64,000 nucleotides of DNA from Clostridia bacterium. GTDB taxonomy: Bacteria; Bacillota; Clostridia; Christensenellales; Aristaeellaceae. Each line of letters opens with the position of its first letter. Position 1 is the first letter of the stretch. A program made the translations under genes and the position numbers. This document shows positions 1 through 64,000 of this stretch, piece by piece. The stretch spans positions 1-64,000 of the forward strand of contig JAFWQU010000021.1 in the NCBI GenBank assembly GCA_017508975.1, read 5' to 3'. Below the pieces are notes generated by a model, which worked only from the letters and a program-made list of their open reading frames with translations, made no database searches and was not told where the DNA came from.

Positions 1-84
1 AATAATATCTATACTCAACAAATTATTACATATAGTTTACTATATATATAATATATATTATATATAATAGGAAGAAACTCATTT
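1..84. repeat. AT-rich direct repeat, left copy
   Basis: This stretch is nearly identical to positions 506-588: both begin AATAATATCTATAC, pass through a long alternating TATATA block and end with GAAGRAACTCATT. The copy is cut by the window edge, so its true left end is unknown. The base composition is far more AT-rich than the rest of the window, which points to foreign DNA belonging to the integrated element that ends near the tRNA-Trp gene. Possible roles are an element-internal duplication or an iterated replication or transfer site; the sequence does not decide. Confidence 0.8.
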
Positions 85-480
85 TGCTATTTCACATGGT
101 ATTGCGTGTGATTATGGTAGGACTTTCCACTCTGGCTGTCGTGAAGTTTGTAAACTTTATAAAATTGACGTAATGGAAAGAGAGGTGAACTGAGCGCGCG
201 GCTTCTGCTCTCCGCAGATCAAGCCTTGCCGCCAGAAAAAAGTTTGCACGCGCGCGACATATTGTACTATATGATAATTTATTATAGAGCCTCATGAAAC
301 TTAATTAGATATATTGTTACTATATGAGCTAATCCTTATTACTCACAGAGATCCTATATAGTAATCACAGGGTTACTAATATTTTCTATTTATTTAAATA
401 ACCATAGGGGTACTTACTACTCACTAATATCACTTAAGTACTTATATCTCACATAGTTATGTTGCTCTATGAATACTCTC
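85..480. other. AT-rich stretch without a convincing gene
   Basis: This lies between the two copies of the AT-rich repeat. Only short open frames without a plausible ribosome binding site are present. A GC-richer island at about 195-260 contains alternating CGCG runs on both sides and is embedded in AT-rich sequence, which suggests a patchwork of short fragments. I see no RNA gene or recognisable coding sequence. Confidence 0.5.
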
Positions 481-525
481 TGCTGCGTATAGATACTAAG
501 AGATGAATAATATCTATACGCAGCA
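481..525. repeat. Perfect 15-base inverted repeat
   Basis: TGCTGCGTATAGATA at 481-495 is the exact reverse complement of 511-525, with a 15-base loop. Its right arm is also the beginning of the second AT-rich repeat copy. It could be a protein-binding or processing site of the mobile element, or a hairpin. No T-run follows directly on either strand, so a simple terminator is unlikely. Confidence 0.75.
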
Positions 526-588
526 TATTATTGCATATAGTATACTATATATATAATATATATTATATAAAATAAGAAGGAACTCATT
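506..588. repeat. AT-rich direct repeat, right copy
   Basis: This is the second copy of the ~83-base repeat seen at 1-84, differing at only a few positions. It starts inside the right arm of the 481-525 inverted repeat. The two copies bracket about 420 bases. Confidence 0.8.
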
Positions 589-935
589 AAATCAGTTTTT
601 CCATGTTTGGATATTTTTCTCTCTTTTTGCTGATTTTTCTCTCATTTTGACTCCCAATGAATCGTTTTATGCTCCGTTTTGCTCCGATTTGTAGCTGTAG
701 GCACATAAACCCGCGCGATCATCACAAGGAGTTCTGGGCGGCATGACACTCTGTGATTTCATGCCGTTTTTTGGTTCGCTTATTTGGATCTCTCGTAAGC
801 CCGGCGGGATCCAAATTTAAAGAATATCTCTTCAGCTGGTGGATAACCTTTAGTTAGCCCTTTTACCCCCCTGGAACATCTATTCCCAGGTTCCATCAAG
901 ATACACATGACTCAGACCAAAGCAGGAGGTAGAAC
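589..935. other. Non-coding stretch with repeats and hairpins
   Basis: No supported gene is present. At about 612-645 TTTTTCTCTC occurs twice in short succession, and GCTCCGTTTTGCTCCG occurs at about 670. A terminator-like hairpin follows at 740-772. A perfect 9-base inverted repeat (ATTTGGATC at 782-790, complement at 808-816) lies further right. This looks like junk or regulatory sequence of the integrated element upstream of the small gene at 936. Confidence 0.5.
740..772 (+). terminator. Rho-independent terminator-like hairpin
   Basis: GGCATGA (740-746) pairs with TCATGCC (759-765) and is followed by a run of six T. No gene ending just upstream on the + strand is visible in the window, so it may terminate an unseen small RNA or a transcript from outside. 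Confidence 0.6.
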
Positions 936-1328
936 ATGGCCCAATACACAATGCTCTGCAGATCACCACCCAACCGGCACTGTTTCAACCACTCATTTTC
1001 TTACGACATACAGAGAGGAGATTATCACATGCTAGATTTCGTCAACGGATATTTTATTGGCACCTATGAGGACATGAAGCGGTATATCAATGCCGAGAAT
1101 CAATGGGATCAGCGCACCCGCTGGAGCATGAACAAGTTCTTCGTGGAAGAAGGATTGATGGAAGACTTGCTGCGAGAGCTGATGAATGATCCAGATCTTG
1201 ATTGCAATGCCGCGGAAGAATGGTTTCTGAATATGCCCCGTGATTTCAGGGCAGTGGCCTATGAAGACTACATTCTTCGGCACAACATGGTCGACAGGTA
1301 CAGTTCCTGGTGTGAGCGGTTCCTGTGA
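936..1328 (+). CDS. Hypothetical protein of the integrated element
   Basis: I do not recognise this 130-residue protein. The start at 936 has a strong AGGAGGT site five bases upstream. A second good start, ATG at 1029 with GAGAGGAG nine bases before it, would give a 99-residue protein and may be the real product, because the first 31 residues are compositionally unlike the rest. The remainder is acidic and rich in Trp, Tyr and Phe, with no signal peptide or membrane segment, so it is probably a small soluble alpha-helical protein. It sits inside the AT-rich mobile region upstream of the recombinase and is followed by its own terminator at 1342-1370. A role in the element's maintenance is inference only. 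Confidence 0.6.
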   Translation: MAQYTMLCRSPPNRHCFNHSFSYDIQRGDYHMLDFVNGYFIGTYEDMKRYINAENQWDQRTRWSMNKFFVEEGLMEDLLRELMNDPDLDCNAAEEWFLNMPRDFRAVAYEDYILRHNMVDRYSSWCERFL

Positions 1329-1341
1329 TGTTTCTGCCAGG

Positions 1342-1381
1342 GCCTGCCGCCCTCCAATAAAGCGGCAGGCTCTGCTTATCT
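1342..1381 (+). terminator. Terminator after the small hypothetical gene
   Basis: GCCTGCCGC (1342-1350) pairs perfectly with GCGGCAGGC (1362-1370) across an 11-base loop, 13 bases after the stop codon. The following bases are T-rich but contain no clean T-run. Confidence 0.6.
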
Positions 1382-1838
1382 GTTTTAGAGCTCATTTTCT
1401 CCATCAATAGGTCTTCCGGAACCCTTGATTCATGCGGGTTTCCGGAAGATGTTTCTGATGGGGTGGAATCAATGTCCACCTGCCATAAAAATGAATTTCT
1501 ATTGGTGGAGAAAATCTGCTTCTCTTTCGCGTGCGAAACCCCGGAAACTCTGGTTTTTCATCGGGCTTTGCCCGCTTTTTCTGTTTTGTGCGGCAATCAC
1601 AAAATCAGAAAGCCGCATAAATGCTTGGTTTCTGGAAGATCGCAAACGAAAAGTGCGCACTATTGAAACACGCGTGTGCGGAATTGGTCACTTTAGCGTA
1701 TGAAAGTGTTATACCGGGTTTTCCGCCTGTTTTGATATGATTTTCAGCCCGTTTGCGGGATGTTTTCGACATACGGTCACAGTCAAGCCAATTGAATACC
1801 AGTTTGGTCGTTTTTTATTTTTGTTGGAAGGAGATTTT
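1382..1838. other. Structured non-coding stretch upstream of the integrase
   Basis: No gene is supported. TTTCTCCATCAATAG (about 1396-1410) pairs at long range with CTATTGGTGGAGAAA (about 1499-1513), with one wobble. Nested inside are TCTTCCGGAA and its complement TTCCGGAAGA around 1412-1450. A compact hairpin CGGGC-TTT-GCCCG followed by five T (1562-1580) resembles a terminator. This nested arrangement could be a small structured RNA ending at the terminator, or regulatory sequence for the integrase. Confidence 0.4.
1562..1580 (+). terminator. Compact terminator hairpin
   Basis: CGGGC and GCCCG are separated by three T and followed by CTTTTT. It lies between the structured region and the integrase gene and could end a transcript coming from the left. 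Confidence 0.5.
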
Positions 1839-2840
1839 ATGTCTATGAGAAATAATACTGTTGGGTTTCCGAACCTTGACAACTCTACTGGCTCATTCCT
1901 GATGAAAGGAAATGACATCATGAATGCAGCAACGCCTTTGAAAGACTATGTGAAAATCTGGATGACCACCTTCAAATCCAACTCTATCAAAAGTGCGTCA
2001 TATGACCGGCTACAGACATCCCTGACCGCTCTTGAAAAGTATGAGATTTCGAATCAGCCGATCCAGGACATTACTTTCTTTGACATCCAGCGATATGTCA
2101 ATGAGCTTGTTGATAACGGCTATGCACTCACTACGATCAAGAAACAGTTACGAATCGTAACCGCTCCTCTGAAGCAAGCCGCAGCAATGCATGTAATCCC
2201 CTGCGATCCCTCTTGCGGTGTCGTCCTTCCCTCAGCCCATAAAGTCAAGAAGCGGGCAAAGGAAGCGACTGCATACACAACAGAGGAGCAGCTTAAGCTC
2301 TGGGCTGAAATCAACAAGAGTGAAAAAGTAGGTTATCTCTGTGTTGGCCTGATGATTGCGACCGGTCTTAGAGCAGGAGAAGCTCTTGCTCTCACCTGGA
2401 ATTGCATCGATATTCCAAGACGGCGGCTGAAGGTTACGTCAACTGTTGTGAATCTTGCAAACACAAAACAGTCTTTCGTGCAGGATTCACCCAAGTCTGT
2501 GTCCAGTATACGAACGATACCCTTAACAGATGCGGCAGTTCAGGTCCTGCTTCGTGCGAAAGAGTCCGGATCGGATTGGGTGTTTTCCTGCGGTGAAAGC
2601 CACCTCTCCTACGAAGCTCTGCGTTATCAGACCATGTTGCTTTGCAAGGCTGCCAACGTTCCATACCTTGGAGAGCATGTTTTTCGTCACACGTTTGCCA
2701 CAAACTGCTACTATAAGGGTATGGACGTAAAAATCCTGTCGAAGGTTCTGGGACATTCGAACACAAATGTCACCTACAACACGTACATAAATCTCTACGG
2801 TGACGCCTTCGACGAGATGTACGCAGCCATTAACGGATAG
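1839..2840 (+). CDS. Tyrosine recombinase / phage-type integrase
   Basis: This is a 333-residue site-specific recombinase. The start at 1839 is chosen because AAGGAG lies six bases upstream; in-frame ATG codons at 1902 and 1920 are alternatives. An N-terminal SAM-like core-binding domain (about residues 31-120) precedes the catalytic domain. The complete active site is visible: Arg178 in ATGLRAGEAL, Lys219, His280 and Arg283 in HVFRHTF, His306 in LGHSN and nucleophile Tyr316. The protein therefore looks functional. The gene is the last one of the AT-rich region and reads toward the tRNA-Trp gene 84 bases downstream, the classical position of an integrase beside its attachment site. It probably catalyses insertion and excision of an element extending left beyond the window. 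Confidence 0.93.
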   Translation: MSMRNNTVGFPNLDNSTGSFLMKGNDIMNAATPLKDYVKIWMTTFKSNSIKSASYDRLQTSLTALEKYEISNQPIQDITFFDIQRYVNELVDNGYALTTIKKQLRIVTAPLKQAAAMHVIPCDPSCGVVLPSAHKVKKRAKEATAYTTEEQLKLWAEINKSEKVGYLCVGLMIATGLRAGEALALTWNCIDIPRRRLKVTSTVVNLANTKQSFVQDSPKSVSSIRTIPLTDAAVQVLLRAKESGSDWVFSCGESHLSYEALRYQTMLLCKAANVPYLGEHVFRHTFATNCYYKGMDVKILSKVLGHSNTNVTYNTYINLYGDAFDEMYAAING

Positions 2841-2842
2841 TC

Positions 2843-2862
2843 TTCAACAAAGGTCTTTTGGT
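2843..2862. repeat. Possible attachment-site remnant (tRNA-Trp fragment)
   Basis: Read on the minus strand, this stretch matches the anticodon-loop to variable-region part of the neighbouring tRNA-Trp gene (about 2946-2964), apart from a two-base insertion and one change. It begins just after the integrase stop codon. Recombinases of this class often use tRNA anticodon arms, so this may be an old or secondary att site. A chance match cannot be excluded. Confidence 0.4.
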
Positions 2863-2872
2863 TTCCGAGCGC

Positions 2873-2922
2873 AAAAAAACCGACTCCACACCGCCCGCAA
2901 AGCTAGTAATGGCGCCGGTTTG
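2873..2922 (-). terminator. Possible terminator of tRNA-Trp
   Basis: On the minus strand, GCAAACCG just after the tRNA can pair with CGGTTTTTTTGC about 30 bases later; seven T follow the CGG. The loop is long, so the assignment is tentative. Confidence 0.4.
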
Positions 2923-2924
2923 CG

Positions 2925-2995
2925 CAGGGGCTGAAGGATTCGAACCCTCAACAAAGGTTTTGGAGACCCACGTGTTACCATTACACCAAGCCCCT
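2925..2995 (-). tRNA. tRNA-Trp (anticodon CCA)
   Basis: A full cloverleaf can be drawn: acceptor AGGGGCT paired with AGCCCCT, D-arm GTG/CAC, anticodon loop CTCCAAA with CCA at the centre, and T-arm GAGGG-TTCGAAT-CCTTC. The 3' CCA is not encoded. The 3' end faces the integrase, as expected if a mobile element used this gene as its target and left it intact. A consensus promoter lies just upstream at 3010-3038. Confidence 0.95.
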
Positions 2996-3009
2996 TCGCA
3001 ACGGTTTGG

Positions 3010-3038
3010 ATTATAGCGGATAACCGCTCCGCTGTCAA
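3010..3038 (-). promoter_or_regulatory. Promoter of tRNA-Trp
   Basis: Consensus TTGACA (3033-3038) and TATAAT (3010-3015) are separated by 17 bases. The spacer carries the inverted repeat GCGGA/TCCGC. The -10 box is 14 bases from the tRNA 5' end. Confidence 0.9.
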
Positions 3039-3073
3039 GCCCTTTTTCAAAGGTTTGTACGAAACAAAGAAAC

Positions 3074-3100
3074 GGCAGAGGGAGTGTGTTTCCCTCTGCC
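3074..3100 (-). terminator. Terminator of the msrA-aminopeptidase operon
   Basis: A perfect 10-base stem GGCAGAGGGA/TCCCTCTGCC with a 7-base loop is followed on the minus strand by a T-rich tail, 14 bases after the aminopeptidase stop codon. Confidence 0.8.
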
Positions 3101-3113
3101 ATTATAAATATTC

Positions 3114-4337
3114 TCAGAAGGCCCAGTTTCCGTCGCGGAAGATCGGAACCGTCCGGCCGTCGCGGGTGATCGCGTCGATGCACAGATCGGCGGTTCCGAT
3201 CATGAAGTCCACATGCACCATGGAATCGTTGATGCCCATGGCGCGGCACTCCTCGAGGGTCTTCTGCTCGAAGCCGCTGATGGTGTCCGCGAAGCCCATA
3301 CCCAGGGCCAGGTGGCAGGCCGCGTTCTCGTCGAACAGGGTATTGTAGAAGAGAAGTCCGCTGTTCTGGATCGGCGAGTCAAACGGCACCAGCGCGCACT
3401 CGCCCAGATACGCGGCACCCTCGTCCGCGGTGATAATGTTTGTCAACAGCTGCTGGTTCTTCTCCGCATGCCACTCGACCGCTTTTCCCTCGTGGAATCG
3501 GATCCAGAAATTCTCGATCAGCTGGCCTTCGCGGCTCAGGGGCATAGAGGCGTACACGATGCCCTCCGCGCGCCCGCGCTTGGGCGAGATGAAGCACTCC
3601 TCCGTTGGAATGTTCGGGTTGAAGAAGATGCCCTTCAGGCTCGTGTCCCCGCCGCCCTTGAAGATCGCCTCGGGAATCATACCGACGGTGAAGTCCGTCC
3701 CGTTGGAGGCCGTATAGTGGAGCTGATCGATGCCCAGCGTGTTCAGGTACGCGCAGCGCGCGGTGAGATCCTGGTTATGCGCCTTCCAGGCGGCGACGGG
3801 ATCCTCCGTGACCCGGCTCGCGGAGAGGATGGCCTCCCAGAGTTTCTCCACCGCCTGATGGCGCGTCAGCTCCGGGAAGAGTTTCTTGGCCCACGCGGTG
3901 CCGGGCACGGCGGCGATGCACCACTGATACTTGTTCTCCATCTCATCGATATATCCCTTGATCAGCGGATAGCGCATCTGGTTCGCCTTCAGCGACTTAT
4001 TCTGATCGATGCCTTTGAGTCCGTCCGGATCCTCGGAGTCGAGATAGATCCGGCAGGGAATCTTCTCCACATAGTACTCAAACCGGGCCTTCTGATACCC
4101 CGTAAGGGAGCCGAGCGTTTCAACCGTGCAGTAGCGGTTGTGAACCTTGTCCAGCGGCTGATAGTGCCAGTCCACGACCACCCGGGCAGCGCCGAGCTTG
4201 TAGCAGGCCTCCACGACCATCTGTGTGAATTCCGGCTGTTCCAGACCCGCCGTCACGAAGACATCCTGTCCTTTCTGGACATTGACGCCCACGCTTGCGA
4301 TCAGACTGGCATAGCTGCGAAGAATCGTCTTTTTCAT
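3114..4337 (-). CDS. Aminopeptidase, peptidase family M29
   Basis: This 407-residue protein has the length and motifs of the M29 (AmpS/aminopeptidase T) family, cytoplasmic metallo-aminopeptidases that remove N-terminal residues from peptides. Expected metal ligands are present in the C-terminal half: Glu in PTEECF, Glu in LGECALVP, His in ENAACHLALG, and His and Asp in SMVHVDFMIG. There is no signal peptide. The start is supported by GGAGG eight bases upstream. It follows msrA with one base between them and shares its promoter and the terminator at 3074-3100, so peptide turnover and methionine sulfoxide repair are co-expressed here. Confidence 0.93.
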   Translation of the reverse strand: MKKTILRSYASLIASVGVNVQKGQDVFVTAGLEQPEFTQMVVEACYKLGAARVVVDWHYQPLDKVHNRYCTVETLGSLTGYQKARFEYYVEKIPCRIYLDSEDPDGLKGIDQNKSLKANQMRYPLIKGYIDEMENKYQWCIAAVPGTAWAKKLFPELTRHQAVEKLWEAILSASRVTEDPVAAWKAHNQDLTARCAYLNTLGIDQLHYTASNGTDFTVGMIPEAIFKGGGDTSLKGIFFNPNIPTEECFISPKRGRAEGIVYASMPLSREGQLIENFWIRFHEGKAVEWHAEKNQQLLTNIITADEGAAYLGECALVPFDSPIQNSGLLFYNTLFDENAACHLALGMGFADTISGFEQKTLEECRAMGINDSMVHVDFMIGTADLCIDAITRDGRTVPIFRDGNWAF

Positions 4338-4338
4338 A

Positions 4339-4842
4339 TTAGTTTCCTCCGTTTTCTTTCGTCATGTTCAGGAAATGCTGCGGGATGTGGCAGTAACCGC
4401 CCGGATTCTTATCCAGATACTTCTGGTGATAGGTTTCCGCAGGGAAGAAATTGCGCAGCGGCTCGACCAGCACCGCCAGCGGCGCACCGGCCTTTCTCTC
4501 CTCCCCCACAAAGATTTCCCGGATGGCCGGCAGCTGGCTCTCATCCGTGTAGAAGATGCCGGTGCGGTACTGGATGCCTTTGTCGTGGCCCTGCTGGTTG
4601 ACGGACAGCGGGTCAATCACCATGAAATAGAGCTTCAGCAGCTCCCGCAGTTCCATGCTCGACTCGTCGTAATCCACCCGGACGGTCTCCGCGTGGCCGC
4701 TATCGCGGCAGACATCCTGGTAGCTGGGCGCCTGATCCGGGCCGTTGGCGTACCCGACCTCCGTGGCCGCCACACCTTCAAACTGATCAAAAAACTTCTG
4801 CAGGCCCCAGAAACAGCCTCCCGCCAGATAGATGGTCTTCAT
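4339..4842 (-). CDS. msrA: Peptide methionine sulfoxide reductase MsrA
   Basis: MsrA reduces methionine-S-sulfoxide in proteins. The 167-residue product has the catalytic GCFWG motif with Cys10 directly after the N-terminus, GIQYRTGIFY in the middle and the conserved FFPAETYHQKYL near the C-terminus. The start at 4842 is chosen because GGAGGCGTCT precedes the ATG; the frame is open further upstream but without a site. There is no fused MsrB domain and no msrB nearby. It is the first gene of a two-gene unit with the M29 aminopeptidase, from a promoter at 4883-4911. Confidence 0.95.
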   Translation of the reverse strand: MKTIYLAGGCFWGLQKFFDQFEGVAATEVGYANGPDQAPSYQDVCRDSGHAETVRVDYDESSMELRELLKLYFMVIDPLSVNQQGHDKGIQYRTGIFYTDESQLPAIREIFVGEERKAGAPLAVLVEPLRNFFPAETYHQKYLDKNPGGYCHIPQHFLNMTKENGGN

Positions 4843-4882
4843 AGACGCCTCCTTCATCACTCGCGTTGTTTGGATCGCGTCC

Positions 4883-4911
4883 ATTATACCGTAGGCACAG
4901 GTTCCCCGCAA
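4883..4911 (-). promoter_or_regulatory. Promoter of msrA operon
   Basis: TTGCGG (4906-4911) and TATAAT (4883-4888) are spaced by 17 bases, 40 bases upstream of the msrA start. Confidence 0.8.
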
Positions 4912-4949
4912 GAGAGCAGAAGAATTTCAGTCGGATTTGCGGTCAGCTC

Positions 4950-4979
4950 TTGCCTGCTATGGGCCGATCGCGCTATAAT
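4950..4979 (+). promoter_or_regulatory. Promoter of the secreted repeat protein
   Basis: TTGCCT (4950-4955) and TATAAT (4974-4979), 18-base spacer, lie 50 bases before the start at 5029. The promoter is divergent from that of msrA. Confidence 0.75.
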
Positions 4980-5028
4980 AGAAGTTGTGAATTCGTTCCC
5001 GATCCGTCGCAGAGAGGAGAGACAAGCA

Positions 5029-6465
5029 ATGAACGGTTCATCTCTGACCGCACGATTCCTTTCCTTGCTGCTGATTCTCCTTTTCGTTGCCTTGTCTGCC
5101 GGAGCGGATGGGAATGAGACTTACCTCGCCTGGAACGGCAGCGGGTATACGGAAACCGTGATTCCGCATGAAGCTGCCGTGCTGACTGCGCAGGACACCA
5201 GCTGGAGCGGATGGTATCGGGCTTCAGGCTCCCTGTCGATCAGCAGAAGAGTGACCGTCAATGGCGATGCCTCGCTGATCCTGATGGACAGCTGTACGCT
5301 CACGATTCCTGCCGGCATCACCGTCAACAGCGGAGCCAGCCTGACGATCTATGCGCAAAGCGATTCCGCGGAGACTGCCGGAAAGCTGCTGGTGACCGCA
5401 CCGTCCAACTACGATGCCGGGATCGGCGGAACACAGAATCACCAGACCGGCACGATTCTGATCCGGGGCGGCCGGATTGAGTCGACCGGCAAAAACGGCG
5501 CAGCCATCGGCGGAGCCTCCGGACAGGACGGCGGCGTTCTTGAGATCAGCGGCGGAACCGTGGTCGCCGTCTCCTTGGACGGCGGTGCGGCAATCGGCGG
5601 CGGCATAAACAAGTCCGGTGGGGAGATCACCATTCTCAGCGGCACTGTTGAGGCAGTTGGCTATACCTATTCTGCCGGCATCGGCGGCGGCAATAACGGC
5701 GGCAGCGGCACCGTCACCATCCGCGGCGGAACGGTGACCGCCTCCGGCGGATATGGCGCGGCGATCGGCAGCGGCTACACTGCAAAAACTTCCGGAACTA
5801 TTCTGATCCAGAGCGGCCGGGTGACCGCCACTTCTTCCTCCGGGGCCGCGATCGGAGGCGGGCAGAAAGCCGCGGCGGGCACAATCCGGATCGAAAACGG
5901 CGTTATATCGGCTGCTGCTGCGAATGGCGGCGCAGGGATCGGCCTGGGAGATTCCGGAAAGGATGCGCTCATTGAGCTGAGCTGGACGGATGCCTCCTGC
6001 AGCATCCACGCGAGCACTTATCGGGGAGAGGTCACCATGGAGAAGGGTTTTCGGGATGAGCAGCATCCGGAGACGGTGTTTGAGGCGGGCACGCTGAGCA
6101 GTCCCGAGGTTCTGGACGGGCTGACATTGATTCCTCATGCGGAGCCTGAAGAAATCTTATTGGAACAGCTGCTGCAGAGCATCGCGGACTACAGACTCCC
6201 GGGAGACCTGGAACAGGTCGGCGAGCTGGCTTTTACGGATACTACGGCAAAGAGCATCTATGTACCCGACGGCTGTCAGTCAGTTGGAGCAGGCGCGTTC
6301 AGCGGCTGCCGGCATCTGATCGGCATCCGCCTGCCGCGGGACTGCAGTCTTCCGGATTCCGCTTTCACAGGCTGTGACAGTCTGCAGTTCATTCTGGCTC
6401 CGGCCGGCGGGAGCACCGAGGTCTGGGCGGCATCGCATCAGATTCTGTTTGTTCCGGAGACATAA
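5029..6465 (+). CDS. Secreted beta-helix protein with C-terminal LRR_5 repeats
   Basis: This 478-residue protein starts with a signal peptide (about residues 1-25, hydrophobic core LLLILLFVALS). The start at 5029 has AGAGGAGA nine bases before it. Residues about 70-330 hold repeating units of the type GGxIxxxG..GAAIGGG, at roughly 25-30 residue intervals, typical of right-handed parallel beta-helix surface proteins. After a linker, residues about 395-465 carry leucine-rich repeats of the BspA-like LRR_5 type (SIYVPDGCQSVGAGAFSGC). No sortase motif or membrane anchor is visible, so it is probably released or held non-covalently. The role is unknown; adhesion or polysaccharide binding is usual for such architectures. 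Confidence 0.85.
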   Translation: MNGSSLTARFLSLLLILLFVALSAGADGNETYLAWNGSGYTETVIPHEAAVLTAQDTSWSGWYRASGSLSISRRVTVNGDASLILMDSCTLTIPAGITVNSGASLTIYAQSDSAETAGKLLVTAPSNYDAGIGGTQNHQTGTILIRGGRIESTGKNGAAIGGASGQDGGVLEISGGTVVAVSLDGGAAIGGGINKSGGEITILSGTVEAVGYTYSAGIGGGNNGGSGTVTIRGGTVTASGGYGAAIGSGYTAKTSGTILIQSGRVTATSSSGAAIGGGQKAAAGTIRIENGVISAAAANGGAGIGLGDSGKDALIELSWTDASCSIHASTYRGEVTMEKGFRDEQHPETVFEAGTLSSPEVLDGLTLIPHAEPEEILLEQLLQSIADYRLPGDLEQVGELAFTDTTAKSIYVPDGCQSVGAGAFSGCRHLIGIRLPRDCSLPDSAFTGCDSLQFILAPAGGSTEVWAASHQILFVPET

Positions 6466-6520
6466 CGCATCGAAGCGAATCATCTGGCCTCTTCTCAATC
6501 ATGAAGGGTGACTGTATCAA

Positions 6521-7645
6521 ATGAGCAATCAGGTTTTCAACTGTATCGCGACCGCCGCCTTCGGGCTGGAGGGGCTTGTCGCGGAGGAACTGCGCCGCCT
6601 GGGCTGCCAGCAGGTCAAGGCGGAGCCGGGCGGCGCGCGTTTCTGTGCGGACGCCGGGCAGATCGCGCTCGCGAATCTCTCCCTGCGCTGCGCGGACCGG
6701 GTACAGATTCTGCTGGCGGAGGCGCCTTGCCGGAGCTTTGAGGAGCTCTTTCAGCTGGTCCGGCAGATTCCCTGGGAGCAGATTGTTCCCCTCGACGGGA
6801 AGTACAATGTCTCCGGGAAATGCGTGCGCAGTCAGCTGATGAGCGTGCGCGACTGCCAGGCCATCACAAAGAAAGCGATCATCGAGCGGCTCCGGCAGGC
6901 TGCGCACCGGCAGACTTTTCCCGAGAACGGCGCGGCGATGCCGATCGACTTGCACCTGCATAAGGATCTCGCCCGCATCACGCTCGACACCTCCGGCGCA
7001 GCGCTCAACCGGCGCGGCTACCGCACCTGGAACGGCGAGGCACCGATCCGGGAAACCCTCGCGGCCGCGCTGGTGGAGCTCTCCGGCTGGCGTCCGGAGC
7101 AGCCGCTCTATGACCCCTGCTGCGGCACCGGCACGCTGCTGATCGAGGCCGCCTGGTCCGCGATCCACCGCGCGCCGGGACTGACCCGCTCATTCGCGTT
7201 CGAGGCCTTCCCGGCTTTCCGGGAAGTCGACCTTGCCGCGCTCCGGCAGCGCAGCAGGGAGTTCATCGACTGGGACCGGCTCGGCTCTGTCGCGGGCTCG
7301 GATCTGGATCCGGAGGCGCTGAAGCTGGCGGAGCGGCATCTCCAACAGGCAGGACTGGCCGGGAGGATCCCCCTCCGTCAGATACTGCTTCAGCAGTTGC
7401 AGCTGGAGGATCAGAACGGCGTCTTCCTCTGCAATCCGCCCTACGGCGAGCGCATGAGCGACCGGCAGAAATGCCAGCGGCTCTACCGTGAACTCCATCA
7501 GCTGCAGCTCCGGCACCCCGGCTGGACACTCTGCGCCATCTCCTCCGATCCGGCCTTTGAGCGCGCCTATGGCAGGCGCGCGAACCGGAAGCGCAGACTC
7601 TATAACGGCCGGCTGGAATGCGAGTTTCTAGTCTTCCAGCCATAA
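6521..7645 (+). CDS. THUMP-domain class I methyltransferase (RlmL/YpsC-like)
   Basis: This 374-residue protein has an N-terminal ferredoxin-like/THUMP region (about 1-160) and a Rossmann methyltransferase domain (about 165-374) with the SAM-binding stretch DPCCGTGTLLIEAA and the NPPYGER catalytic motif typical of N2-guanine methyltransferases. Relatives methylate 23S rRNA guanosine (RlmL/RlmK) or tRNA; the exact base cannot be told from sequence. It lacks the second methyltransferase domain of enterobacterial RlmL and has the length of the Bacillota YpsC type. It follows the secreted protein by 55 bases with only a weak site (GAAGGGTGA), so it may depend on the upstream promoter. Confidence 0.9.
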   Translation: MSNQVFNCIATAAFGLEGLVAEELRRLGCQQVKAEPGGARFCADAGQIALANLSLRCADRVQILLAEAPCRSFEELFQLVRQIPWEQIVPLDGKYNVSGKCVRSQLMSVRDCQAITKKAIIERLRQAAHRQTFPENGAAMPIDLHLHKDLARITLDTSGAALNRRGYRTWNGEAPIRETLAAALVELSGWRPEQPLYDPCCGTGTLLIEAAWSAIHRAPGLTRSFAFEAFPAFREVDLAALRQRSREFIDWDRLGSVAGSDLDPEALKLAERHLQQAGLAGRIPLRQILLQQLQLEDQNGVFLCNPPYGERMSDRQKCQRLYRELHQLQLRHPGWTLCAISSDPAFERAYGRRANRKRRLYNGRLECEFLVFQP

Positions 7646-7695
7646 TCGGAACACTGTCATGGATCAGACCAATGCGAAAAGGGAGCCTCCGTTTC

Positions 7696-7725
7696 TTGAC
7701 GGACCTTTTTGTGATGTGCTATAAT
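7696..7725 (+). promoter_or_regulatory. Promoter of the flippase-like gene
   Basis: TTGACG (7696-7701) and TATAAT (7720-7725) with 18 bases between, 32 bases upstream of the start codon at 7758. Confidence 0.85.
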
Positions 7726-7757
7726 ATATTGAATCAGAAACTTTTTCGGGAGGGTTT

Positions 7758-8858
7758 ATGAAGCCGGCCACGAAGCGGATCCTGAACTTGGTGCTGATCG
7801 TTGGAACCCTGGCGATCGTGCTGGTGATCGGCCTGCGGGACAACGATCTGCCCACAACGATCAAGACATTGACTCAGATGGACCTGGGCAATGCCTTGCT
7901 TTGTGTTCTCTGCTTCTTCTGCTTTCTGGCTTCGGAAGCCCTCAGCATGATGTACTTTTTATACCGGCGCGGCTATCGGATCACCTTTGCCTACGCCATG
8001 TATGTCACAATCGCGGGACAGTATTACAGCTGCGTCACCCCTGGCGCCTCCGGCGGGCAGCCCATGCAGATCTACTACCTGCACCAGCGCTATGTGCCCA
8101 CCGGCGTCGCGACCTCCGCGCTGGTAACCCGCTTCTTCGCATTCCAGTTCATGCTCTCCGTGCTGAGCACGCTCTTCTGGATCGCCTACGGGCCCTTCGT
8201 CCGGGAGCAGATTGGCGGCAGCATGTGGGTGCTGATCATCGGTTACATCTATAACCTGTTCACCTGCGCCCTGGTCATTCTGTTCTCCTTCCTGCGGGGG
8301 CCCGTCCGGACGGTGATCCGTTTCCTGACCCGCTGCGGCGGCAAGTTCCACCTTCTGAAGAATCCCGAGAAAACCCAGGAAAAATGGATGCGTGAGGTGG
8401 ACGTCTTCCACGAGAGTATGCAGGGCATCCGGCATAAGCCGAAGGATGTGCTGATTCAGCTGCTGCTGGGCTGTGTCCAGCTGCTCTCGCTGATGAGCAT
8501 TCTCTGGTTTGTCTACCGCGGACTGGATCTCTCCGGCGCGACCTGGGGACAGGTGGTGACACTGGATCTGCTGGAATACATCTCCGCCGCCTATACGCCG
8601 CTGCCCGGCGCCTCGGGCGCCCAGGAGGTCGTCTTCAGCATCTACTTCGGTCATCTGTTCCATGGCGCCAGCATGTTCGCCGGACTGCTTCTCTGGCGCT
8701 TCTTCACCTACTATATCTTCATCATCGTCGGCGGCATCATCGTCACGGTGGTGGGACTCCGCGAGGGAAAGACCATCCGGGAGGTCGCCAAGATCAGCGA
8801 GGAGATCCAGGAGAAGCCGCAGATGCTGCCTCCGCCGGACGCCGCGTCGAAGTCTTAA
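7758..8858 (+). CDS. Lysylphosphatidylglycerol synthase TM-region / flippase-like membrane protein
   Basis: This 366-residue integral membrane protein belongs to the UPF0104/LPG synthase transmembrane family. About eight hydrophobic segments are visible, the first at residues 6-25. The family signature GASGGQPMQIYYL is present near residue 95, and PLPGASGAQEVVFSIYF near residue 290, both typical of the flippase half of MprF-like proteins. The cytoplasmic lysyl-transferase domain of MprF is absent, so this is a stand-alone membrane part with no assigned substrate, perhaps a lipid translocase. The start has GGGAGGG at a good distance and its own promoter. Confidence 0.85.
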   Translation: MKPATKRILNLVLIVGTLAIVLVIGLRDNDLPTTIKTLTQMDLGNALLCVLCFFCFLASEALSMMYFLYRRGYRITFAYAMYVTIAGQYYSCVTPGASGGQPMQIYYLHQRYVPTGVATSALVTRFFAFQFMLSVLSTLFWIAYGPFVREQIGGSMWVLIIGYIYNLFTCALVILFSFLRGPVRTVIRFLTRCGGKFHLLKNPEKTQEKWMREVDVFHESMQGIRHKPKDVLIQLLLGCVQLLSLMSILWFVYRGLDLSGATWGQVVTLDLLEYISAAYTPLPGASGAQEVVFSIYFGHLFHGASMFAGLLLWRFFTYYIFIIVGGIIVTVVGLREGKTIREVAKISEEIQEKPQMLPPPDAASKS

Positions 8859-8870
8859 TCAGATTTCCTC

Positions 8871-8899
8871 TTGTGCATTGACCCAATCTTTGTTATAAT
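8871..8899 (+). promoter_or_regulatory. Promoter of yajC
   Basis: TTGTGC (8871-8876) and TATAAT (8894-8899), 17-base spacer, 35 bases before the yajC start. Confidence 0.75.
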
Positions 8900-8934
8900 G
8901 GCACCGCATTGACTTCAGAAAGGGGTTTTTACAA

Positions 8935-9336
8935 ATGGATTTCCTGTATCGTCTGATGGGGATCACTTCCGCGATCGCGGAGGAAGCCGCCGGCGCCGCC
9001 GGAACGGCTGCTGAGGGCGAAGTGGCCGGTGCCGGCGGCATCGCGGCAATGCTCTCCATGTTCCTGCCCATGATCCTGATTTTCGTGGTGTTCTATTTCT
9101 TCCTGATCCGTCCACAGCGCAAAAAGGACAAGCAGGTCAAGGATATGCTCGCGAACCTGAAGGTGGGCGACCGCATCTGCACCATCGGCGGCATCTACGG
9201 CACGATCACCGGTCTGAAGGATGACTCCGTGGTTCTGGCGGTCGGCATGAAGGACGTCACCATGGTCGTGGCCCGCTGGGGTATCCGCTCGGTCGAGGAG
9301 ATCAAGATCGAGAACGACGCCCAGGAGCTGAACTGA
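8935..9336 (+). CDS. yajC: Preprotein translocase subunit YajC
   Basis: YajC is the small membrane accessory of the SecDF complex. The 133-residue product has one membrane segment (about 39-60, MFLPMILIFVVFYFFLIRP), the family motif FFLIRPQRKKDK right after it, and a cytoplasmic domain with GDRICTIGGIYGTI. The Ala/Gly/Glu-rich stretch of about 25 residues before the membrane segment is longer than in many homologues. AAAGGGG lies eight bases before the start. secD/secF are not in the window, so the gene stands alone between its promoter and a terminator at 9346-9393. Confidence 0.93.
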   Translation: MDFLYRLMGITSAIAEEAAGAAGTAAEGEVAGAGGIAAMLSMFLPMILIFVVFYFFLIRPQRKKDKQVKDMLANLKVGDRICTIGGIYGTITGLKDDSVVLAVGMKDVTMVVARWGIRSVEEIKIENDAQELN

Positions 9337-9345
9337 CACTATCCA

Positions 9346-9393
9346 AACTCCCGTCTTTGTCTGTAAAACCGAGCAGGCAGAGGGGAGTTTTCT
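9346..9393 (+). terminator. Terminator of yajC
   Basis: AACTCCC (9346-9352) pairs with GGGAGTT (9383-9389), with a second stem CTTTGTCTG/CAGGCAGAG inside, followed by TTTCTC. Confidence 0.75.
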
Positions 9394-9442
9394 CTTCACA
9401 GACCTCTCAACGGAAAGGTTTCGACAGAAAGGAGCTTTCAGC

Positions 9443-9754
9443 ATGTTGATTACAACCACGGAAATCATCCCCGGGAAGGAACTGGAACTGCTTGGCTTGG
9501 TCCGGGGCAGCACGGTTCAGACCGTCAACGCGTTCCGGGATATTGGCGCGGGCCTGAAGACGCTGGTCGGCGGGGAACTGAAGAAGTATAATGAGATGAT
9601 GGACAACGCCCGCCGGATCGCCACGGATCGGATGATCGAGGAGGCCAACCGCCTCGGCGCGGACGCCATTGTGGGCATGCGCTATGCTACTTCCGCCATT
9701 ATGCAGAGCGCCGCTGAAGTCATGGCTTACGGGACTGCCGTGAAGTATAAGTAA
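9443..9754 (+). CDS. YbjQ/UPF0145 family protein
   Basis: This 103-residue protein fits the YbjQ (UPF0145, putative heavy-metal-binding) family in length and in the motifs VRGSTVQTVNAFRDIGAG and GADAIVGMRYATSAIM. Family members form pentameric rings; the biological role is not established. AAAGGAG precedes the start by eight bases. It is a single gene behind the yajC terminator, so it needs its own promoter in 9394-9430, which I cannot define. It is followed by an interspersed palindromic element. Confidence 0.88.
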   Translation: MLITTTEIIPGKELELLGLVRGSTVQTVNAFRDIGAGLKTLVGGELKKYNEMMDNARRIATDRMIEEANRLGADAIVGMRYATSAIMQSAAEVMAYGTAVKYK

Positions 9755-9766
9755 TCTCTGAATGTT

Positions 9767-9936
9767 TGATGCCGATCCCAGTTTGTTTCACTGAATTTCA
9801 AAGGGTAGTTTCGCGGCCTGCGGGCCGCGACCAGGGCTTTCCGATCGCCCTGGACCTTCGGATGCATGCTGTTGCTTGATTTGCTGCTTTTACTTGAGAG
9901 CAGTATTAGAAGGCATTCAGTATCAGTGAAATCTTT
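9767..9936 (+). repeat. Interspersed palindromic element, copy 1
   Basis: The core (9809-9861) has hairpin GCGGCC-TGCG-GGCCGC, hairpin CCAGGGC-TTTCCGATC-GCCCTGG and the tail ACCTTCGG, shared with the other copies. Outer ends resemble the family terminal repeat (TGATGCCGATCCCAG near 9769 and TTGAGAGCAGTATTA near 9914). It lies between ybjQ and the HD-domain gene. Confidence 0.85.
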
Positions 9937-9952
9937 AGCAAGAAACCATATA

Positions 9953-9990
9953 AAAGAAGGCCGGAACGCTCATGCTCCGGTCTTCTTTTT
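9953..9990. terminator. Bidirectional terminator next to the HD gene
   Basis: GAAGGCCGGA (9956-9965) pairs with TCCGGTCTTC (9976-9985); five T follow on the + strand and TTTTAT on the minus strand. The HD gene stop codon (9990-9992) abuts it. Confidence 0.85.
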
Positions 9991-10496
9991 CATGCTTCGC
10001 CCAGGAACATTTTCCGACAGATCCGCGTTCCGGTGGCTGTGCGGAATATCTTCTCGATCGTTTTCGCGATTGCTTCTCGAGACTCCTGATGCTCATGGAG
10101 GTTAACCAGGAAGTCCGCCTCCACGAGGATTTGGTGGTCGATCTCCCGGATGTCCTCATAGCTGTGGTGATGGGCGATCAGCCAGCAGAGGCGCTCGGTG
10201 TCCTCAGGGGAGAAGCCTCTCCGTTCCAGCATGGGCCTTGCCTCCGCGGGGCCAAGCTCCTCCTGCAGCTTGCCGGGATGGGAGCCGTAGCGCTCATCGG
10301 CCAGGCGGATGCCGATATCATGGACATAGCCCGCGGCCTCCAGCAGCTCAACCGTATGTTCGTCCAGTCCTTCGCCGCGCCCGATCAGAGCGGCCAGGGC
10401 GCTGACCTTCAGAAAGTGCTGAATCCGGTGGGGGCTGCCCGCATCGTAGGCGATCATATCCATGCACAGGCCGTCCAGCCGGGATCGCTCAATCAT
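9990..10496 (-). CDS. HD-domain phosphohydrolase-like protein
   Basis: This 168-residue protein contains an HD metal-dependent hydrolase fold: an early His in SPHRIQHFLKV, the pair in YVHDIG (about residues 58-63), HHHSYEDI (about 109-116) and a later Asp (ILVEADFLVNLHEH). Such proteins hydrolyse nucleotides or other phosphoesters; the substrate is unknown. It is the last gene of the ferric-type ABC transporter operon, 15 bases after the ATPase gene, which suggests co-expression rather than a proven functional link. Its stop codon abuts the terminator at 9953-9990. Confidence 0.85.
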   Translation of the reverse strand: MIERSRLDGLCMDMIAYDAGSPHRIQHFLKVSALAALIGRGEGLDEHTVELLEAAGYVHDIGIRLADERYGSHPGKLQEELGPAEARPMLERRGFSPEDTERLCWLIAHHHSYEDIREIDHQILVEADFLVNLHEHQESREAIAKTIEKIFRTATGTRICRKMFLGEA

Positions 10497-10511
10497 GATC
10501 TATGCCTCCTG

Positions 10512-11585
10512 TCAGGTCACGATCTTCAGCTTGTCCTCCAGAGAGCCCTCCTCGTCGAAGACAATCTGCTCCCGGAAAGTCAGGTACACGGGATCGCCCA
10601 GCTTCATCCGGGCATAGGTCTCCGGCTCGGTGATGACGCGCAGCTGCTTCTCCCCAACCTGTACCCGGCAGTCGTTGACATCGCCCAAATAATACTGATT
10701 GACCAGCGTGCCGCGCAGTGTACCCTCCTTCGTGGAGAGCGTGATCCGCTCCGGACGCACCGCCACCTCCACCCGGCCGACCCGCTCCCCGTCATAAGGG
10801 ATCGTCTGCTCGATGCCGTCCAGCCGGATGCAACCGCCGCCGGCCTCGCCGCTCAGGAAGTCGACTTTCCCGAGGAAGTCCGCGACGAACTGATTGGCCG
10901 GGTGATCGTAGATCTCCGCGGGCGGCGCTACCTGCTGAATCTTGCCCCGGTTGATCAGGACGACCCGGTCGGACATGGCCATGGCCTCCGTCTGGTCGTG
11001 CGTCACGTAGACAACCGTGATGCCCAGCTTGGTCTGAATCTCCTTGATCTCGAAGCGCATGCTCTCCCGCAGTTTTGCGTCGAGGTTGCTGAGGGGCTCG
11101 TCGAGCAGCAGCAGCTCCGGTTTCGCCACCAGCGCCCGGGCCAGGGCGACGCGCTGCTGCTGACCGCCGGAGAGCTGGCTGGGAATCCGCTGTGCGTACT
11201 GGCTCAGATGAACGATCTCCAGTACCTCCTGAACCTGTCTGGTGACATCGTCCTTGGGCATCTTCATGATGCGCAGCGGGTAAGCCACATTCTCGAACAC
11301 CGTCATATGCGGCCACACGGCGTAGCTCTGGAAGACCATGCCGATGCCGCGCTTTTCCGGCGGCAGGAAGACCCGGTCGGAGGAGACCACCTTGTCCCCA
11401 AACAGAATCTCGCCGCTGGTGGGCTTCTCAAAGCCGGCAATCATGCGGAGCATCGTAGTCTTGCCGCAGCCGGACGGCCCCAGCAGCGTGACAAACTCGC
11501 CGTCCTCAAAGGTCTGGTTGAATTCGCTGAGCACCACATGATCACCGAACGCCTTCGTCACATTGCGGATCGAAACGCTTGACAT
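10512..11585 (-). CDS. ABC transporter ATPase, ferric/polyamine type
   Basis: This 357-residue ATPase energises the importer encoded upstream. Walker A is GPSGCGKTT, the signature LSGGQQQRVALARAL and Walker B LLLLDEPLSNLDAKLR, with the switch His in YVTHDQTEAM. A C-terminal TOBE domain (about 240-357) is typical of the FbpC/PotA/CysA group. The gene lies 27 bases after the fused permease and 15 bases before the HD gene. The order binding protein, double permease, ATPase matches ferric (Fbp/Afu) operons, but related systems import phosphonates, thiamine or sugars phosphates, so the substrate is only likely iron. Confidence 0.93.
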   Translation of the reverse strand: MSSVSIRNVTKAFGDHVVLSEFNQTFEDGEFVTLLGPSGCGKTTMLRMIAGFEKPTSGEILFGDKVVSSDRVFLPPEKRGIGMVFQSYAVWPHMTVFENVAYPLRIMKMPKDDVTRQVQEVLEIVHLSQYAQRIPSQLSGGQQQRVALARALVAKPELLLLDEPLSNLDAKLRESMRFEIKEIQTKLGITVVYVTHDQTEAMAMSDRVVLINRGKIQQVAPPAEIYDHPANQFVADFLGKVDFLSGEAGGGCIRLDGIEQTIPYDGERVGRVEVAVRPERITLSTKEGTLRGTLVNQYYLGDVNDCRVQVGEKQLRVITEPETYARMKLGDPVYLTFREQIVFDEEGSLEDKLKIVT

Positions 11586-11612
11586 CCGTTTTACACTCCT
11601 TTCGGCAGCAGA

Positions 11613-14078
11613 TCAGATCGAGAATTCACCCCGGGTCAGCTTGTTGAGCACAAAGTTCAGGATCACGACAATCAGCAGGATGGCGAAGGCCATCGCGCAG
11701 GCCATGGGCTGACTGGTGAAGGTCCAGTACTCGTAGAGCTCAAAGCCGATGGTCTTGGTGCCGTTGCCATACAGCAGCGTGGTCATGGACAGCTCATAGA
11801 AACTCGGGATGAAGATCAGGAACCAGCCCGCCGCGATGGATGGGAAGATCAGCGGTCCGGTAATCTTGAACATGGTTTTCAGCCAGCTGGCGCCGGAGAT
11901 CTGGGAGCACTCCTCCAGCGAGACATGGATCTGGCTCATCGCGGATACCACGGTGCGCATGCCCATCATCAGGTATTTAATCAGGTAGGCGATGATCATG
12001 ATATAGGCCGTCTTGTAGATGTTGATGCCGAAGTCGCCGCGCATGGACAGGATCAGGCTCAGCGCGATGACGACGGAGGGCGTGCCGGAACCCAGCGTGA
12101 TCAGGAAGTCCGGCAGCTTGCGCCCGCGGATCTTCGTACGCTGCAGCAGATAGCTCATCGTGCAGGCCACCACGATGCCCACCGTCGCGGTGATGATCGC
12201 GAAGACGAAGGAGTTCTTCATGCACTCGATCATTTCATCCCGCGAGAAGATGGTCGTCCACTGCTTGAAGGAGAAATTGCCTTCCGCAAACAGGGACTTG
12301 CCGAGATCCACCTTGAAGGACGTGATCAGGATCGTCGCAAAGGGGATCAGGATCACGATGCAGGCGAAGAGCGCCACCAGCGCCGTGATCGGCTTGCGCC
12401 ATTTGCGCAGATCGACGATATTCGGCTGCACGCTCTTGCCGGAGACGGTGATATACTGGCGCTTGGCCACCACGAAATCGGAGATATAGAGGATGATGAT
12501 CGCCAGCACCATCAGGAATACGCCCATGCCCGTCGCGTCGTTCATGCCCTCCGAGCCGCGGCCCACATAATCGATAATGCGTGTGGTCACCGTGTGCACC
12601 CGGCCCGGCGCGCCGATAATGGACGGGATGCCGTAGCAGCTCGCGGCCGAGACGAACACCAGCAGCGCTCCGGCGATCAGTGAGGGCGTCATGATCGGGA
12701 AGGTGATCCGCGCCACCGTCTTCAGCGGGGAAGCGCCGGAGACCCGGCTCGCCTCCTCCAGCGAGGGATCCATCTTCTCCATGGCCCGGGAGATGGTGAT
12801 GAAAGCGTAGGGATAGTAGAAGGTGGTCAGCACCCAGATCAGGCCCGGCAGGCTGTAGATGTTCAGCGGTCCGGGCGTGTCGCCGAGGCCGAAGAGGCCC
12901 CGCAGCGCGACGTTGATGTCCCCCACGTTGGGGTTCAGCAGCCGCAGCCACGCCATAGCGCCCACATAGGGCGGAACCATGTAGGTCAGCACAAACAGCG
13001 AGCGGAAGAACTTCCGGCCGTAGAGGTTCGTCCGGCCCACCAGCCAGGCCAGCGGGAAGGCCAGCACCGTCCCCAGCACCATCGTACAGCTCGCGGCAAT
13101 CAGCGTGTTCGACAGGGCGCTCAGGTTCAGGTCGTAGGTATACAGCCGCTCAATGGTGCTCAGCGAGAATCTGCCGTCCGGGAAGAACGCGTTGATCACC
13201 AGGTTGACTGTCGGCAGCACCTGGAAGACCAGCAGGAAATCCGCGATCAGCAGGATGATCATCCATTTGACATCCAGCTTCCAATGCCGCTCGGCCAGCA
13301 GCCAGAAGAAGAGGATCAGCACGTCCAGCGCCAGCAGAATGCCAATCAGCACAAAGGTTTTTCCTGCGCTGCAGAAAACCTGGGCAAACCAGTTCATGCG
13401 CCCCTCCACCGCCCAGGTATACGCGGTGATGCGCATGTCCTCCGTGCGGGCCGCCTTTTTCAATTCTGACACCAGATCCGATGAGAGCGGTTCCCCGTCC
13501 ATGTTGGCCGATGTGAGGAAGATCTGCATCAGCATGGCGGTTTTCTCCGTGCCGCTCAGTCCTTCGCACAATTCCGCCGCGGGTCCCGGCAGCGGCTGTT
13601 CGTCGCCTGAGAGCGTTTTCAGAATCGCGGTCATCATCGCGCCGCGGTCCTGAGCAGAGAGCGCCGCCAGCTGCTTGCGCTGCGCGGTCTTGATCTTGGG
13701 ACCGCCCATGGCGTAGGTCGCTGCGAGCAGTTTCAACTCCCGCTCCGTCCGTGCGGTACCGGAGGTTTCGCCCAGCGCTTCGCTGACCCTCTCCTCGCCG
13801 CCCCAGGCGGACACCAGCAGTTCCCGGCTGATCTCCCCCATGGCTGCCGCGTCCGTCCCGCTCTGGCGGATCGCCGGCTCGATGCCCTTCCGATAGAGGG
13901 CATCGGACTCCGACGTCAGCCTGTAGATCAGGGAGAACGCGTTCTCCTGGCTGAATCCGGCGGTCTCAAACTGACCGTTGCCCCAGACGCCGCCCAGGAT
14001 CAGAACGATGCCCAGCACAAAAAGCACAGCCAACGTCACCTTGCAGAGGATTTCGCTGCCCTTGCCCCGGTTGCGCAT
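11613..14078 (-). CDS. Fused double-domain ABC permease (FbpB-like) with extra extracytoplasmic domain
   Basis: This 821-residue protein carries two BPD_transp_1 permease halves in one chain (about 320-560 and 620-815), as in FbpB/AfuB. The coupling loops EEASRVSGASPLKT and EECSQISGASWLKT are visible, one per half. The N-terminus is unusual: a membrane segment at 11-31 is followed by about 200 hydrophilic, helix-prone residues (32-232) before the next hydrophobic segments at 240-262 and 270-290. FbpB-type proteins normally lack such a region. It would face outside and could contact the binding protein or a ligand. GGAAGGAG precedes the start. The gene is 96 bases after the binding protein gene. 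Confidence 0.9.
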   Translation of the reverse strand: MRNRGKGSEILCKVTLAVLFVLGIVLILGGVWGNGQFETAGFSQENAFSLIYRLTSESDALYRKGIEPAIRQSGTDAAAMGEISRELLVSAWGGEERVSEALGETSGTARTERELKLLAATYAMGGPKIKTAQRKQLAALSAQDRGAMMTAILKTLSGDEQPLPGPAAELCEGLSGTEKTAMLMQIFLTSANMDGEPLSSDLVSELKKAARTEDMRITAYTWAVEGRMNWFAQVFCSAGKTFVLIGILLALDVLILFFWLLAERHWKLDVKWMIILLIADFLLVFQVLPTVNLVINAFFPDGRFSLSTIERLYTYDLNLSALSNTLIAASCTMVLGTVLAFPLAWLVGRTNLYGRKFFRSLFVLTYMVPPYVGAMAWLRLLNPNVGDINVALRGLFGLGDTPGPLNIYSLPGLIWVLTTFYYPYAFITISRAMEKMDPSLEEASRVSGASPLKTVARITFPIMTPSLIAGALLVFVSAASCYGIPSIIGAPGRVHTVTTRIIDYVGRGSEGMNDATGMGVFLMVLAIIILYISDFVVAKRQYITVSGKSVQPNIVDLRKWRKPITALVALFACIVILIPFATILITSFKVDLGKSLFAEGNFSFKQWTTIFSRDEMIECMKNSFVFAIITATVGIVVACTMSYLLQRTKIRGRKLPDFLITLGSGTPSVVIALSLILSMRGDFGINIYKTAYIMIIAYLIKYLMMGMRTVVSAMSQIHVSLEECSQISGASWLKTMFKITGPLIFPSIAAGWFLIFIPSFYELSMTTLLYGNGTKTIGFELYEYWTFTSQPMACAMAFAILLIVVILNFVLNKLTRGEFSI

Positions 14079-14174
14079 CCAGAAACCACTCCTTCCGCCA
14101 AGCAGACTTCCTTCCCGCGGAAAACACAGGAAGAGGGAGCCGCAGAGACGGCTCCCCCTGTCCCTTCTCGGGTA

Positions 14175-15203
14175 TTACTTGGTTACGCGGTTATTCCACT
14201 CGTCCACGATCTCGTTGCGGTCGTGATAGGTGCGCTCCCAGTCCACGCCCATGTCGCTCGCGATCAGCTGATCGGTATCGATGGAGTCATAGGGGATCTC
14301 CGGGAAGTCCTTCAGCACGGAGTGCATGTAGCCGCTCACGATGAAGCTCTGGCCGGCCTCGCTCAGCAGCCAGTTGGCGACCGCCTCGCACGCCTCGGTG
14401 TTCACGTTGGCGCTCTTCTCCTCGGCCACGATCATCACCGTGGAGGGGATCAGGATGTTGCCGTCCTCCGGATAGATACAGGCCAGCTTGGAGCCGTCGT
14501 CATGACGGCGCTGCAGCACGGACTCCTCCAGGATCATGATCTCCTTGCACTCGCCGCTCTCCAGCTTGCCCAGCGCGGTGGAACCGGACTCGGAGACCAC
14601 TTCGTTGGCGCGCAGCGCGTCAAAGTACTCAAAGCCATACTTGGAGGTCAGGGCGGAGATACCGGCGAAAGCCGTGCCGGAGGTCAGGGGATTGCCCATG
14701 GAGATCTTGCCCTTCAGCGCCGGATCCTCGGCGAACTCCTTGAAGGTCTTGGGCAGTTCCTCCGCGCTGTACTTCTCGGGGTTGTACGCCAGCACCATGT
14801 TGCAGACGCGGACCGGATACCAGTAGCCCTCCTCGTCACAGGGGAAGCGCAGGCTGTCCTTGGCGTCCACGTCGAACGGATGCAGATAGCCATAGTCCTT
14901 CAGCTCGAGGGAATAGGCGGGCTCCGCCACCAGCAGCATATCGCAGCCCAGCGCGTTCGTGCGGTCCTCGCCCATCTCGCCCGCGATCTGGCTGATCAGC
15001 GAGCCAGTGCCGGCATAGTAGAATTCCACCTCCAGGTTGGGGAATTCCTTGGCCAGCTCCACCTTCATGCCCTCATACACAAACTGGTACATGGAGGTAT
15101 AGATCGTGATCTTTCCCTCCACGTCCTCGTTCACGGCGGAGGCCACCGACACCAGGCCGACCACCATCGCCAGAACCAGACAGAGCGCCAGAATCTTCTT
15201 CAT
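14175..15203 (-). CDS. Extracellular solute-binding protein, family 1 (ferric type)
   Basis: This 342-residue protein starts with a signal peptide (1-23, cleavage after ASA) and continues with a periplasmic-binding fold resembling FbpA/AfuA: ITIYTSMYQFVYEGM near the N-terminus, GNPLTSGTAFAGISAL in the middle, and ANWLLSEAGQSF near the end. No Cys follows the signal, so it is not an obvious lipoprotein, although a free binding protein would be lost from a single-membrane cell. It is the first gene of the operon with permease, ATPase and HD protein and has a near-consensus promoter at 15257-15285. Iron is the likely but unproven ligand. Confidence 0.9.
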   Translation of the reverse strand: MKKILALCLVLAMVVGLVSVASAVNEDVEGKITIYTSMYQFVYEGMKVELAKEFPNLEVEFYYAGTGSLISQIAGEMGEDRTNALGCDMLLVAEPAYSLELKDYGYLHPFDVDAKDSLRFPCDEEGYWYPVRVCNMVLAYNPEKYSAEELPKTFKEFAEDPALKGKISMGNPLTSGTAFAGISALTSKYGFEYFDALRANEVVSESGSTALGKLESGECKEIMILEESVLQRRHDDGSKLACIYPEDGNILIPSTVMIVAEEKSANVNTEACEAVANWLLSEAGQSFIVSGYMHSVLKDFPEIPYDSIDTDQLIASDMGVDWERTYHDRNEIVDEWNNRVTK

Positions 15204-15256
15204 GAACAGAACACCTCTTCCTTCAGTTTTTTGCTCGTCCGTGAGCTTCTGGGTTC

Positions 15257-15285
15257 AGTATACCCTGATTTTGGAGAACTTGCAA
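15257..15285 (-). promoter_or_regulatory. Promoter of the ferric-type ABC operon
   Basis: TTGCAA (15280-15285) and TATACT (15257-15262) are separated by 17 bases, about 55 bases upstream of the binding-protein start. Confidence 0.85.
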
Positions 15286-15501
15286 GTATTTCTTGGTGGA
15301 ATCCATGCACAACCGAGTGATTTTCCATGAACATATTATCGTATGATTCTCATAGAATTCGGCTTCTCATTCATTGCCGCAGTTTCTGATTATATAATTG
15401 TTTTCACGTCCAAGTTCTTTCGTAAAGCGAAATTCGCTCCTGTCCGTCGAGGCCTTTTTCATGTGCGCTTGAGCGGTATGCGGCGATTACATTTCCAGGT
15501 A

Positions 15502-15530
15502 TTGACATTCTCAGTCTTATACGATATGAT
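15502..15530 (+). promoter_or_regulatory. Promoter of the FMN-binding protein gene
   Basis: TTGACA (15502-15507) and TATGAT (15525-15530) with a 17-base spacer, 62 bases before the start codon. Confidence 0.88.
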
Positions 15531-15591
15531 CAGTTTACAGACGCAGCTGGTATGCTGCAACGACCGTTTCAAACAGAGGAGGAAAAAACGG

Positions 15592-17247
15592 ATGAAGAAG
15601 GTATTCTCGATTCTTTTGTGCGCGATCATGCTGCTGACGGCGGCCGCGTCCTTTGCGGAGGACGGCACCTTCACCGGCACCGCGGACGGTTACGGCGGCG
15701 AGATCGTCGCGGAAGTGACCGTGGAGGGCGGCAAAATCACCGGCCTGACTCTGACAGGTGAGAAGGAGACCCCCGCCATCGGCGGTGCGGCCCTCGATCC
15801 GCTGAAGGAAGCTATCCTGAGCGCGGGCACCGTGGACGGTGTGGACGCCGTCGCCGGCGCCACCTGGACCAGCAAGGGCGTGTTTGCCGCCGTGAAGAAT
15901 GCCCTTGGCGCGACGGAGGAGACCGCGGAAGCGGCCGCGGGTGAGGCGGCCACCGTTTCCGCGCTGACTCACGGCATCGGCGTGGTCGTCACGCCCCGCC
16001 TCGGCCCCGGCAAGGACGATCAGGAAGTGCCCGTGTACTCCTTCAACGTGATCATGGCCTACGTGGTGGCGGATGCGGACAACCGCATTGTGGACCTGGA
16101 GGTAGACATTCTCGAGGTCATCACCCCCAACCATGACGGCGCGGAGGACAATTATCTGGCCGGCTGGCCGGGCAGCGTGTACAACGACGACTCGGACGGC
16201 GACGGCAAGGTGGACGGCACCTTCGAGCAGACCCCCGAGAACTTCACCGAGAAGCTGGTCACCTGGAAGACCAAGCGGCAGCAGGGCAGCGCCTACAAGA
16301 TGAACAGCGGCACCTGGGAGCAGGAGATGGACATCTTCGAGCGCTATTTCAAGGGCTGGAATGCCGAGGAGATTCAGGCCTTCTTCGCCAAGCACTGCTC
16401 TGACCGCAACGGCCGTGTTATCTTCGCCGGAAGCACCAATGAGCAGGATCTGGCGAAGTGGAACGGTCTGACGCCCGAGGAGCAGGCGGAGGTGGATGCC
16501 CTGAGCGGCGCCACCATGTCCCTGAGCGATGCCCACGGCGATCTGATCGGCGCCATCGCGAAGGCCCTGGGCAACCAGACTCCCGTGACCGCGGCCTCCC
16601 CCATCGCCTGCCTCGGTCTGGGCAAGGTGGTCACCCCCCGCCTCGGCCCCGGCAAGGATGACCAGGACGTGCCCGTGTACTCCTTCAACGTGGTGATCGC
16701 CGGCGCCCTGTTCGACGCTGAGGGCAAGATCGTCGCCGTGAAGGAGGACATCCTCGAAATCATCACGCCCAACCACGACGGCGCGGAGGACAATATGTTC
16801 ATCGGCTGGCCCGGACAGCAGTACAACACCGATGACGACGGCGACGGCAAGGTGGACGGCATCGCTGAGCAGACCCCGGAGACCTTCACCGCCACGCTCC
16901 CCGCCTACCGCACCAAGCGGGACCTCGGGAACCTCTACAAGATGAACAGCGGCACCTGGACACAGGAGATGGACATCTTCGAGGCCTTCTTCGCGGGTAA
17001 GACGCTGGAGGAGATTCAGGCCTTCTACGCCAAGCACAGCTCCGACCGTAACGGCCGCATCATCTTCGCCGGCAACACCAACGAGCAGGATCTGGCGAAG
17101 TGGAACGGTCTCACGCCGGAGGAGCAGGCGGAGGTGGATGCCCTGAGCGGCGCTACCATGTCTCTGAATGACGCCCACGGCGATCTGCTCGGCGCGCTGC
17201 AGACCGCCTTCGAGGCCGTCAAGCCCTGCGAAATCAACATTGAGTAA
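15592..17247 (+). CDS. Secreted FMN-binding-domain protein with three candidate flavinylation sites
   Basis: The start at 15592 is set by AGAGGAGG and the promoter just upstream, giving 551 residues. A signal peptide (1-22, ending SFA) is followed by a typical FMN_bind domain (about 25-108) with DAVAGAT at 85-91. Two long tandem repeats follow (about 124-328 and 338-541), roughly 65% identical by eye. Each has PRLGPGKDDQ, a calcium-loop-like DGDGKVDG and, near its end, DALSGATMS (302-310 and 516-524). These match the DxxSGAT-type sites where ApbE attaches FMN to Thr, so the protein may carry up to three covalent flavins outside the membrane. No apbE or redox partner is in the window. A tandem-hairpin terminator follows. 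Confidence 0.85.
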   Translation: MKKVFSILLCAIMLLTAAASFAEDGTFTGTADGYGGEIVAEVTVEGGKITGLTLTGEKETPAIGGAALDPLKEAILSAGTVDGVDAVAGATWTSKGVFAAVKNALGATEETAEAAAGEAATVSALTHGIGVVVTPRLGPGKDDQEVPVYSFNVIMAYVVADADNRIVDLEVDILEVITPNHDGAEDNYLAGWPGSVYNDDSDGDGKVDGTFEQTPENFTEKLVTWKTKRQQGSAYKMNSGTWEQEMDIFERYFKGWNAEEIQAFFAKHCSDRNGRVIFAGSTNEQDLAKWNGLTPEEQAEVDALSGATMSLSDAHGDLIGAIAKALGNQTPVTAASPIACLGLGKVVTPRLGPGKDDQDVPVYSFNVVIAGALFDAEGKIVAVKEDILEIITPNHDGAEDNMFIGWPGQQYNTDDDGDGKVDGIAEQTPETFTATLPAYRTKRDLGNLYKMNSGTWTQEMDIFEAFFAGKTLEEIQAFYAKHSSDRNGRIIFAGNTNEQDLAKWNGLTPEEQAEVDALSGATMSLNDAHGDLLGALQTAFEAVKPCEINIE

Positions 17248-17269
17248 AGCTATCAAAACAAAACAGCCG

Positions 17270-17323
17270 CGGAGCGTCTGGCTCTGCGGCATCTCTCCCG
17301 GGTCGAAAGGCCCGGGAGTTTTT
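17270..17323 (+). terminator. Tandem-hairpin terminator of the FMN-binding gene
   Basis: A first hairpin GCCGCGGAGC/GCTCTGCGGC is followed by CTCCCGGG (17295-17302) paired with CCCGGGAG (17311-17318) and five T. Confidence 0.9.
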
Positions 17324-17383
17324 GGATGTTTGTATTCTCTCAAAAGCGTTTTTCTTCTTCAGAAATAACGTTTCATACGGATC

Positions 17384-17502
17384 TAATACTGATCTCAGTC
17401 TAGTACGCTAATTTACAACAGCGGAATTTCGCGCCTGCGGGCGCGACCAGGGCTTTCCGATCGCCCTGGACCTTCGGGCCGCATACTGTTACTTAGTTTT
17501 GT
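17384..17502 (+). repeat. Interspersed palindromic element, copy 2
   Basis: The left end TAATACTGATCTCAG (from 17384) matches the family terminal repeat. The core at 17427-17477 holds hairpin GCGCC-TGCG-GGCGC, hairpin CCAGGGC/GCCCTGG and ACCTTCGG. The right arm runs into the 3' end of a truncated integrase gene: the last codons and the TAA stop of that gene are element-like sequence, and no outer right terminal repeat is present. Confidence 0.85.
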
Positions 17503-17905
17503 TGCGGATGTCAGTGAACTTTCTGCCGCTGTAATAGTTCAGCATCTTCCTGATTTCATCCTCGTTGAAGGTACGGATCTTGACCTTGGGCTGCTTAACG
17601 TTCTGCACCTTTGCACAGGGATCGGTCTGAATGTGACCTTCCTGAACACAGTATTTGAAGAATACCTTGAAAGCTTTCAGCAGATCATTGATGTACTGTG
17701 GCTTTCTGCCAGCCTCAGTCTTGCCCACTAAGAACCTCTTGATGTGTATAGACCGCACTTCTTCGATGTTAGTTATACCAGTCACATTCTCCATGTATGC
17801 CGCCAGATACTCCAATTGACGGTCATACAGCGCGATCGTTTTTGGTGACAGCTTCCTCACCTGGCAGTCAAAATGAAACTCTGTCACGACCTCCCGAATC
17901 TGCAT
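17489..17905 (-). pseudogene. Truncated tyrosine recombinase (core-binding domain only)
   Basis: The 138 residues correspond to the N-terminal SAM-like DNA-binding domain of a phage/XerC-type recombinase (SPKTIALYDRQLEYLAAYM, then INDLLKAFKVFFKYC). The sequence stops at RKFTDIRNKTK, exactly where the catalytic domain with its Arg, His-x-x-Arg and Tyr should begin. The missing part is not found on the far side of element copy 2, whose arm supplies the last codons and the stop. The gene is therefore almost certainly a remnant. Its apparent start lies directly after the T-run of the gapA terminator and has no ribosome binding site. It is distinct from the intact integrase at 1839. Confidence 0.88.
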
Positions 17906-17907
17906 AG

Positions 17908-17951
17908 AAAAACCCCACTTTCTCTTACAGTTTCCTGATGAGAAAGTGGGG
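17908..17951 (-). terminator. Terminator of gapA
   Basis: CCCCACTTTCTC and its exact complement (17913-17924 and 17940-17951) form a 12-base stem with a 15-base loop, followed on the minus strand by five T. It lies 120 bases after the gapA stop and immediately before the integrase remnant. Confidence 0.88.
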
Positions 17952-18071
17952 AAATGTCTATCACAGTCATCCGCTGAACGCTTGGTTCAGTTTATACCAG
18001 TGTTTTGACTTTTTTCACAGTCAGGCGCGTTCATCCGATCTCTCGAAATCCCGCAAACCCTTACGCCACAA

Positions 18072-19103
18072 TTACTTCAGCTCCGCGAAGTACTTGATGG
18101 TGCGGACCATCTGGCTGGTGTAGCTGTTCTCGTTGTCGTACCAGGCCACGACCTGCACCTGATAGGTGTCGTCGTCGATCTTGGTGACCATGGTCTGGTT
18201 GGCGTCGAACAGGGAGCCGTAGGTCATGCCGATAACGTCGGAGGAAACGAGCTTATCGGTGGTGTAGCCGAAGGTCTCGCTCCGCTGCGCGTACATCGCT
18301 TCGTTGATGGCTTCCTTGGTGATGTCCTTGCCCTTGACAACCGCAACCAGGATGGTGGTGGAGCCGGTGGGCACGGGCACACGCTGCGCAGAGCCGATCA
18401 GCTTGCCCTTCAGCTCGGGGATGACCAGGCCGATGGCCTTGGCAGCACCGGTGGAGTTGGGCACGATGTTGGCGGCGCCGGCGCGGGCACGCTGGAAGTC
18501 GCCCTTGCGATGGGGGCCGTCCAGGATCATCTGGTCGCCGGTGTAGGCGTGCACGGTGGTCATGATACCGCTCACGATCGGGAAAGCGTCATTCAGAGCC
18601 TTCGCCATGGGCGCCAGGCAGTTGGTGGTGCAGGACGCCGCGGAGATGATGGTGTCCTCTTTGGTCAGGATGTCATTGTTCACATTGAACACAACGGTGG
18701 GCAGGTCGTTGCCGGCGGGAGCAGAGATAACAACCTTCTTGGCGCCGGCGTCGATGTGAGCCTGGCTCTTTTCCTTGGAGGTGTAGAAGCCGGTGCACTC
18801 CAGCACGACGTCCACGCCCAGCTCGCCCCAGGGGCACTCTTTGGCGTCCTTGATGGCGTAGATCACGATTTCCTTGCCATCCACGATGATGGAGTTCTCG
18901 GTCGCCTCGACGGTGTGCTTGTTCTCGCCAATCACGCCGCAGTAGCCCTTCTGGGCGGTATCATACTTGAGCAGGTGAGCGAGCATCGCGGGGCTCGTCA
19001 GGTCGTTGATGGCCACCACTTCGTAACCCTCGGCACCGAACATCTGACGGAAAGCCAGACGGCCAATGCGCCCAAATCCGTTGATCGCAACTTTTACAGC
19101 CAT
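18072..19103 (-). CDS. gapA: Glyceraldehyde-3-phosphate dehydrogenase
   Basis: GAPDH oxidises glyceraldehyde-3-phosphate with NAD and phosphate in glycolysis. The 343-residue product has INGFGRIGR for nucleotide binding at the N-terminus, the catalytic Cys in [12 protein letters not shown] (about residue 152), and [13 protein letters not shown] and [16 protein letters not shown] typical of class I enzymes. The start at 19103 is chosen because GAAGGAGGAG lies seven bases upstream; an in-frame start further out lacks a site. The gene is monocistronic, with its own promoter at 19144-19172 and a strong terminator, and is not linked to pgk or tpi here. Confidence 0.97.
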
Positions 19104-19143
19104 TGGAATCTCCTCCTTCTCATTCGCGGTTCTCCGCACTCTT

Positions 19144-19172
19144 ATTGTATACGATTAGGCTTGTTTTTGCAA
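19144..19172 (-). promoter_or_regulatory. Promoter of gapA
   Basis: TTGCAA (19167-19172) and TACAAT (19144-19149) with a 17-base spacer, 40 bases upstream of the gapA start and just downstream of the oxidoreductase stop. Confidence 0.8.
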
Positions 19173-19181
19173 CTGTTTTCA

Positions 19182-20771
19182 TCAATTCTTTTGCAGAACG
19201 CGCAGGGCTGCCTGCATGCCGTCGACCGCGGCGCTCATGATGCCGCCCGCGTAGCCGGCGCCCTCTCCCACCGGATAGAGCCCGGCCAGGCCCTCCGCCG
19301 TGCCGTCCGCGCTGCGCGGCAGGCGCACCGGCGAGGAGGACCGGGATTCCACGCCGGTCAGTACCGCGTCCGGGTGTGCGAACCCGCGCAGCTGTCCATC
19401 CAGCCGCGGCAGGGCAAAGGCGAGATTCTCGTGGATCCACGCAGGCAGAATCTCCCGCAGATCGCACGGCACCACACCGGGGCGGTAGGTCGGCTGCACC
19501 TCGCCGAACCGGGTGCCGGGACGTCCCGCGAGGAAATCCTCCACGCGCTGCGCCGGAGCGCGGTAATCACTCCCGCCCGCCCGGAAAGCGGCCTCCTCCA
19601 GGCGCCGCTGCCAGCGCATGCCCGCCAGCGGCTGATCCTGCGGGAAATCCTCCGCGCGGACGCCGACGAGCAGCGCCGCGTTCGCCTGCCGCCCGTCCCG
19701 GGCATGGAGGCTCATCCCGTTCGTGACCACGCCGCCGGGCTCCGACGCGGAAGCGATCACCGATCCGCCCGGGCACATACAGAATGTGAATACGCCGCGG
19801 CCGTCCGGTGTCGGGACATTCAGCTTGTACTCCGCCGGCCGCAGCGCGGGATGCCCGGCATAGGTTCCGTACTGCGCCCGATCCACCCACGCCTGCAGAT
19901 GCTCGATCCGCACGCCCACCGCGAAGGGCTTCGCCGTCATGGCCACGCCCTGGTCGAACAGCGCAGTGATCGTGTCCCGCGCGCTGTGGCCGATGCAGAG
20001 GAACAGGGTGTCCGTCCGGATCGTCTCCTCCCCCGCCGGGCCGACCACCCGGGCACCCACCACTTGGCGGTTCCGGAGCTCCAGGCCGGTCAGGCGGGTC
20101 GAGAAGCGAACCTGTCCGCCCAGGCGAATGATCTCCTGCCGGATCGAGGCCACCGTGCCCCTGAGCCTGTCCGTGCCGATATGCGGGCGCTGCAGATACA
20201 GGATATCCTCCGGCGCGCCGTGCTCCACAAAAATCCGCAGGATCTCCTGCTGCAGGGGAGATTTGGTGCCGGTGGTCAGCTTTCCGTCCGAGAACGCGCC
20301 TGCGCCGCCCTCCCCAAACTGTACATTGCTCTGGGGATCGAGGATCGACTGTTCCTGCAGCGCCTGCACGTCCCGGGCGCGCTCGTCCACCGGCTTGCCG
20401 CGCTCGATCAGGATCGGCATGGCCCCCGCCTTCGCCAGCATCAGCGCGCAAAAAAGCCCTGCCGGTCCTGCGCCAACCACGACCAGCGGGTGCTCAAAAG
20501 AACGCGAGGGCAGCCAAAGCGGCTCCGGCGCAGCGGCCCGCACCGCCAGTTTCCGCTGAACCGCCCGCTCCTCCTCTTTCTCCGGGATCAGGCTTACCTC
20601 CAGGGAGTAGACAAAATGCACGTCCGTCTTGTCCCGCGCGTCGACAGACTTCTTCTGCACCTTCAGGTGCTGAATCATCTCCGGCTTGACCCGGAGATGC
20701 CGCGCGGCGATCCGGCGGAGGTCCTGTTCCCGCGTATCCAGGGAGGCGGAAAGATTGTTGATCCGCAGCAT
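19182..20771 (-). CDS. FAD-dependent dehydrogenase (COG2509-like)
   Basis: This 529-residue flavoprotein has an N-terminal domain of about 90 residues, then the dinucleotide-binding fold LVVVGAGPAGLFCALMLAKAG (read in two parts around residue 100) and the motif FGEGGAGAFSDGKL about 50 residues later, characteristic of the uncharacterised COG2509 NAD(P)/FAD dehydrogenase family. FAD binding is well supported; the substrate is unknown. It lies 10 bases after truA and is the last gene of the ecfA1-ecfA2-ecfT-truA cluster. In many Bacillota truA is instead followed by rplM-rpsI. Confidence 0.85.
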   Translation of the reverse strand: MLRINNLSASLDTREQDLRRIAARHLRVKPEMIQHLKVQKKSVDARDKTDVHFVYSLEVSLIPEKEEERAVQRKLAVRAAAPEPLWLPSRSFEHPLVVVGAGPAGLFCALMLAKAGAMPILIERGKPVDERARDVQALQEQSILDPQSNVQFGEGGAGAFSDGKLTTGTKSPLQQEILRIFVEHGAPEDILYLQRPHIGTDRLRGTVASIRQEIIRLGGQVRFSTRLTGLELRNRQVVGARVVGPAGEETIRTDTLFLCIGHSARDTITALFDQGVAMTAKPFAVGVRIEHLQAWVDRAQYGTYAGHPALRPAEYKLNVPTPDGRGVFTFCMCPGGSVIASASEPGGVVTNGMSLHARDGRQANAALLVGVRAEDFPQDQPLAGMRWQRRLEEAAFRAGGSDYRAPAQRVEDFLAGRPGTRFGEVQPTYRPGVVPCDLREILPAWIHENLAFALPRLDGQLRGFAHPDAVLTGVESRSSSPVRLPRSADGTAEGLAGLYPVGEGAGYAGGIMSAAVDGMQAALRVLQKN

Positions 20772-20781
20772 ATGGATTCCC

Positions 20782-21564
20782 CTATTCGTCGTGCCAGCGC
20801 ACCGTCTCGGGCATTTGGAAGGCCTCCGGCGGATACTCGACCCGCGTCAGCTCCAGACCGTGCGCGGGCGCAGTCACGCCCAGCGCCAGTCGGTCTCCCG
20901 TCTCAAAAGCCCTCTGAAAGGCGTCCGGCTCCTTTCTCCCGTGGCCGATGTCGATCAGTGTTCCGACAATGATCCGGACCATATTGTAAAGAAAGGCGTT
21001 TCCGTAAATCCGGTAGACCAGCTCGTCCTTCTCCTCCGTGAGCACGCTCTCGCGAATCTCCCGCACAGTGGTCTTTGCGGTGCCTCCCGAGGCCTCGAAA
21101 GCCGCGAAATCGTGCGTCCCGACAAGCGTCCCGGCGGCTTCCGCCATCCTGTCCAGCGCCAGCGGCACCGGCACATGCAGATGCGTGCACCGGTGCAGCG
21201 CACTCGCGTGTCTCCGGTTCAGAATACGGTAGGTATAACTCTTTCCGCAGGCCATGAAGCGCGCGTGGAAACCGTCCGGAACCGCGCGGCCCTCCTGAAC
21301 GCGGATGTCCGGGGGCAGCATGGTGTTGAGCACAAAGGGATATTTCTCCGGCGGAATCCGGCTGTTTGTATCGAAATGCGCCCGCTGGCCCAGCGCGTGC
21401 ACGCCCGCGTCCGTCCGGCTCGCGCCGGTCACGGTGATGGGCTCCCCGCAGGCCCGGGTCAGCGCCTCCTCCAGCACCTGCTGGACCGCGAGGCCGTTCA
21501 GCTGCCGCTGCCAGCCGGCATAGTTCGTTCCGTCGTATTCGACGGTCAGCAGGATCCGGCTCAC
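20782..21564 (-). CDS. truA: tRNA pseudouridine(38-40) synthase TruA
   Basis: TruA isomerises uridines 38-40 in the tRNA anticodon arm. The 260-residue product has VEYDGTNYAGWQ near the N-terminus and the catalytic Asp in GASRTDAGVHALGQ (about residue 52). A GTG start at 21564 is preferred: it overlaps the ecfT stop as GTGA, has AAGGGG eight bases upstream, and gives the N-terminus expected for the family. A GTG nine bases further upstream is less likely. Translational coupling to ecfT is probable. Confidence 0.95.
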   Translation of the reverse strand: MSRILLTVEYDGTNYAGWQRQLNGLAVQQVLEEALTRACGEPITVTGASRTDAGVHALGQRAHFDTNSRIPPEKYPFVLNTMLPPDIRVQEGRAVPDGFHARFMACGKSYTYRILNRRHASALHRCTHLHVPVPLALDRMAEAAGTLVGTHDFAAFEASGGTAKTTVREIRESVLTEEKDELVYRIYGNAFLYNMVRIIVGTLIDIGHGRKEPDAFQRAFETGDRLALGVTAPAHGLELTRVEYPPEAFQMPETVRWHDE

Positions 21565-22382
21565 AGCAGCCACCCCTTAGGCAGCACAATCCCCTCGAGC
21601 ACGATCAGGGCGATCAGCCCGGCGACCGCCAGCGACGCCCAGAGATCCGGGCGGGTCAGCTTCAATACGCGCAGCCGGGTCCGCCCCTCCCCGCCGTGAT
21701 AGCAGCGGGCCTCCATGGCCATCGCCAGCTCGCTTGCGCGCCGGAACGCGCTGACAAACAGCGGCACCAGGAGTGGGATCATGGCTTTCGCGCGCCGGAG
21801 AAGATTGCCGGACTCGAAGTCCGCGCCGCGCGCCATCTGCGCCTTCATGATCTTGTCCGTCTCCTCCAGCAGAGTCGGGATGAAGCGCAGGGCGATCGAC
21901 ATCATCATGGCCAGCTCATGCGCCGGGAAGCGGATCACCTTCAGCGGCGAGAGCAGGAGCTCCATGCCGTCCGCGAGCTGGATCGGCGAGGTCGTCAGGG
22001 TCATCAGGCTGGTGCCGAGCACCAGGAACACCAGCCGCAGCGAGTAGTGGATCGACTGGCGCAGGCCCTGGTCAGTGATTGTAATGAAGCGCCACTGGAA
22101 GAGGATATTCCCCTGCGCGGAGAGAAACAGATTCAGCAGGAACGTCAGGATCAGGATAAACCGCAGCGGCTTAATGCCCTTGATGATCAGTCTGAAGGGC
22201 ACCTTCGCCAGCCGCGAGACCAGATAGACAAAGGCGAGCAGCAGCGCATACCCCACCAGCGAGCGGACCAGGAACACAGCGACGATCATCGCCATGGTCA
22301 GCAGGATTTTTACCCGCGGATCCAGGCGGTGAATCACGCTGTCCACCGGGTAATACTGGCCCAGGGTGATATTCTTCAGCAT
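21561..22382 (-). CDS. ecfT: ECF transporter transmembrane subunit EcfT
   Basis: EcfT links the two ATPases of an energy-coupling factor vitamin importer to interchangeable S components. The 273-residue protein shows hydrophobic segments in the N-terminal half and the coupling-helix motifs with Ala-Arg-Gly (QMARGADFESG near residue 190, and MEARCYHGG further on). The start at 22382 has GGAGGGAGG upstream and overlaps the ecfA2 stop by seven bases. No S component is encoded in the window, so this is a group II (shared) module. Confidence 0.93.
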   Translation of the reverse strand: MLKNITLGQYYPVDSVIHRLDPRVKILLTMAMIVAVFLVRSLVGYALLLAFVYLVSRLAKVPFRLIIKGIKPLRFILILTFLLNLFLSAQGNILFQWRFITITDQGLRQSIHYSLRLVFLVLGTSLMTLTTSPIQLADGMELLLSPLKVIRFPAHELAMMMSIALRFIPTLLEETDKIMKAQMARGADFESGNLLRRAKAMIPLLVPLFVSAFRRASELAMAMEARCYHGGEGRTRLRVLKLTRPDLWASLAVAGLIALIVLEGIVLPKGWLL

Positions 22383-23236
22383 GGGTGCGCCTCCCTCCAC
22401 AGCGCGGACAGATGCGTCCGCAGCTCCTCAAGGGTGAACAGCCCGTCCGGGAGCGGCACGCCGCGCTGCCGGAGGCTCTGGCACAGCCGCGCCGCCTCCG
22501 GAATCCGCAGACCCGCGTTCTCCATCATGTCTTGCCGGCTGAAAACCTCCCGGGGCGTGCCGGTCGCGATCAGCTTGCCGTGACTCATCACCGCGACCCT
22601 CGTCGCCAGGCGCGCCACGTCGTCCATCGAGTGGCTGACCATCACGATGGTCGTGCCCTTTTCGTGCAGCTCCCGCAGAATGCCCAGAATCCGGTCCCGC
22701 CCGTGGGGATCCAGTCCGGCGGTCGGCTCGTCGAGCACCAGCGTCTGCGGCTCCATCGCCAGGATACCGGCGATCGCCACGCGCCGCATCTGTCCGCCGG
22801 AGAGCTCAAAGGGCGAGCGCTCCGCGTATTTCTGATAATCGAGATGCATCTGCGCCATCGCAGAGCGCACCCGGCGGTCGATCTCATCCGCGCCGAGCCC
22901 CATGTTCTTGGGGCCGAAGGCGATGTCCTTCGCGACAGTCTCCTCAAACAGCTGGTATTCCGGATACTGAAACACCAGGCCGACCTTCATCCGGAGCAGC
23001 CGGCGGTTGACGTGCTCCCCATGCAGGTCCTGCCCGTCCACCAGCACCTGTCCGCTGCTGGGCTTGAGCAGGCCATTCAGGTGCTGCACCAGCGTGGATT
23101 TTCCGCAGCCGGTATGCCCGACCAGCGCCAGGAACTCGCCGTCCTCGATCGTCAGCGAGATATCCTCCAGCGCCACCGAGCGGAACGCGCTGCCCTCAGC
23201 GTAGACGTGTGTCACGTTTCTCAGTTCGATGGACAT
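22376..23236 (-). CDS. ecfA2: ECF transporter ATPase EcfA2
   Basis: This 286-residue ABC ATPase has Walker A GHTGCGKSTL, the Q-loop in FQYPEYQLFEE, signature SPFELSGGQMRR and Walker B LVLDEPTAGLDP, with HSMDDVA at the switch. The Q-loop wording QYPEYQLFEETV is typical of EcfA2. The start at 23236 overlaps the end of ecfA1 by 16 bases, indicating translational coupling. It pairs with EcfA1 as the heterodimeric motor. Confidence 0.95.
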   Translation of the reverse strand: MSIELRNVTHVYAEGSAFRSVALEDISLTIEDGEFLALVGHTGCGKSTLVQHLNGLLKPSSGQVLVDGQDLHGEHVNRRLLRMKVGLVFQYPEYQLFEETVAKDIAFGPKNMGLGADEIDRRVRSAMAQMHLDYQKYAERSPFELSGGQMRRVAIAGILAMEPQTLVLDEPTAGLDPHGRDRILGILRELHEKGTTIVMVSHSMDDVARLATRVAVMSHGKLIATGTPREVFSRQDMMENAGLRIPEAARLCQSLRQRGVPLPDGLFTLEELRTHLSALWREAHPC

Positions 23237-24069
23237 AAGAGCGCACACACCTCCTCCGTCATCTCCTCCACGGTCAGCAGATCCTCCCGCAGCGGGATAC
23301 CCTCCTTGCGCAGCTCCGCCGCAAGCGCGGTCATGTGCGGAACGTCGAGGTGCAGCTCCCGCATCCGCTCGACCTGTTTGAAGACCTCCCGCGGCGCGCC
23401 CTGCAGCGCGATCTCCCCGTCGGAGATCACAATCACGCGGTCCGCCTTGGCCGCCTCCTCCATGAAGTGCGTGATCCACACCACGCTGATGCCCTGCTCA
23501 CGGTTCAGCTTCCGCACCGTCTGCAGGACCTCCTCGCGGCCCGCGGGGTCCAGCATCGCCGTCGCCTCGTCCGCCAGGATACAGCTGGGCGCCATCGCCA
23601 GGATACCCGCGATGGCCACACGCTGTTTCTGGCCGCCCGAGAGCATGTGCGGCGCGCTGTCCGCGTAGGCGGTCATGCGGACCGTCTCCAGCGCGCGGTC
23701 GATCCGCTCCACCATCTCCCCGTGCGGCACGCCGAGATTTTCCAGCCCAAAGGCCACGTCCTCGCGCACCACCGTCGCGACCAGCTGGTTGTCCGGGTTC
23801 TGAAAAATCATCCCGGCGCGGCGGCGGATATCCCAGATCCGTTCGTCCTCCGCGGTGTCCATGCCGCACACCAGCACCCGGCCCTCTGTGGGCAGGTACA
23901 GCGCGTTGAGCAGTTTGGCCAGGGTTGATTTGCCCGATCCGTTATGCCCGAGAATCGCCACGAACTCCCCGGGCTTGATCTCCAGCGAGACGTCCTTCAG
24001 GGTCTGCGTCTCGCTCTCCTCATACGTAAAACTGACGTGTTCCGCCAGTATGGATGCCTGTTCTGCCAT
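23221..24069 (-). CDS. ecfA1: ECF transporter ATPase EcfA1
   Basis: This 282-residue ABC ATPase has Walker A GHNGSGKSTL, Q-loop FQNPDNQLVATVV (typical of EcfA1), signature MLSGGQKQRVAIAG and an unusual Walker B end with ILADEATAMLDP. The start at 24069 has GGGAGG about nine bases upstream and lies 30 bases after a consensus-like promoter; the frame is open further out but that would precede the promoter. It is the first gene of the ecfA1-ecfA2-ecfT-truA-oxidoreductase operon. Confidence 0.95.
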   Translation of the reverse strand: MAEQASILAEHVSFTYEESETQTLKDVSLEIKPGEFVAILGHNGSGKSTLAKLLNALYLPTEGRVLVCGMDTAEDERIWDIRRRAGMIFQNPDNQLVATVVREDVAFGLENLGVPHGEMVERIDRALETVRMTAYADSAPHMLSGGQKQRVAIAGILAMAPSCILADEATAMLDPAGREEVLQTVRKLNREQGISVVWITHFMEEAAKADRVIVISDGEIALQGAPREVFKQVERMRELHLDVPHMTALAAELRKEGIPLREDLLTVEEMTEEVCALLCPSN

Positions 24070-24100
24070 CCTTGATGCCTCCCTCCGATGGGACAGCGGT

Positions 24101-24129
24101 ATTGTATCATACCGATGGGCGCTGTGCAA
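24101..24129 (-). promoter_or_regulatory. Promoter of the ecf operon
   Basis: TTGCAC (24124-24129) and TACAAT (24101-24106), 17-base spacer, 32 bases before ecfA1. It lies between the end of the exporter operon (stop at 24144) and ecfA1. Confidence 0.82.
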
Positions 24130-24143
24130 GTCGGCGGCGCTTC

Positions 24144-24938
24144 TCATGTGCCAGTTGAGCGGTAATGACGGACACCGGCCATCCAGATCAGCGCGATCAG
24201 GCCGAACACACAGGGACCCAGCAGCGGAAAGGCCCACACCCATCCGGGCTGCATGCCCGCCAGCATCTCCTGCCGCTCCAGAATCACACTGACCGGCATT
24301 TGTAGGCACAGCGCAATGGGCACCACCGCGGTGAAGAGCGTGCGGATCCATCCCGTGTAGAGGTCCATCGGATACTGGCACACCTGCCGGCCCCCGTAGG
24401 TCAGCACGTTCACGATCTCGATGGACTGCACCGAGAAGAAGCAGACCACCGCCTCCAGGAGAAAAAGTCCCATCATCAGGCATCCGGTTCCCATAGCGGA
24501 CCAGAGGAGCAGCAGAATCTTGGCAGCCGTCCAGCGCAGCGCCAGGCCGCGGCTCGCCACGATGAGGGACGTCAGGGCGACCAGGATGGACCCGATCCGC
24601 CGCGGATCCATCTCCGCCAGCATCACCTGCAGGAGCGCTCCGCGCGGGCGAACCAGCACCGTGTCGAAGCTCCCGGTGCGGATCATCGATGAGAAACGTC
24701 CCAGACCGCGGTCGGCGATCTCGGTGAAGGAGAACACCAGATGCATCGCCCCGAAAAAGAACAGAATCTCGTATCTCCCCCAGTGGCCCATCCCGCCGAA
24801 GCGCTCCAGCAGCATCAGGACCGCCCAGAGATCGCCGCCGGTCATGATCAGCTGTGCGATCGTCTGCAGGAGAAAGGAGGAGCGGTATTGCGCGGCCCGC
24901 CGGAGATTCATCCGGACCGCCTGCACGACATATCTCAT
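24144..24938 (-). CDS. ABC-2 type permease, second subunit (COG3694-like)
   Basis: This 264-residue membrane protein has about six hydrophobic segments. The short first helix region with MRYVVQAVRMNLRRAAQYRSSF, read in two parts, and the central motif RFSSMIRTGSFDTVLVRP are typical of the COG3694 subunit of a three-component exporter family. The start at 24938 is the first plausible Met and lies four bases after the previous gene. It forms an operon with the permease at 24943 and the ATPase at 25746. The exported substrate of this family is not established. Confidence 0.85.
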   Translation of the reverse strand: MRYVVQAVRMNLRRAAQYRSSFLLQTIAQLIMTGGDLWAVLMLLERFGGMGHWGRYEILFFFGAMHLVFSFTEIADRGLGRFSSMIRTGSFDTVLVRPRGALLQVMLAEMDPRRIGSILVALTSLIVASRGLALRWTAAKILLLLWSAMGTGCLMMGLFLLEAVVCFFSVQSIEIVNVLTYGGRQVCQYPMDLYTGWIRTLFTAVVPIALCLQMPVSVILERQEMLAGMQPGWVWAFPLLGPCVFGLIALIWMAGVRHYRSTGT

Positions 24939-24942
24939 CGTC

Positions 24943-25731
24943 TCAGCCTCCCTGCAGCTCGATCCGGCGAATGTTCCGGCTCCAGAGTCCCCGCGACAGG
25001 CATCCCATGGCAGCGAGCCAGAACAGCTGGATGCCCAGCGAAAGGAGCCACTCCGGAGCACTCATCGTGTGCAGATACATCCGGATCGGCGCGTCCAGCA
25101 TCTGGGCGAAAGGCTGATAGCGAAGCAGAGTCTGGATGCGCTCCGGGACGATCGTCAGCGGGATGATATTGCCGCCCAGGATCATCATGATCAGGTTGAT
25201 CATCGCCGTGATACCCTTGTTGTCCATGGTGCGCATGAGCACCGCGGAGACGATCAGGTTGATCTGGGCAATGCTCAGAAAGCCGACCCCCAGGGAGACG
25301 GTGAACTGGACAAGCCCAAGAGTGCTCTCCGGCGGCCGGATGCGCCATGCCTCCGGGAGCAGGAAGAGCAGGAGCACCATCGGAACCAGCCGCATCAGCA
25401 CATTCACGATCTTCCCGGCCATCTCCCGGATCACACACCAGAGATGCAGATCCACCGGGCGCAGCAGTGTGTAGCAGACCGCTCCCTGGATGATCTGTTC
25501 GTTGAACTCCGTGTCGCTGGTGAAAAACGCCCGGAAAAAGATCTGCTGGATCCAGACATAGGTCACCGTCTCCCGGAAAAGCGTCCGGTCCCCGATCAGC
25601 GTGTCGTACAGCGCGACCAGCATGGTGCCGAAAAACGCCTGGGTCACCATGCCGCCGAAAGCCGCCGCCCGATACCGGCTGATCTGCTTTGCCTGGACCG
25701 CGAAGGCGGTCCAGTAGGCTTTGAGTCTCAT
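24943..25731 (-). CDS. ABC-2 type permease, first subunit (COG4587-like)
   Basis: This 262-residue protein has six predicted hydrophobic segments. KAYWTAFAVQAKQISRYR at the N-terminus and the motif EQIIQGAVCYTLLRPVDL mark the COG4587 partner of the COG3694 permease. AAGGAGG precedes the start at 25731, 14 bases after the ATPase gene. Together the two permeases would form the heterodimeric membrane part of an exporter. Confidence 0.87.
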   Translation of the reverse strand: MRLKAYWTAFAVQAKQISRYRAAAFGGMVTQAFFGTMLVALYDTLIGDRTLFRETVTYVWIQQIFFRAFFTSDTEFNEQIIQGAVCYTLLRPVDLHLWCVIREMAGKIVNVLMRLVPMVLLLFLLPEAWRIRPPESTLGLVQFTVSLGVGFLSIAQINLIVSAVLMRTMDNKGITAMINLIMMILGGNIIPLTIVPERIQTLLRYQPFAQMLDAPIRMYLHTMSAPEWLLSLGIQLFWLAAMGCLSRGLWSRNIRRIELQGG

Positions 25732-25745
25732 AGGGCCTCCTTCTG

Positions 25746-26732
25746 TCAAGTCAAGTGCAGATCCGCGTACATCTCGGCCACGAGCTCGTCCACCGGCTGT
25801 TCCGTCAGCGTCATCTCCCGGACCTGTCCCGCGGCCAGCAGCCAACGGAGGACCTCGTCAACGGGAATCTGATCCGGCTGGAAGACAATCTCCCACTCGC
25901 TCTCCTGCGCTTTGACCGTCAAACCCCGGGGCGCCTCGCCGAAGGCGGGTTCGCCCGCGAAGGAGCAGCGGACCCTGTGCTGGGAGTCATAGCGGCGGAG
26001 CAGCGTGTTCAGAGCACCGTCGTAGAGCAGCCTGCCGTGCCCCAGCACCAGCACGCGCGGACAGAGCGCCTGCATATCCGCCATGTCGTGGGTGGTGAGC
26101 AGGACGGTTGTGCCCCGCTTCTCGTTCTCGCTCTTCAGAAACTCCCGCAGCCGAAGCTTGCTCACCGCGTCCAGTCCGATCGTGGGCTCGTCCAGGAACA
26201 GCGTGGACGGCTCGTGCAGGAGCGATCCGCACAGTTCCGCGCGCATCCGCTGGCCGAGACTCATCTGCCGGATCGGAACCGACAGGAGCTCGCCCAAGTC
26301 CAGCGCCTCCGTCAGCTCGTCCAGCCGCTTTTTCCAGCGCTCGCCCGGGATGGCGTAGATATCCCGGAGCAGCCGGAAGGAGTCGAGAATCGGCACGTCC
26401 CACCACAATTGCATCCGCTGGCCGAAGACCACGCCGATCTGCACGGCGTTCCTCTTTCTCTGTTTCCAGGGGACAATCCCCTCCACCGTGCAGTCGCCGC
26501 CGTCCGGGGTAAGGATTCCGGTGAGCAGCTTGACCGTGGTGGATTTCCCGGCGCCGTTGGGGCCCAGCAGGCCGACGATCTCTCCGCGCCGGATTCCGAA
26601 GTTTGCGTCGATCAGGCCGTCCGTCTGGACCGTCTTCCGCCCGAAAAGCCCTAGCAGGCCCTTGCCGCCCTCGCTGCGCCGGTACCGCTTGGTCAGTCCC
26701 TGTACATGGATGCCGCTTTCTGGCAATTGCAT
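25746..26732 (-). CDS. ABC-2 type exporter ATPase (COG4586-like)
   Basis: This 328-residue ATPase has Walker A GPNGAGKSTT, the signature MSLGQRMRAELCGSLLH and Walker B LFLDEPTIGLD. The LSLGQRMR-type signature and an N-terminal insertion (GLLGLFGRKTVQTDGL) are typical of the COG4586 family that works with the two permeases downstream. The start at 26732 has GGGAGGGG seven bases upstream. A promoter with consensus TTGACA lies at 26817-26845. Confidence 0.9.
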   Translation of the reverse strand: MQLPESGIHVQGLTKRYRRSEGGKGLLGLFGRKTVQTDGLIDANFGIRRGEIVGLLGPNGAGKSTTVKLLTGILTPDGGDCTVEGIVPWKQRKRNAVQIGVVFGQRMQLWWDVPILDSFRLLRDIYAIPGERWKKRLDELTEALDLGELLSVPIRQMSLGQRMRAELCGSLLHEPSTLFLDEPTIGLDAVSKLRLREFLKSENEKRGTTVLLTTHDMADMQALCPRVLVLGHGRLLYDGALNTLLRRYDSQHRVRCSFAGEPAFGEAPRGLTVKAQESEWEIVFQPDQIPVDEVLRWLLAAGQVREMTLTEQPVDELVAEMYADLHLT

Positions 26733-26816
26733 CGTACCCCTCCCGCAAACAAAAAACTCCGCCAATCTCCTACACATCGACAGGCAGAGGTTTACATAAG
26801 CAAACATGCTGGGCTC

Positions 26817-26845
26817 ATCCTACCATGATTGGAAAAGCCTGTCAA
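26817..26845 (-). promoter_or_regulatory. Promoter of the ABC-2 exporter operon
   Basis: TTGACA (26840-26845) and TAGGAT (26817-26822) are separated by 17 bases; the start codon is 85 bases downstream. Confidence 0.75.
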
Positions 26846-26861
26846 GGGATTCCGCGGACAC

Positions 26862-26890
26862 AGAAAAACCGGACTGAATCAGCCCGGTTT
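26862..26890 (-). terminator. Terminator of tRNA-Leu
   Basis: On the minus strand AAACCGGG and a complementary CCGGTTTTT lie directly after the tRNA 3' end, with a short loop and a five-T run. Confidence 0.85.
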
Positions 26891-26894
26891 CGTG

Positions 26895-26976
26895 TGCGGC
26901 CGACGGGACTTGAACCCGAACCTCTCTCGAGACACGCCCCTCAAACGTGCGCGTATGCCGATTCCGCCACAGCCGC
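26895..26976 (-). tRNA. tRNA-Leu (anticodon GAG)
   Basis: A class II tRNA can be folded: acceptor GCGGCTG/CGGCCGC, D-loop with GCGGAATCGGCA, anticodon stem CACGT/GCGTG with loop TTGAGGG (GAG), a long variable arm (TCTCGAGAGA) and T-arm CGGGTTCAAGTCCCG. The discriminator is A and the 3' CCA is not encoded. A consensus promoter is 22 bases upstream. Confidence 0.95.
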
Positions 26977-26997
26977 ATGCTTTCGCGGAACGGTGCC

Positions 26998-27026
26998 ATT
27001 ATAATCCGACATGGCCGCTTTGTCAA
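26998..27026 (-). promoter_or_regulatory. Promoter of tRNA-Leu
   Basis: Perfect TTGACA (27021-27026) and TATAAT (26998-27003) with a 17-base spacer. Confidence 0.92.
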
Positions 27027-27097
27027 GCTTTCTGATTCCGAACAATTTCAGCCGTTGGCAATTCTCTGTTTTTTCTTGTAGAACAGCCTCCCGGCGA

Positions 27098-27126
27098 TTG
27101 ACAAAACTCTCCGAATGGCATACATT
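27098..27126 (+). promoter_or_regulatory. Promoter of the GH105 gene
   Basis: TTGACA (27098-27103) and TACATT (27121-27126), 17-base spacer, 47 bases before the start codon. Confidence 0.78.
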
Positions 27127-27173
27127 GCTATCAGAGATATTTCCACTACAGATATGAGACAAGGAGGGATCCC

Positions 27174-28256
27174 ATGGCTCATCCGCTGCAGCTGGCCCGG
27201 GAGGCCTGCGAAACCATGATCCGCCACTTTGAGGCGCCGATGCTCAAACCGGTCGGACATTTTCACTACCATCAGGGCGTCTTTCTCTCCGGCATGCTGA
27301 AAATCTGGAAGCTCACCGGGGACGACCGCTATTTCGACTATGCCCGCGCCTGGATCGACAGTGTCTTCGACGCCGAAGGCCGCATCAAGAACTGCACTTT
27401 CTCCAACCTGGACGATATCCAGCCCGGCATCCTGCTCTTCCCGATCCTGGACAAGACCGGCGATCCCTACTACCGCAAGTGCCTGGACAGCGTCGCCGAG
27501 GAGGTGGAAGCCATCCGGCGCAACCCGGAGGGCGGCTTCTGGCATGCGGTGAACCTGACCGACCAGATGTGGCTGGACGGCCTATACATGGCCGGACCCT
27601 TCATCGCGGAGTACGGCGCGCGCTTCGGCCGTCCGGAGTGGCTGCAGGATGACATCCACCAGGCGCTGCTGATGCAGAAGAACACGCTGGATGAGAAGAC
27701 CGGCCTGCTCTGCCACGCCTGGGACGGCCGCCGGGAGATGCCCTGGTGCGACCCCGACACCGGCAAATCCCACGAATTCTGGGGCCGTTCGATGGGCTGG
27801 GTGCCGGTGGCGCTGCTGGACGAGCTCCGCTGGATCCCGGAGGACATGCCCGGCCGGCAGGAGGTCGCGGACATGGCCTGTTCGCTGCTCAGGCATCTGA
27901 TCCCCTTCCAGGGGCCGGACGGCCGCTGGTTCCAGGTGGTCAACAAGGGCGACCAGCCCGGCAACTGGCCGGAGAACTCCTGCACCTCGCTGTACGTGGC
28001 GGCGCTCTGCCGGGCCATCCGCACCGGGCTGCTGCCGGCGGATCTCACAGAGGCTGCGGTCCGCGGCTTCGAGGGCGTGGCCGCGTCGCTGGAGCGCGAC
28101 GGGGACGACCTCCTCATCGGCCAGGTCTGCATCGGCACCGGCGTGGGTGACTACGACTTCTACTGCGCGCGCCCCTGCTCCGTCAACGATCTGCACGGCG
28201 TGGGCGCCTTCCTGCTGATGTGCGCCGAGCTGGCGGAGCTCCAGGCCGAAGCCTGA
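27174..28256 (+). CDS. Glycoside hydrolase family 105/88, unsaturated glycuronyl hydrolase
   Basis: The 360-residue protein matches the YteR/GH105 family, which removes unsaturated galacturonyl or glucuronyl residues from oligosaccharides made by polysaccharide lyases. The (alpha/alpha)6-barrel motifs are present: DQMWLDGLYMAGPF (about 130-143, containing the likely catalytic Asp135), WGRSMGWVPVALLD in the middle and ENSCTSLYVAALCRAI later. It has no signal peptide and acts in the cytoplasm on imported oligosaccharides. AAGGAGG lies eight bases before the start. No pectin or alginate transporter is adjacent, so the polysaccharide source is unclear. Confidence 0.92.
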   Translation: MAHPLQLAREACETMIRHFEAPMLKPVGHFHYHQGVFLSGMLKIWKLTGDDRYFDYARAWIDSVFDAEGRIKNCTFSNLDDIQPGILLFPILDKTGDPYYRKCLDSVAEEVEAIRRNPEGGFWHAVNLTDQMWLDGLYMAGPFIAEYGARFGRPEWLQDDIHQALLMQKNTLDEKTGLLCHAWDGRREMPWCDPDTGKSHEFWGRSMGWVPVALLDELRWIPEDMPGRQEVADMACSLLRHLIPFQGPDGRWFQVVNKGDQPGNWPENSCTSLYVAALCRAIRTGLLPADLTEAAVRGFEGVAASLERDGDDLLIGQVCIGTGVGDYDFYCARPCSVNDLHGVGAFLLMCAELAELQAEA

Positions 28257-28278
28257 GAAAAACTTCTTGTATTTTCCC

Positions 28279-28300
28279 TGCTTATGGCAGGATTTTCCCA
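28279..28300 (+). terminator. Weak terminator after the GH105 gene
   Basis: CCCTGC-TTATG-GCAGGA followed by TTTTCCC, about 22 bases after the stop codon. Confidence 0.5.
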
Positions 28301-28348
28301 CAGATTCGCGAAATCATTCCAGCGTACTATGAATGGAGGTGGCTCTCT

Positions 28349-29350
28349 ATGAGAAAGTTCCTGGTTCTGCTGCTTGTTCTCTCCCTCGCCTGCCCGCTTC
28401 TGGCCGCTCAGGCGGAACAGCCGAAGACCCCCTCTGTCTGCATCGTGGTCGCAGGCGGACTGGGTGACCGCTCCTTCTATGACTCCGCCAACGAGGGCAT
28501 TACCCGCCTTGCCGAGGAGTTCGGCACCGTGACCGGCGTCATCGAGTGCAAGGAGGACGGCTCCCTGTACGAGAGCTCCCTCTTCGACGCGGCGGAACAG
28601 TACGATTATGTGGCCGCGGTCGGCTGGCAGTTCATTGACGCTCTGAAGAAGGATGACAGTGTTCTCTCCCTCTTCCCGGACACGCGCTTTCTGTTCATCG
28701 ACAACGCGCTGGAGGATTTCCCGGAGAACCTGATGTGCATCACCTACGCCCAGAACGAGGGCTCCTTCCTGGCCGGCTATATCGCCGCGAGCCTCTCCCA
28801 GAGCGGAGCGGTCGGCGTAGTCGGCGGCGATGACAACGATACGATCAACGACTTCATCGTCGGCTATGAGGCAGGCGCCAAATACTGCTCGCCGGAGATC
28901 CGCGTGGAGCGGCAGTACGCCAACACCTACGAGGATCCCGCCAAGGGCAAGGAGTGCGCGCTGGCGCTGTACAACGGCGGCTGTGACATCGTGTTCGCTG
29001 TGGCCGGCAAGACCGGCGAGGGCGTCTTCGAGGCGGCCCGTGAGGTGGACAAACTGGCCATCGGCGTCGACGGCGACCAGAAATACATCGACCCGGACCG
29101 GATCGTCTGCTCCATGATCAAGCGGGTCGGCCAGTCCATCTACGACGTCGTCTCCAACCCCGACGAGTATTTCCGCGGCGGCACCGTGTGGAACGCGAAC
29201 ATGGAGACCGGCTATATCGACCTGGGCTACGGTTCCGAAGACGACCCCCAGCAGGTTTCCAACCAGCTGAAGGAGACGATCGAAGCCCTCAAGCAGCAGA
29301 TCATCTCTGAGGAGATCGTCGTTCCCAGCGTCTTCGCGGTCGCCGAGTAA
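28349..29350 (+). CDS. BMP-family (PnrA-like) nucleoside-binding protein
   Basis: The 333-residue extracytoplasmic protein has a signal peptide (1-24, ending AQA) and the BMP/PnrA fold: VVAGGLGDRSFYDSANEG, then YVAAVGWQFIDAL, GSFLAGYIAASLSQS and VGVVGG. This family binds purine nucleosides for an ABC importer, and the importer genes follow directly. The start at 28349 has GGAGG eight bases upstream. As in the ferric-type binding protein, there is no clear lipobox Cys; a Cys at residue 15 sits inside the hydrophobic core in a poor context. The gene is separated from the ATPase by a terminator hairpin that should lower downstream expression. Confidence 0.92.
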   Translation: MRKFLVLLLVLSLACPLLAAQAEQPKTPSVCIVVAGGLGDRSFYDSANEGITRLAEEFGTVTGVIECKEDGSLYESSLFDAAEQYDYVAAVGWQFIDALKKDDSVLSLFPDTRFLFIDNALEDFPENLMCITYAQNEGSFLAGYIAASLSQSGAVGVVGGDDNDTINDFIVGYEAGAKYCSPEIRVERQYANTYEDPAKGKECALALYNGGCDIVFAVAGKTGEGVFEAAREVDKLAIGVDGDQKYIDPDRIVCSMIKRVGQSIYDVVSNPDEYFRGGTVWNANMETGYIDLGYGSEDDPQQVSNQLKETIEALKQQIISEEIVVPSVFAVAE

Positions 29351-29363
29351 TCCCGTTCCTGCC

Positions 29364-29402
29364 GCAGCAGTTTTCCCGACAGGAGGACTGCTGCGCTTTT
29401 TC
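29364..29402 (+). terminator. Intra-operon terminator between binding protein and ATPase genes
   Basis: GCAGCAGT (29364-29371) and ACTGCTGC (29387-29394) form a stem followed by a five-T run. Partial termination here would give more binding protein than membrane components, a common design for importers. Confidence 0.8.
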
Positions 29403-29426
29403 TGTAAGAATAGAGAGGCGTTCCGA

Positions 29427-30968
29427 ATGCCAGAACCGATTGTCCGCTTTTTCCACACCTCCATGCAGTTTCCGGGGGTGCTGGCCAACGACGACGTGAG
29501 CCTGGACATCTATCCGGGCGAAGTTTTCGCCCTCGTCGGCGAAAACGGTGCCGGAAAGTCCACGCTGATGAACATCCTCTACGGCCTGAACAAGCCCACG
29601 GGCGGCACTGTGACCGTGAAGGGACAGCCGATCCGCAGCTTCTCCCCCAGCGAGGCCATCCGCCGGGGCATCGGCATGGTGCATCAGCACTTCATGCTGG
29701 TCCCCTCCTTCACCGTCGCGCAGAACATCGTTCTCGGGGACGAGCCGCGCCGCGGCATCTTTTACGACAAAGCCCGGGCAAATCAGATCGTCGAGGAGCT
29801 CGTCGCGGAGTTCGGCCTGAAGGTTAACGCCCACGACCGGGTGCAGGACATCAGCGTCGGTCTGCAGCAGCGCGTGGAGATCCTCAAGACGCTCCGCCGC
29901 GGCGCGGACATCCTGATTCTGGATGAGCCCACCGCCGTCCTGACACCTCAGGAGACCGACGAGCTCTTTGAGGTGATCCGCCGCATCGTCTCGGAGAAGT
30001 CGATGACGGTGATCATCATCACCCACAAGCTCTATGAAGTCATGGCGATCTCCGACCGGGTCGGCGTCATGCGCCAGGGCAAGCTCGTGGGCGTGTGCAA
30101 TACGAAGGACGTCAATGAGCGCATCCTTTCCTCGATGATGGTGGGCAAGGACGTGCTGCTGGACGCCCTGGAGCGGATTGACGACCACGACAGCACGATC
30201 GCGATCCAGGTCGAGGATCTCCATGTCTCCGATAACCGCGGGCTGCCCGCCGTGCGGGGTATCAGCCTGCAGGTGGAGCGCGGCGAGGTGCTCGGCATCG
30301 CCGGCATCGAGGGCAACGGACAGAGCGAGCTCATCGAGGCGATCACGGGTCTGCGGCGCCGGGACAGCGGCAGAGTGCTGATCCAGGGCACGGACACCGC
30401 CGGAATGAATCCGGGGCAGATCCGGGCGCTGGGTCTGGCGCACGTGCCGGAGGACCGCCTCTCCACCGGTGTCTCCGCGCAGGCGGATATCACCGACAAC
30501 CTGGTCGTGGGCAAAGAAAGCCGGAAGCCCTTCTCCTCCCTCGGCCTCCATCTGCACAAAAAGGCGATGAAGGCGTATGCCCGGGAGGTCTTCGAGCGCT
30601 ATGACATCCGGGCGGCCGGCATCGACACGGCGGTGGGCTCTCTCTCCGGCGGCAATATGCAGAAAGTCGTTGTCGCCCGGGAGTTCTCCTTCGACACTCC
30701 CGTGCTGATCATCTCCCAGCCGACCCGGGGCGTGGATATCGGCGCGATGGATTTCATCCATCAGCAGATCATGGCCAAGCGGAACGCCTCCTGCGCGATC
30801 CTGCTGGTCAGCGCGGACCTGGACGAACTGTACCGCCTCTCCGACCGGCTCGTGACCATCTACGAGGGCAGACTCACCGGCGAGTTCAGGCCGGACAAGA
30901 TCGGCAAGCAGGAGATCAGCCATTACATGACCGGCGGCGGAAGAGAGGAGGAGCGCCATGCGCAGTGA
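29427..30968 (+). CDS. Nucleoside ABC importer ATPase (duplicated ABC domains)
   Basis: This 513-residue protein holds two ABC domains in one chain, as in the NupA/RbsA/MglA class. The first has Walker A GENGAGKSTLMN and Walker B ILILDEPTAVLTP with a degenerate signature (ISVGLQQRVEIL). The second has the incomplete P-loop GIEGNGQSELIEAI and the signature SLSGGNMQKVVVARE, followed by SQPTRGVDIGAMDFI. The asymmetry is normal for the family. It works with the two permeases downstream; its end overlaps the first permease start by 11 bases. Confidence 0.93.
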   Translation: MPEPIVRFFHTSMQFPGVLANDDVSLDIYPGEVFALVGENGAGKSTLMNILYGLNKPTGGTVTVKGQPIRSFSPSEAIRRGIGMVHQHFMLVPSFTVAQNIVLGDEPRRGIFYDKARANQIVEELVAEFGLKVNAHDRVQDISVGLQQRVEILKTLRRGADILILDEPTAVLTPQETDELFEVIRRIVSEKSMTVIIITHKLYEVMAISDRVGVMRQGKLVGVCNTKDVNERILSSMMVGKDVLLDALERIDDHDSTIAIQVEDLHVSDNRGLPAVRGISLQVERGEVLGIAGIEGNGQSELIEAITGLRRRDSGRVLIQGTDTAGMNPGQIRALGLAHVPEDRLSTGVSAQADITDNLVVGKESRKPFSSLGLHLHKKAMKAYAREVFERYDIRAAGIDTAVGSLSGGNMQKVVVAREFSFDTPVLIISQPTRGVDIGAMDFIHQQIMAKRNASCAILLVSADLDELYRLSDRLVTIYEGRLTGEFRPDKIGKQEISHYMTGGGREEERHAQ

Positions 30969-32019
30969 GAGATGGAAATACATCCTGTCGCTGACGGTCA
31001 GCATCGCGCTGGGTCTGCTGATCGGCGCGCTGATCATGGCCGCGACGGGACATGACCCGCTGGACGGATACAGCGCGCTTCTGCGCGGAGCCTTCGGCAG
31101 CAAGCGCAGCTGGGGCAATACCCTCTACAAGACCTTCCAGCTGTGCATCACCGGCCTGGCCACCGCCGTCGCCTCCATCGCGGGCATCTTCAATGTCGGC
31201 GGCGAGGGGCAGATGTATCTCGGCGCCATCGCCTCCAGCTATCTGGGCGCCCGCCTGGCGGGACTCAGCCCCTGGATCGCGCTGCCCGTCTGCTTCCTGG
31301 CCGCGATCCTCTCCGGCGCGCTCTACGCCTGGATTCCCGCCGTGCTGAAGGTCAAGCTCAAGATCAACGAGGTCATCACCACCATCCTGATGAACTCGAT
31401 CGCGATCTATCTCTGCAGCTACCTGGCCAACGGGCCCCTCAAGACCACCGAACGCGGCATCAACTCAGGCACGGACGCCATCGGCAAGGCTCTGCGCTTC
31501 AACCGGCTGATTCCGGGCTCCAACCTCTCCGAGACGGTCTTCTATATCGCGGCGATCTCGCTGCTTGTCTGGTACCTGATGAGCCGCACCACCACCGGCT
31601 ACCGGATGCGGCTCACCGGCCAGAATGAGCGTTTCTCCCGCTTTATCGGTCTTCGGGCGGATCTGCTCGGCATCGGCGGCATGCTGATCTCCGGCGCCAT
31701 GTGCGGCGCGCTGGGCATGTTCGAGTGCTTTGCGCTCCAGAGCCGCTTCAAGACCGACTTCTCCAGCGAGTTCTACTTCGACGGCATGCTGGTCGCCATG
31801 ATCATGCGCTATAAGCCTCTGGGGATCATCCTGATGAGCTTCTTCTTCGGAGCCCTCAAGATGGGCGCCACCACCATGCAGTCCTCTACCAAGATCTCCT
31901 CCGAGCTGATCCTGATCATCCAGTCGGTTATCATCTTCCTGATGGCCGCCGAGGAGGGCTTCCTTCGCAGGGTGCAGGAGCACAGGGTCCGCCGTCAGAC
32001 GGTTCAGAAGGAGGGTTGA
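30958..32019 (+). CDS. Nucleoside ABC importer permease 1 (NupB/YufP-like)
   Basis: The 353-residue membrane protein has about nine hydrophobic segments and the BPD_transp_2 (branched-chain/sugar/nucleoside) permease features: GIFNVGGEGQMYLGAIAS in the first third and INEVITTILMNSIAIYL in the middle. The longer N-terminus compared with the next gene is typical of the first permease in PnrABCDE-type systems. GAGGAGG precedes the start, inside the end of the ATPase gene. Confidence 0.92.
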   Translation: MRSERWKYILSLTVSIALGLLIGALIMAATGHDPLDGYSALLRGAFGSKRSWGNTLYKTFQLCITGLATAVASIAGIFNVGGEGQMYLGAIASSYLGARLAGLSPWIALPVCFLAAILSGALYAWIPAVLKVKLKINEVITTILMNSIAIYLCSYLANGPLKTTERGINSGTDAIGKALRFNRLIPGSNLSETVFYIAAISLLVWYLMSRTTTGYRMRLTGQNERFSRFIGLRADLLGIGGMLISGAMCGALGMFECFALQSRFKTDFSSEFYFDGMLVAMIMRYKPLGIILMSFFFGALKMGATTMQSSTKISSELILIIQSVIIFLMAAEEGFLRRVQEHRVRRQTVQKEG

Positions 32020-32021
32020 CG

Positions 32022-32930
32022 ATGGATCTGAGCAGTATCTTCAATGTCGGAACCCTCCTGAACACCTTCAACACCGCCACCATTGTCATTCTCGCGGGCC
32101 TGGGCTGCCTGATGAGCGAGCAGGCCGGCATGATGTGCATCGGCATCGACGGCATGATGACGGCCGGCGCTTTCGCGGCGGCGGTGGGCTCCTGGTATTC
32201 CGGTTCCTGGCTCGTCGGCGTCCTGTGCGCTGTGCTGGTCGGCCTGCTCTTCGGGTGTTTCTACGGGGTGATGGTCGTCCGCTACCACAGCGATGAGTTC
32301 ATCATCGGCGTGGCCTTCAACATCTTCGCGGTCGCGCTGACGACCTTCATCCTCCGGACCGTCTTCCTGCAGTCCGGCTCCTTCCATCCGGCCACAGGCG
32401 AGATCAAAACTCTCCCCTATCTGTCTCTCGGCGCGCTGGGCGGAACCAACATCAACATCTCTCTGATGGTACCCGTCAGCTGGGTGCTGATCGCGCTCCT
32501 GCAGATCTTCCTGTACCGCACGCCCTACGGAATCTGGCTTCACGCCTCCGGAGAGCATCCAGACTCGCTCCGCTCCGTCGGCAGAAGCCCAGAGAAAATG
32601 AAGTACCTCGGCTCAGTGCTCTGCGGCCTTTTCTGCGGGCTCTCCGGCGCCTATCTGTCGCTCGGCTATCTGTCCACGTTCACTGAGAACATGTCCGCCG
32701 AGCGCGGTTATGTGGCAGTCGCCTGCGTCATCTTCGGCCGTTCGAACCCGGTGCTCGTCTTCCTCGCGGCGCTGCTTTTCGGCTTTATCGACGCCGCCGG
32801 CATGCGGATGCAGGGGCTCGTCGATCCCACGCTGACCGCGGCCTTCCCCTATGTCGGAACGATCCTGATGATGGTCTTCCTGGCGCTGCGGAATCAGAGA
32901 AAGCTTAAAGCGAAAGCCGGGCATTCCTGA
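32022..32930 (+). CDS. Nucleoside ABC importer permease 2 (NupC/YufQ-like)
   Basis: The 302-residue membrane protein is the second BPD_transp_2 permease, with about eight hydrophobic segments and motifs GMMCIGIDGMMTAGAFAA near the N-terminus and ENMSAERGYVAVACVIFGR near residue 230. The start at 32022 has AAGGAGGG at optimal distance and follows the previous stop by two bases. A terminator follows, so this closes the importer operon. Confidence 0.92.
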   Translation: MDLSSIFNVGTLLNTFNTATIVILAGLGCLMSEQAGMMCIGIDGMMTAGAFAAAVGSWYSGSWLVGVLCAVLVGLLFGCFYGVMVVRYHSDEFIIGVAFNIFAVALTTFILRTVFLQSGSFHPATGEIKTLPYLSLGALGGTNINISLMVPVSWVLIALLQIFLYRTPYGIWLHASGEHPDSLRSVGRSPEKMKYLGSVLCGLFCGLSGAYLSLGYLSTFTENMSAERGYVAVACVIFGRSNPVLVFLAALLFGFIDAAGMRMQGLVDPTLTAAFPYVGTILMMVFLALRNQRKLKAKAGHS

Positions 32931-32942
32931 CAGGCAACCAGA

Positions 32943-32976
32943 AAAAAGCTCTTGGCCGAAAGCCTTGAGCTTTTTA
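32943..32976. terminator. Terminator of the nucleoside importer operon
   Basis: AAAAAGCTC and GAGCTTTTT flank an inner GGC-CGAAA-GCC stem. The A-run and T-run on the two sides make it usable in both directions, so it may also stop leftward transcription from gluQ. Confidence 0.85.
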
Positions 32977-32977
32977 T

Positions 32978-33102
32978 AATACTGATCTCAACTTTGTATG
33001 CTTATTGTCAGCAGGGAGATTTCGCGGCCTGCGGGCCGCGACCAGGGCTTTCCGATCGCCCTGGACCTTCGGTCACATGCTGCTGCTGGATTTATAATGC
33101 TT
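32978..33102 (+). repeat. Interspersed palindromic element, copy 3
   Basis: The left terminal repeat AATACTGATCTCAA starts at 32978, at the end of the importer terminator. The core (33020-33072) has hairpin GCGGCC-TGCG-GGCCGC, hairpin CCAGGGC/GCCCTGG and ACCTTCGG. The right arm (GCTGCTGGATTTATAATGC) is cut off where copy 4 begins, so copy 4 seems to have inserted into, or recombined with, the end of copy 3. Confidence 0.88.
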
Positions 33103-33237
33103 ATACCAATCTCAGTATCGTGTGCTAAATGTCAACAAGGAAATTTCGCGCCTGCGGGCGCGACCTGGGCTTTCCGGTCGCCCTGGACCTTCGGCGCATA
33201 CTGTTGCTGGATTTGCAGATTTACTTGAGATTGGTAT
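33103..33237 (+). repeat. Interspersed palindromic element, copy 4 (best-preserved ends)
   Basis: This 135-base copy has perfect 12-base terminal inverted repeats, ATACCAATCTCA at 33103-33114 and its complement at 33226-33237. The subterminal arms also pair imperfectly, so the whole unit folds back. The core (33144-33194) holds GCGCC-TGCG-GGCGC, a CTGGGC/GCCCTGG hairpin and ACCTTCGG. The stop codon of gluQ (33237-33239) overlaps its right end. Confidence 0.92.
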
Positions 33238-34145
33238 TACAGTTTCGGGAGACGGATGCTCTCCCGCGGGATTCGATCCCAGTCGAATTCCCTGAGCAGT
33301 GATAGGAGCGTGGTCGCGGTCGGACGTTCCTGCAGACGGCAGGCGCAGGCCAGCAAGCCGAGGATCTCTTCGGGGCTGAATCGGCGGGAGAGCGCGTCCA
33401 GGTCCAGATCCTTGTCCCGCTTGGCCAGACGGCGTCCCTGGGGGTCCAGTAGCAGCGGGATGTGGATCCACTGCGGCGGCTGCGCGCCCAGCGTCCGGTA
33501 GAGAAAGATCTGCCGCGGGGTCGCGGAGAGGATATCCCTGCCGCGCACAACCTCAGTCACGCCGGAGTCAATGTCGTCCGCCACCACTGCCAACTGGTAG
33601 CTGAAATAGCCGTCCGAACGCCGGAGCACAAAGTCCCCGCAGTCCCGGGCCAGGTTCTCCCGCCGAAGTCCCTGGAGGCGGTCTGAGAAGGTAATCTCCA
33701 AATCCGGCACACGAACCCGGATTGCAGAGGTACGTGTCCGGGACTTGGCGCGAATCTCCGCCTCCGTCAGGCGTGCGCAGGTTCCCGGGTAGATATACTG
33801 GGTATCCCCCAGATTGGGCGCCTGCTCCGTATGGAGATCGGCGCGGGTACAGAAGCAGGGGTAGGTTAGGCCTTTCTCCCGCAGCTGTTCCAAAATCTCC
33901 TGATATCGCTCCTTCCGGTCGTGCTGGTACAGGACCGGGCCGTCCCAGTCGAAGCCGAGAAAACGAAGGTCCTCGATGCACTGATCCGCCAGCCGGGCCG
34001 GACAGCGCGGCTCGTCCACGTCCTCGATCCGCAGCAGGAAACGCCCGCCCTGTTTGCGCGCGGAGCACCAGGCCAGGAGGCAGCAGAGGAGATTTCCGAG
34101 ATGCAGCCGCCCGCTGGGGGTCGGCGCAAAGCGTCCGGTGACCAT
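33237..34145 (-). CDS. gluQ: Glutamyl-Q tRNA(Asp) synthetase
   Basis: GluQRS is a truncated glutamyl-tRNA synthetase paralogue that attaches glutamate to queuosine in tRNA-Asp. The 302-residue product has the HIGH-type motif APTPSGRLHLGN at the N-terminus, the KMSKS-like RRLAKRDKD near residue 235, and the zinc-binding CFCTRADL ... YPGTC characteristic of GluQRS. The C-terminal anticodon-binding domain of GltX is absent. ATG at 34145 is preferred to the GTG six bases upstream because AAGGAGGAGG is then well placed. It follows uvrA by 19 bases. Its stop codon lies in the terminal repeat of element copy 4. Confidence 0.93.
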   Translation of the reverse strand: MVTGRFAPTPSGRLHLGNLLCCLLAWCSARKQGGRFLLRIEDVDEPRCPARLADQCIEDLRFLGFDWDGPVLYQHDRKERYQEILEQLREKGLTYPCFCTRADLHTEQAPNLGDTQYIYPGTCARLTEAEIRAKSRTRTSAIRVRVPDLEITFSDRLQGLRRENLARDCGDFVLRRSDGYFSYQLAVVADDIDSGVTEVVRGRDILSATPRQIFLYRTLGAQPPQWIHIPLLLDPQGRRLAKRDKDLDLDALSRRFSPEEILGLLACACRLQERPTATTLLSLLREFDWDRIPRESIRLPKL

Positions 34146-34164
34146 CTCCACCTCCTCCTTCCGC

Positions 34165-36996
<2,832 letters not shown>

Positions 36997-37043
36997 GGGT
37001 CTACCTCTTCAAGCATGAAAAATCGCTCCGGGGGAGCCTGCAA

Positions 37044-37072
37044 AGCATAGCATATTCTTTTTCTTTTGACAA
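37044..37072 (-). promoter_or_regulatory. Promoter of uvrA-gluQ
   Basis: TTGTCA (37067-37072) and TATGCT (37044-37049), 17-base spacer, 48 bases before uvrA. I see no clear LexA (DinR) box next to it. Confidence 0.75.
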
Positions 37073-37077
37073 TGCGA

Positions 37078-37120
37078 ACAGACACCGTCTGCGTAAAGAA
37101 ACTGCACAGGCGGTGTCTGT
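37078..37120. terminator. Terminator-like hairpin downstream of the GH13 operon
   Basis: ACAGACACCG (37078-37087) pairs perfectly with CGGTGTCTGT (37111-37120) over a 23-base loop. The T-rich tail is better on the + strand, but the only transcript arriving is leftward from the GH13 gene, 140 bases away and beyond element copy 5. Confidence 0.55.
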
Positions 37121-37130
37121 CTTTGTTTAT

Positions 37131-37264
37131 GAGGATGAGCATTTCAACGAGCGGGATTTCGCGCCTGCGGGCGCGACCAGGTCCGCAGCCGGACTGGCGG
37201 CTTTCCGATCGCCCTGGACCTTCGGGCACATCCCGGTGCTTAGTTTGTGATTTCTGCTTAATTA
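37131..37264 (+). repeat. Interspersed palindromic element, copy 5 (with 19-base insert)
   Basis: The core runs 37157-37225: hairpin GCGCC-TGCG-GGCGC, then GTCCGCAGCCGGACTGGCG (37181-37199) inserted into the second hairpin, then GGCTTTCCGATCGCCCTGG and ACCTTCGG. The inserted bases can form their own GTCC/GGAC stem. The right end merges with the TAA stop codon of the GH13 gene (37262-37264). Copies 6 and 8 carry the same insert. Confidence 0.85.
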
Positions 37265-38947
37265 TTTCTGAGTGAAGCAGACTGTTTCTCCGTTGATTTC
37301 CATCTCCGCGCAGAAGGTGCATGCCGTCAGGTTCGCCTCCAGGCTCGCCCGGTGACCGTTTCTTGTCCAGGTGATGCGAAGGCTGTCGGGAGAGGGGGTG
37401 CTTGCTTCGAACGCCGCGTCGAAGCCGAAGGCTTCGCAGCGGTTCCGCATGCGCAGGAGCTCCAGCTGTCCGGACACCACCGGCTTTTTGAGGCACTCCC
37501 GAATCTGTTCCGCGGAGAGATTGGTCCGGTTGATCTCCTTGTGGGAAGCCTCGCCGCCGCGCCGGACGGCCTCTGTGTCGTTTTCCCCCGCGAAGAGGTC
37601 CAGATACCAGACCTGCGGCTTGCCCGGCATGAAGAGCTGCAGCGCCCGCGCCAGCAGCATCTTGCGATCATCCGCGCCCAGCGCGCTGAAGTAGGTGGCG
37701 TTCACCTGGTAATACATGTTCTTCTTGCCGTGCAGGTTCTTGATCATTCCGCCGCGGGAGATGATCAAGTCGATCAGCCGCTGGATCCGCTCATCGGGTA
37801 CCAGCCCCTGCAGGTCGAGCATGGGGATGCCGTCATGGCAGCCCAGCATGTTCACGCAGCGGATCCCCTGCTCCGTTTGTTCTCTGGCCCAGCGCAGCAG
37901 CATGGAGCTGTCCCGGTTCTCGATCGCGTCGAGGATCAGTCCCGGCAGGAAGAAGTCATAGGTCATATAGCCCTTCTCCGCGAGGGTTTTGTAGCTGCCT
38001 TCCCGGTAGGCCGCGTGGATCTCCGGGAGCAGGGTCAGGCCGCGCGCCTCCGCCATCTGCCGGATCCGCTCCAGGATATCCCAGGTCTCCGGATCGTTCA
38101 TGAAGTTCCGGCGGCCAGGCTTCTTGGACGCGTAGCCGAAGGCGTCCAGCCGCACAATCGCCGCGCCGTACCCCGCCAGCTGGTCCAGCACCTTGGCATA
38201 GTAATCCCACACCATCGGCGACTCGATGTTGACGTCCATCTGGCCCAGATAGCGCCTGTGGTCCTCCAGCCAGGTAATGACCGTCTCCCGGACCTGCTCC
38301 AATCCGCTGAAGTCCACCTCAGAGGGCTTCTTTCCGGCGGCCACGGTGGCGCGGATGCGCTCGGAGAGCAGCTGCGCCTCGCTGTACTGTAGGCCCGCCG
38401 CGCGCATCAGCTCCTGGGCGTCCGGCACCGGATAGCGGACCTCCTGGTAGAAGGTATTCCAGTAGGGCACCTCCCGGCCGTCCGGGAAGCGGACCATCAG
38501 GATCGGCAAGCCTGGCTTGCGGAAGAACATGTCCTGAATGTACTGCTCTTCGGGCTGGATGTAGCCCTCCTCCGTCATCCGGCCGCATCCCTCCCAGAAC
38601 CGGTTCCAGTCGATGAAGAAGTCACGATAGGCGGAGGCGTCGCCCTTCTCCACAATGTCCCGGAACTGCGGGGAGAGAACGGAGAGATGGTTCAGGATAA
38701 AGTCCAGCTTCAGATCCAGGCCCATCTCCCGAAGCCGGAGGATATCCTCCTCACCGGCGAGTGTCCGGTTGAGATCGTAGCTGATCACCGAGAAGCCCCG
38801 GTCCAGGTCCGTGTCAAACACGCTGGGCAGGATATAGAAGGACCGGAAGACGTCCTGCATCTCGGGCTTCCCGAGGATATCCACCAGAGCGGACAGATTG
38901 CCGCCCATGCTGTCCGGATATGCGTTGAGCATTGCGCCGCTGTTCAT
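37262..38947 (-). CDS. Sucrose-phosphorylase-like GH13 enzyme
   Basis: The 561-residue protein is a GH13 (subfamily 18-like) retaining enzyme. The nucleophile is the Asp in IVRLDAFGYASKK, the acid/base the Glu in LLPEIHAAYREG, and the third acid the Asp in LGCHDGIP; the N-terminal half includes LDFILNHLS. These patterns fit sucrose phosphorylase and its relatives acting on glucosylglycerate or sucrose-6-phosphate, which convert a glucoside plus phosphate into glucose-1-phosphate. The length is somewhat above the ~490-500 of classical enzymes. It is cytoplasmic. The start overlaps nothing but follows the P-loop kinase by one base, so the two are tightly coupled. Confidence 0.88.
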   Translation of the reverse strand: MNSGAMLNAYPDSMGGNLSALVDILGKPEMQDVFRSFYILPSVFDTDLDRGFSVISYDLNRTLAGEEDILRLREMGLDLKLDFILNHLSVLSPQFRDIVEKGDASAYRDFFIDWNRFWEGCGRMTEEGYIQPEEQYIQDMFFRKPGLPILMVRFPDGREVPYWNTFYQEVRYPVPDAQELMRAAGLQYSEAQLLSERIRATVAAGKKPSEVDFSGLEQVRETVITWLEDHRRYLGQMDVNIESPMVWDYYAKVLDQLAGYGAAIVRLDAFGYASKKPGRRNFMNDPETWDILERIRQMAEARGLTLLPEIHAAYREGSYKTLAEKGYMTYDFFLPGLILDAIENRDSSMLLRWAREQTEQGIRCVNMLGCHDGIPMLDLQGLVPDERIQRLIDLIISRGGMIKNLHGKKNMYYQVNATYFSALGADDRKMLLARALQLFMPGKPQVWYLDLFAGENDTEAVRRGGEASHKEINRTNLSAEQIRECLKKPVVSGQLELLRMRNRCEAFGFDAAFEASTPSPDSLRITWTRNGHRASLEANLTACTFCAEMEINGETVCFTQK

Positions 38948-38948
38948 G

Positions 38949-39863
38949 TCAGTCCTCGCTTTCTGCCATCACCCGGCGGTATTCCGCGTAACTCAGGATC
39001 TCCCCCTGCTTGGAGAGAATGATCCGCGCCTTGTGCGCCTGCGCCTCGAGTTTCCGCTGTTCGATTCCCAGCACCAGTGTGGTGAAGGCGCTGTCCGTCT
39101 TGCCGTCCCGGTTGCGGGCGCGGCGGTGGGCCAGGGTCTCCGCAGGTGTGCTGTTCAGGAGCACCGGGATGTCCACGCCCTCCAGGAAGTCGCTGTTGCC
39201 GTGGGTCCACTCCAGCAGGAGCACCTGCTTTCCGGAGAAGTCCACCGGGTCGTACCAGAGCTCGGTCGTCTCGCGGCCCATCCGCTTCAGGAAGAGCGTT
39301 TTCTCCCCCTGGTGGAAGCGCGCGAGCAGATCCGACACCTCGTCGAAATCCGTCTCGTCAGGCGTTCCCAGATAGCCTGTCAGCGCCCGGGCGCCGGCCC
39401 GCTGGTAGTTCTTCATCCAGGGATATTCCTCAGCCACCGCCCGGTCCGCGTCCCGGTCCTGCTCCCAGAGCACACGGAGAATTCCGCATCGTTCGCTGTC
39501 CGCGAGCCGGTTGGCAACCAGACCCCGCAGGCCGCCCGTCCGGTAAACCCGCAGGCGCTCCAGGTCGTTGTCCCGCGGGATCCGCCGCGGATAGTTGTCG
39601 CCGCTCATGATATAGGCGCCGATCCCGTCCGCTTCCAGGAACCACGCGAGCACGGACGCGATCTCGCTCTTGCCCACGCCGCTCCCGCCGCAGACCGCCA
39701 CCACCGTGCGGCCGCCGACGGTCTCCATCTCCTCCCGGAGCTTCGGATAGATCGTCTTCGCCTTCGCAATATGCTCCGGACCAATGCAGATCTTATCGCC
39801 GGGCATATCCCCGTGGGGAATCTGTTCCGGAACCTCCGGGAAAGTCCATGTCTTCTGTGCCAT
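38949..39863 (-). CDS. P-loop kinase/ATPase of unknown substrate
   Basis: The 304-residue protein has a Walker A motif GGSGVGKS at residues 59-66 in a fold resembling uridine kinase, phosphoribulokinase or adenylylsulfate kinase: SGDNYPRRIPRDND follows the P-loop strand-helix unit, and VLLLEWTHGN could be the Walker B region. LLNSTPAETLAHRRARNRDGK resembles the lid of small-molecule kinases. I cannot name the substrate. The gene is one base from the sucrose-phosphorylase-like gene, and a LacI-type operator lies just upstream, so a sugar or sugar-acid product of that enzyme (for example glycerate) is a reasonable but untested guess. GAGGAGGA lies before the start. Confidence 0.75.
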   Translation of the reverse strand: MAQKTWTFPEVPEQIPHGDMPGDKICIGPEHIAKAKTIYPKLREEMETVGGRTVVAVCGGSGVGKSEIASVLAWFLEADGIGAYIMSGDNYPRRIPRDNDLERLRVYRTGGLRGLVANRLADSERCGILRVLWEQDRDADRAVAEEYPWMKNYQRAGARALTGYLGTPDETDFDEVSDLLARFHQGEKTLFLKRMGRETTELWYDPVDFSGKQVLLLEWTHGNSDFLEGVDIPVLLNSTPAETLAHRRARNRDGKTDSAFTTLVLGIEQRKLEAQAHKARIILSKQGEILSYAEYRRVMAESED

Positions 39864-39921
39864 CCTGCGTCCTCCTCTTTGTGCGGTACTTTTTGTTTCG
39901 ATGATAGAAATCTCTCTGTGT

Positions 39922-39931
39922 TAAGCGCTTA
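39922..39931. promoter_or_regulatory. LacI/CcpA-type operator palindrome
   Basis: TAAGCGCTTA is a perfect palindrome with the AANCGNTT centre of LacI-family operators and cre sites. It lies about 60 bases upstream of the P-loop kinase gene and overlaps the stop codon of the esterase gene. No LacI regulator is encoded in the window. Confidence 0.55.
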
Positions 39932-40774
39932 TTCTTCAGACCGGTCAAAGCCCTCGTTCCTCATGCACAGCTGTTCCAGCCAGGTATGGGCAAGCCGCAC
40001 CCAGATCTCGGCGGAGGGTTCCAGTCCGAAGCCGTTCGGACTCTGGGTCTGCCAATTTGCGAGAGACAGGCCGTGCCCGCCTTCCTGAAAGATGTGGAGC
40101 TCGAACGGCACCCTGCACCGGGAAAGTGCTTCCGCCATCACCAGGCTGTTGCGGGGATTGACCGTCCCGTCCGCAGCGGTATGCCAGAGGAAGGTGGGCG
40201 GCGTATCCGGCCGGACCCTTTTCTCCAGCGAGAGTTCGTCCCGCCTGTCCTCATAGGTCTCCCCCAGCAGCGTGCGGAAGGACCGCTCGTGGGCGCCCTC
40301 AAAAGCCGTGACCACGGGATACCCCAGAACCATGGCGTCGGGCCGCAGGAGCGACGGTTCGCATTCGAGCTCGCGGGCCAGCCAGGGCTCATTCCACATC
40401 ACGCCCAGACATCCGGCCAGATGCCCGCCCGCCGAGAACCCGCAGACGATCACCCGGTCGATCCAGGCACGCCAGGGTTCCTCCGTCGTCCGGACAGTCC
40501 GCACCAGCCGTGCCAGCTCAACTAATGCCGTCGGGAAGCGGGCCGGTGCCACCGAGTAGCGCAGCACCGCCGTGTGAGTTCCCATCGCGGCAAACTGCAT
40601 CGCCACCGGTTCCGCCTCCCGGTCGGAGACATGGTCATATCCGCCTCCCGGGCAGATAATCACCAGCGGACGGCTTTTAACTTTCAGGGCTCCGGAGGGC
40701 TCCCAGAGAAGGAGTTCCGCGCTCACATTGTTCAGGGAGCCCGGTCCGCGGACGTCGATTGCGATTGGTTTCAT
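39929..40774 (-). CDS. Alpha/beta hydrolase, esterase/lipase-like
   Basis: The 281-residue protein has an alpha/beta-hydrolase fold related to acetyl-xylan and feruloyl esterases (BD-FAE/Aes type): oxyanion region VIICPGGGYDHVS, nucleophile elbow GFSAGGH (about residue 113), acid Asp in AADGTVNPRNS and the His in EGGHGLSLAN. It has no signal peptide, so it would deacetylate imported oligosaccharides. The start is uncertain by three codons; 40774 has AGGTG six bases upstream, while GTG/ATG codons at 40783/40780 are also possible. It lies upstream of the kinase and phosphorylase genes. Confidence 0.87.
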   Translation of the reverse strand: MKPIAIDVRGPGSLNNVSAELLLWEPSGALKVKSRPLVIICPGGGYDHVSDREAEPVAMQFAAMGTHTAVLRYSVAPARFPTALVELARLVRTVRTTEEPWRAWIDRVIVCGFSAGGHLAGCLGVMWNEPWLARELECEPSLLRPDAMVLGYPVVTAFEGAHERSFRTLLGETYEDRRDELSLEKRVRPDTPPTFLWHTAADGTVNPRNSLVMAEALSRCRVPFELHIFQEGGHGLSLANWQTQSPNGFGLEPSAEIWVRLAHTWLEQLCMRNEGFDRSEE

Positions 40775-40803
40775 ATTCATCACCTGCCGGATTCAACGCA
40801 CAA

Positions 40804-40829
40804 GGGGCGCCATCCGCAGACAGCGCCCC
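40804..40829 (-). terminator. Hairpin after the secreted unknown-protein gene
   Basis: GGGGCGC and GCGCCCC form a 7-base GC stem 15 bases after the stop codon at 40844; the following bases on the minus strand are only mildly T-rich. Confidence 0.5.
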
Positions 40830-40843
40830 AGGTATAGTTTTGC

Positions 40844-42757
40844 TCAGTATCCCGTGCCGTTCTGGATTCCCTGCAGAGAATTCATGATCATCTCCGGGGT
40901 AATCCGGATCGGGTTCATGCCCGACAGCGGGGCAACCTGCCCGTTCAGCGGCAGGAACGCGAGCTCCGCAAGTTTTTTGAGACCCCCGTCGATGTCCTGA
41001 ATGGTCATGGACACGCTGGAGCCATTCTCGGTGATCTCGCTCAGGCCGAACTTGACATAGCCATACTGCGTTTCTTTGGAGTAGGAGCTCTTCGGCCGGT
41101 TCCTGACCGTCAGGACATACTCCCGTTCGGACGTGAAAGCGCCGGTGATGGACGTGTTGGTCGAATAGGTGTCTACCAGGAGCTCGCCCGCGTTGTAGGT
41201 GATGTCGACATCACTGTACAGATCGCCGGTCCTGGAGAAGTGAATCACGGGCTGTCCGTCGCGATCCGTCCGGTAGTTGGCCTTGAGGCTCATCTGCGGC
41301 AGCAGAAGCGAGAAGTTGGAGCGGCTGCGTCCCAGGAACAGCTCTCCGCTGTAGTCCTGGAATCCGCGCCGGTATCCGCTGTCCATCATTCTCGCATTGA
41401 AAGCGGCGGAGATCTCATTCAGCTGCGAACGGGAAGCCTCGGCATGCCCGCTCAGGCGGAAGTACCGGCCGCTGTTGACCGTCAGGTCCGCGTTAAACCC
41501 GTTGTAGTACAGAAGGCCGTCCAGCTGTCCCAGGAAATCCCCGGCGCTCACATACAGCGAGAAAGCGCGGGTCATCCGGTCCCAGGTTCCTGTCAGGCTG
41601 AAGCCGTCATAGCGCTGATTGTTGTTGAGCTCATAGGCGGAGATTTTCAGCAGGTAATTGCCGCGGTTCTTCTCCGTCAGAGCCGCCTCCAGGCATTTGC
41701 TGGAAGTGCCGTTGTTGACGCTGCCGGTGAAGCTGATCCCGTTTTCCAGCTTTTCCAGCTTGGCCAGGCAGGTCGTCCCCTTGTTGTCCTCAAGGCTGAA
41801 GTCATAGACGTTCTCGCTCTGCACCAGCTTCCAGGAATAGGACTCGTTCTGGGACGGGAGCTTCAGGCTGCCGCTCATGTCGCTGGTCGTCTTGGAGGTG
41901 ATCAGTTCGAGATCCAGCACCTCCTGATCGTGTACGGGATCCTGCGCATGGAAGCGGATGGCGTTTGTCTCGCCGAGGTTCTCCAGGGAGCCGGAGAGCT
42001 TTGCATGGCCGCCGTTTGAGCGCAGATCCGCCTCAAAGGTGATCTGATCCTCATTGGAGCGGAGATCGCCCTCCAGGCTGAAGTCGCCCTCGCTGTTCTG
42101 CATCTCGCCGCGCATCATTGCCCAGTACATCCTCAGATCCGCCGGACGGAGCTGCATGGTCGGGTTCATCTGCCGGAGCAGGTCGGCCATCGTCTGTGTC
42201 AGCTGCTCGTCGGCCGTCACATGGTCGCCGAAGGCGAGGAAGCCAGCGGTCAGCGTCTCCTGCGTATAGCTGAAATGAATGGTCTGTTCGCCCGTGGCAC
42301 GTCTGTAGGCGGTCAGGCCCGGCTTGACAATGTCCTCCATCGCCAGCTGCGAGAGCCGCTCCACCTGCCGCGAATCCATCGAGCGCGCGCTGGTCTGAGG
42401 GATCATCTGCTGCAGGAAAGACAGAATGTCCTCGTACCGCAGCTCATAGACCTGCCCGGCGGCACTGAACCAGACCGCGTCCTGCCCGAACTGCGCCAGC
42501 ACGTCCTGGTCCGCCGTCTGAACACGGAGGTTAACCAGCTGCGCCCGGCTGTCCTGGCTCAGCGAGATGTTGGCCAGCAGTGCACCGTCATTCGGATTGC
42601 TGATCGTCAGTTTCGCCATCTGCTCACCCCGCAGGAACGGCGTTGCCATCTCCTGCAGATTTTGAATAAACTGGCTGTCAAAGCCCTGCTCCGCCACGGC
42701 GGAACCCAGCCCGAGCAGCAGGCAGAGTGTAAGCAGCATCGCGATGATTTTCTTCAT
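40844..42757 (-). CDS. Large secreted protein of unknown function
   Basis: I do not recognise this 637-residue protein. It has a signal peptide (1-23, ending AVA) and no Cys after it, so it is exported and not an obvious lipoprotein. The rest is rich in alternating polar/hydrophobic strands with many repeats of the type SLEGDLRSNEDQITFEADL, consistent with an extended beta-sheet scaffold. Residues about 560-637 return to a helical character. There is no LPXTG motif or membrane anchor. It has its own promoter (42790-42818) overlapping the 3' end of the SNF2 gene and a weak terminator. Similar long beta-rich secreted proteins occur in uncultured Clostridia without assigned roles. Confidence 0.75.
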   Translation of the reverse strand: MKKIIAMLLTLCLLLGLGSAVAEQGFDSQFIQNLQEMATPFLRGEQMAKLTISNPNDGALLANISLSQDSRAQLVNLRVQTADQDVLAQFGQDAVWFSAAGQVYELRYEDILSFLQQMIPQTSARSMDSRQVERLSQLAMEDIVKPGLTAYRRATGEQTIHFSYTQETLTAGFLAFGDHVTADEQLTQTMADLLRQMNPTMQLRPADLRMYWAMMRGEMQNSEGDFSLEGDLRSNEDQITFEADLRSNGGHAKLSGSLENLGETNAIRFHAQDPVHDQEVLDLELITSKTTSDMSGSLKLPSQNESYSWKLVQSENVYDFSLEDNKGTTCLAKLEKLENGISFTGSVNNGTSSKCLEAALTEKNRGNYLLKISAYELNNNQRYDGFSLTGTWDRMTRAFSLYVSAGDFLGQLDGLLYYNGFNADLTVNSGRYFRLSGHAEASRSQLNEISAAFNARMMDSGYRRGFQDYSGELFLGRSRSNFSLLLPQMSLKANYRTDRDGQPVIHFSRTGDLYSDVDITYNAGELLVDTYSTNTSITGAFTSEREYVLTVRNRPKSSYSKETQYGYVKFGLSEITENGSSVSMTIQDIDGGLKKLAELAFLPLNGQVAPLSGMNPIRITPEMIMNSLQGIQNGTGY

Positions 42758-42789
42758 ATTTTCTCCTCCTTCTCCGGGTTATCATCTGG

Positions 42790-42818
42790 ATTGTATCATA
42801 GAATTCCCGAAAGATCAA
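42790..42818 (-). promoter_or_regulatory. Promoter of the secreted unknown-protein gene
   Basis: TTGATC (42813-42818) and TACAAT (42790-42795) with 17 bases between. The -35 box contains the TGA stop codon of the SNF2 gene. Confidence 0.8.
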
Positions 42819-44584
42819 TTTATTTCCATCTGCTGCAGGATTCGCTCCACATGCTGCCTGGCGAAATGCGCGCCGGCCTCGGTCTCCTCCTGGGAGACCG
42901 GTCGGTCCCCCATCAGGGAGACAAACTGGCTGACTTTCAGTCCAAGCGCTTCCTGCATGACCGCGTCCGAGCCCGCCGGGGCGACCAGATAGTAGCAGAG
43001 CAGGCTGTCCTTCTGCCCGATGCGGTGCGCGCGGTCCTCCGCTTGGGAGTGCACCGCGGGGCTCCAGTCCAGCTCCCCAAACACCACGCAGCTCGCGCGC
43101 TGCAGGTTCAGGCCGGAGGCCGCCCGGAGACTGATGCAGAGCAGGTCCGTCCCGCCCTCCATAAAGCGGCTCACCGCGCGCTCCTTGGCCGCGCCGGTCT
43201 CCCGGCCCGTGATGAATCCGGGATGATAGGCCTTCAGCTCCTCCTTGTACAGGTCCATCACCTCGTGGTGGTGGGCAAAGAGGAGGACCTTCTCTCCCCC
43301 GTCCAGCAGCGCCCGGACAAACTGGCAGACATAGGGCGCTTTCGCGACGCCGGTGGCCTGCCGCGCCCGCTGGCTGATCTCCTCCGCGAGAATCGCCTTC
43401 TCGCCGGGCGTCAGCGCCTCGTCGCCCTGCCAGCGCTTCAGCTTCGGGATCATCTGCTCCATCAGGCGGGCATAGATCCGGTCGTTCCAGTCCAGCTCCT
43501 GCACCAGCCGTCTCTTGGGCGGCAGCTCGATCAGCACCTGCTCCTTGGTGCGGCGCAGCATCATGCCCTCCCGGCGCAGATAGTCGCCCAGCAGATCCGG
43601 TTTGGCCACGATCGCGTTGCCGTAGCCGTAACACCACTCCCGGGTGAAGGACTCCCAGTCGCCCAGGAAATGGTAGTCCAGAATATTGATGACGTTCCAG
43701 ATCTCCCCGCCGCGGTTGTAGATCGGCGTGCCCGAGAGCCCGTAGACGCGCTCGCAGTGCTCCGCCAGCAGGGACGCCGCGGAGTACTTCTCCGTCCCGG
43801 AGTGGCGCAGCTCCTGCACCTCGTCGAACACCACGCAGCGCACCGGGAGCGCCTCCAGCGCTTCCTTCCAGCCGCGCAGCAGCAGGTAGTGCATGATATA
43901 GATGTCCGCCTCCGGCAGCGCGTAGGGCTTCAGCCCGGTGACCAGGTGCACCCGCGGCGGCTGACCATTCAGACGCAGGAAGCGCAGACACTCTTCCCGC
44001 CAGTTGCGGGTCAGGTGCGGCGGCGGGATGATCAGCGCTGGAAACAGCCGGTCCGTCGCCAGGCACGCCAGCGTCTGCACCGTCTTTCCGAGGCCCATCT
44101 CGTCCGCCAGCAGGCAACGGTCATGGTTCAGCAGGAATGCGAGACCCTCCTTCTGAAACTCCATGAGTTTTCCGGAGAACACGCCTTCTGGCGGCTCGGT
44201 CCGCGGAGGCATCCGGAGAGCTGTCTCCTGCCGGATCGCGTAGCGGCGCGCCTCGTCCACTGCCTTCTCCCACTGGGGGAGATCCCGCATCCGGACCTGC
44301 AGCGGAAAACGGAGCATCAGCCAGCACAGTTCCGCCACCATGCGCCGATGCCCGGTAAAGCGCGCCTCCCCGCGCCGGCTGCCCGAGGTGCCCGGGAAGA
44401 GACGCTTGCACATCTCCGTGACCGAGGGATCCCCCTGGACCACCCAGCAGCGGGTCCGCCGGTTCCAGGAGAGGGTTCCGTAGGTCCGGGCGCCGGGCGG
44501 GAGCTCCTGCGGCCGCAGGTAGAGCGGCAGCAGCTCCTCCTCGTCTTCCGGCTCCTCCCAGCTGTTTTGCGGTTCGTCTGTCAC
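42815..44584 (-). CDS. SNF2-family DEAD/DEAH helicase-like ATPase
   Basis: The 589-residue protein has a complete Swi2/Snf2 motor: motif I LADEMGLGKTVQT (about residue 157), motif II VVFDEVQELRH, motif III YGLSGTPIYN, and motifs V-VI with SLRAASGLNLQRAS and QAEDRAHRIGQKD. The first ~120 residues resemble no domain I know. A GTG start at 44584 is preferred; it forms a GTGA overlap with the stop of the preceding nuclease-like gene, and GGGGGAT lies upstream. A GTG 30 bases earlier is also open. Such stand-alone bacterial SNF2 proteins act as DNA translocases in repair, recombination or defence. Coupling to a small nuclease supports DNA processing. Confidence 0.9.
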   Translation of the reverse strand: MTDEPQNSWEEPEDEEELLPLYLRPQELPPGARTYGTLSWNRRTRCWVVQGDPSVTEMCKRLFPGTSGSRRGEARFTGHRRMVAELCWLMLRFPLQVRMRDLPQWEKAVDEARRYAIRQETALRMPPRTEPPEGVFSGKLMEFQKEGLAFLLNHDRCLLADEMGLGKTVQTLACLATDRLFPALIIPPPHLTRNWREECLRFLRLNGQPPRVHLVTGLKPYALPEADIYIMHYLLLRGWKEALEALPVRCVVFDEVQELRHSGTEKYSAASLLAEHCERVYGLSGTPIYNRGGEIWNVINILDYHFLGDWESFTREWCYGYGNAIVAKPDLLGDYLRREGMMLRRTKEQVLIELPPKRRLVQELDWNDRIYARLMEQMIPKLKRWQGDEALTPGEKAILAEEISQRARQATGVAKAPYVCQFVRALLDGGEKVLLFAHHHEVMDLYKEELKAYHPGFITGRETGAAKERAVSRFMEGGTDLLCISLRAASGLNLQRASCVVFGELDWSPAVHSQAEDRAHRIGQKDSLLCYYLVAPAGSDAVMQEALGLKVSQFVSLMGDRPVSQEETEAGAHFARQHVERILQQMEIN

Positions 44585-44970
44585 AGTGCAATCCCCCAAA
44601 GACGATTCAGGCACACGGTCCGCAGCGGCTTTCCCCCGATCCGGTCCGGGAGGAGCACCGTCCGCTCGGTCACCAGGATCAGCGCGTCGACCGGTTCACA
44701 TCCGGCGTAGCGCTGCAGCTGCCGCAGGATCTTGCCGCGCTCCGGCCGGCCCCGCTTGGTCTCAATCCCCACGCCGCCGCAGAGAAAGTCGATCCGACAG
44801 CCCGGCTGCAGCCTGGCCTCGTGGTTAAATGGGATCCCTTCCTCCGTAAGCCGTTCTTCGATCAGCCGGTGCAGGTCCATCTCACCCGGGAGCAGCGGCG
44901 CGCGGAGTTTCCGCAGCGCCGCCACCGTCCGGGCGAGCTCCTCCCCGATCATTCTCTCATCCATCTCCAT
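44581..44970 (-). CDS. Small PD-(D/E)XK nuclease-like protein
   Basis: The 129-residue protein shows the spacing of a PD-(D/E)XK endonuclease core: a helix with RLIEERLTEEGI, then Asp61 in CRIDFLCGG, Glu70-Thr-Lys72 in GIETKRG, and Q84-x-x-x-Y88 in the next helix. This is a pattern match by eye, not a family assignment. It lies between the PBP gene and the SNF2 gene; its stop overlaps the SNF2 start as GTGA. GGAG lies 11 bases before its start, in the end of the PBP gene. A nuclease working with a SNF2 translocase is plausible; the pair could act in repair or in defence against foreign DNA. Confidence 0.7.
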   Translation of the reverse strand: MEMDERMIGEELARTVAALRKLRAPLLPGEMDLHRLIEERLTEEGIPFNHEARLQPGCRIDFLCGGVGIETKRGRPERGKILRQLQRYAGCEPVDALILVTERTVLLPDRIGGKPLRTVCLNRLWGIAL

Positions 44971-44972
44971 GG

Positions 44973-47771
44973 TCAGTAAACTCCGGCCATCGCCTGGGTC
45001 AGTTCACCCATCCGGTGCAGAATCTCGGTCTGGCTGTAGCTGCCGCTGTTGAGCAGCTGCTGCAGGTTGAAGATCGCGTTCTGGACCTGCACCGCGTAGG
45101 CAGAGTTTGCGTCCACGCCGGACAGCATGCTCTGCGCCTGCTGGATCAGGCTCCAGGCGTCCTGCGCGTAGAGGGAGCCGGAGGTATCCTGCGGCGTCGT
45201 ATACGGCTGGGCGGATCCGTGCAGGGTGCAGGTCACGCCGGTCTGTCCGCTGGAGAGAGTGATATGGTCCCGGACGGCACTCTCATACTCCGTGCCCATG
45301 TAGGCCGCCAGCGGATGCCCGTGCGGGATGGTCACCACGCTCCGGGTTTCCACATTGGTGCAGTAGGGGCCGGCGGGCATGCCGCTCTCCACGCAGATGC
45401 TCTCCGCGGTATGCATGTTGCAGTACTCGGTCGGCTGCGTCCCGTTTTGCCAGTAGTCCGAGGTCACACCGTGGCCGTCCGTGTCCCCATAGCAGGCGTC
45501 CGTGGCCAGCAGGCCGGAAACCGTGCAGGTTGTGACCTGCACCAGGTTGTAATCCCGTGGGTCTCCCGGCAGGATATCCCTGTTCGAGAGTCCCTGGTGG
45601 ATCTTGCTCATGTAGGCCTGCCAGAGCGGCGCCGCGGCGCCGGATCCCGTCGTCTTGCCCGAGAGCGCCTTGTAGTTGTCATGACCGACCCACACGCAGG
45701 AGGCGTAATAGCCGGTCAGACCCGCGAAGGTCACGCCCTTCTGGTCGGAGTTGGTGCCGGTCTTGCCGCCCACCGTCTGGCCCTTGAAATTCGCGGAGGT
45801 GCCGGTGCCTTCCTTGACGGCGGTCTTGAGCATGTCCACGATCATGTAGCTGGTGGAGGCGGAGAAGACCTGCCGGCGCTCCTGGTGCTGCCGGCCGTCC
45901 CAGACCACCCGGCCCTCGCTGTCCGAGATGCCGATGACCGAGATCGGCTCCTGGTAGACGCCGCCGTTGGCCAGGACGCCGTAGGCGACCGTCATCTGGA
46001 GCGGCGTAATGCCGCTGCTGCCCAGGGTCACGCCGAAGGGCGTCGCGTCGATGTGGGTGTCGTCAATCCCCATGCGGTGCAGCGTATCCACCGCGTTGGA
46101 GACGCCCACAATGGACATCATCGTGTAGGCCGCCGCCGTGTTGTAGGACTTGGCCATCGCCTGGCGCATCGTGATGGGGCCGGTATAGTTGCCGCCGCCG
46201 TAGTTCTTCGGGAAGGAGTCCTGCCCCCGGGCGTTTCGCCAGCCGGGAATCGGAATTTCCATATTATAAACCACCGTGGCCGGCGAGGGACGCCTCTCCA
46301 GCGCGGGCGCGTAGACGGTCAGCGGCTTGATGGACGAGCCGACCGGCATGCGCATGTCCGTGGCGCGGTTCAGCGTCTTGCGCGCCGTCGGGACGGTCCG
46401 GCTGCCGACGATGGCCTTCAGCTCACCCGTGTGGTAATCGAGCACCACTGCGGCCGCCTGCGGCTGGACAATCTCCGTGTAGGTACCGTCGCCGTTCGAC
46501 GCGCGGTAGGTCTTGTCGGAGGGGTCGCGCAGGGCGGGATACTTGGTCCAGTTCGCGACCGTGTCCTCCACGGTCTTCTGGATCTTCGGATCCAGCGCCA
46601 GCTGCACGCGGTATCCGCCGGTCCGGAACTTGCTCTCCATGGCGGCCCGGTTGGCGGAGGTGTTCTCCAGGCCCTCCAGCTCCAGGAGGATGTTCACCAC
46701 CTCGCCGACGGCGTACTCCACATAGTGCGGATAGGGGTACATGCTCTCCCCGCCGCTGGGGTCCTCCCGCAGCACATTCGCCGTCTGCGGATTCAGCGCT
46801 GCCTGGTAGTCCTCGTAGGTGATGAACTGACAGTCGTACATCCAGTGCAGCACATAGTCCGTCCGGTCGTTGGTGATCCGGACGTAGTCCACGCCCTCCT
46901 TCTGCCGGGTGTAGAAATTGCGGCGCGGATTATAATAATAGGGGCTGTTGGCGATGCCGGCCAGCATGGCGCACTCCCGAAGCGTCAGCTCGCCCAGTTC
47001 CTTGCCGAAGTAGCCCTGGGACGCCACCTGAACGCCGTAATAGTTCTCGCCCAGCCAGATGGTGTTCAGATAGCACTCCAGAATCTGTTCCTTTGTATAG
47101 GTCTGTTCCAGCTGGATCGCCAGATAGGCCTCCTGGATTTTCCGCTTGTAGCTCTGCTCCGAGGAGAGCAGTGTATTTTTGATCAGCTGCTGCGTGATGG
47201 TCGAGCCGCCCTGCGTCGAGGAGGAGGTCAGGTTCGTCACAAACGCGCCCACAATCCGCTTCAGGTCGACACCGCTGTGGGTGTAGAATCGGATGTCCTC
47301 CGCGGCGACAAACGCATCCTGCAGCGCCCGGGGCATGGCCGCCAGCGAGACCATGACCCGGTTTTCGGTTCCCTTGTACTCCGTGATCAGATCGCCGTTG
47401 ACGTCATAGATAAAGGAAGTCTGCGCCTGCTGGTCCAGCGCGCTGAGGTTCAGGGTCGGGGCCGTCTCGACATAGCCCTTCGCGATACCCGCGATCGCGC
47501 CAAGCCCCGCCAGGCCCGCGACAAGCACCGCGATCACCAGGATCCGGACCGTCTGCACCAGCACGGATATAACAAAGCTCGGCTTTTTCATCGCGGGCTT
47601 GAAGATCGAGCGCGGCTCGCTCTCCGCGTCGTCGAGCGGTTCCGCCGGGGAGAAGTGTTCCGCTTTCTCTGTCTCCTCGCTGAGTTCTTCCTCCGGCTCC
47701 ACCCATTCTTCCGGCTCCGGCACGGCCTCAGACCGGCGATGGCGCTCGTAGCGGCTTGTCTCCTCCGACAT
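44973..47771 (-). CDS. Class A penicillin-binding protein (PBP1A type)
   Basis: This bifunctional peptidoglycan synthase has 932 residues. An acidic cytoplasmic tail of about 60 residues precedes one membrane segment (about 66-98). The glycosyltransferase GT51 domain carries AAEDIRFYTHSGVD with the catalytic Glu, and QGGSTITQQLIKN. The transpeptidase domain has the nucleophile Ser in GSSIKP, SYN in AKSYNTAAAY and KTG in VGGKTGTNSDQ. A ~150-residue C-terminal tail with several Cys and a final helical part follows. Cell-wall polymerisation at the outer membrane face is its role. The acidic tail is longer than in many homologues. It leads the operon with the nuclease-like and SNF2 genes, an unexpected pairing. 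Confidence 0.96.
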   Translation of the reverse strand: MSEETSRYERHRRSEAVPEPEEWVEPEEELSEETEKAEHFSPAEPLDDAESEPRSIFKPAMKKPSFVISVLVQTVRILVIAVLVAGLAGLGAIAGIAKGYVETAPTLNLSALDQQAQTSFIYDVNGDLITEYKGTENRVMVSLAAMPRALQDAFVAAEDIRFYTHSGVDLKRIVGAFVTNLTSSSTQGGSTITQQLIKNTLLSSEQSYKRKIQEAYLAIQLEQTYTKEQILECYLNTIWLGENYYGVQVASQGYFGKELGELTLRECAMLAGIANSPYYYNPRRNFYTRQKEGVDYVRITNDRTDYVLHWMYDCQFITYEDYQAALNPQTANVLREDPSGGESMYPYPHYVEYAVGEVVNILLELEGLENTSANRAAMESKFRTGGYRVQLALDPKIQKTVEDTVANWTKYPALRDPSDKTYRASNGDGTYTEIVQPQAAAVVLDYHTGELKAIVGSRTVPTARKTLNRATDMRMPVGSSIKPLTVYAPALERRPSPATVVYNMEIPIPGWRNARGQDSFPKNYGGGNYTGPITMRQAMAKSYNTAAAYTMMSIVGVSNAVDTLHRMGIDDTHIDATPFGVTLGSSGITPLQMTVAYGVLANGGVYQEPISVIGISDSEGRVVWDGRQHQERRQVFSASTSYMIVDMLKTAVKEGTGTSANFKGQTVGGKTGTNSDQKGVTFAGLTGYYASCVWVGHDNYKALSGKTTGSGAAAPLWQAYMSKIHQGLSNRDILPGDPRDYNLVQVTTCTVSGLLATDACYGDTDGHGVTSDYWQNGTQPTEYCNMHTAESICVESGMPAGPYCTNVETRSVVTIPHGHPLAAYMGTEYESAVRDHITLSSGQTGVTCTLHGSAQPYTTPQDTSGSLYAQDAWSLIQQAQSMLSGVDANSAYAVQVQNAIFNLQQLLNSGSYSQTEILHRMGELTQAMAGVY

Positions 47772-47819
47772 GGCACACTTCCCCTCCCTTCTGTCCGATA
47801 TTATAACGATGCAAAACCG

Positions 47820-47848
47820 TTTTCATTCCCGCAAATCCATGATATACT
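47820..47848 (+). promoter_or_regulatory. Promoter of the DUF3783 gene
   Basis: TTTTCA (47820-47825) and TATACT (47843-47848), 17-base spacer, 23 bases before the start codon. A leftward -10 box TATAAT (47800-47805, minus strand) for the PBP operon is also visible in this 99-base divergent region, but its -35 box is not clear. Confidence 0.65.
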
Positions 47849-47870
47849 TTTCCAAAAGGAGGCGTCGATC

Positions 47871-48218
47871 ATGGCTGCCGTACTGTACACCTGGAATCTT
47901 GCCCCCGCGGAGTTCCGCCCGATCTGTGATGCCCTCGCCGTCCGGCTCCGGCCGGTCGCTCCGCATGAGGCCGGAATCCCGCTCGGAAAGCTGCCGCAAT
48001 CCCCCGCGCCTTCGCTCCCCACGGCGATGCCTTTCCCGGAGGAGATGCTGGTGATGGCCGGCTTTACGGAAACACAGACGGACCGTTTTCTGGCCGTTCT
48101 TCGCCAGCGGCACCCCGTGCGGCTCAAAGCGGTTCTGACCCCCTTCAACGCCGCATGGACCGGAACCCGTCTCCGGGAGGAACTGCTCCGGGAGGACCGT
48201 TCCTTTCACCCGGCTTAA
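47871..48218 (+). CDS. DUF3783-like protein
   Basis: The 115-residue protein resembles the DUF3783 family of small cytoplasmic proteins of unknown function found in anaerobic Bacillota: PFPEEMLVMAGFTETQTDRFL in the middle (read in two parts) and LKAVLTPFNAAWTGTRLREEL at the end. No active site or metal motif stands out. AAAAGGAGG lies eight bases upstream of ATG 47871; the frame is open much further to the left, but that part is the complement of the PBP gene. It shares a bidirectional terminator with ctpA. Confidence 0.75.
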   Translation: MAAVLYTWNLAPAEFRPICDALAVRLRPVAPHEAGIPLGKLPQSPAPSLPTAMPFPEEMLVMAGFTETQTDRFLAVLRQRHPVRLKAVLTPFNAAWTGTRLREELLREDRSFHPA

Positions 48219-48228
48219 CATGATATCC

Positions 48229-48275
48229 AAAAGCCTCTGCCGCGCTCATCTGCTCCCGAGCCGGCAGAGGCTTTT
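48229..48275. terminator. Bidirectional terminator between DUF3783 and ctpA genes
   Basis: AAAAGCCTCTGCC (48229-48241) and its exact complement (48263-48275) give a 13-base stem with A- and T-runs on both sides; it serves both convergent genes. Confidence 0.9.
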
Positions 48276-48285
48276 GATTTGAGGT

Positions 48286-49557
48286 TTACCGGACCATCTC
48301 CAGCATGGTGTCGTAGGCGGTCTTGAGCTGAATGTCCGCCATGTCTCCGAGCTCGAACATGGTCTCGCCGCCCTTCGGCATCTCCACGACCACATCCGGC
48401 GTGATGCCGATCTTGTGGACCGCGTTTCCGTTCGGCGTGAAATACTGGGCCTCGGTCACCTGGATGCCGGCGCCCTCCTTGCCGACCCCCAGCACAACCT
48501 GCACAATGCCCTTGCCATAGGACTGTACGCCGACCACCTTCGCGTTCGCGCGGTCCTTCAGCGCGCCGGTCAGGATCTCGGAGGACGAGGCTGTGTTCTC
48601 GTTCACCAGAATCACCAGCGGCAGCTGAACCTCCTTGCTGTCGGTCGTGGTGCGGTAGTACTGCCGCTCGCCGGCCCGATCCTCCAGATAGCACAGCGTT
48701 CCCGCGTCCAGGAACAGGTCGCCGATCTTCCGCGCGTCCTCAACCCAGCCGCCGCCGTTGTCGCGCAGGTCGATCATGATGCCCTTCGCGCCCTCGTCCA
48801 CCAGCTTTTTCAGCGCGTTTGCGAAGTCCTGCGCGCAGCTGCCCGCGAACTCATAGAGATAGATATATCCGATCTGCCCTTCCAGCATCATGGACTCAAT
48901 GCGGTTGACCGTCACGGCGGCGCGGGTCATGGTCACCTGGTACTCCTCGCCGTTGCGGATGAAGGAGACCGTCACATCTGTCCCGGGCACGCCGCGCATG
49001 ATCGATACCGCATCGGTCAGCGTATCGGCGGTGACATACAGGTCCTCCACCTTGTAGAGGATGTCGCCCTTCTTGACACCCGCATTGTAAGCCGGGCCGC
49101 CCTCAAACACGCGGGTGATGGTGCAGATCTGCGTGCTGTAGTTGCCGGAGATCATAATGCCGACGCCCACATACTCACCCTCGTCGTCCTCCCACATCTC
49201 CGCGTATTCTTGCGGCGTGTAGTAGAAGGTATACGGATCGCCGATCGCGTCCAGCAGGCCCGCCGCAGCGCCCTCCAGCATGACCTTCTCGTCCACGTTC
49301 TGGTAATAGACATTGTTGACGATGTCCATGATCTCCAGCAGCGTGTCGAACTTCTGATAGCGCTCATAGTCCTCGCGGCTGATCACCACGGTTCCGTCCG
49401 CCTGCGTGACAGCCTGGCCGGACGTTTCCGTCTGGGGCGTATAATCGCTTGCGGAAGGCAGCATGCTGTTCAGGCCCGCGAGCGGCACCATCATGCAGCC
49501 CGTCAGAATCGCGACACACAGCACCAGGCAGGCTGTCAGCAGCAGTCTTTTCTTCAT
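48286..49557 (-). CDS. S41-family carboxy-terminal processing protease
   Basis: The 423-residue protein is a CtpA-type protease. A lipobox LTGC places Cys21 as a lipid anchor, so it acts outside the membrane. A PDZ domain (about 125-210, GVGIMISG...GGPAYNAGVKKGDIL) precedes the S41 core with GIMIDLRDNGGG, the catalytic Ser in VNENTASSSEIL and the Lys in VQSYGKGIVQ. Such proteases trim exported or cell-wall proteins from their C-termini. Its start overlaps the stop of the PucR-type regulator as ATGA, so the two are translationally coupled. Confidence 0.95.
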   Translation of the reverse strand: MKKRLLLTACLVLCVAILTGCMMVPLAGLNSMLPSASDYTPQTETSGQAVTQADGTVVISREDYERYQKFDTLLEIMDIVNNVYYQNVDEKVMLEGAAAGLLDAIGDPYTFYYTPQEYAEMWEDDEGEYVGVGIMISGNYSTQICTITRVFEGGPAYNAGVKKGDILYKVEDLYVTADTLTDAVSIMRGVPGTDVTVSFIRNGEEYQVTMTRAAVTVNRIESMMLEGQIGYIYLYEFAGSCAQDFANALKKLVDEGAKGIMIDLRDNGGGWVEDARKIGDLFLDAGTLCYLEDRAGERQYYRTTTDSKEVQLPLVILVNENTASSSEILTGALKDRANAKVVGVQSYGKGIVQVVLGVGKEGAGIQVTEAQYFTPNGNAVHKIGITPDVVVEMPKGGETMFELGDMADIQLKTAYDTMLEMVR

Positions 49558-50561
49558 TTTGCGGTCCTCCGATTCGTATTTTCACGCGGATGCTCGTCCG
49601 CCTCCTGGTTCCGCAGATACAGCAGCAGGCGGAAGGTCATGGCGTCGTTGAAGCTTCTCAGGTCCAGCCCGGTCGCGTGCAGCACCTTGTCCAGCCGGTA
49701 GACCAGCGTGTTCCGGTGGATATACAGCTGCCGTGCGGTGTCGGAAAGATTCAGGTCCTTGTCCAGGAAGGTGCGGATGGTCTCGAGCATCTCCTCATTG
49801 AACAGCCGCGCGGTCCGCCGGTTGAACACCTGGCTCCGGTAGGCCTCCATCCGCTCCCGCGGCAGCTCGGTGAGAATCCGCTCCACCAGCAGCCGGTTCC
49901 AGATGAACAGCCGCCATTCCGGGTGAAACACCTGTCCGATACGGAGCGCCTCGCTGGCCTGCCGCCAGGCCTCCGGCATGCCGCCCGCGCTGTTGAAAGC
50001 GTCGCTTACCCCGATCAGGAGCGTACAGCCCTCCTCCACCAGCAGCGTATCCTGCAGCGCCTTGGCGTACTCCAGGAGCTCCCCGGCCGCCTGCATGCCG
50101 CTCGTGTCTTTGATCAGCGCGAAGGTGCGCTGCGCGATAGGTACCAGCACGTCCATCGGCTGGAGCGGAATCATCTCCTCCAGCTGGGTCAGCGGGGTCT
50201 CGTCCAGTACGCTCAACGCGAGGATGCAGCGGGGACCGGTCGGAAGGTTTTCGACAATCTCCTCCCCCAGCAGCTGGGCCCGCCAGTGCTCCTGCGGCCC
50301 ACGGTGGAGTTCCTTGCGGGTGGCCATCTCGTGCGCCAGCGCGGCGGCCAGGCGCATCATCCCCTCTCCCCCGGGCAGGGTCACGGGACAGGTAAGCGTG
50401 ACCTTCCACTGCGGCAGAGGCATCCGGATAACCTCCTCATCGGAGGAGATCCGCTCGGGCGGCAGGAGGGCGTCGTCCTCCCCCATGGGTTCCACGGCGA
50501 TTCCGATCGCAGACTGCATCAGGATTCTTCGCAGTTCCTCCGCGGGCAGTCCTCCGGCCAT
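49554..50561 (-). CDS. PucR-type transcriptional regulator (C-terminal HTH)
   Basis: The 335-residue protein has the PucR C-terminal helix-turn-helix (about 262-320): TIRTFLDKDLNLSDTARQLY followed by IHRNTLVYRLDKV. The preceding region resembles the GGDEF-like/CdaR middle domain (DVLVPIAQRTFALI). The N-terminal ~100 residues may be a sensor but match no PucR input domain I know. The start at 50561 has GGAGG eight bases upstream. Regulators of this class act on local metabolic genes; the target here could be ctpA itself or the neighbouring eutH. Confidence 0.88.
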   Translation of the reverse strand: MAGGLPAEELRRILMQSAIGIAVEPMGEDDALLPPERISSDEEVIRMPLPQWKVTLTCPVTLPGGEGMMRLAAALAHEMATRKELHRGPQEHWRAQLLGEEIVENLPTGPRCILALSVLDETPLTQLEEMIPLQPMDVLVPIAQRTFALIKDTSGMQAAGELLEYAKALQDTLLVEEGCTLLIGVSDAFNSAGGMPEAWRQASEALRIGQVFHPEWRLFIWNRLLVERILTELPRERMEAYRSQVFNRRTARLFNEEMLETIRTFLDKDLNLSDTARQLYIHRNTLVYRLDKVLHATGLDLRSFNDAMTFRLLLYLRNQEADEHPRENTNRRTAK

Positions 50562-50584
50562 CCAAATCACCTCCGATAGCGGCT

Positions 50585-50613
50585 ATTATAGCACAAAGGC
50601 GGCAAGAATAAAA
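50585..50613 (-). promoter_or_regulatory. Promoter of pucR-ctpA
   Basis: TATAAT (50585-50590) with a poor -35 TTTTAT (50608-50613) at 17 bases; 23 bases before the regulator start. The weak -35 box hints at activation. Confidence 0.65.
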
Positions 50614-50630
50614 GAGGGGAACTCGCGTTC

Positions 50631-51752
50631 TCATTCTTCGGATGGGCGGTCCGCTGCGTTCTTCTTTTTCTTCACCCTCCGATCCGCCCGCGTCTCCGCC
50701 CGGAGCGCCAGCGCGGCGGCCAGGACGGCCCCCGTGAGTTTCCCCGCCAGCATCGGCACGGCCCACTCCGGCGCCCGGTTTACCGCAAAGGCAAAGTGCG
50801 CCGTCAGGGCGGAAGCCGCACAGACCGAGAAAGCGGCGCAGACCATCTGTGCGCGGCAGTCCAGCTTTTTCATTTCGATCAGTCCGGGTGTAATGCTCAG
50901 ATACAGGATTGCCAGGCACATCAGTCCGTCGCCGTCGATCCCGATCCTGCCGCCGAGTTTCTCCAGCGGCTTACGCAGCAGAAAGCGCAGGAGCTCCGCC
51001 AGCGGCAGCGCACCCAGCAGCACGATGCCGATCGAACTGACCGTCTCCATCGCCTGGTTCAAAGGCGCCATGCCGGGGATCAGCTCCTGCTCCGTCATCG
51101 TTTGGAACGCGGCCGCCGCGAGCCCGGCCGTCGCCACAGCCCTGAGCAGCCAGCTGAAGCCCGAGAAAGCCCTCAGCGCCTGCCGTGGGAACTTCTTCAG
51201 CGCCCAGGCAATCAGCAGCGCGAACAGCGCCGCGGGCAGGCAGAGTCCCTGCGCCCGCAGGAACGGAATCCCGCCCAGCACCGCCGCCAGCAGCAGGCCG
51301 AAGGGCAGCGTGGACAGTCCGTACAGGATGCCGCGCATGAAGCTGTTTTTGCTCTCCCCCTCATACAGTCCGATCCCCATGGGGATCGTGAAGGAGAGCG
51401 TGCAGCCAAGGGTCGACGCGGCGGCAATGCCCGCGAAGCGTCCCGCTGCGGGGTCCGCCGCGAGGCCGGTCGCCATGTCCCAGCCGCCCATGTCGATCGC
51501 CAGCAGAGCTCCGGCCATGCCGGGCTCCAGCCGCAGCCACCGGTGGAGGAAGTCCGCGCAGGGTCTGAGCAGCGCCGTGAGCAGCGGCGCCAGGCAGATG
51601 ATGCCGGCCATGGACAGCGCGATCGGCCCCAGCATTTTGAAGCCCTCCTCGAAGGCTTCCCCGAGCCGGAAGCGGTTTCCAAGCAGCCTGTCCGCGCCGC
51701 CCAGCAGCGCACACACCGCCATGACCGCCATCACAATCTGAACTGCCGTCAT
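50631..51752 (-). CDS. eutH: EutH-like ethanolamine permease
   Basis: The 373-residue membrane protein has about ten hydrophobic segments and matches EutH: GADRLLGNRFRLGEAFEEGF at the N-terminus, LGPIALSMAGIICLAPLL and the signature LLAIDMGGWDMATGLAADP. EutH brings ethanolamine into the cell. No other eut gene (eutBC, microcompartment shell genes) is in the window, so the substrate here may differ. AAAGGG lies six bases before the start, and the gene follows the M24 peptidase by three bases in an operon. The Lys-rich C-terminal tail is cytoplasmic. Confidence 0.87.
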   Translation of the reverse strand: MTAVQIVMAVMAVCALLGGADRLLGNRFRLGEAFEEGFKMLGPIALSMAGIICLAPLLTALLRPCADFLHRWLRLEPGMAGALLAIDMGGWDMATGLAADPAAGRFAGIAAASTLGCTLSFTIPMGIGLYEGESKNSFMRGILYGLSTLPFGLLLAAVLGGIPFLRAQGLCLPAALFALLIAWALKKFPRQALRAFSGFSWLLRAVATAGLAAAAFQTMTEQELIPGMAPLNQAMETVSSIGIVLLGALPLAELLRFLLRKPLEKLGGRIGIDGDGLMCLAILYLSITPGLIEMKKLDCRAQMVCAAFSVCAASALTAHFAFAVNRAPEWAVPMLAGKLTGAVLAAALALRAETRADRRVKKKKNAADRPSEE

Positions 51753-51755
51753 CGC

Positions 51756-53024
51756 TTACCCTTTCCGCATGACCGCCTCGATATCCTCCACCGTCCGCGG
51801 GATCGCGGCCGAGAGGTTCTCGCAGCCGGTCTCCGTCACCAGCAGATTGTCCTCGAGCCGGAAGCCGATGCCCCACTCCTCATGATAAACGCCCACGTCG
51901 ATGCAGAATACCATCCCTGGCGCCACGGTCTCCGGGCGCTCCACCACGTCGTGCACGTCCCATCCCACATGGTGCGCGCCGCCGTGCCACATCAGGCGCC
52001 CGATATGCTCGGCCTTGTCCAGCGCGCCGGCCTCCACCAGGCGATCGGCGTTGTATCGGCGGATCTCCGCGTCGACCTCCGCCATCGGGAAGCCGGGTTT
52101 GATCCTGCCGAACATGTGATTGGAGGTGGCCAGCACGCACTCCCACAGTCTTCGCTGCCGGTCCGTGAACCGTCCGTTGCAGGGGAAGCCCCGGCTGACG
52201 TCCGTCATCACATTGTCCCACTGCGCGCCCACATCGTTCAGGATCATGTCCCCGTCCTGCGCCTGGCCGATATAGCTGTAATAGTGGATACAGAAATTGT
52301 TCTCTCCGGAGGAGATGATCGAGGGGAAGGCCGGTCCGTCCGGGCTGAACTGTCCCAGCGCGCGGTCGAACTCCGCCTTGTACTGGTACTCCCACATGCC
52401 CGGCTTCGAGGCGCGCATCATCGCCAGGATTCCCTCCCGGGTGATGGACTCCGCCTTCCGCATGGCCTCGATCTCACAGGGCTGCTTGATCAGCCGCAGC
52501 CGTCGGAGCAGTGCGTTCGCGTTCCCGATCTTCAGATACGGATACTGCCGCTGCGCCTGGTTCAGGAAGCGGTCCGCGGGCTTCTCCCCGTCGTTGGGCG
52601 AAGCCTTGTAGAGGTCCAGCCAGAGATTCTGGTAATGTCCGCTCGGGAGGGAGTAGTGTCCGCCCGCGGCCAGCGTATGGAAATCCGCCGAAAACGCGGA
52701 GATCGGGCGGATGTCCCGGATGCCGCTCTTCTCCTCGGCCTCCTGCATCGTCAGCCGCCGGCCGGTCCAGCGCTCCGCCATCGGGTCCGACGGCAGGAGA
52801 TAGAGCCGCTCCGTCCAGCTGCTCCCCGACTCCCGCATGCACAGCAGCACGGACTCCTTCTGCGCGATGCCGGTCAGATAGACGAAGCTGCGGTCGGCGT
52901 AGAAGGGCCAGAATTCGTCGTTCGTCTTGCGCTGCTCCTCCCCGGAAAAAAGAACCAGGAGACTGTTCTCAGGGAGCATCGCGTACAGCCGCTCCCGGTT
53001 GCCCTTGTGAAAAGATGCAAGCAT
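51756..53024 (-). CDS. Xaa-Pro aminopeptidase (peptidase M24B)
   Basis: The 422-residue protein has an aminopeptidase P N-terminal domain (about 1-150, ending near SGIRDIRPIS) and the pita-bread metallopeptidase domain with the expected ligands: Asp in LNDVGAQWDN, Asp in VMTDVSRGF, His in GGAHHVGWDVHD, Glu in YHEEWGIG and Glu in FRLEDNLLV. It cleaves N-terminal residues before proline. The start at 53024 has GGAGGAGG nine bases upstream; codons further out lack a site. It is the first gene of an operon with eutH, divergent from the kinase gene. Confidence 0.95.
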   Translation of the reverse strand: MLASFHKGNRERLYAMLPENSLLVLFSGEEQRKTNDEFWPFYADRSFVYLTGIAQKESVLLCMRESGSSWTERLYLLPSDPMAERWTGRRLTMQEAEEKSGIRDIRPISAFSADFHTLAAGGHYSLPSGHYQNLWLDLYKASPNDGEKPADRFLNQAQRQYPYLKIGNANALLRRLRLIKQPCEIEAMRKAESITREGILAMMRASKPGMWEYQYKAEFDRALGQFSPDGPAFPSIISSGENNFCIHYYSYIGQAQDGDMILNDVGAQWDNVMTDVSRGFPCNGRFTDRQRRLWECVLATSNHMFGRIKPGFPMAEVDAEIRRYNADRLVEAGALDKAEHIGRLMWHGGAHHVGWDVHDVVERPETVAPGMVFCIDVGVYHEEWGIGFRLEDNLLVTETGCENLSAAIPRTVEDIEAVMRKG

Positions 53025-53076
53025 TCCAGAAACCTCCTCCAAGCCTGTGAGCAAAATACCCTTCCATGATTCTGCG

Positions 53077-53088
53077 TTCCGCGCGGAA
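53077..53088. promoter_or_regulatory. Palindrome in a divergent promoter region
   Basis: TTCCGCGCGGAA is a perfect 12-base palindrome between the leftward aminopeptidase P gene and the rightward kinase promoter. It could be an operator; no matching regulator is known to me. Confidence 0.35.
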
Positions 53089-53112
53089 TTCCTTTTATTC
53101 GGATGCATCGGC

Positions 53113-53141
53113 TTGCAAAAAAGCCTCTTCTGGGATATCAT
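53113..53141 (+). promoter_or_regulatory. Promoter of the kinase/nucleotidyltransferase operon
   Basis: TTGCAA (53113-53118) and TATCAT (53136-53141), 17-base spacer, 33 bases before the GTG start. Confidence 0.75.
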
Positions 53142-53173
53142 ATCCTGGAATCCATCGACAGGGGGAATCCGCC

Positions 53174-54271
53174 GTGTCCGATATTCCGGAAACCGCCCGG
53201 CAGATCGCAGGCCTCTTCGCGCTGCCCGGAGAGATTGAGTCCTGCGAGGCCTACGGCTGCGGGCATGTCAACCACACCTTCCGGGTGCACTGCCGGGGCC
53301 GCGCGGAGGACTATGTGCTCCAGCGCATCAGCGCCATCGCATTTCATCATCCCGAACAGGTGATGGAGAACGTGGTCCGCGTCACGGCGCACCTGCAGCG
53401 GGCGGTCGCGGCCCGCGGCGGGGACCCCGCACGGGAGACGCTCACGCTGATCCCGCTGAAGCGCGGCGGCTACTGCACCTACGACCGGGAGGGCGTCTGC
53501 TGGCGGATGTACCGGTTTATCCCGGATACCGTCACCTATCAGCTTCCGGATACGCCGGAGGTGCTGCGGCAGGCCGGCGCCGCCTTCGGCTCCTTCCAGG
53601 CCATGCTGGCGGATTTCCCGGCCGGCGAGCTGTACGAGACCATCCCCCGCTTTCACGATACGCCCCACCGCCTGGCGGATTTCCGGAGGGCGCTGCGGGA
53701 GGATTCAGCCGGCCGCGCGCGGACCTGCGGCGAGGAGATCGAGGCCATCCTCTCCCGCGCGGACCGGGCGGGTGAACTGATGGACGCCGGGCTGCCCCTG
53801 CGGGTTACCCACAACGATACCAAGCTCAACAATGTCCTGATGGACAGCGCCACCGGCCGCGGCCTGTGCGTCGTCGATCTGGACACGGTGATGCCCGGGC
53901 TGGCCGCCTGGGATTTCGGGGACGCGGTCCGCTTCGGCGCCAACACGGCGCTGGAGGGCGAGCGGGATCTCTCGAAGGTGCGCTTCAGTCTGCCCATGTA
54001 CCGGGCCTGGGCCGAGGGCTATCTGGAGCAGGCCGGATCCATGCTCACCCCGGGGGAGCTGGACAGCCTGCCCATCGGCTGCTGGATGATGACCTACGAG
54101 CTCGCCTCGCGCTTCCTCGCGGACTATCTGTCCGGCGACGTCTATTTCCATATTGAGCTTCCGGACGACAACCTTGCCCGGGCGCGCTGCCAGCTGGCGC
54201 TTCTCGCCGACATGGAGCGCCACGGGAATGAGATGCTTCAAGTGATTCATGAGCTGACTGGGAGGGTATGA
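53174..54271 (+). CDS. NahK-like N-acetylhexosamine kinase (APH fold)
   Basis: The 365-residue protein belongs to the aminoglycoside phosphotransferase fold (COG2334), close in motifs to N-acetylhexosamine 1-kinase: YGCGHVNHTFRV near residue 27, the catalytic loop VTHNDTKLNNVLMD with Asp215, and the metal site VVDLDTVMPG with Asp235. NahK makes N-acetylhexosamine 1-phosphate from free GlcNAc or GalNAc. The GTG start at 53174 has AGGGGG nine bases upstream and lies after the promoter. The nucleotidyltransferase gene follows at once, which supports a two-step salvage of amino sugars to a nucleotide sugar. Substrate choice is inference. Confidence 0.87.
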   Translation: MSDIPETARQIAGLFALPGEIESCEAYGCGHVNHTFRVHCRGRAEDYVLQRISAIAFHHPEQVMENVVRVTAHLQRAVAARGGDPARETLTLIPLKRGGYCTYDREGVCWRMYRFIPDTVTYQLPDTPEVLRQAGAAFGSFQAMLADFPAGELYETIPRFHDTPHRLADFRRALREDSAGRARTCGEEIEAILSRADRAGELMDAGLPLRVTHNDTKLNNVLMDSATGRGLCVVDLDTVMPGLAAWDFGDAVRFGANTALEGERDLSKVRFSLPMYRAWAEGYLEQAGSMLTPGELDSLPIGCWMMTYELASRFLADYLSGDVYFHIELPDDNLARARCQLALLADMERHGNEMLQVIHELTGRV

Positions 54272-54273
54272 CA

Positions 54274-55191
54274 ATGAGCGAACCGATTCTTCTGATCATG
54301 GCTGCCGGCATGGGCAGCCGCTACGGCGGGCTGAAGCAGATGGACGCCCTGGGCCCCAACGGGGAGGTCCTGCTCCACTACTCCATCTACGACGCGATGC
54401 GCGCGGGCTTCAAGCGCGTGCTCTTTCTGATCAAGCACGAGATCGAGCTGGACTTCCGGGAGAAGGTCGGCGACCGCGTCGCGCGCCATCTGGAGGTCCG
54501 CTACGCCTTCCAGGAGCTGGATAAGCTTCCCGCGCCCTTCAGGGTTCCCGAGGGCCGCAAAAAGCCCTGGGGCACCGGCCACGCGGTGCTCTGCTGCACG
54601 GACCAGCTGGACGCCCCCTTCGCCGCCATCAACGCGGATGACTACTACGGGCCCAGCGCCTTCCAGTCCGCCTATGACTTCCTGTCCCGGGCGAAGGACG
54701 GCGAGAAGGCCCAGTGGATGATGGTCGGCTATCACCTGCAGAACACCACCACCGCCAGCGGCCACGTCGCCCGCGGCGTCTGCGAGGTCAGTGACTCCGG
54801 CCTGCTCGCAGGCATCTGCGAGCGGACCCATATCGTGGAGAGCAGCGACGGACCGCTCTACACGGAGAACGGGTCCGACTACAGGCTGCTGCCCCGGGAG
54901 ACACTGGTCTCCATGAACCTCTGGGGCTTCACGCCCTCCTTCCTTCAGCGGCTGAAGGAGGACTTCCCGCCCTTCCTCGAGCGCGCCTGCCAGGATCCCG
55001 CGAACAAGGCGGAATTCTTCCTGCCCACCGTGGTGAACGACGCCCTGAACGAAGGCTTTGCCGAGGTCCGCGTGCTGGAAAGCCGGGACCGCTGGTACGG
55101 CGTGACCTACCCCGCCGACCGTCCCGCCGTCGTTTCCGCGCTGCGGCGGATGACCGAGGAAGGCCTCTATCCGGCGCCGCTGTGGCCCTGA
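54274..55191 (+). CDS. Sugar-phosphate nucleotidyltransferase
   Basis: The 305-residue protein is an NTP transferase of the GlmU/GalU fold: LIMAAGMGSRYGGLKQMD at the N-terminus gives the nucleotide-binding loop, and AAINADDYYGPSAF carries the metal-binding Asp residues. The C-terminal left-handed beta-helix of GlmU is missing. It would couple UTP (or another NTP) to the 1-phosphate made by the upstream kinase. ATG 54274 is preferred because GGGAGGG is then seven bases away; ATG 54268 overlaps the kinase stop as ATGA. This pairing with a NahK-like kinase occurs in other gut bacteria. Confidence 0.87.
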   Translation: MSEPILLIMAAGMGSRYGGLKQMDALGPNGEVLLHYSIYDAMRAGFKRVLFLIKHEIELDFREKVGDRVARHLEVRYAFQELDKLPAPFRVPEGRKKPWGTGHAVLCCTDQLDAPFAAINADDYYGPSAFQSAYDFLSRAKDGEKAQWMMVGYHLQNTTTASGHVARGVCEVSDSGLLAGICERTHIVESSDGPLYTENGSDYRLLPRETLVSMNLWGFTPSFLQRLKEDFPPFLERACQDPANKAEFFLPTVVNDALNEGFAEVRVLESRDRWYGVTYPADRPAVVSALRRMTEEGLYPAPLWP

Positions 55192-55219
55192 GGGAGCACA
55201 GAAATCGCTTGCATATCCA

Positions 55220-55248
55220 TTGACAACCCCGGGAGAAGCCATTATAAT
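55220..55248 (+). promoter_or_regulatory. Consensus promoter of the pyruvate:ferredoxin oxidoreductase
   Basis: Perfect TTGACA (55220-55225) and TATAAT (55243-55248) with a 17-base spacer, suggesting high constitutive expression. Confidence 0.93.
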
Positions 55249-55262
55249 GAAACTGTGCATTG

Positions 55263-55319
55263 CAGACCGTTCCCGTATCTTCGTCCGGCAGGGATTTCCC
55301 TGCCCTCAGGATCGGTCTG
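55263..55319 (+). promoter_or_regulatory. Structured 5' leader of the oxidoreductase mRNA
   Basis: CAGACCG (55263-55269) pairs with CGGTCTG (55313-55319), enclosing a tight hairpin GGCAGGG-ATTT-CCCTGCC (55287-55304). The structure begins a few bases after the expected transcription start, so it may cap the 5' end and stabilise the mRNA. It does not cover the ribosome binding site (AGGAGGA at about 55339), and no terminator T-run follows, so a riboswitch is not indicated. Confidence 0.6.
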
Positions 55320-55352
55320 TGCCAATCGCATAACGACAGGAGGAGGATTCCA

Positions 55353-58892
<3,540 letters not shown>

Positions 58893-58906
58893 TTCCCAAC
58901 AGAAAG

Positions 58907-58942
58907 CACCTGTCCGCCATCCGGCGGGCAGGTGCCTTTTCT
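58907..58942 (+). terminator. Terminator of the oxidoreductase gene
   Basis: GCACCTGTCCGCC pairs with GGCGGGCAGGTGC around a four-base loop (58907-58936) and is followed by CTTTTCT. Confidence 0.92.
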
Positions 58943-58945
58943 ATA

Positions 58946-59025
58946 AAGAGATTTCGCGCCCGAGGGCGCAAAGGTCCCCAGCCGGACTGGCGGCTTTCCG
59001 ATCTGGACCTTCGGCAATGCACCTA
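58946..59025 (+). repeat. Interspersed palindromic element, copy 6
   Basis: The core (58953-59015) has hairpin GCGCCC-GA-GGGCGC, the GTCC..GGACTGGCG insert type seen in copies 5 and 8, a shortened second hairpin (CCGATC-TGGACC) and CTTCGG. The first stem differs from the other copies on both arms in a compensating way. It follows the oxidoreductase terminator directly. Confidence 0.82.
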
Positions 59026-59057
59026 TAGAAACATTTGGGAATAGCATGAACAGTGGG

Positions 59058-59116
59058 TCAGCGCACTTCTCCCCTCCCTCGGTAGGGAGGGGCGGGTAGG
59101 GTTTCTCATGCGCTGA
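59058..59116. repeat. Nested inverted repeat between two palindromic elements
   Basis: TCAGCGCA (59058-59065) pairs with TGCGCTGA (59109-59116), enclosing a GC-rich hairpin CCCCTCCCT-CGGT-AGGGAGGGG (59071-59092). It lies in the middle of the 320-base gap between the oxidoreductase and tex genes, flanked by copies 6 and 7, which are inverted relative to each other. There is no T-run. It could be a second small repeat type or a cruciform-forming spacer. Confidence 0.7.
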
Positions 59117-59145
59117 ATCATCGAACACTCTCGAAAAGGATGTAT

Positions 59146-59215
59146 CCGAAGGTCCAGGGCGATCGGAAAGCCTAGGTCGCGGCCCACAGTCCGCGAAATC
59201 CCGGAATCGGTGTTA
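59146..59215 (-). repeat. Interspersed palindromic element, copy 7 (inverted)
   Basis: This copy is in the opposite orientation to the others: read on the minus strand it gives GGGATTTCGCGG, GGGCCGCGACC, GGCTTTCCGATCGCCCTGG and ACCTTCGG (core 59146-59198). Its outer end, on the minus strand TAACACCGATTCC, begins with the TAA stop codon of tex (59213-59215). It is less well preserved in the first hairpin (GCGGACTGTGGGCCGC). Confidence 0.82.
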
Positions 59216-61360
59216 TCCCGGTTTCCGCATGGTCAGTGAGATCCGGTTTTTCTTGGGGTCCGCCTCCAGCACCCAGACGGTCACCACATCCCCCACCCGG
59301 ACCATCTCCGAGGGATGCTTGACCCGGCGGGTGAACTGGCTGATGTGGATCAGGCCGTCGCGGTGGACACCAATGTCGACGAAGGCGCCGAAATCGGTCA
59401 CGTTGCGGACCGTGCCCTTGAGCTCCATTCCGGGCTTCAGATCCTCCATCTGCAGCACATCCGCGCGCAGGAGCGGCGGCGGCAGCTCATCGCGGGGATC
59501 GCGGCCGGGCTTGGTCAGCTCCGCGACGATATCCCGCAGGGTCGGTTCGCCGACCCCGAGCTCCTTGGCCAGAAACGCGTAGCCGGTCTCCTCCGTCTTG
59601 TCCCGCAGCGCGCCGCCGACCGCGTCCTGGGCGGTCATGTGGAAGCGGCCCAGCAGGGCTTTCGCGGTCAGATAGCTCTCCGGGTGAACGCCGGTGTTCT
59701 CCAGCAGGTTCTTCGCGCCGGGAATCCGCAGGAAGCCCGCGGCCTGCTCAAACGCTTTCGGTCCGAGCCGGGGCACTTTTTTGAGTTCCGCCCGCGTCTT
59801 GAAGGGGCCGTTCTCCTCCCGGTACTCGACGATGTTTTTCGCGACCGTCGCGTTGATCCCGGCGACGTGGCTCAGGAGGGAGAAGCTGGCCGTGTTCAGG
59901 TCCACGCCCACCGCGTTCACGCAGTCCTCCACCACGCCGTCCAGCGCCGCGTCCAGCTCGGCCTCCTTCAGGTCGTGCTGGTACTGCCCCACGCCGATCG
60001 CCTTCGGATCGATCTTAACCAGCTCCGCCAGCGGGTCCTGCAGCCGCCGCGCAATGGACACCGCGGAACGGAGATTGACGTCGAACTGAGGGAACTCCTC
60101 CGCGGCCAGCTTTGAAGCGGAATAGACGGATGCACCTGCCTCGTTGACGATCATATAGCTCAGTCTGTCGCCCAGGTCCAGCTCCTTCATCACGTCCACG
60201 AAGAACTGCTCGGTCTCGCGGCTCGCGGTGCCGTTTCCGATGGCGGCCGCGGTCACGCCGTGCTTGCGGATCATGTTCTTGACGACGGTCTTCGCCTGCT
60301 CCACCCGCTTCTGATGGGGCAGCGGATAAACCACGCCGGTGTCCAGCACCCGACCGGTGGCGTCCACCACGGCGATCTTGCAGCCGTGCGCGATGCCCGG
60401 ATCCAGACCCATTACCACGCGGCCCCTGACAGGCGGCTGCATCAGCAGCGGACGCAGGTTCATGGCGAACACACGGATCGCCGCTTCCTGCGCGCGGTCG
60501 GTCAGGGTGTTGCGCATCTCCGTGTCCATGGAGGGCGCGATCAGCCGTCCGTAGGCATCCTCGCAGGCCTGCTCCACCAGCCCGGAGGCGGGAGACCCGG
60601 TCTGAATCACCCAGCCCTCTCGCGTGTCGCGCAGAGCATGCTGTTCGTCCACCGAGAGCGAGACCTTGAGCCAGCCCTCCTTCTCCCCGCGGTTCATGGC
60701 CAGCACCCGGTGCGGCGGCATCTGCCGGAGCGGTTCCTGGTGGCCGTAGTACATGCGGTAGACGCTGTCCTCCTCCTTCGCTGCCTCGGTCTGGACCGTG
60801 CACTCCGCGAGGTAGGTTCTCCGCAGCCGGTCGCGGACCGCGGCGTCGTCGCTCACGCGCTCGGCGATGATGTCCATGGCGCCCTGCAGCGCCTCCTCCG
60901 GACTCGCCACGCCCTTCTCCTCATCGACGAACGCCTCCGCCAGCGTCTCCGGCTGGGGCATTCTCGGCAATTGCATCAGCAGCTTGTCCGCCAGGGGCTC
61001 CAGTCCGCGCTCCCGGGCAATGGTCGCACGGGTGCGGCGCTTGGGGCGGAAAGGACGGTAGATGTCCTCGAGTCGAGCCAGCGTCGCGGCGGCGTCCACC
61101 TGTGCCTGCAGCTCCTCGGTCCACTTCTCCTGCTTGCGCAGGCTCTCGATGATCTCCCCGCGGCGCTGATCCAGATTGCGCAGCTGTCCCAGCCGCTCCG
61201 TCAGGTCGCGCAGCTTGGTGTCGTCCAGTCCGCCGTGCTGCTCTTTGCGATAGCGAGCGATAAAGGGAACCGTTGCGCCCTCGTCCAGGAGGCTGATAAC
61301 CGCCTCCACCTGCCACTGCTGGATACTCAGCTCCCGTGCGATTGTCTCTGGAATATTCAT
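59213..61360 (-). CDS. tex: Tex-family RNA-binding transcription accessory protein
   Basis: The 715-residue protein has the full Tex layout: N-terminal helical region (RELSIQQWQVEAVISLLDEG), a YqgF-like RNase H fold with VMGLDPGIAHGCKIAVVD (about 325-342), helix-hairpin-helix motifs (INATVAKNIVEYREENGPF), and a C-terminal S1 domain (about 645-715, VTDFGAFVDIGVHRDGLIHIS). Tex binds nucleic acids and influences transcription; its exact task is still debated. GAGGTGA is ten bases before the start. It follows the BaiN-like gene by six bases. Its stop codon lies at the end of element copy 7. Confidence 0.95.
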   Translation of the reverse strand: MNIPETIARELSIQQWQVEAVISLLDEGATVPFIARYRKEQHGGLDDTKLRDLTERLGQLRNLDQRRGEIIESLRKQEKWTEELQAQVDAAATLARLEDIYRPFRPKRRTRATIARERGLEPLADKLLMQLPRMPQPETLAEAFVDEEKGVASPEEALQGAMDIIAERVSDDAAVRDRLRRTYLAECTVQTEAAKEEDSVYRMYYGHQEPLRQMPPHRVLAMNRGEKEGWLKVSLSVDEQHALRDTREGWVIQTGSPASGLVEQACEDAYGRLIAPSMDTEMRNTLTDRAQEAAIRVFAMNLRPLLMQPPVRGRVVMGLDPGIAHGCKIAVVDATGRVLDTGVVYPLPHQKRVEQAKTVVKNMIRKHGVTAAAIGNGTASRETEQFFVDVMKELDLGDRLSYMIVNEAGASVYSASKLAAEEFPQFDVNLRSAVSIARRLQDPLAELVKIDPKAIGVGQYQHDLKEAELDAALDGVVEDCVNAVGVDLNTASFSLLSHVAGINATVAKNIVEYREENGPFKTRAELKKVPRLGPKAFEQAAGFLRIPGAKNLLENTGVHPESYLTAKALLGRFHMTAQDAVGGALRDKTEETGYAFLAKELGVGEPTLRDIVAELTKPGRDPRDELPPPLLRADVLQMEDLKPGMELKGTVRNVTDFGAFVDIGVHRDGLIHISQFTRRVKHPSEMVRVGDVVTVWVLEADPKKNRISLTMRKPG

Positions 61361-61366
61361 CTTCCG

Positions 61367-62596
61367 TCACCTCATCCAGTTGCTTTCTCTTCCGTTCAGG
61401 CCGGCCAGGATTCCACTGCCGAACGCAAACATCAGGTTGAATCCCCCGCAGTCTCCGTCCACATCCAGCACCTCGCCGGCCGCGTGCAATCCCTTTGCGA
61501 TGCGCGACGCCATCGTCTCCGGCACGAACTCGTCGGCGGCGATCCCCCCGGCGGTCACCTGCGCGGATTCGAAGCCGCGGATACCGGTCACACGGATCCG
61601 ATACGCTGTCAGCGTCTCCGCCAGCGCCTGCAGATCCTGACCGGAGAGGTCCTCCACCCTGCGCTCATGGCTGGGAACCCCTGCCAGCCGGAAGACGCGC
61701 TGTCCCAAGCGGCTCACAACCAGCCCGCAGAGGAGCTGTTCCGCCTCCCCGCCGCGCCAGACGTGCTGTCTGCGCTGCAGCTCCCGCAGTGCATCCTCAG
61801 CATTCTCCAGGCCGATCGGTTCCAGAAGGTTCAGCACCGCCTCACAGCCCGGCTCCGCCCAGCGGGAGCACTGCATGACACAGATCCCGCTGAGCCCGTA
61901 CTCCGTAAAGAGCACCTCCCCGCGCTCGCGGCAAAGCTCGCGCCCATTCCGGAGCAGCCGGACGCCCGCGCGCAGCCGGATGCCGGACAGCCCCCGGATC
62001 GGCTCCGGTTCCGTCTCCAGCTGGGTCAGTGCCGGGCGCGGCTGAATCAGATGATGTCCCAGCGCCGTCAGCAGTTCGTATGCGCTGCCATCCGAACCAA
62101 GTTTGGGCTGGGCACGGCCGCCGCCGGTCACGATCACGCGGTCAAATCGCTCCTCCCCCGCAGCGCTGCGCACGATCCATTCTGCGCCGGACGGGACGAG
62201 CGCTTTCACCTGCGCCTCCGTCACGGTCCGGACCCGCAGCCGCTGCAGCTGATAGCGGAGCACATCCAGCACCGTGCTCGCCTGTCCGCTCAGCGGGTAG
62301 ACGCGGCCCTCCCCCTCCTGCCGGAGTTCCAGGCCGAGCGCGCGCCAAAAGACTGTCTGCTGTTCCGCGCCGCACCGCTCCAGAACCGCGCGGGCGAGTT
62401 TGCTCCCGCCCGGATATCGGAGTCCGTCCGTGTTCATCAGGTTGCAGCGGCCGTTTCCGGTGGACAACAGCTTTTTACCGACCCGATCCAGGCGCTCCAG
62501 CACCGTCACCCGATCCCCGCAGGAGGCTGCCGCCAGCGCCGCGGCCATTCCGGCGGCGCCTCCGCCGATCACCGCCACTCGCATGGATTGATTCAT
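61367..62596 (-). CDS. HI0933/BaiN-family flavoprotein
   Basis: The 409-residue protein is a FAD-dependent oxidoreductase of the HI0933 family: VAVIGGGAAGMAAALAAA at the N-terminus, GKKLLSTGNGRCNLMN about 40 residues later, and the C-terminal AAGEVLDVDGDCGGFNLMFAFGSG. Family members include BaiN of gut clostridia, proposed to act in bile-acid 7-dehydroxylation, and proteins of unknown role; orthologues are widespread, so the bile-acid link cannot be claimed here. The start overlaps the upstream stop as ATGA. It sits between the TrmN6-like gene and tex in one operon. Confidence 0.9.
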   Translation of the reverse strand: MNQSMRVAVIGGGAAGMAAALAAASCGDRVTVLERLDRVGKKLLSTGNGRCNLMNTDGLRYPGGSKLARAVLERCGAEQQTVFWRALGLELRQEGEGRVYPLSGQASTVLDVLRYQLQRLRVRTVTEAQVKALVPSGAEWIVRSAAGEERFDRVIVTGGGRAQPKLGSDGSAYELLTALGHHLIQPRPALTQLETEPEPIRGLSGIRLRAGVRLLRNGRELCRERGEVLFTEYGLSGICVMQCSRWAEPGCEAVLNLLEPIGLENAEDALRELQRRQHVWRGGEAEQLLCGLVVSRLGQRVFRLAGVPSHERRVEDLSGQDLQALAETLTAYRIRVTGIRGFESAQVTAGGIAADEFVPETMASRIAKGLHAAGEVLDVDGDCGGFNLMFAFGSGILAGLNGRESNWMR

Positions 62597-63333
62597 TCTA
62601 CTCCGGTCTCCATATGATAGATTCTTCTGAGCTCAGGGGTCATGCTCCCGTCCGCCTCATAGACGATCAGCGGCGGGCAGGGCTCCAGCATGGGCCGCCC
62701 GTCCTTGACCGCCTCGAGCAGCACCAGGTTTGCCGGCTTGTCAGCCGCCGGATAGACCAGCCGGAAGCGCTTGGGCGACAGGCGCGCCTCCTCCAGCAGC
62801 TTCATCAGCTGCAGCATCGCCGGGGCCGGATAAACCAGAAAGACCCTGCCCTTTCCCCGCAGCACCTGATATGCGCTCTTCAGCCAGGGCAGCAGCCCGT
62901 CCGCGTCCTGGTGCCGTGCCAGATCCAGCTCTGCCGCGGGACACCGCAGCGTTCGCCCGGGCGTCCCGTAGGGGGGATTGCAGACCACGGCGTCCACGCT
63001 GCAGCGGCCGATCTCCTCGGCCGCCGTGCGCACATCGGCGCAGCGCACGTGGATCTGCTCCTCCAGCCCGTTCAGCGCCATGGTCCGCGCGGCCATCTCG
63101 GCATACTCCGGCTGCAGCTCCAGCGCCTCGCAGCGCTTTCCCTTATCTCTCCCGAACAGAAGCAGCGGCAGGATTCCGCTCCCTGTTCCGAAATCCGCGT
63201 AGTGCGTCTCCGGACTCATCCGGACGAAGTCCGCCAGCAGGACCGAGTCCATGCCGTAGCGGAAGCCCTTCTTTTTCTGCAGAAGGCGCAGCCCTCTCAG
63301 CTGCAGATCCTCCAGCGCCTCGTCCTCGCGCAT
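62593..63333 (-). CDS. trmN6: tRNA1(Val) (adenine(37)-N6)-methyltransferase-like protein
   Basis: The 246-residue class I methyltransferase has the TrmN6/YfiC pattern: LLQKKKGFRYGMDSVLLADF near residue 20, SAM motif ADFGTGSGILPLL and the amino-methyltransferase motif VVCNPPYG (about 125). It probably methylates N6 of A37 in tRNA-Val. The start at 63333 has TAGGAG eight bases upstream; ATG codons further out overlap the -10 box of the promoter at 63374-63402 and can be excluded. It heads the operon trmN6-baiN-like-tex. Confidence 0.88.
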   Translation of the reverse strand: MREDEALEDLQLRGLRLLQKKKGFRYGMDSVLLADFVRMSPETHYADFGTGSGILPLLLFGRDKGKRCEALELQPEYAEMAARTMALNGLEEQIHVRCADVRTAAEEIGRCSVDAVVCNPPYGTPGRTLRCPAAELDLARHQDADGLLPWLKSAYQVLRGKGRVFLVYPAPAMLQLMKLLEEARLSPKRFRLVYPAADKPANLVLLEAVKDGRPMLEPCPPLIVYEADGSMTPELRRIYHMETGVE

Positions 63334-63373
63334 GCGCCGCACTCCTATCCCGGCCGTTTTACAGACCGCGCTC

Positions 63374-63402
63374 ATTTTAACATATCCCCATTCCGATTGC
63401 AA
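63374..63402 (-). promoter_or_regulatory. Promoter of the trmN6-tex operon
   Basis: TTGCAA (63397-63402) and TAAAAT (63374-63379), 17-base spacer; the start codon is 41 bases further. Confidence 0.82.
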
Positions 63403-63405
63403 CGC

Positions 63406-63424
63406 AAAAAGCCGGCGAACCGGC
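63406..63424 (-). terminator. Terminator of purB
   Basis: GCCGG-TTCG-CCGGC on the minus strand is followed by five T. It lies about 145 bases after the purB stop, on the far side of element copy 8, so the element is part of the purB transcript. Confidence 0.85.
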
Positions 63425-63430
63425 TCTTTA

Positions 63431-63568
63431 CGCTGTATCTCGGTTTATTGTGCTTATTCAGCGACAGGATTTCGCGCCTGCGGGCCGCGGCCAGGTCCGC
63501 AGCCAGACTGGTGGCTTACCGATCTATACTGTTACTGGATTTGCAGTTTTTATTTGAGATCAGAATCA
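63431..63568 (+). repeat. Interspersed palindromic element, copy 8 (degenerate)
   Basis: The core (63470-63530) has GCGCC-TGCG-GGCCGCGGCC, the GTCCGCAGCCAGACTGGTG insert and CTTACCGATC, but the GCCCTGGACCTTCGG part is deleted. The right end TTTGAGATCAGAATCA matches the family terminal repeat, and its last bases are the complement of the purB TGA stop codon (63566-63568). Confidence 0.82.
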
Positions 63569-64000
63569 GACATTCAGTTCCTGGCGCTCGCCCAGCAGTT
63601 CGCGGTTTTCCTCCAGGATCGGGCGGATCACGGAGGCCAGGTAGGCCTCGACCTGCTCCTTGCAGCGGCCGGTGTAGCGCTCCGGCTGCAGGAGGCCGCG
63701 GACCTCCGCCTCGCTCAGCTGGAAGAGCGGGTCCCCGCAAATCCGCTGGATCAGATCGTTCTCTCCGCCCTCGGCCTTGACATGGTTTGCCGCGGCCTGA
63801 GCGTGCACGCGGAGCCGCTCGTGCAGCTCCTGCCGGTTGCCGCCCCGCTGCACCGCATCCATCATGATGTTCTCGGTAGCCATGAAAGGCAGCTCGTTCA
63901 TCACCCGCTGGCGGATGACCTTCTCGTAGACCACCAGCCCGTCGCAGACGTTCACGAGGATGTTCAGGATGCCGTCCACCGCCAGGAAAGCCTCGGCCAT
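63566..64000 (-). CDS. purB: Adenylosuccinate lyase, C-terminal part
   Basis: The 144 residues visible are the C-terminal part of PurB, which acts twice in purine synthesis (SAICAR and adenylosuccinate cleavage). RQRVMNELPFMATENIMMDA and HERLRVHAQAAANHVKAEGG match the Bacillota enzyme, in which the C-terminal helical domain ends soon after a TGRCKEQVEAYL-like helix, as here. The Met at the window edge is internal; the gene continues beyond position 64000. The catalytic Ser loop and active-site His lie outside the window. Its stop codon coincides with the end of element copy 8. Confidence 0.9.
   Translation of the reverse strand: MAEAFLAVDGILNILVNVCDGLVVYEKVIRQRVMNELPFMATENIMMDAVQRGGNRQELHERLRVHAQAAANHVKAEGGENDLIQRICGDPLFQLSEAEVRGLLQPERYTGRCKEQVEAYLASVIRPILEENRELLGERQELNV

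Follow-up and report, generated by a model that had tools for sequence, protein, structure and literature searches.

The window analysed here, a stretch of 64,000 nucleotides from a Clostridia draft genome (G000; 1.52 Mb, 66% complete), raises the question of what kind of element is repeated between its genes. An earlier note had described eight intergenic copies of a palindromic element of about 135 bases with terminal inverted repeats. All eight copies are present, each with a core or most of one, and by gene calls all eight cores are intergenic. The unit of about 135 bases did not hold up, as the conserved part is instead a core of 40-55 bases composed of a hairpin (H1), a second hairpin (S1), a linker and a tail. 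The reading that we favour, at a probability of about 0.5, is that this core is a module acting as RNA at the ends of cistrons, where it likely blocks decay, and that it has also been amplified as the centre of mobile repeats.

The eight copies in the window

9769..9906, + strand: copy 1, with a recognisable terminal repeat at each end (ATGCCGATCCCA ... GAGAGCAGTAT)
9810..9862, + strand: core of copy 1, with hairpin H1, pseudoknot hairpin S1 (predicted), linker and TTCGG tail
17384..17488, + strand: copy 2, left terminal repeat TAATACTGATCTCA; the right end reaches the gene end at 17489
17428..17478, + strand: core of copy 2; covariance model R1, which had this core among its source sequences, matches it at 8.5e-12
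32977..33094, + strand: copy 3, left terminal repeat only; copy 4 directly next
33020..33072, + strand: core of copy 3
33103..33237, + strand: copy 4, a complete element with a terminal repeat at both ends
33144..33194, + strand: core of copy 4
37157..37225, + strand: core 5, without terminal repeats; S1 left arm longer by about 18 bases
58952..59014, + strand: core 6, without terminal repeats; comparable added bases, part of S1 missing
59146..59198, - strand: core 7, inverted, without terminal repeats
63470..63525, + strand: core 8, truncated, S1 right arm and tail missing
63553..63568, + strand: right terminal repeat of copy 8 (TTTGAGATCAGAATCA)

Terminal inverted repeats were proposed for the family as a whole, but just two copies, 9769-9906 and 33103-33237, have a recognisable one at each end. 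In the other six copies the left one is kept at 32978 and 17384, the right one at 63431, and neither at 37131, 58946 and 59146. The copies at 37131, 58946 and 63431 have a left arm of hairpin 2 enlarged by about 18 bases (GTCCGCAGCCGGACTGGC or a near variant), and the copy at 63431 has lost the right half of this hairpin together with ACCTTCGG. Compensating variation in stem 1, also claimed earlier, applies to most copies and fails at 63431 and 59146, where stems are mismatched. By eye, window cores end with TTCGG at the side opposite H1, and GTAG stands just before H1 in the copy at 9767 only; no REP-type GTAG or CGTC tag is conserved at the hairpin end of the eight copies.

Covariation in the stems, the predicted pseudoknot and the linker

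Together with the downstream tail, S1 forms a predicted pseudoknot whose two halves are the loop of hairpin 2 and ACCTTCGG, a pairing overlooked in the earlier note. A CCGR loop occurs with a TTCGG tail, and a GCGR loop with TTCGC. Among 200 distinct hairpins, 161 combine CCGR with TCGG, 27 combine GCGR with TCGC, and 12 fit neither cleanly; the rule is violated in row L145:4709 and by one GCGA with TTCGG in genome G060. Across 57 rows from hosts, the share of paired cells is 97.7%, compared with 84.9 +/- 0.8% when shuffled, two-sided changes number 91 against 32.2 +/- 3.7 (reached in 0 of 500 shuffles), and slid controls pair at 37-56%. For 35 viral rows the corresponding values are 96.9% against 85.2 +/- 0.9%, 69 changes against 23.0 +/- 5.2 (0 of 500), and 37-60%. 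The suggestion of selection for a single-strand fold is supported.

The linker was found to change together with S1. Its base tracks the S1 pair, being C at G-C pairs and A or T at A-T pairs; among the 35 rows from viruses, an A at arm position 3 faces A in 19 and a G there faces C in 16, and at position 4 a G faces C in 31 and an A faces A in 4. Parallel agreement between linker and arm lay above all 2000 shuffles in the host set and in the viral set alike. An antiparallel arrangement, in which the linker would pair with the left arm, was rejected, as it showed no excess (273 and 1218 of 2000 shuffles in the two sets); an earlier test on 55 strings had placed the antiparallel arrangement slightly above shuffles (13/2000) and the parallel one at 0/2000. 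Exceptions in hosts amount to 6 of 57 at arm position 4 and 5 of 57 at position 5. Such joint change of linker and S1 pairs is as expected of base triples, which the linker probably forms along S1.

Broken pairs in host stems comprise 24 G.T and 25 A.C in S1, and 26 and 20 in H1; given the lack of a G.T excess, inserted host copies are not visibly maintained as RNA. The region 33101-33241 has fold z-scores of -5.3 as DNA and -5.1 as RNA. For the copy at 33101, the minimum-energy RNA fold, computed without pseudoknots, fails to form H1 and S1 as drawn, and the DNA fold does form them. Covariance model R1, whose alignment omitted 5 of the 50 chosen sequences, contains just 10 base pairs because the outer stem was misaligned, and was used as a sequence-weighted probe. 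Two further pairings were discarded after inspection by eye: an outer stem of AAGGG in the 5' flank with CCCTT in the linker, often missing in terminal-repeat copies of G000, and base pairs between the H1 loop and positions past the tail. An outer CAACAG/CTGTTG stem was noticed in these terminal-repeat copies of G000. Searches with Rfam 15 gave two tRNAs and nothing on the repeats for the whole window at curated score, two matches, both chance-level, for one copy at E up to 5, and one group I intron, located elsewhere, for ten viral loci. The listings of literature searches held no description of the family, which the earlier note had not recognised as a described one.

Abundance, probable mobility and placement in host genomes

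Strict core matches number 305 across G000 and 0 for the reversed-pattern control, which supports the MITE- or REP-like family proposed earlier as an abundant and intergenic one; a 16-mer with up to 3 mismatches gives 391 matches against 21 in the reversed control. Strict cores number 415 in genome G009, 328 in G011 and 264 in G051, and the copy number inside one genus spans 0 to 264. The core-rich hosts are likely Clostridia of rumen origin.

The wrapping of the core varies by genome: cores are single with terminal repeats (G000), arranged in inverted pairs, or bare. There are 250 terminal-repeat matches in G000 and, in G009, 196 matches to another terminal repeat, with 0 in either control; none were seen in the G011 copies inspected. 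Among cores with known neighbours, inverted pairs within 260 nt make up 29 of 46 in G009, 19 of 22 in G051 and 22 of 27 in G019, and are fewer in G000 (19/68) and G011 (11/58). The G000 ends read TACYRATCTCA...TGAGATYRGTA and are flanked by TNA, which is found on the left side in 28 of 30 elements. Left and right TNA are identical in 13 of 30, against 7.7 +/- 2.3 when shuffled (45 of 2000 shuffles reach 13), a modest signal of target duplication. At all 11 conserved gene pairs where a core is present, just a single genome carries it; the host copies have therefore likely moved, and the repeats likely spread through bacterial genomes as mobile DNA.

The idea of a RAYT-like partner is not supported: PF01797 is absent from 9 of the 11 genomes with at least 27 strict cores, and was found in G005, G136 and several low-copy genomes. 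In the 66% of G000 that is available, there is no RAYT, the one DDE transposase gene (PF01609) is flanked by ends other than those of the repeat, and no autonomous element with the same ends was seen in the sampled 462 kb. The first 100 of the 250 terminal-repeat places in G000 held no transposon-sized pair that was convincing by eye, and no transposase-like gene was noticed by eye among the inspected core-flanked genes of sampled loci. One pair of terminal repeats lies 884 bp apart (C10:50964 and 51848), its right member being part of an ordinary copy. A plasmid search gave one short match covering 28% of the query.

Only 1 of 367 sampled host cores lies inside a called gene, and cores are depleted from divergent gaps. 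Their orientation is neutral in G000 and G009; in same-strand gaps they are mostly antisense in G011 (34/48), and RUG095 has 12 sense to 2 antisense. Within 15 nt of a stop codon, G000 and G011 each have one sense and one antisense core and G051 has none on either strand, so that a link to stop codons is absent in high-copy hosts. The frequency of a terminator between gene and core, as opposed to other gene ends, is 0.26 versus 0.11 in G000, 0.33 versus 0.16 in G009, 0.18 versus 0.18 in G011 and 0.08 versus 0.30 in G051, and terminator proximity is accordingly mixed.

Viral copies and the possible role of the module

On viral contigs, the pseudoknot pattern was found in 85 stretches, against 9 for a reversed-pattern control that is slightly looser because it is one letter shorter; 80 of the 85 stretches were parsed. 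Cores in gaps are 58 sense and 22 antisense, 7 of 101 cores fall within called genes, and in 17 of 18 multi-core loci all cores are on one strand. Within 15 nt of a stop codon there are 34 sense and 2 antisense cores, often abutting the stop. Judged by cluster representatives, 13 of 50 proteins upstream are major head proteins, whose groups are 15-30% alike, and the element is also found behind terminase, portal, tape-measure and tail genes. None of the 34 stop-proximal copies has H1, and the phage form is in this respect unlike the host form; their S1 sequence varies, with pairing retained in 269 of 272 cells. The next sense gene begins within 140 nt downstream in 56 of 62 cases, in apparent operons, and the copies inspected have no T tract immediately behind the fold. 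In 33 distinct cases the preceding stop is TAA (17), TGA (11) or TAG (5), and no conserved open frame continues beyond it (medians of 18, 20 and 16 codons). Five human-gut phage records had a BLAST match, with the full pseudoknot parsed in 3 of the 5 stretches. A sense pseudoknot behind the stops of phage structural genes points to an RNA function besides mobility.

In the favoured reading, the pseudoknot module behind stop codons in phages and some relatives would work as RNA, as a 3'-end block to mRNA decay; at the ends of phage capsid genes it would shield the mRNA by blocking 3'-to-5' degradation. In G000 the module would have risen to high copy number as the central part of a non-autonomous mobile element, with terminal-repeat units transposed in trans by a transposase, and a single module may have passed between phage use and host use. 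Counting against this are the absence of a stop-codon link in high-copy hosts, the mostly antisense cores of G011, host stems without a G.T excess, the RNA fold of the 33101 copy, the exceptions to the pseudoknot and linker rules, the failure to find an autonomous partner, the modest duplication signal, the viral stop-proximal copies without H1, and the viral cores inside genes. A more far-reaching proposal, at somewhat less than even odds, is a new RNA class, namely a stop-codon pseudoknot whose linker would read the stem pair by pair as a triple helix. Placed after capsid, portal, terminase and tail genes, it would let Clostridia phages set transcript stability, low-copy hosts would use it behind operon genes, and mobile DNA would have adopted it as a core, with hundreds of copies in some genomes.

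The repeats could alternatively be purely selfish REP/REPIN-like DNA, the pseudoknot being a single-stranded DNA recognition fold for a non-RAYT endonuclease or recombinase and the phage copies mere captures. This would account for the intergenic sites, the neutral orientation in G000 and G009, the inverted pairs in G009, G051 and G019, the finding of a core in just a single genome at all 11 comparable sites, the host stems without a G.T excess and the range from 0 to 264 copies inside one genus. We nevertheless consider it rather unlikely, as the bias of 34 sense to 2 antisense at viral stops, the absence of H1 there (0/34), the differing S1 with pairing kept (269/272) and the recurrence behind major head proteins of groups 15-30% alike are unlike random captures. 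A simple MITE derived from an IS5/IS1031-type element, its centre structured by accident, would fit the G000 ends and their TNA flanks, TNA being a target of IS1031, for which the literature search gave no source. It is improbable, since conservation lies in the core and not in the ends, and the core is common to genomes with other ends (G009), to one where none were seen (G011), and to phages.

Two other roles were considered. Strong hairpins in sense position behind phage stops, and 12 to 2 in RUG095, could mark a transcription attenuator or terminator-like element behind cistrons; this seems highly improbable with no T tract directly after the fold in the copies inspected, a sense gene starting no more than 140 nt away for 56 of 62 viral cores, in apparent operons, neutral or antisense orientation in high-copy hosts, and mixed terminator frequencies across G000, G009, G011 and G051. 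Recoding pseudoknots are known in some phage capsid genes, and here the pseudoknot abuts the stops of major head and tail genes, yet a signal for stop-codon readthrough or frameshifting is very unlikely when all three stops are used in the 33 cases, no frame is consistently open and terminase, portal and tape-measure genes have the element behind them as well.

H-type pseudoknots with base triples between linker and stem occur in viral frameshift signals, telomerase RNA and ToxI. The fold predicted here resembles them in its stem-loop with a downstream strand, its linker along stem 1 and the joint change of linker and stem, but it stands after the stop codon with no recoded frame and, unlike ToxI, forms no tandem arrays next to a toxin and has hundreds of dispersed copies. 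The MITEs RUP, ERIC and Correia are intergenic, hairpin-forming elements of 100-150 bp with terminal inverted repeats. All of these features are shared, but here the ends change by genome with a constant core, and no source transposon was found.

REPs and REPINs, in excerpts of Bertels and Rainey (2011; PMC3116915), are short palindromic intergenic repeats with hundreds of copies and inverted doublets. Like them, this family consists of dispersed palindromes between genes, with over 100 copies each in G000, G009, G011 and G051, and has, in G009, G051 and G019, inverted doublets with a variable spacer (PMC3116915). Unlike them, it has a predicted pseudoknot as its core, in which linker and stem change together, most copies in its other genomes are single or terminal-repeat forms, RAYT is missing from 9 of 11 core-rich genomes, and phages carry the module at stop codons. 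The GTAG- and CGTC-tagged repeats, in the main text of PMC3733652, are abundant palindromes, the CGTC class is reported without a dedicated transposase, and some RAYT-like genes are bordered by terminal inverted repeats; that main text has no occurrence of "Clostridi", "Firmicutes" or "pseudoknot". The present family is likewise abundant, palindromic and, as the CGTC class (PMC3733652), has yielded no dedicated transposase, but has no conserved GTAG or CGTC tag. If the favoured reading is true, a REP-like family would exist in genomes mostly without RAYT, and its fold would be more elaborate than the simple REP hairpins of these excerpts (PMC3116915, PMC3733652), and a mobile intergenic repeat would be tied to an RNA element of likely function, an old question for REP sequences. 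The hundreds of natural variants with joint changes in stem, pseudoknot and linker would allow a direct test of base-triple rules.

The core in the window and across genomes

Comparison of host and viral copies led us to conclude that one predicted pseudoknot module likely has two lives, as an RNA element and as the core of a mobile repeat. No published description of the pseudoknot element was found in literature searches and no match in Rfam 15, in agreement with the earlier note, which had recognised no described family.

All eight copies reported for the window were present (8/8). Their common part comprised hairpin H1 (TTTCGCGNCC-TGCG-GGNCGCGA) and hairpin S1 (CCAGGGC-TTTCCGATC-GCCCTGG), followed by ACCTTCGG. 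The proposed two-hairpin consensus held as a shared core, but the copy at 63431 was without half of S1 and without the tail, and the terminal inverted repeats ascribed to the whole family were recognisable at both ends in only two of the eight copies, at one end in three and at neither in three. About 18 similar extra bases (GTCCGCAGCCGGACTGGC) were found in the left arm of S1 in three copies:

window 37157-37225, copy with the extra bases
window 58952-59014, copy with the extra bases
window 63470-63525, copy with the extra bases

A complete copy, folded as 33101-33241, was strongly structured relative to shuffles, with z -5.3 for DNA and -5.1 for RNA; this comes from pairing between its arms, with the core held at the tip. 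The folding programs used exclude pseudoknots; H1 and S1 were formed in the DNA fold, and the RNA minimum-energy fold paired the core otherwise. Two 83-base direct repeats in the window (1-83 and 506-588) are 90% alike and rich in AT, unlike its GC-rich remainder.

The window's own genome, G000, is a 66% complete draft of 1,518,939 bases in 26 contigs. When up to three mismatches were allowed, GGCTTTCCGATCGCCC matched it 391 times (reversed control, 21); TNATACYRATCTCA, with at most one mismatch, matched 250 times (control 0), and strict core matches numbered 305 (control 0), so the element is abundant genome-wide and not limited to a few copies. A covariance model search matched at least 150 copies. 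Strict matches occurred in 51 of 250 genomes of the family and in none of the other 199. The highest counts after G000 and its neighbours in rank (G009 415, G011 328, G051 264) were 97 in G060, 47 in G004, 38 in G019, 33 in G183, 28 in G001 and 27 each in G005 and G136, with at most 23 in each remaining matching genome; within one genus, g41, counts ran from 0 to 264. An order-wide sample, whose filters lose weak matches, yielded 7 matching genomes of 297, six of them inside the family. The seventh, G439, lies outside the family and carries all four of its copies on a single contig (G439:C25), so they may stem from contamination or transfer. An exact 26-mer matched at least 55 stretches in named genomes; among those listed, 53 bore the name Clostridia or Clostridiales and 2 Ruminococcus sp.; the source of several was the omasum of goat or sheep or the rumen of buffalo.

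Covariation in the predicted pseudoknot and its linker

The S1 loop is complementary to the tail, CCGA with TCGG. Among 200 distinct hairpins selected by loop frame and stem length alone, 161 combined CCGR with TCGG, 27 combined GCGR with TCGC and 12 showed neither cleanly. Both loop types stood side by side within G001, G009, G011, G013 and G019. The link was kept in 84/84 and 17/17 viral cores with a TTCG tail; the loop-tail rule was broken in the locus L145, at 4709, and in one G060 row.

Pairing was compared with shuffles. For 57 distinct host rows, all equal in length, 97.7% of cells paired against 84.9 +/- 0.8 in shuffles, and two-sided changes numbered 91 against 32.2 +/- 3.7; in 35 viral rows the values were 96.9% against 85.2 +/- 0.9, and 69 against 23.0 +/- 5.2. 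Neither two-sided count was reached in any of 500 shuffles, fractions that are not probabilities since the shuffles ignore relatedness. Slid partners paired in only 37-56% of host cells. The number of host pairs with a two-sided change (175 of 500 shuffles) and the number of further pair types in the viral rows (399 of 500) were not above shuffles. Broken pairs were G.T rather than A.C by 57:8 in the pseudoknot, which we read as pointing to a single-strand fold. Broken host pairs showed no such preference in S1 (24:25) or H1 (26:20), taken here as neutral decay of inserted copies.

The host linker mostly tracked S1 in length: 7 bp with 4 nt in 49/63 cores of G000, and 8 bp with 5 nt (29/58) or 9 bp with 6 nt (24/58) in G009. 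Its bases tracked the S1 5' arm read in parallel: opposite an arm G stood C, and opposite an arm A either A or T. The rows compared, 35 viral and 57 host, had been selected to have S1 and linker of equal length. In the viral rows, arm position 3 gave A>A 19 and G>C 16 and position 4 gave G>C 31 and A>A 4, both with zero exceptions, and position 5 gave G>C 22, A>T 7, A>A 5 and A>C 1. Host rows gave G>C 35 and A>A 16 with 6 exceptions at position 4, and G>C 33, A>A 10 and A>T 9 with 5 exceptions at position 5. In each set, none of 2000 shuffles reached the parallel agreement; antiparallel pairing to this arm was unremarkable (273 and 1218 of 2000). We infer that the linker runs along S1 in base triples. 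Cores in L161, L164, L092, L136, L143 and L188 resemble recombinants that join arms of two subtypes; judged by eye, the linker matched the right arm in 5/6.

A putative RNA element at cistron 3' ends

An exact 27-mer matched three IMG/VR contigs, and the general pattern 85 stretches of viral contigs (reversed control, 9). From 80 loci 101 viral cores were parsed: 58 sense, 22 antisense, 1 in a divergent gap, 7 inside called genes and 13 without a neighbour. Of the 18 multi-core loci, 17 had every core on the same strand. Distinct cases no more than 15 nt from a stop codon numbered 34 in sense and 2 in antisense. In 33 distinct cases S1 started from -4 to +15 relative to the stop-codon end, 20 of them at -4 to +2 and 16 at -4 to 0 (exactly 0 in 10); all three stop codons were used, and no frame stayed consistently open past them. 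H1 was present in 0/34 stop-proximal copies, and inner S1 cells were Watson-Crick in 269/272 despite differing arms.

The 50 proteins encoded upstream, with a stop no more than 40 nt away and near-identical contigs retained, formed 29 clusters. Major head proteins made up 13 of the 50, as assigned from 30 scanned; among the others were portal, large terminase, tape measure, major tail, head protease and baseplate proteins. For 8 of the 30 scanned, no family was obtained. The largest head-protein cluster held groups 15-30% identical with differing S1. One viral contig carries a group I intron (L231:1094-1329) as well as the predicted pseudoknot behind its major head gene.

Low-copy hosts showed a phage-like arrangement.

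Sense:antisense cores in host genomes (same-strand gaps; within 15 nt of a stop codon)
RUG095, a named genome: 12:2; 6:0
Other named genomes: 22:8; 7:2
G009: 10:11; 4:0
G019: 6:8; 3:0
Mixed set (seven genomes for same-strand gaps): 11:8; 3:1
G000: 16:18; 1:1
G011: 14:34; 1:1
G051: 2:2; 0:0

Genes ahead of the stop-proximal cores in the named genomes presumably correspond, by eye, to serC, serA and ftsY.

In phages and some hosts the predicted pseudoknot is thus likely an RNA element at cistron 3' ends, where it would block 3'-to-5' decay. This role is preferred on three grounds: the fold sits directly against the stop codon, it often comes after structural genes, and the next cistron is left open. 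According to a review, structured mRNAs with REP sequences are targets of RNase R with PNPase (PMC12320835), so these nucleases do encounter structured 3' ends.

Cores of likely mobile repeats

In other hosts the module forms the core of likely mobile repeats. Only 1 of 367 sampled host cores lay inside a called gene, and divergent gaps held 17 of 312 cores with known neighbours, compared with 186 of 929 gaps of at least 80 bases. Across 222 conserved neighbouring gene pairs (both directions counted), a core was found at 11 sites, each in one genome and never in both; at 6 of the 11 the gap in the other genome was at most 30 bases. Same-strand cores in G011 were mostly antisense (34 of 48), the opposite of RUG095 (2 of 14). 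The suggested RAYT-like partner was not supported, as Y1 transposases (RAYT type) were absent from 9 of the 11 genomes in which strict cores number at least 27. One other transposase gene was seen near cores:

L196 (G000:C10), lone DDE_Tnp_1 gene, seemingly split over two frames, two cores nearby, without these terminal repeats

Cores in G000 were single in 49 of 68 sampled cases, often within a unit TACYRATCTCA...TGAGATYRGTA. Its terminal-repeat units were flanked by TNA on the left in 28/30 and on the right in 29/30, identically on both sides in 13/30 (shuffles 7.7 +/- 2.3; 45 of 2000). Near-perfect palindromes with the same ends and H1, without the pseudoknot, also occur in G000:

L117:5200-5316, left arm and H1 with terminal repeats, left arm inverted
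L117:11490-11600, the same, left arm inverted
L102:5886, left arm and H1 with terminal repeats
L110:8601, left arm and H1 with terminal repeats

G009 had inverted pairs of two unlike cores; many lay in a unit about 285 bp long that carries another terminal repeat, of 23 bases (196 matches, none in the control). At one fixed place in the right arm, both G009 core types hold a hairpin of about 66 bases, different from the extra bases of the window copies. The assembly is probably interrupted at the terminal-repeat elements, since many of the G009 matches to them lay within 300 bases of a contig start. Inverted pairs were also found in G051, and cores in G011 were mostly single and bare; across G000, G009, G051 and G011 the core was thus constant and its wrapping variable.
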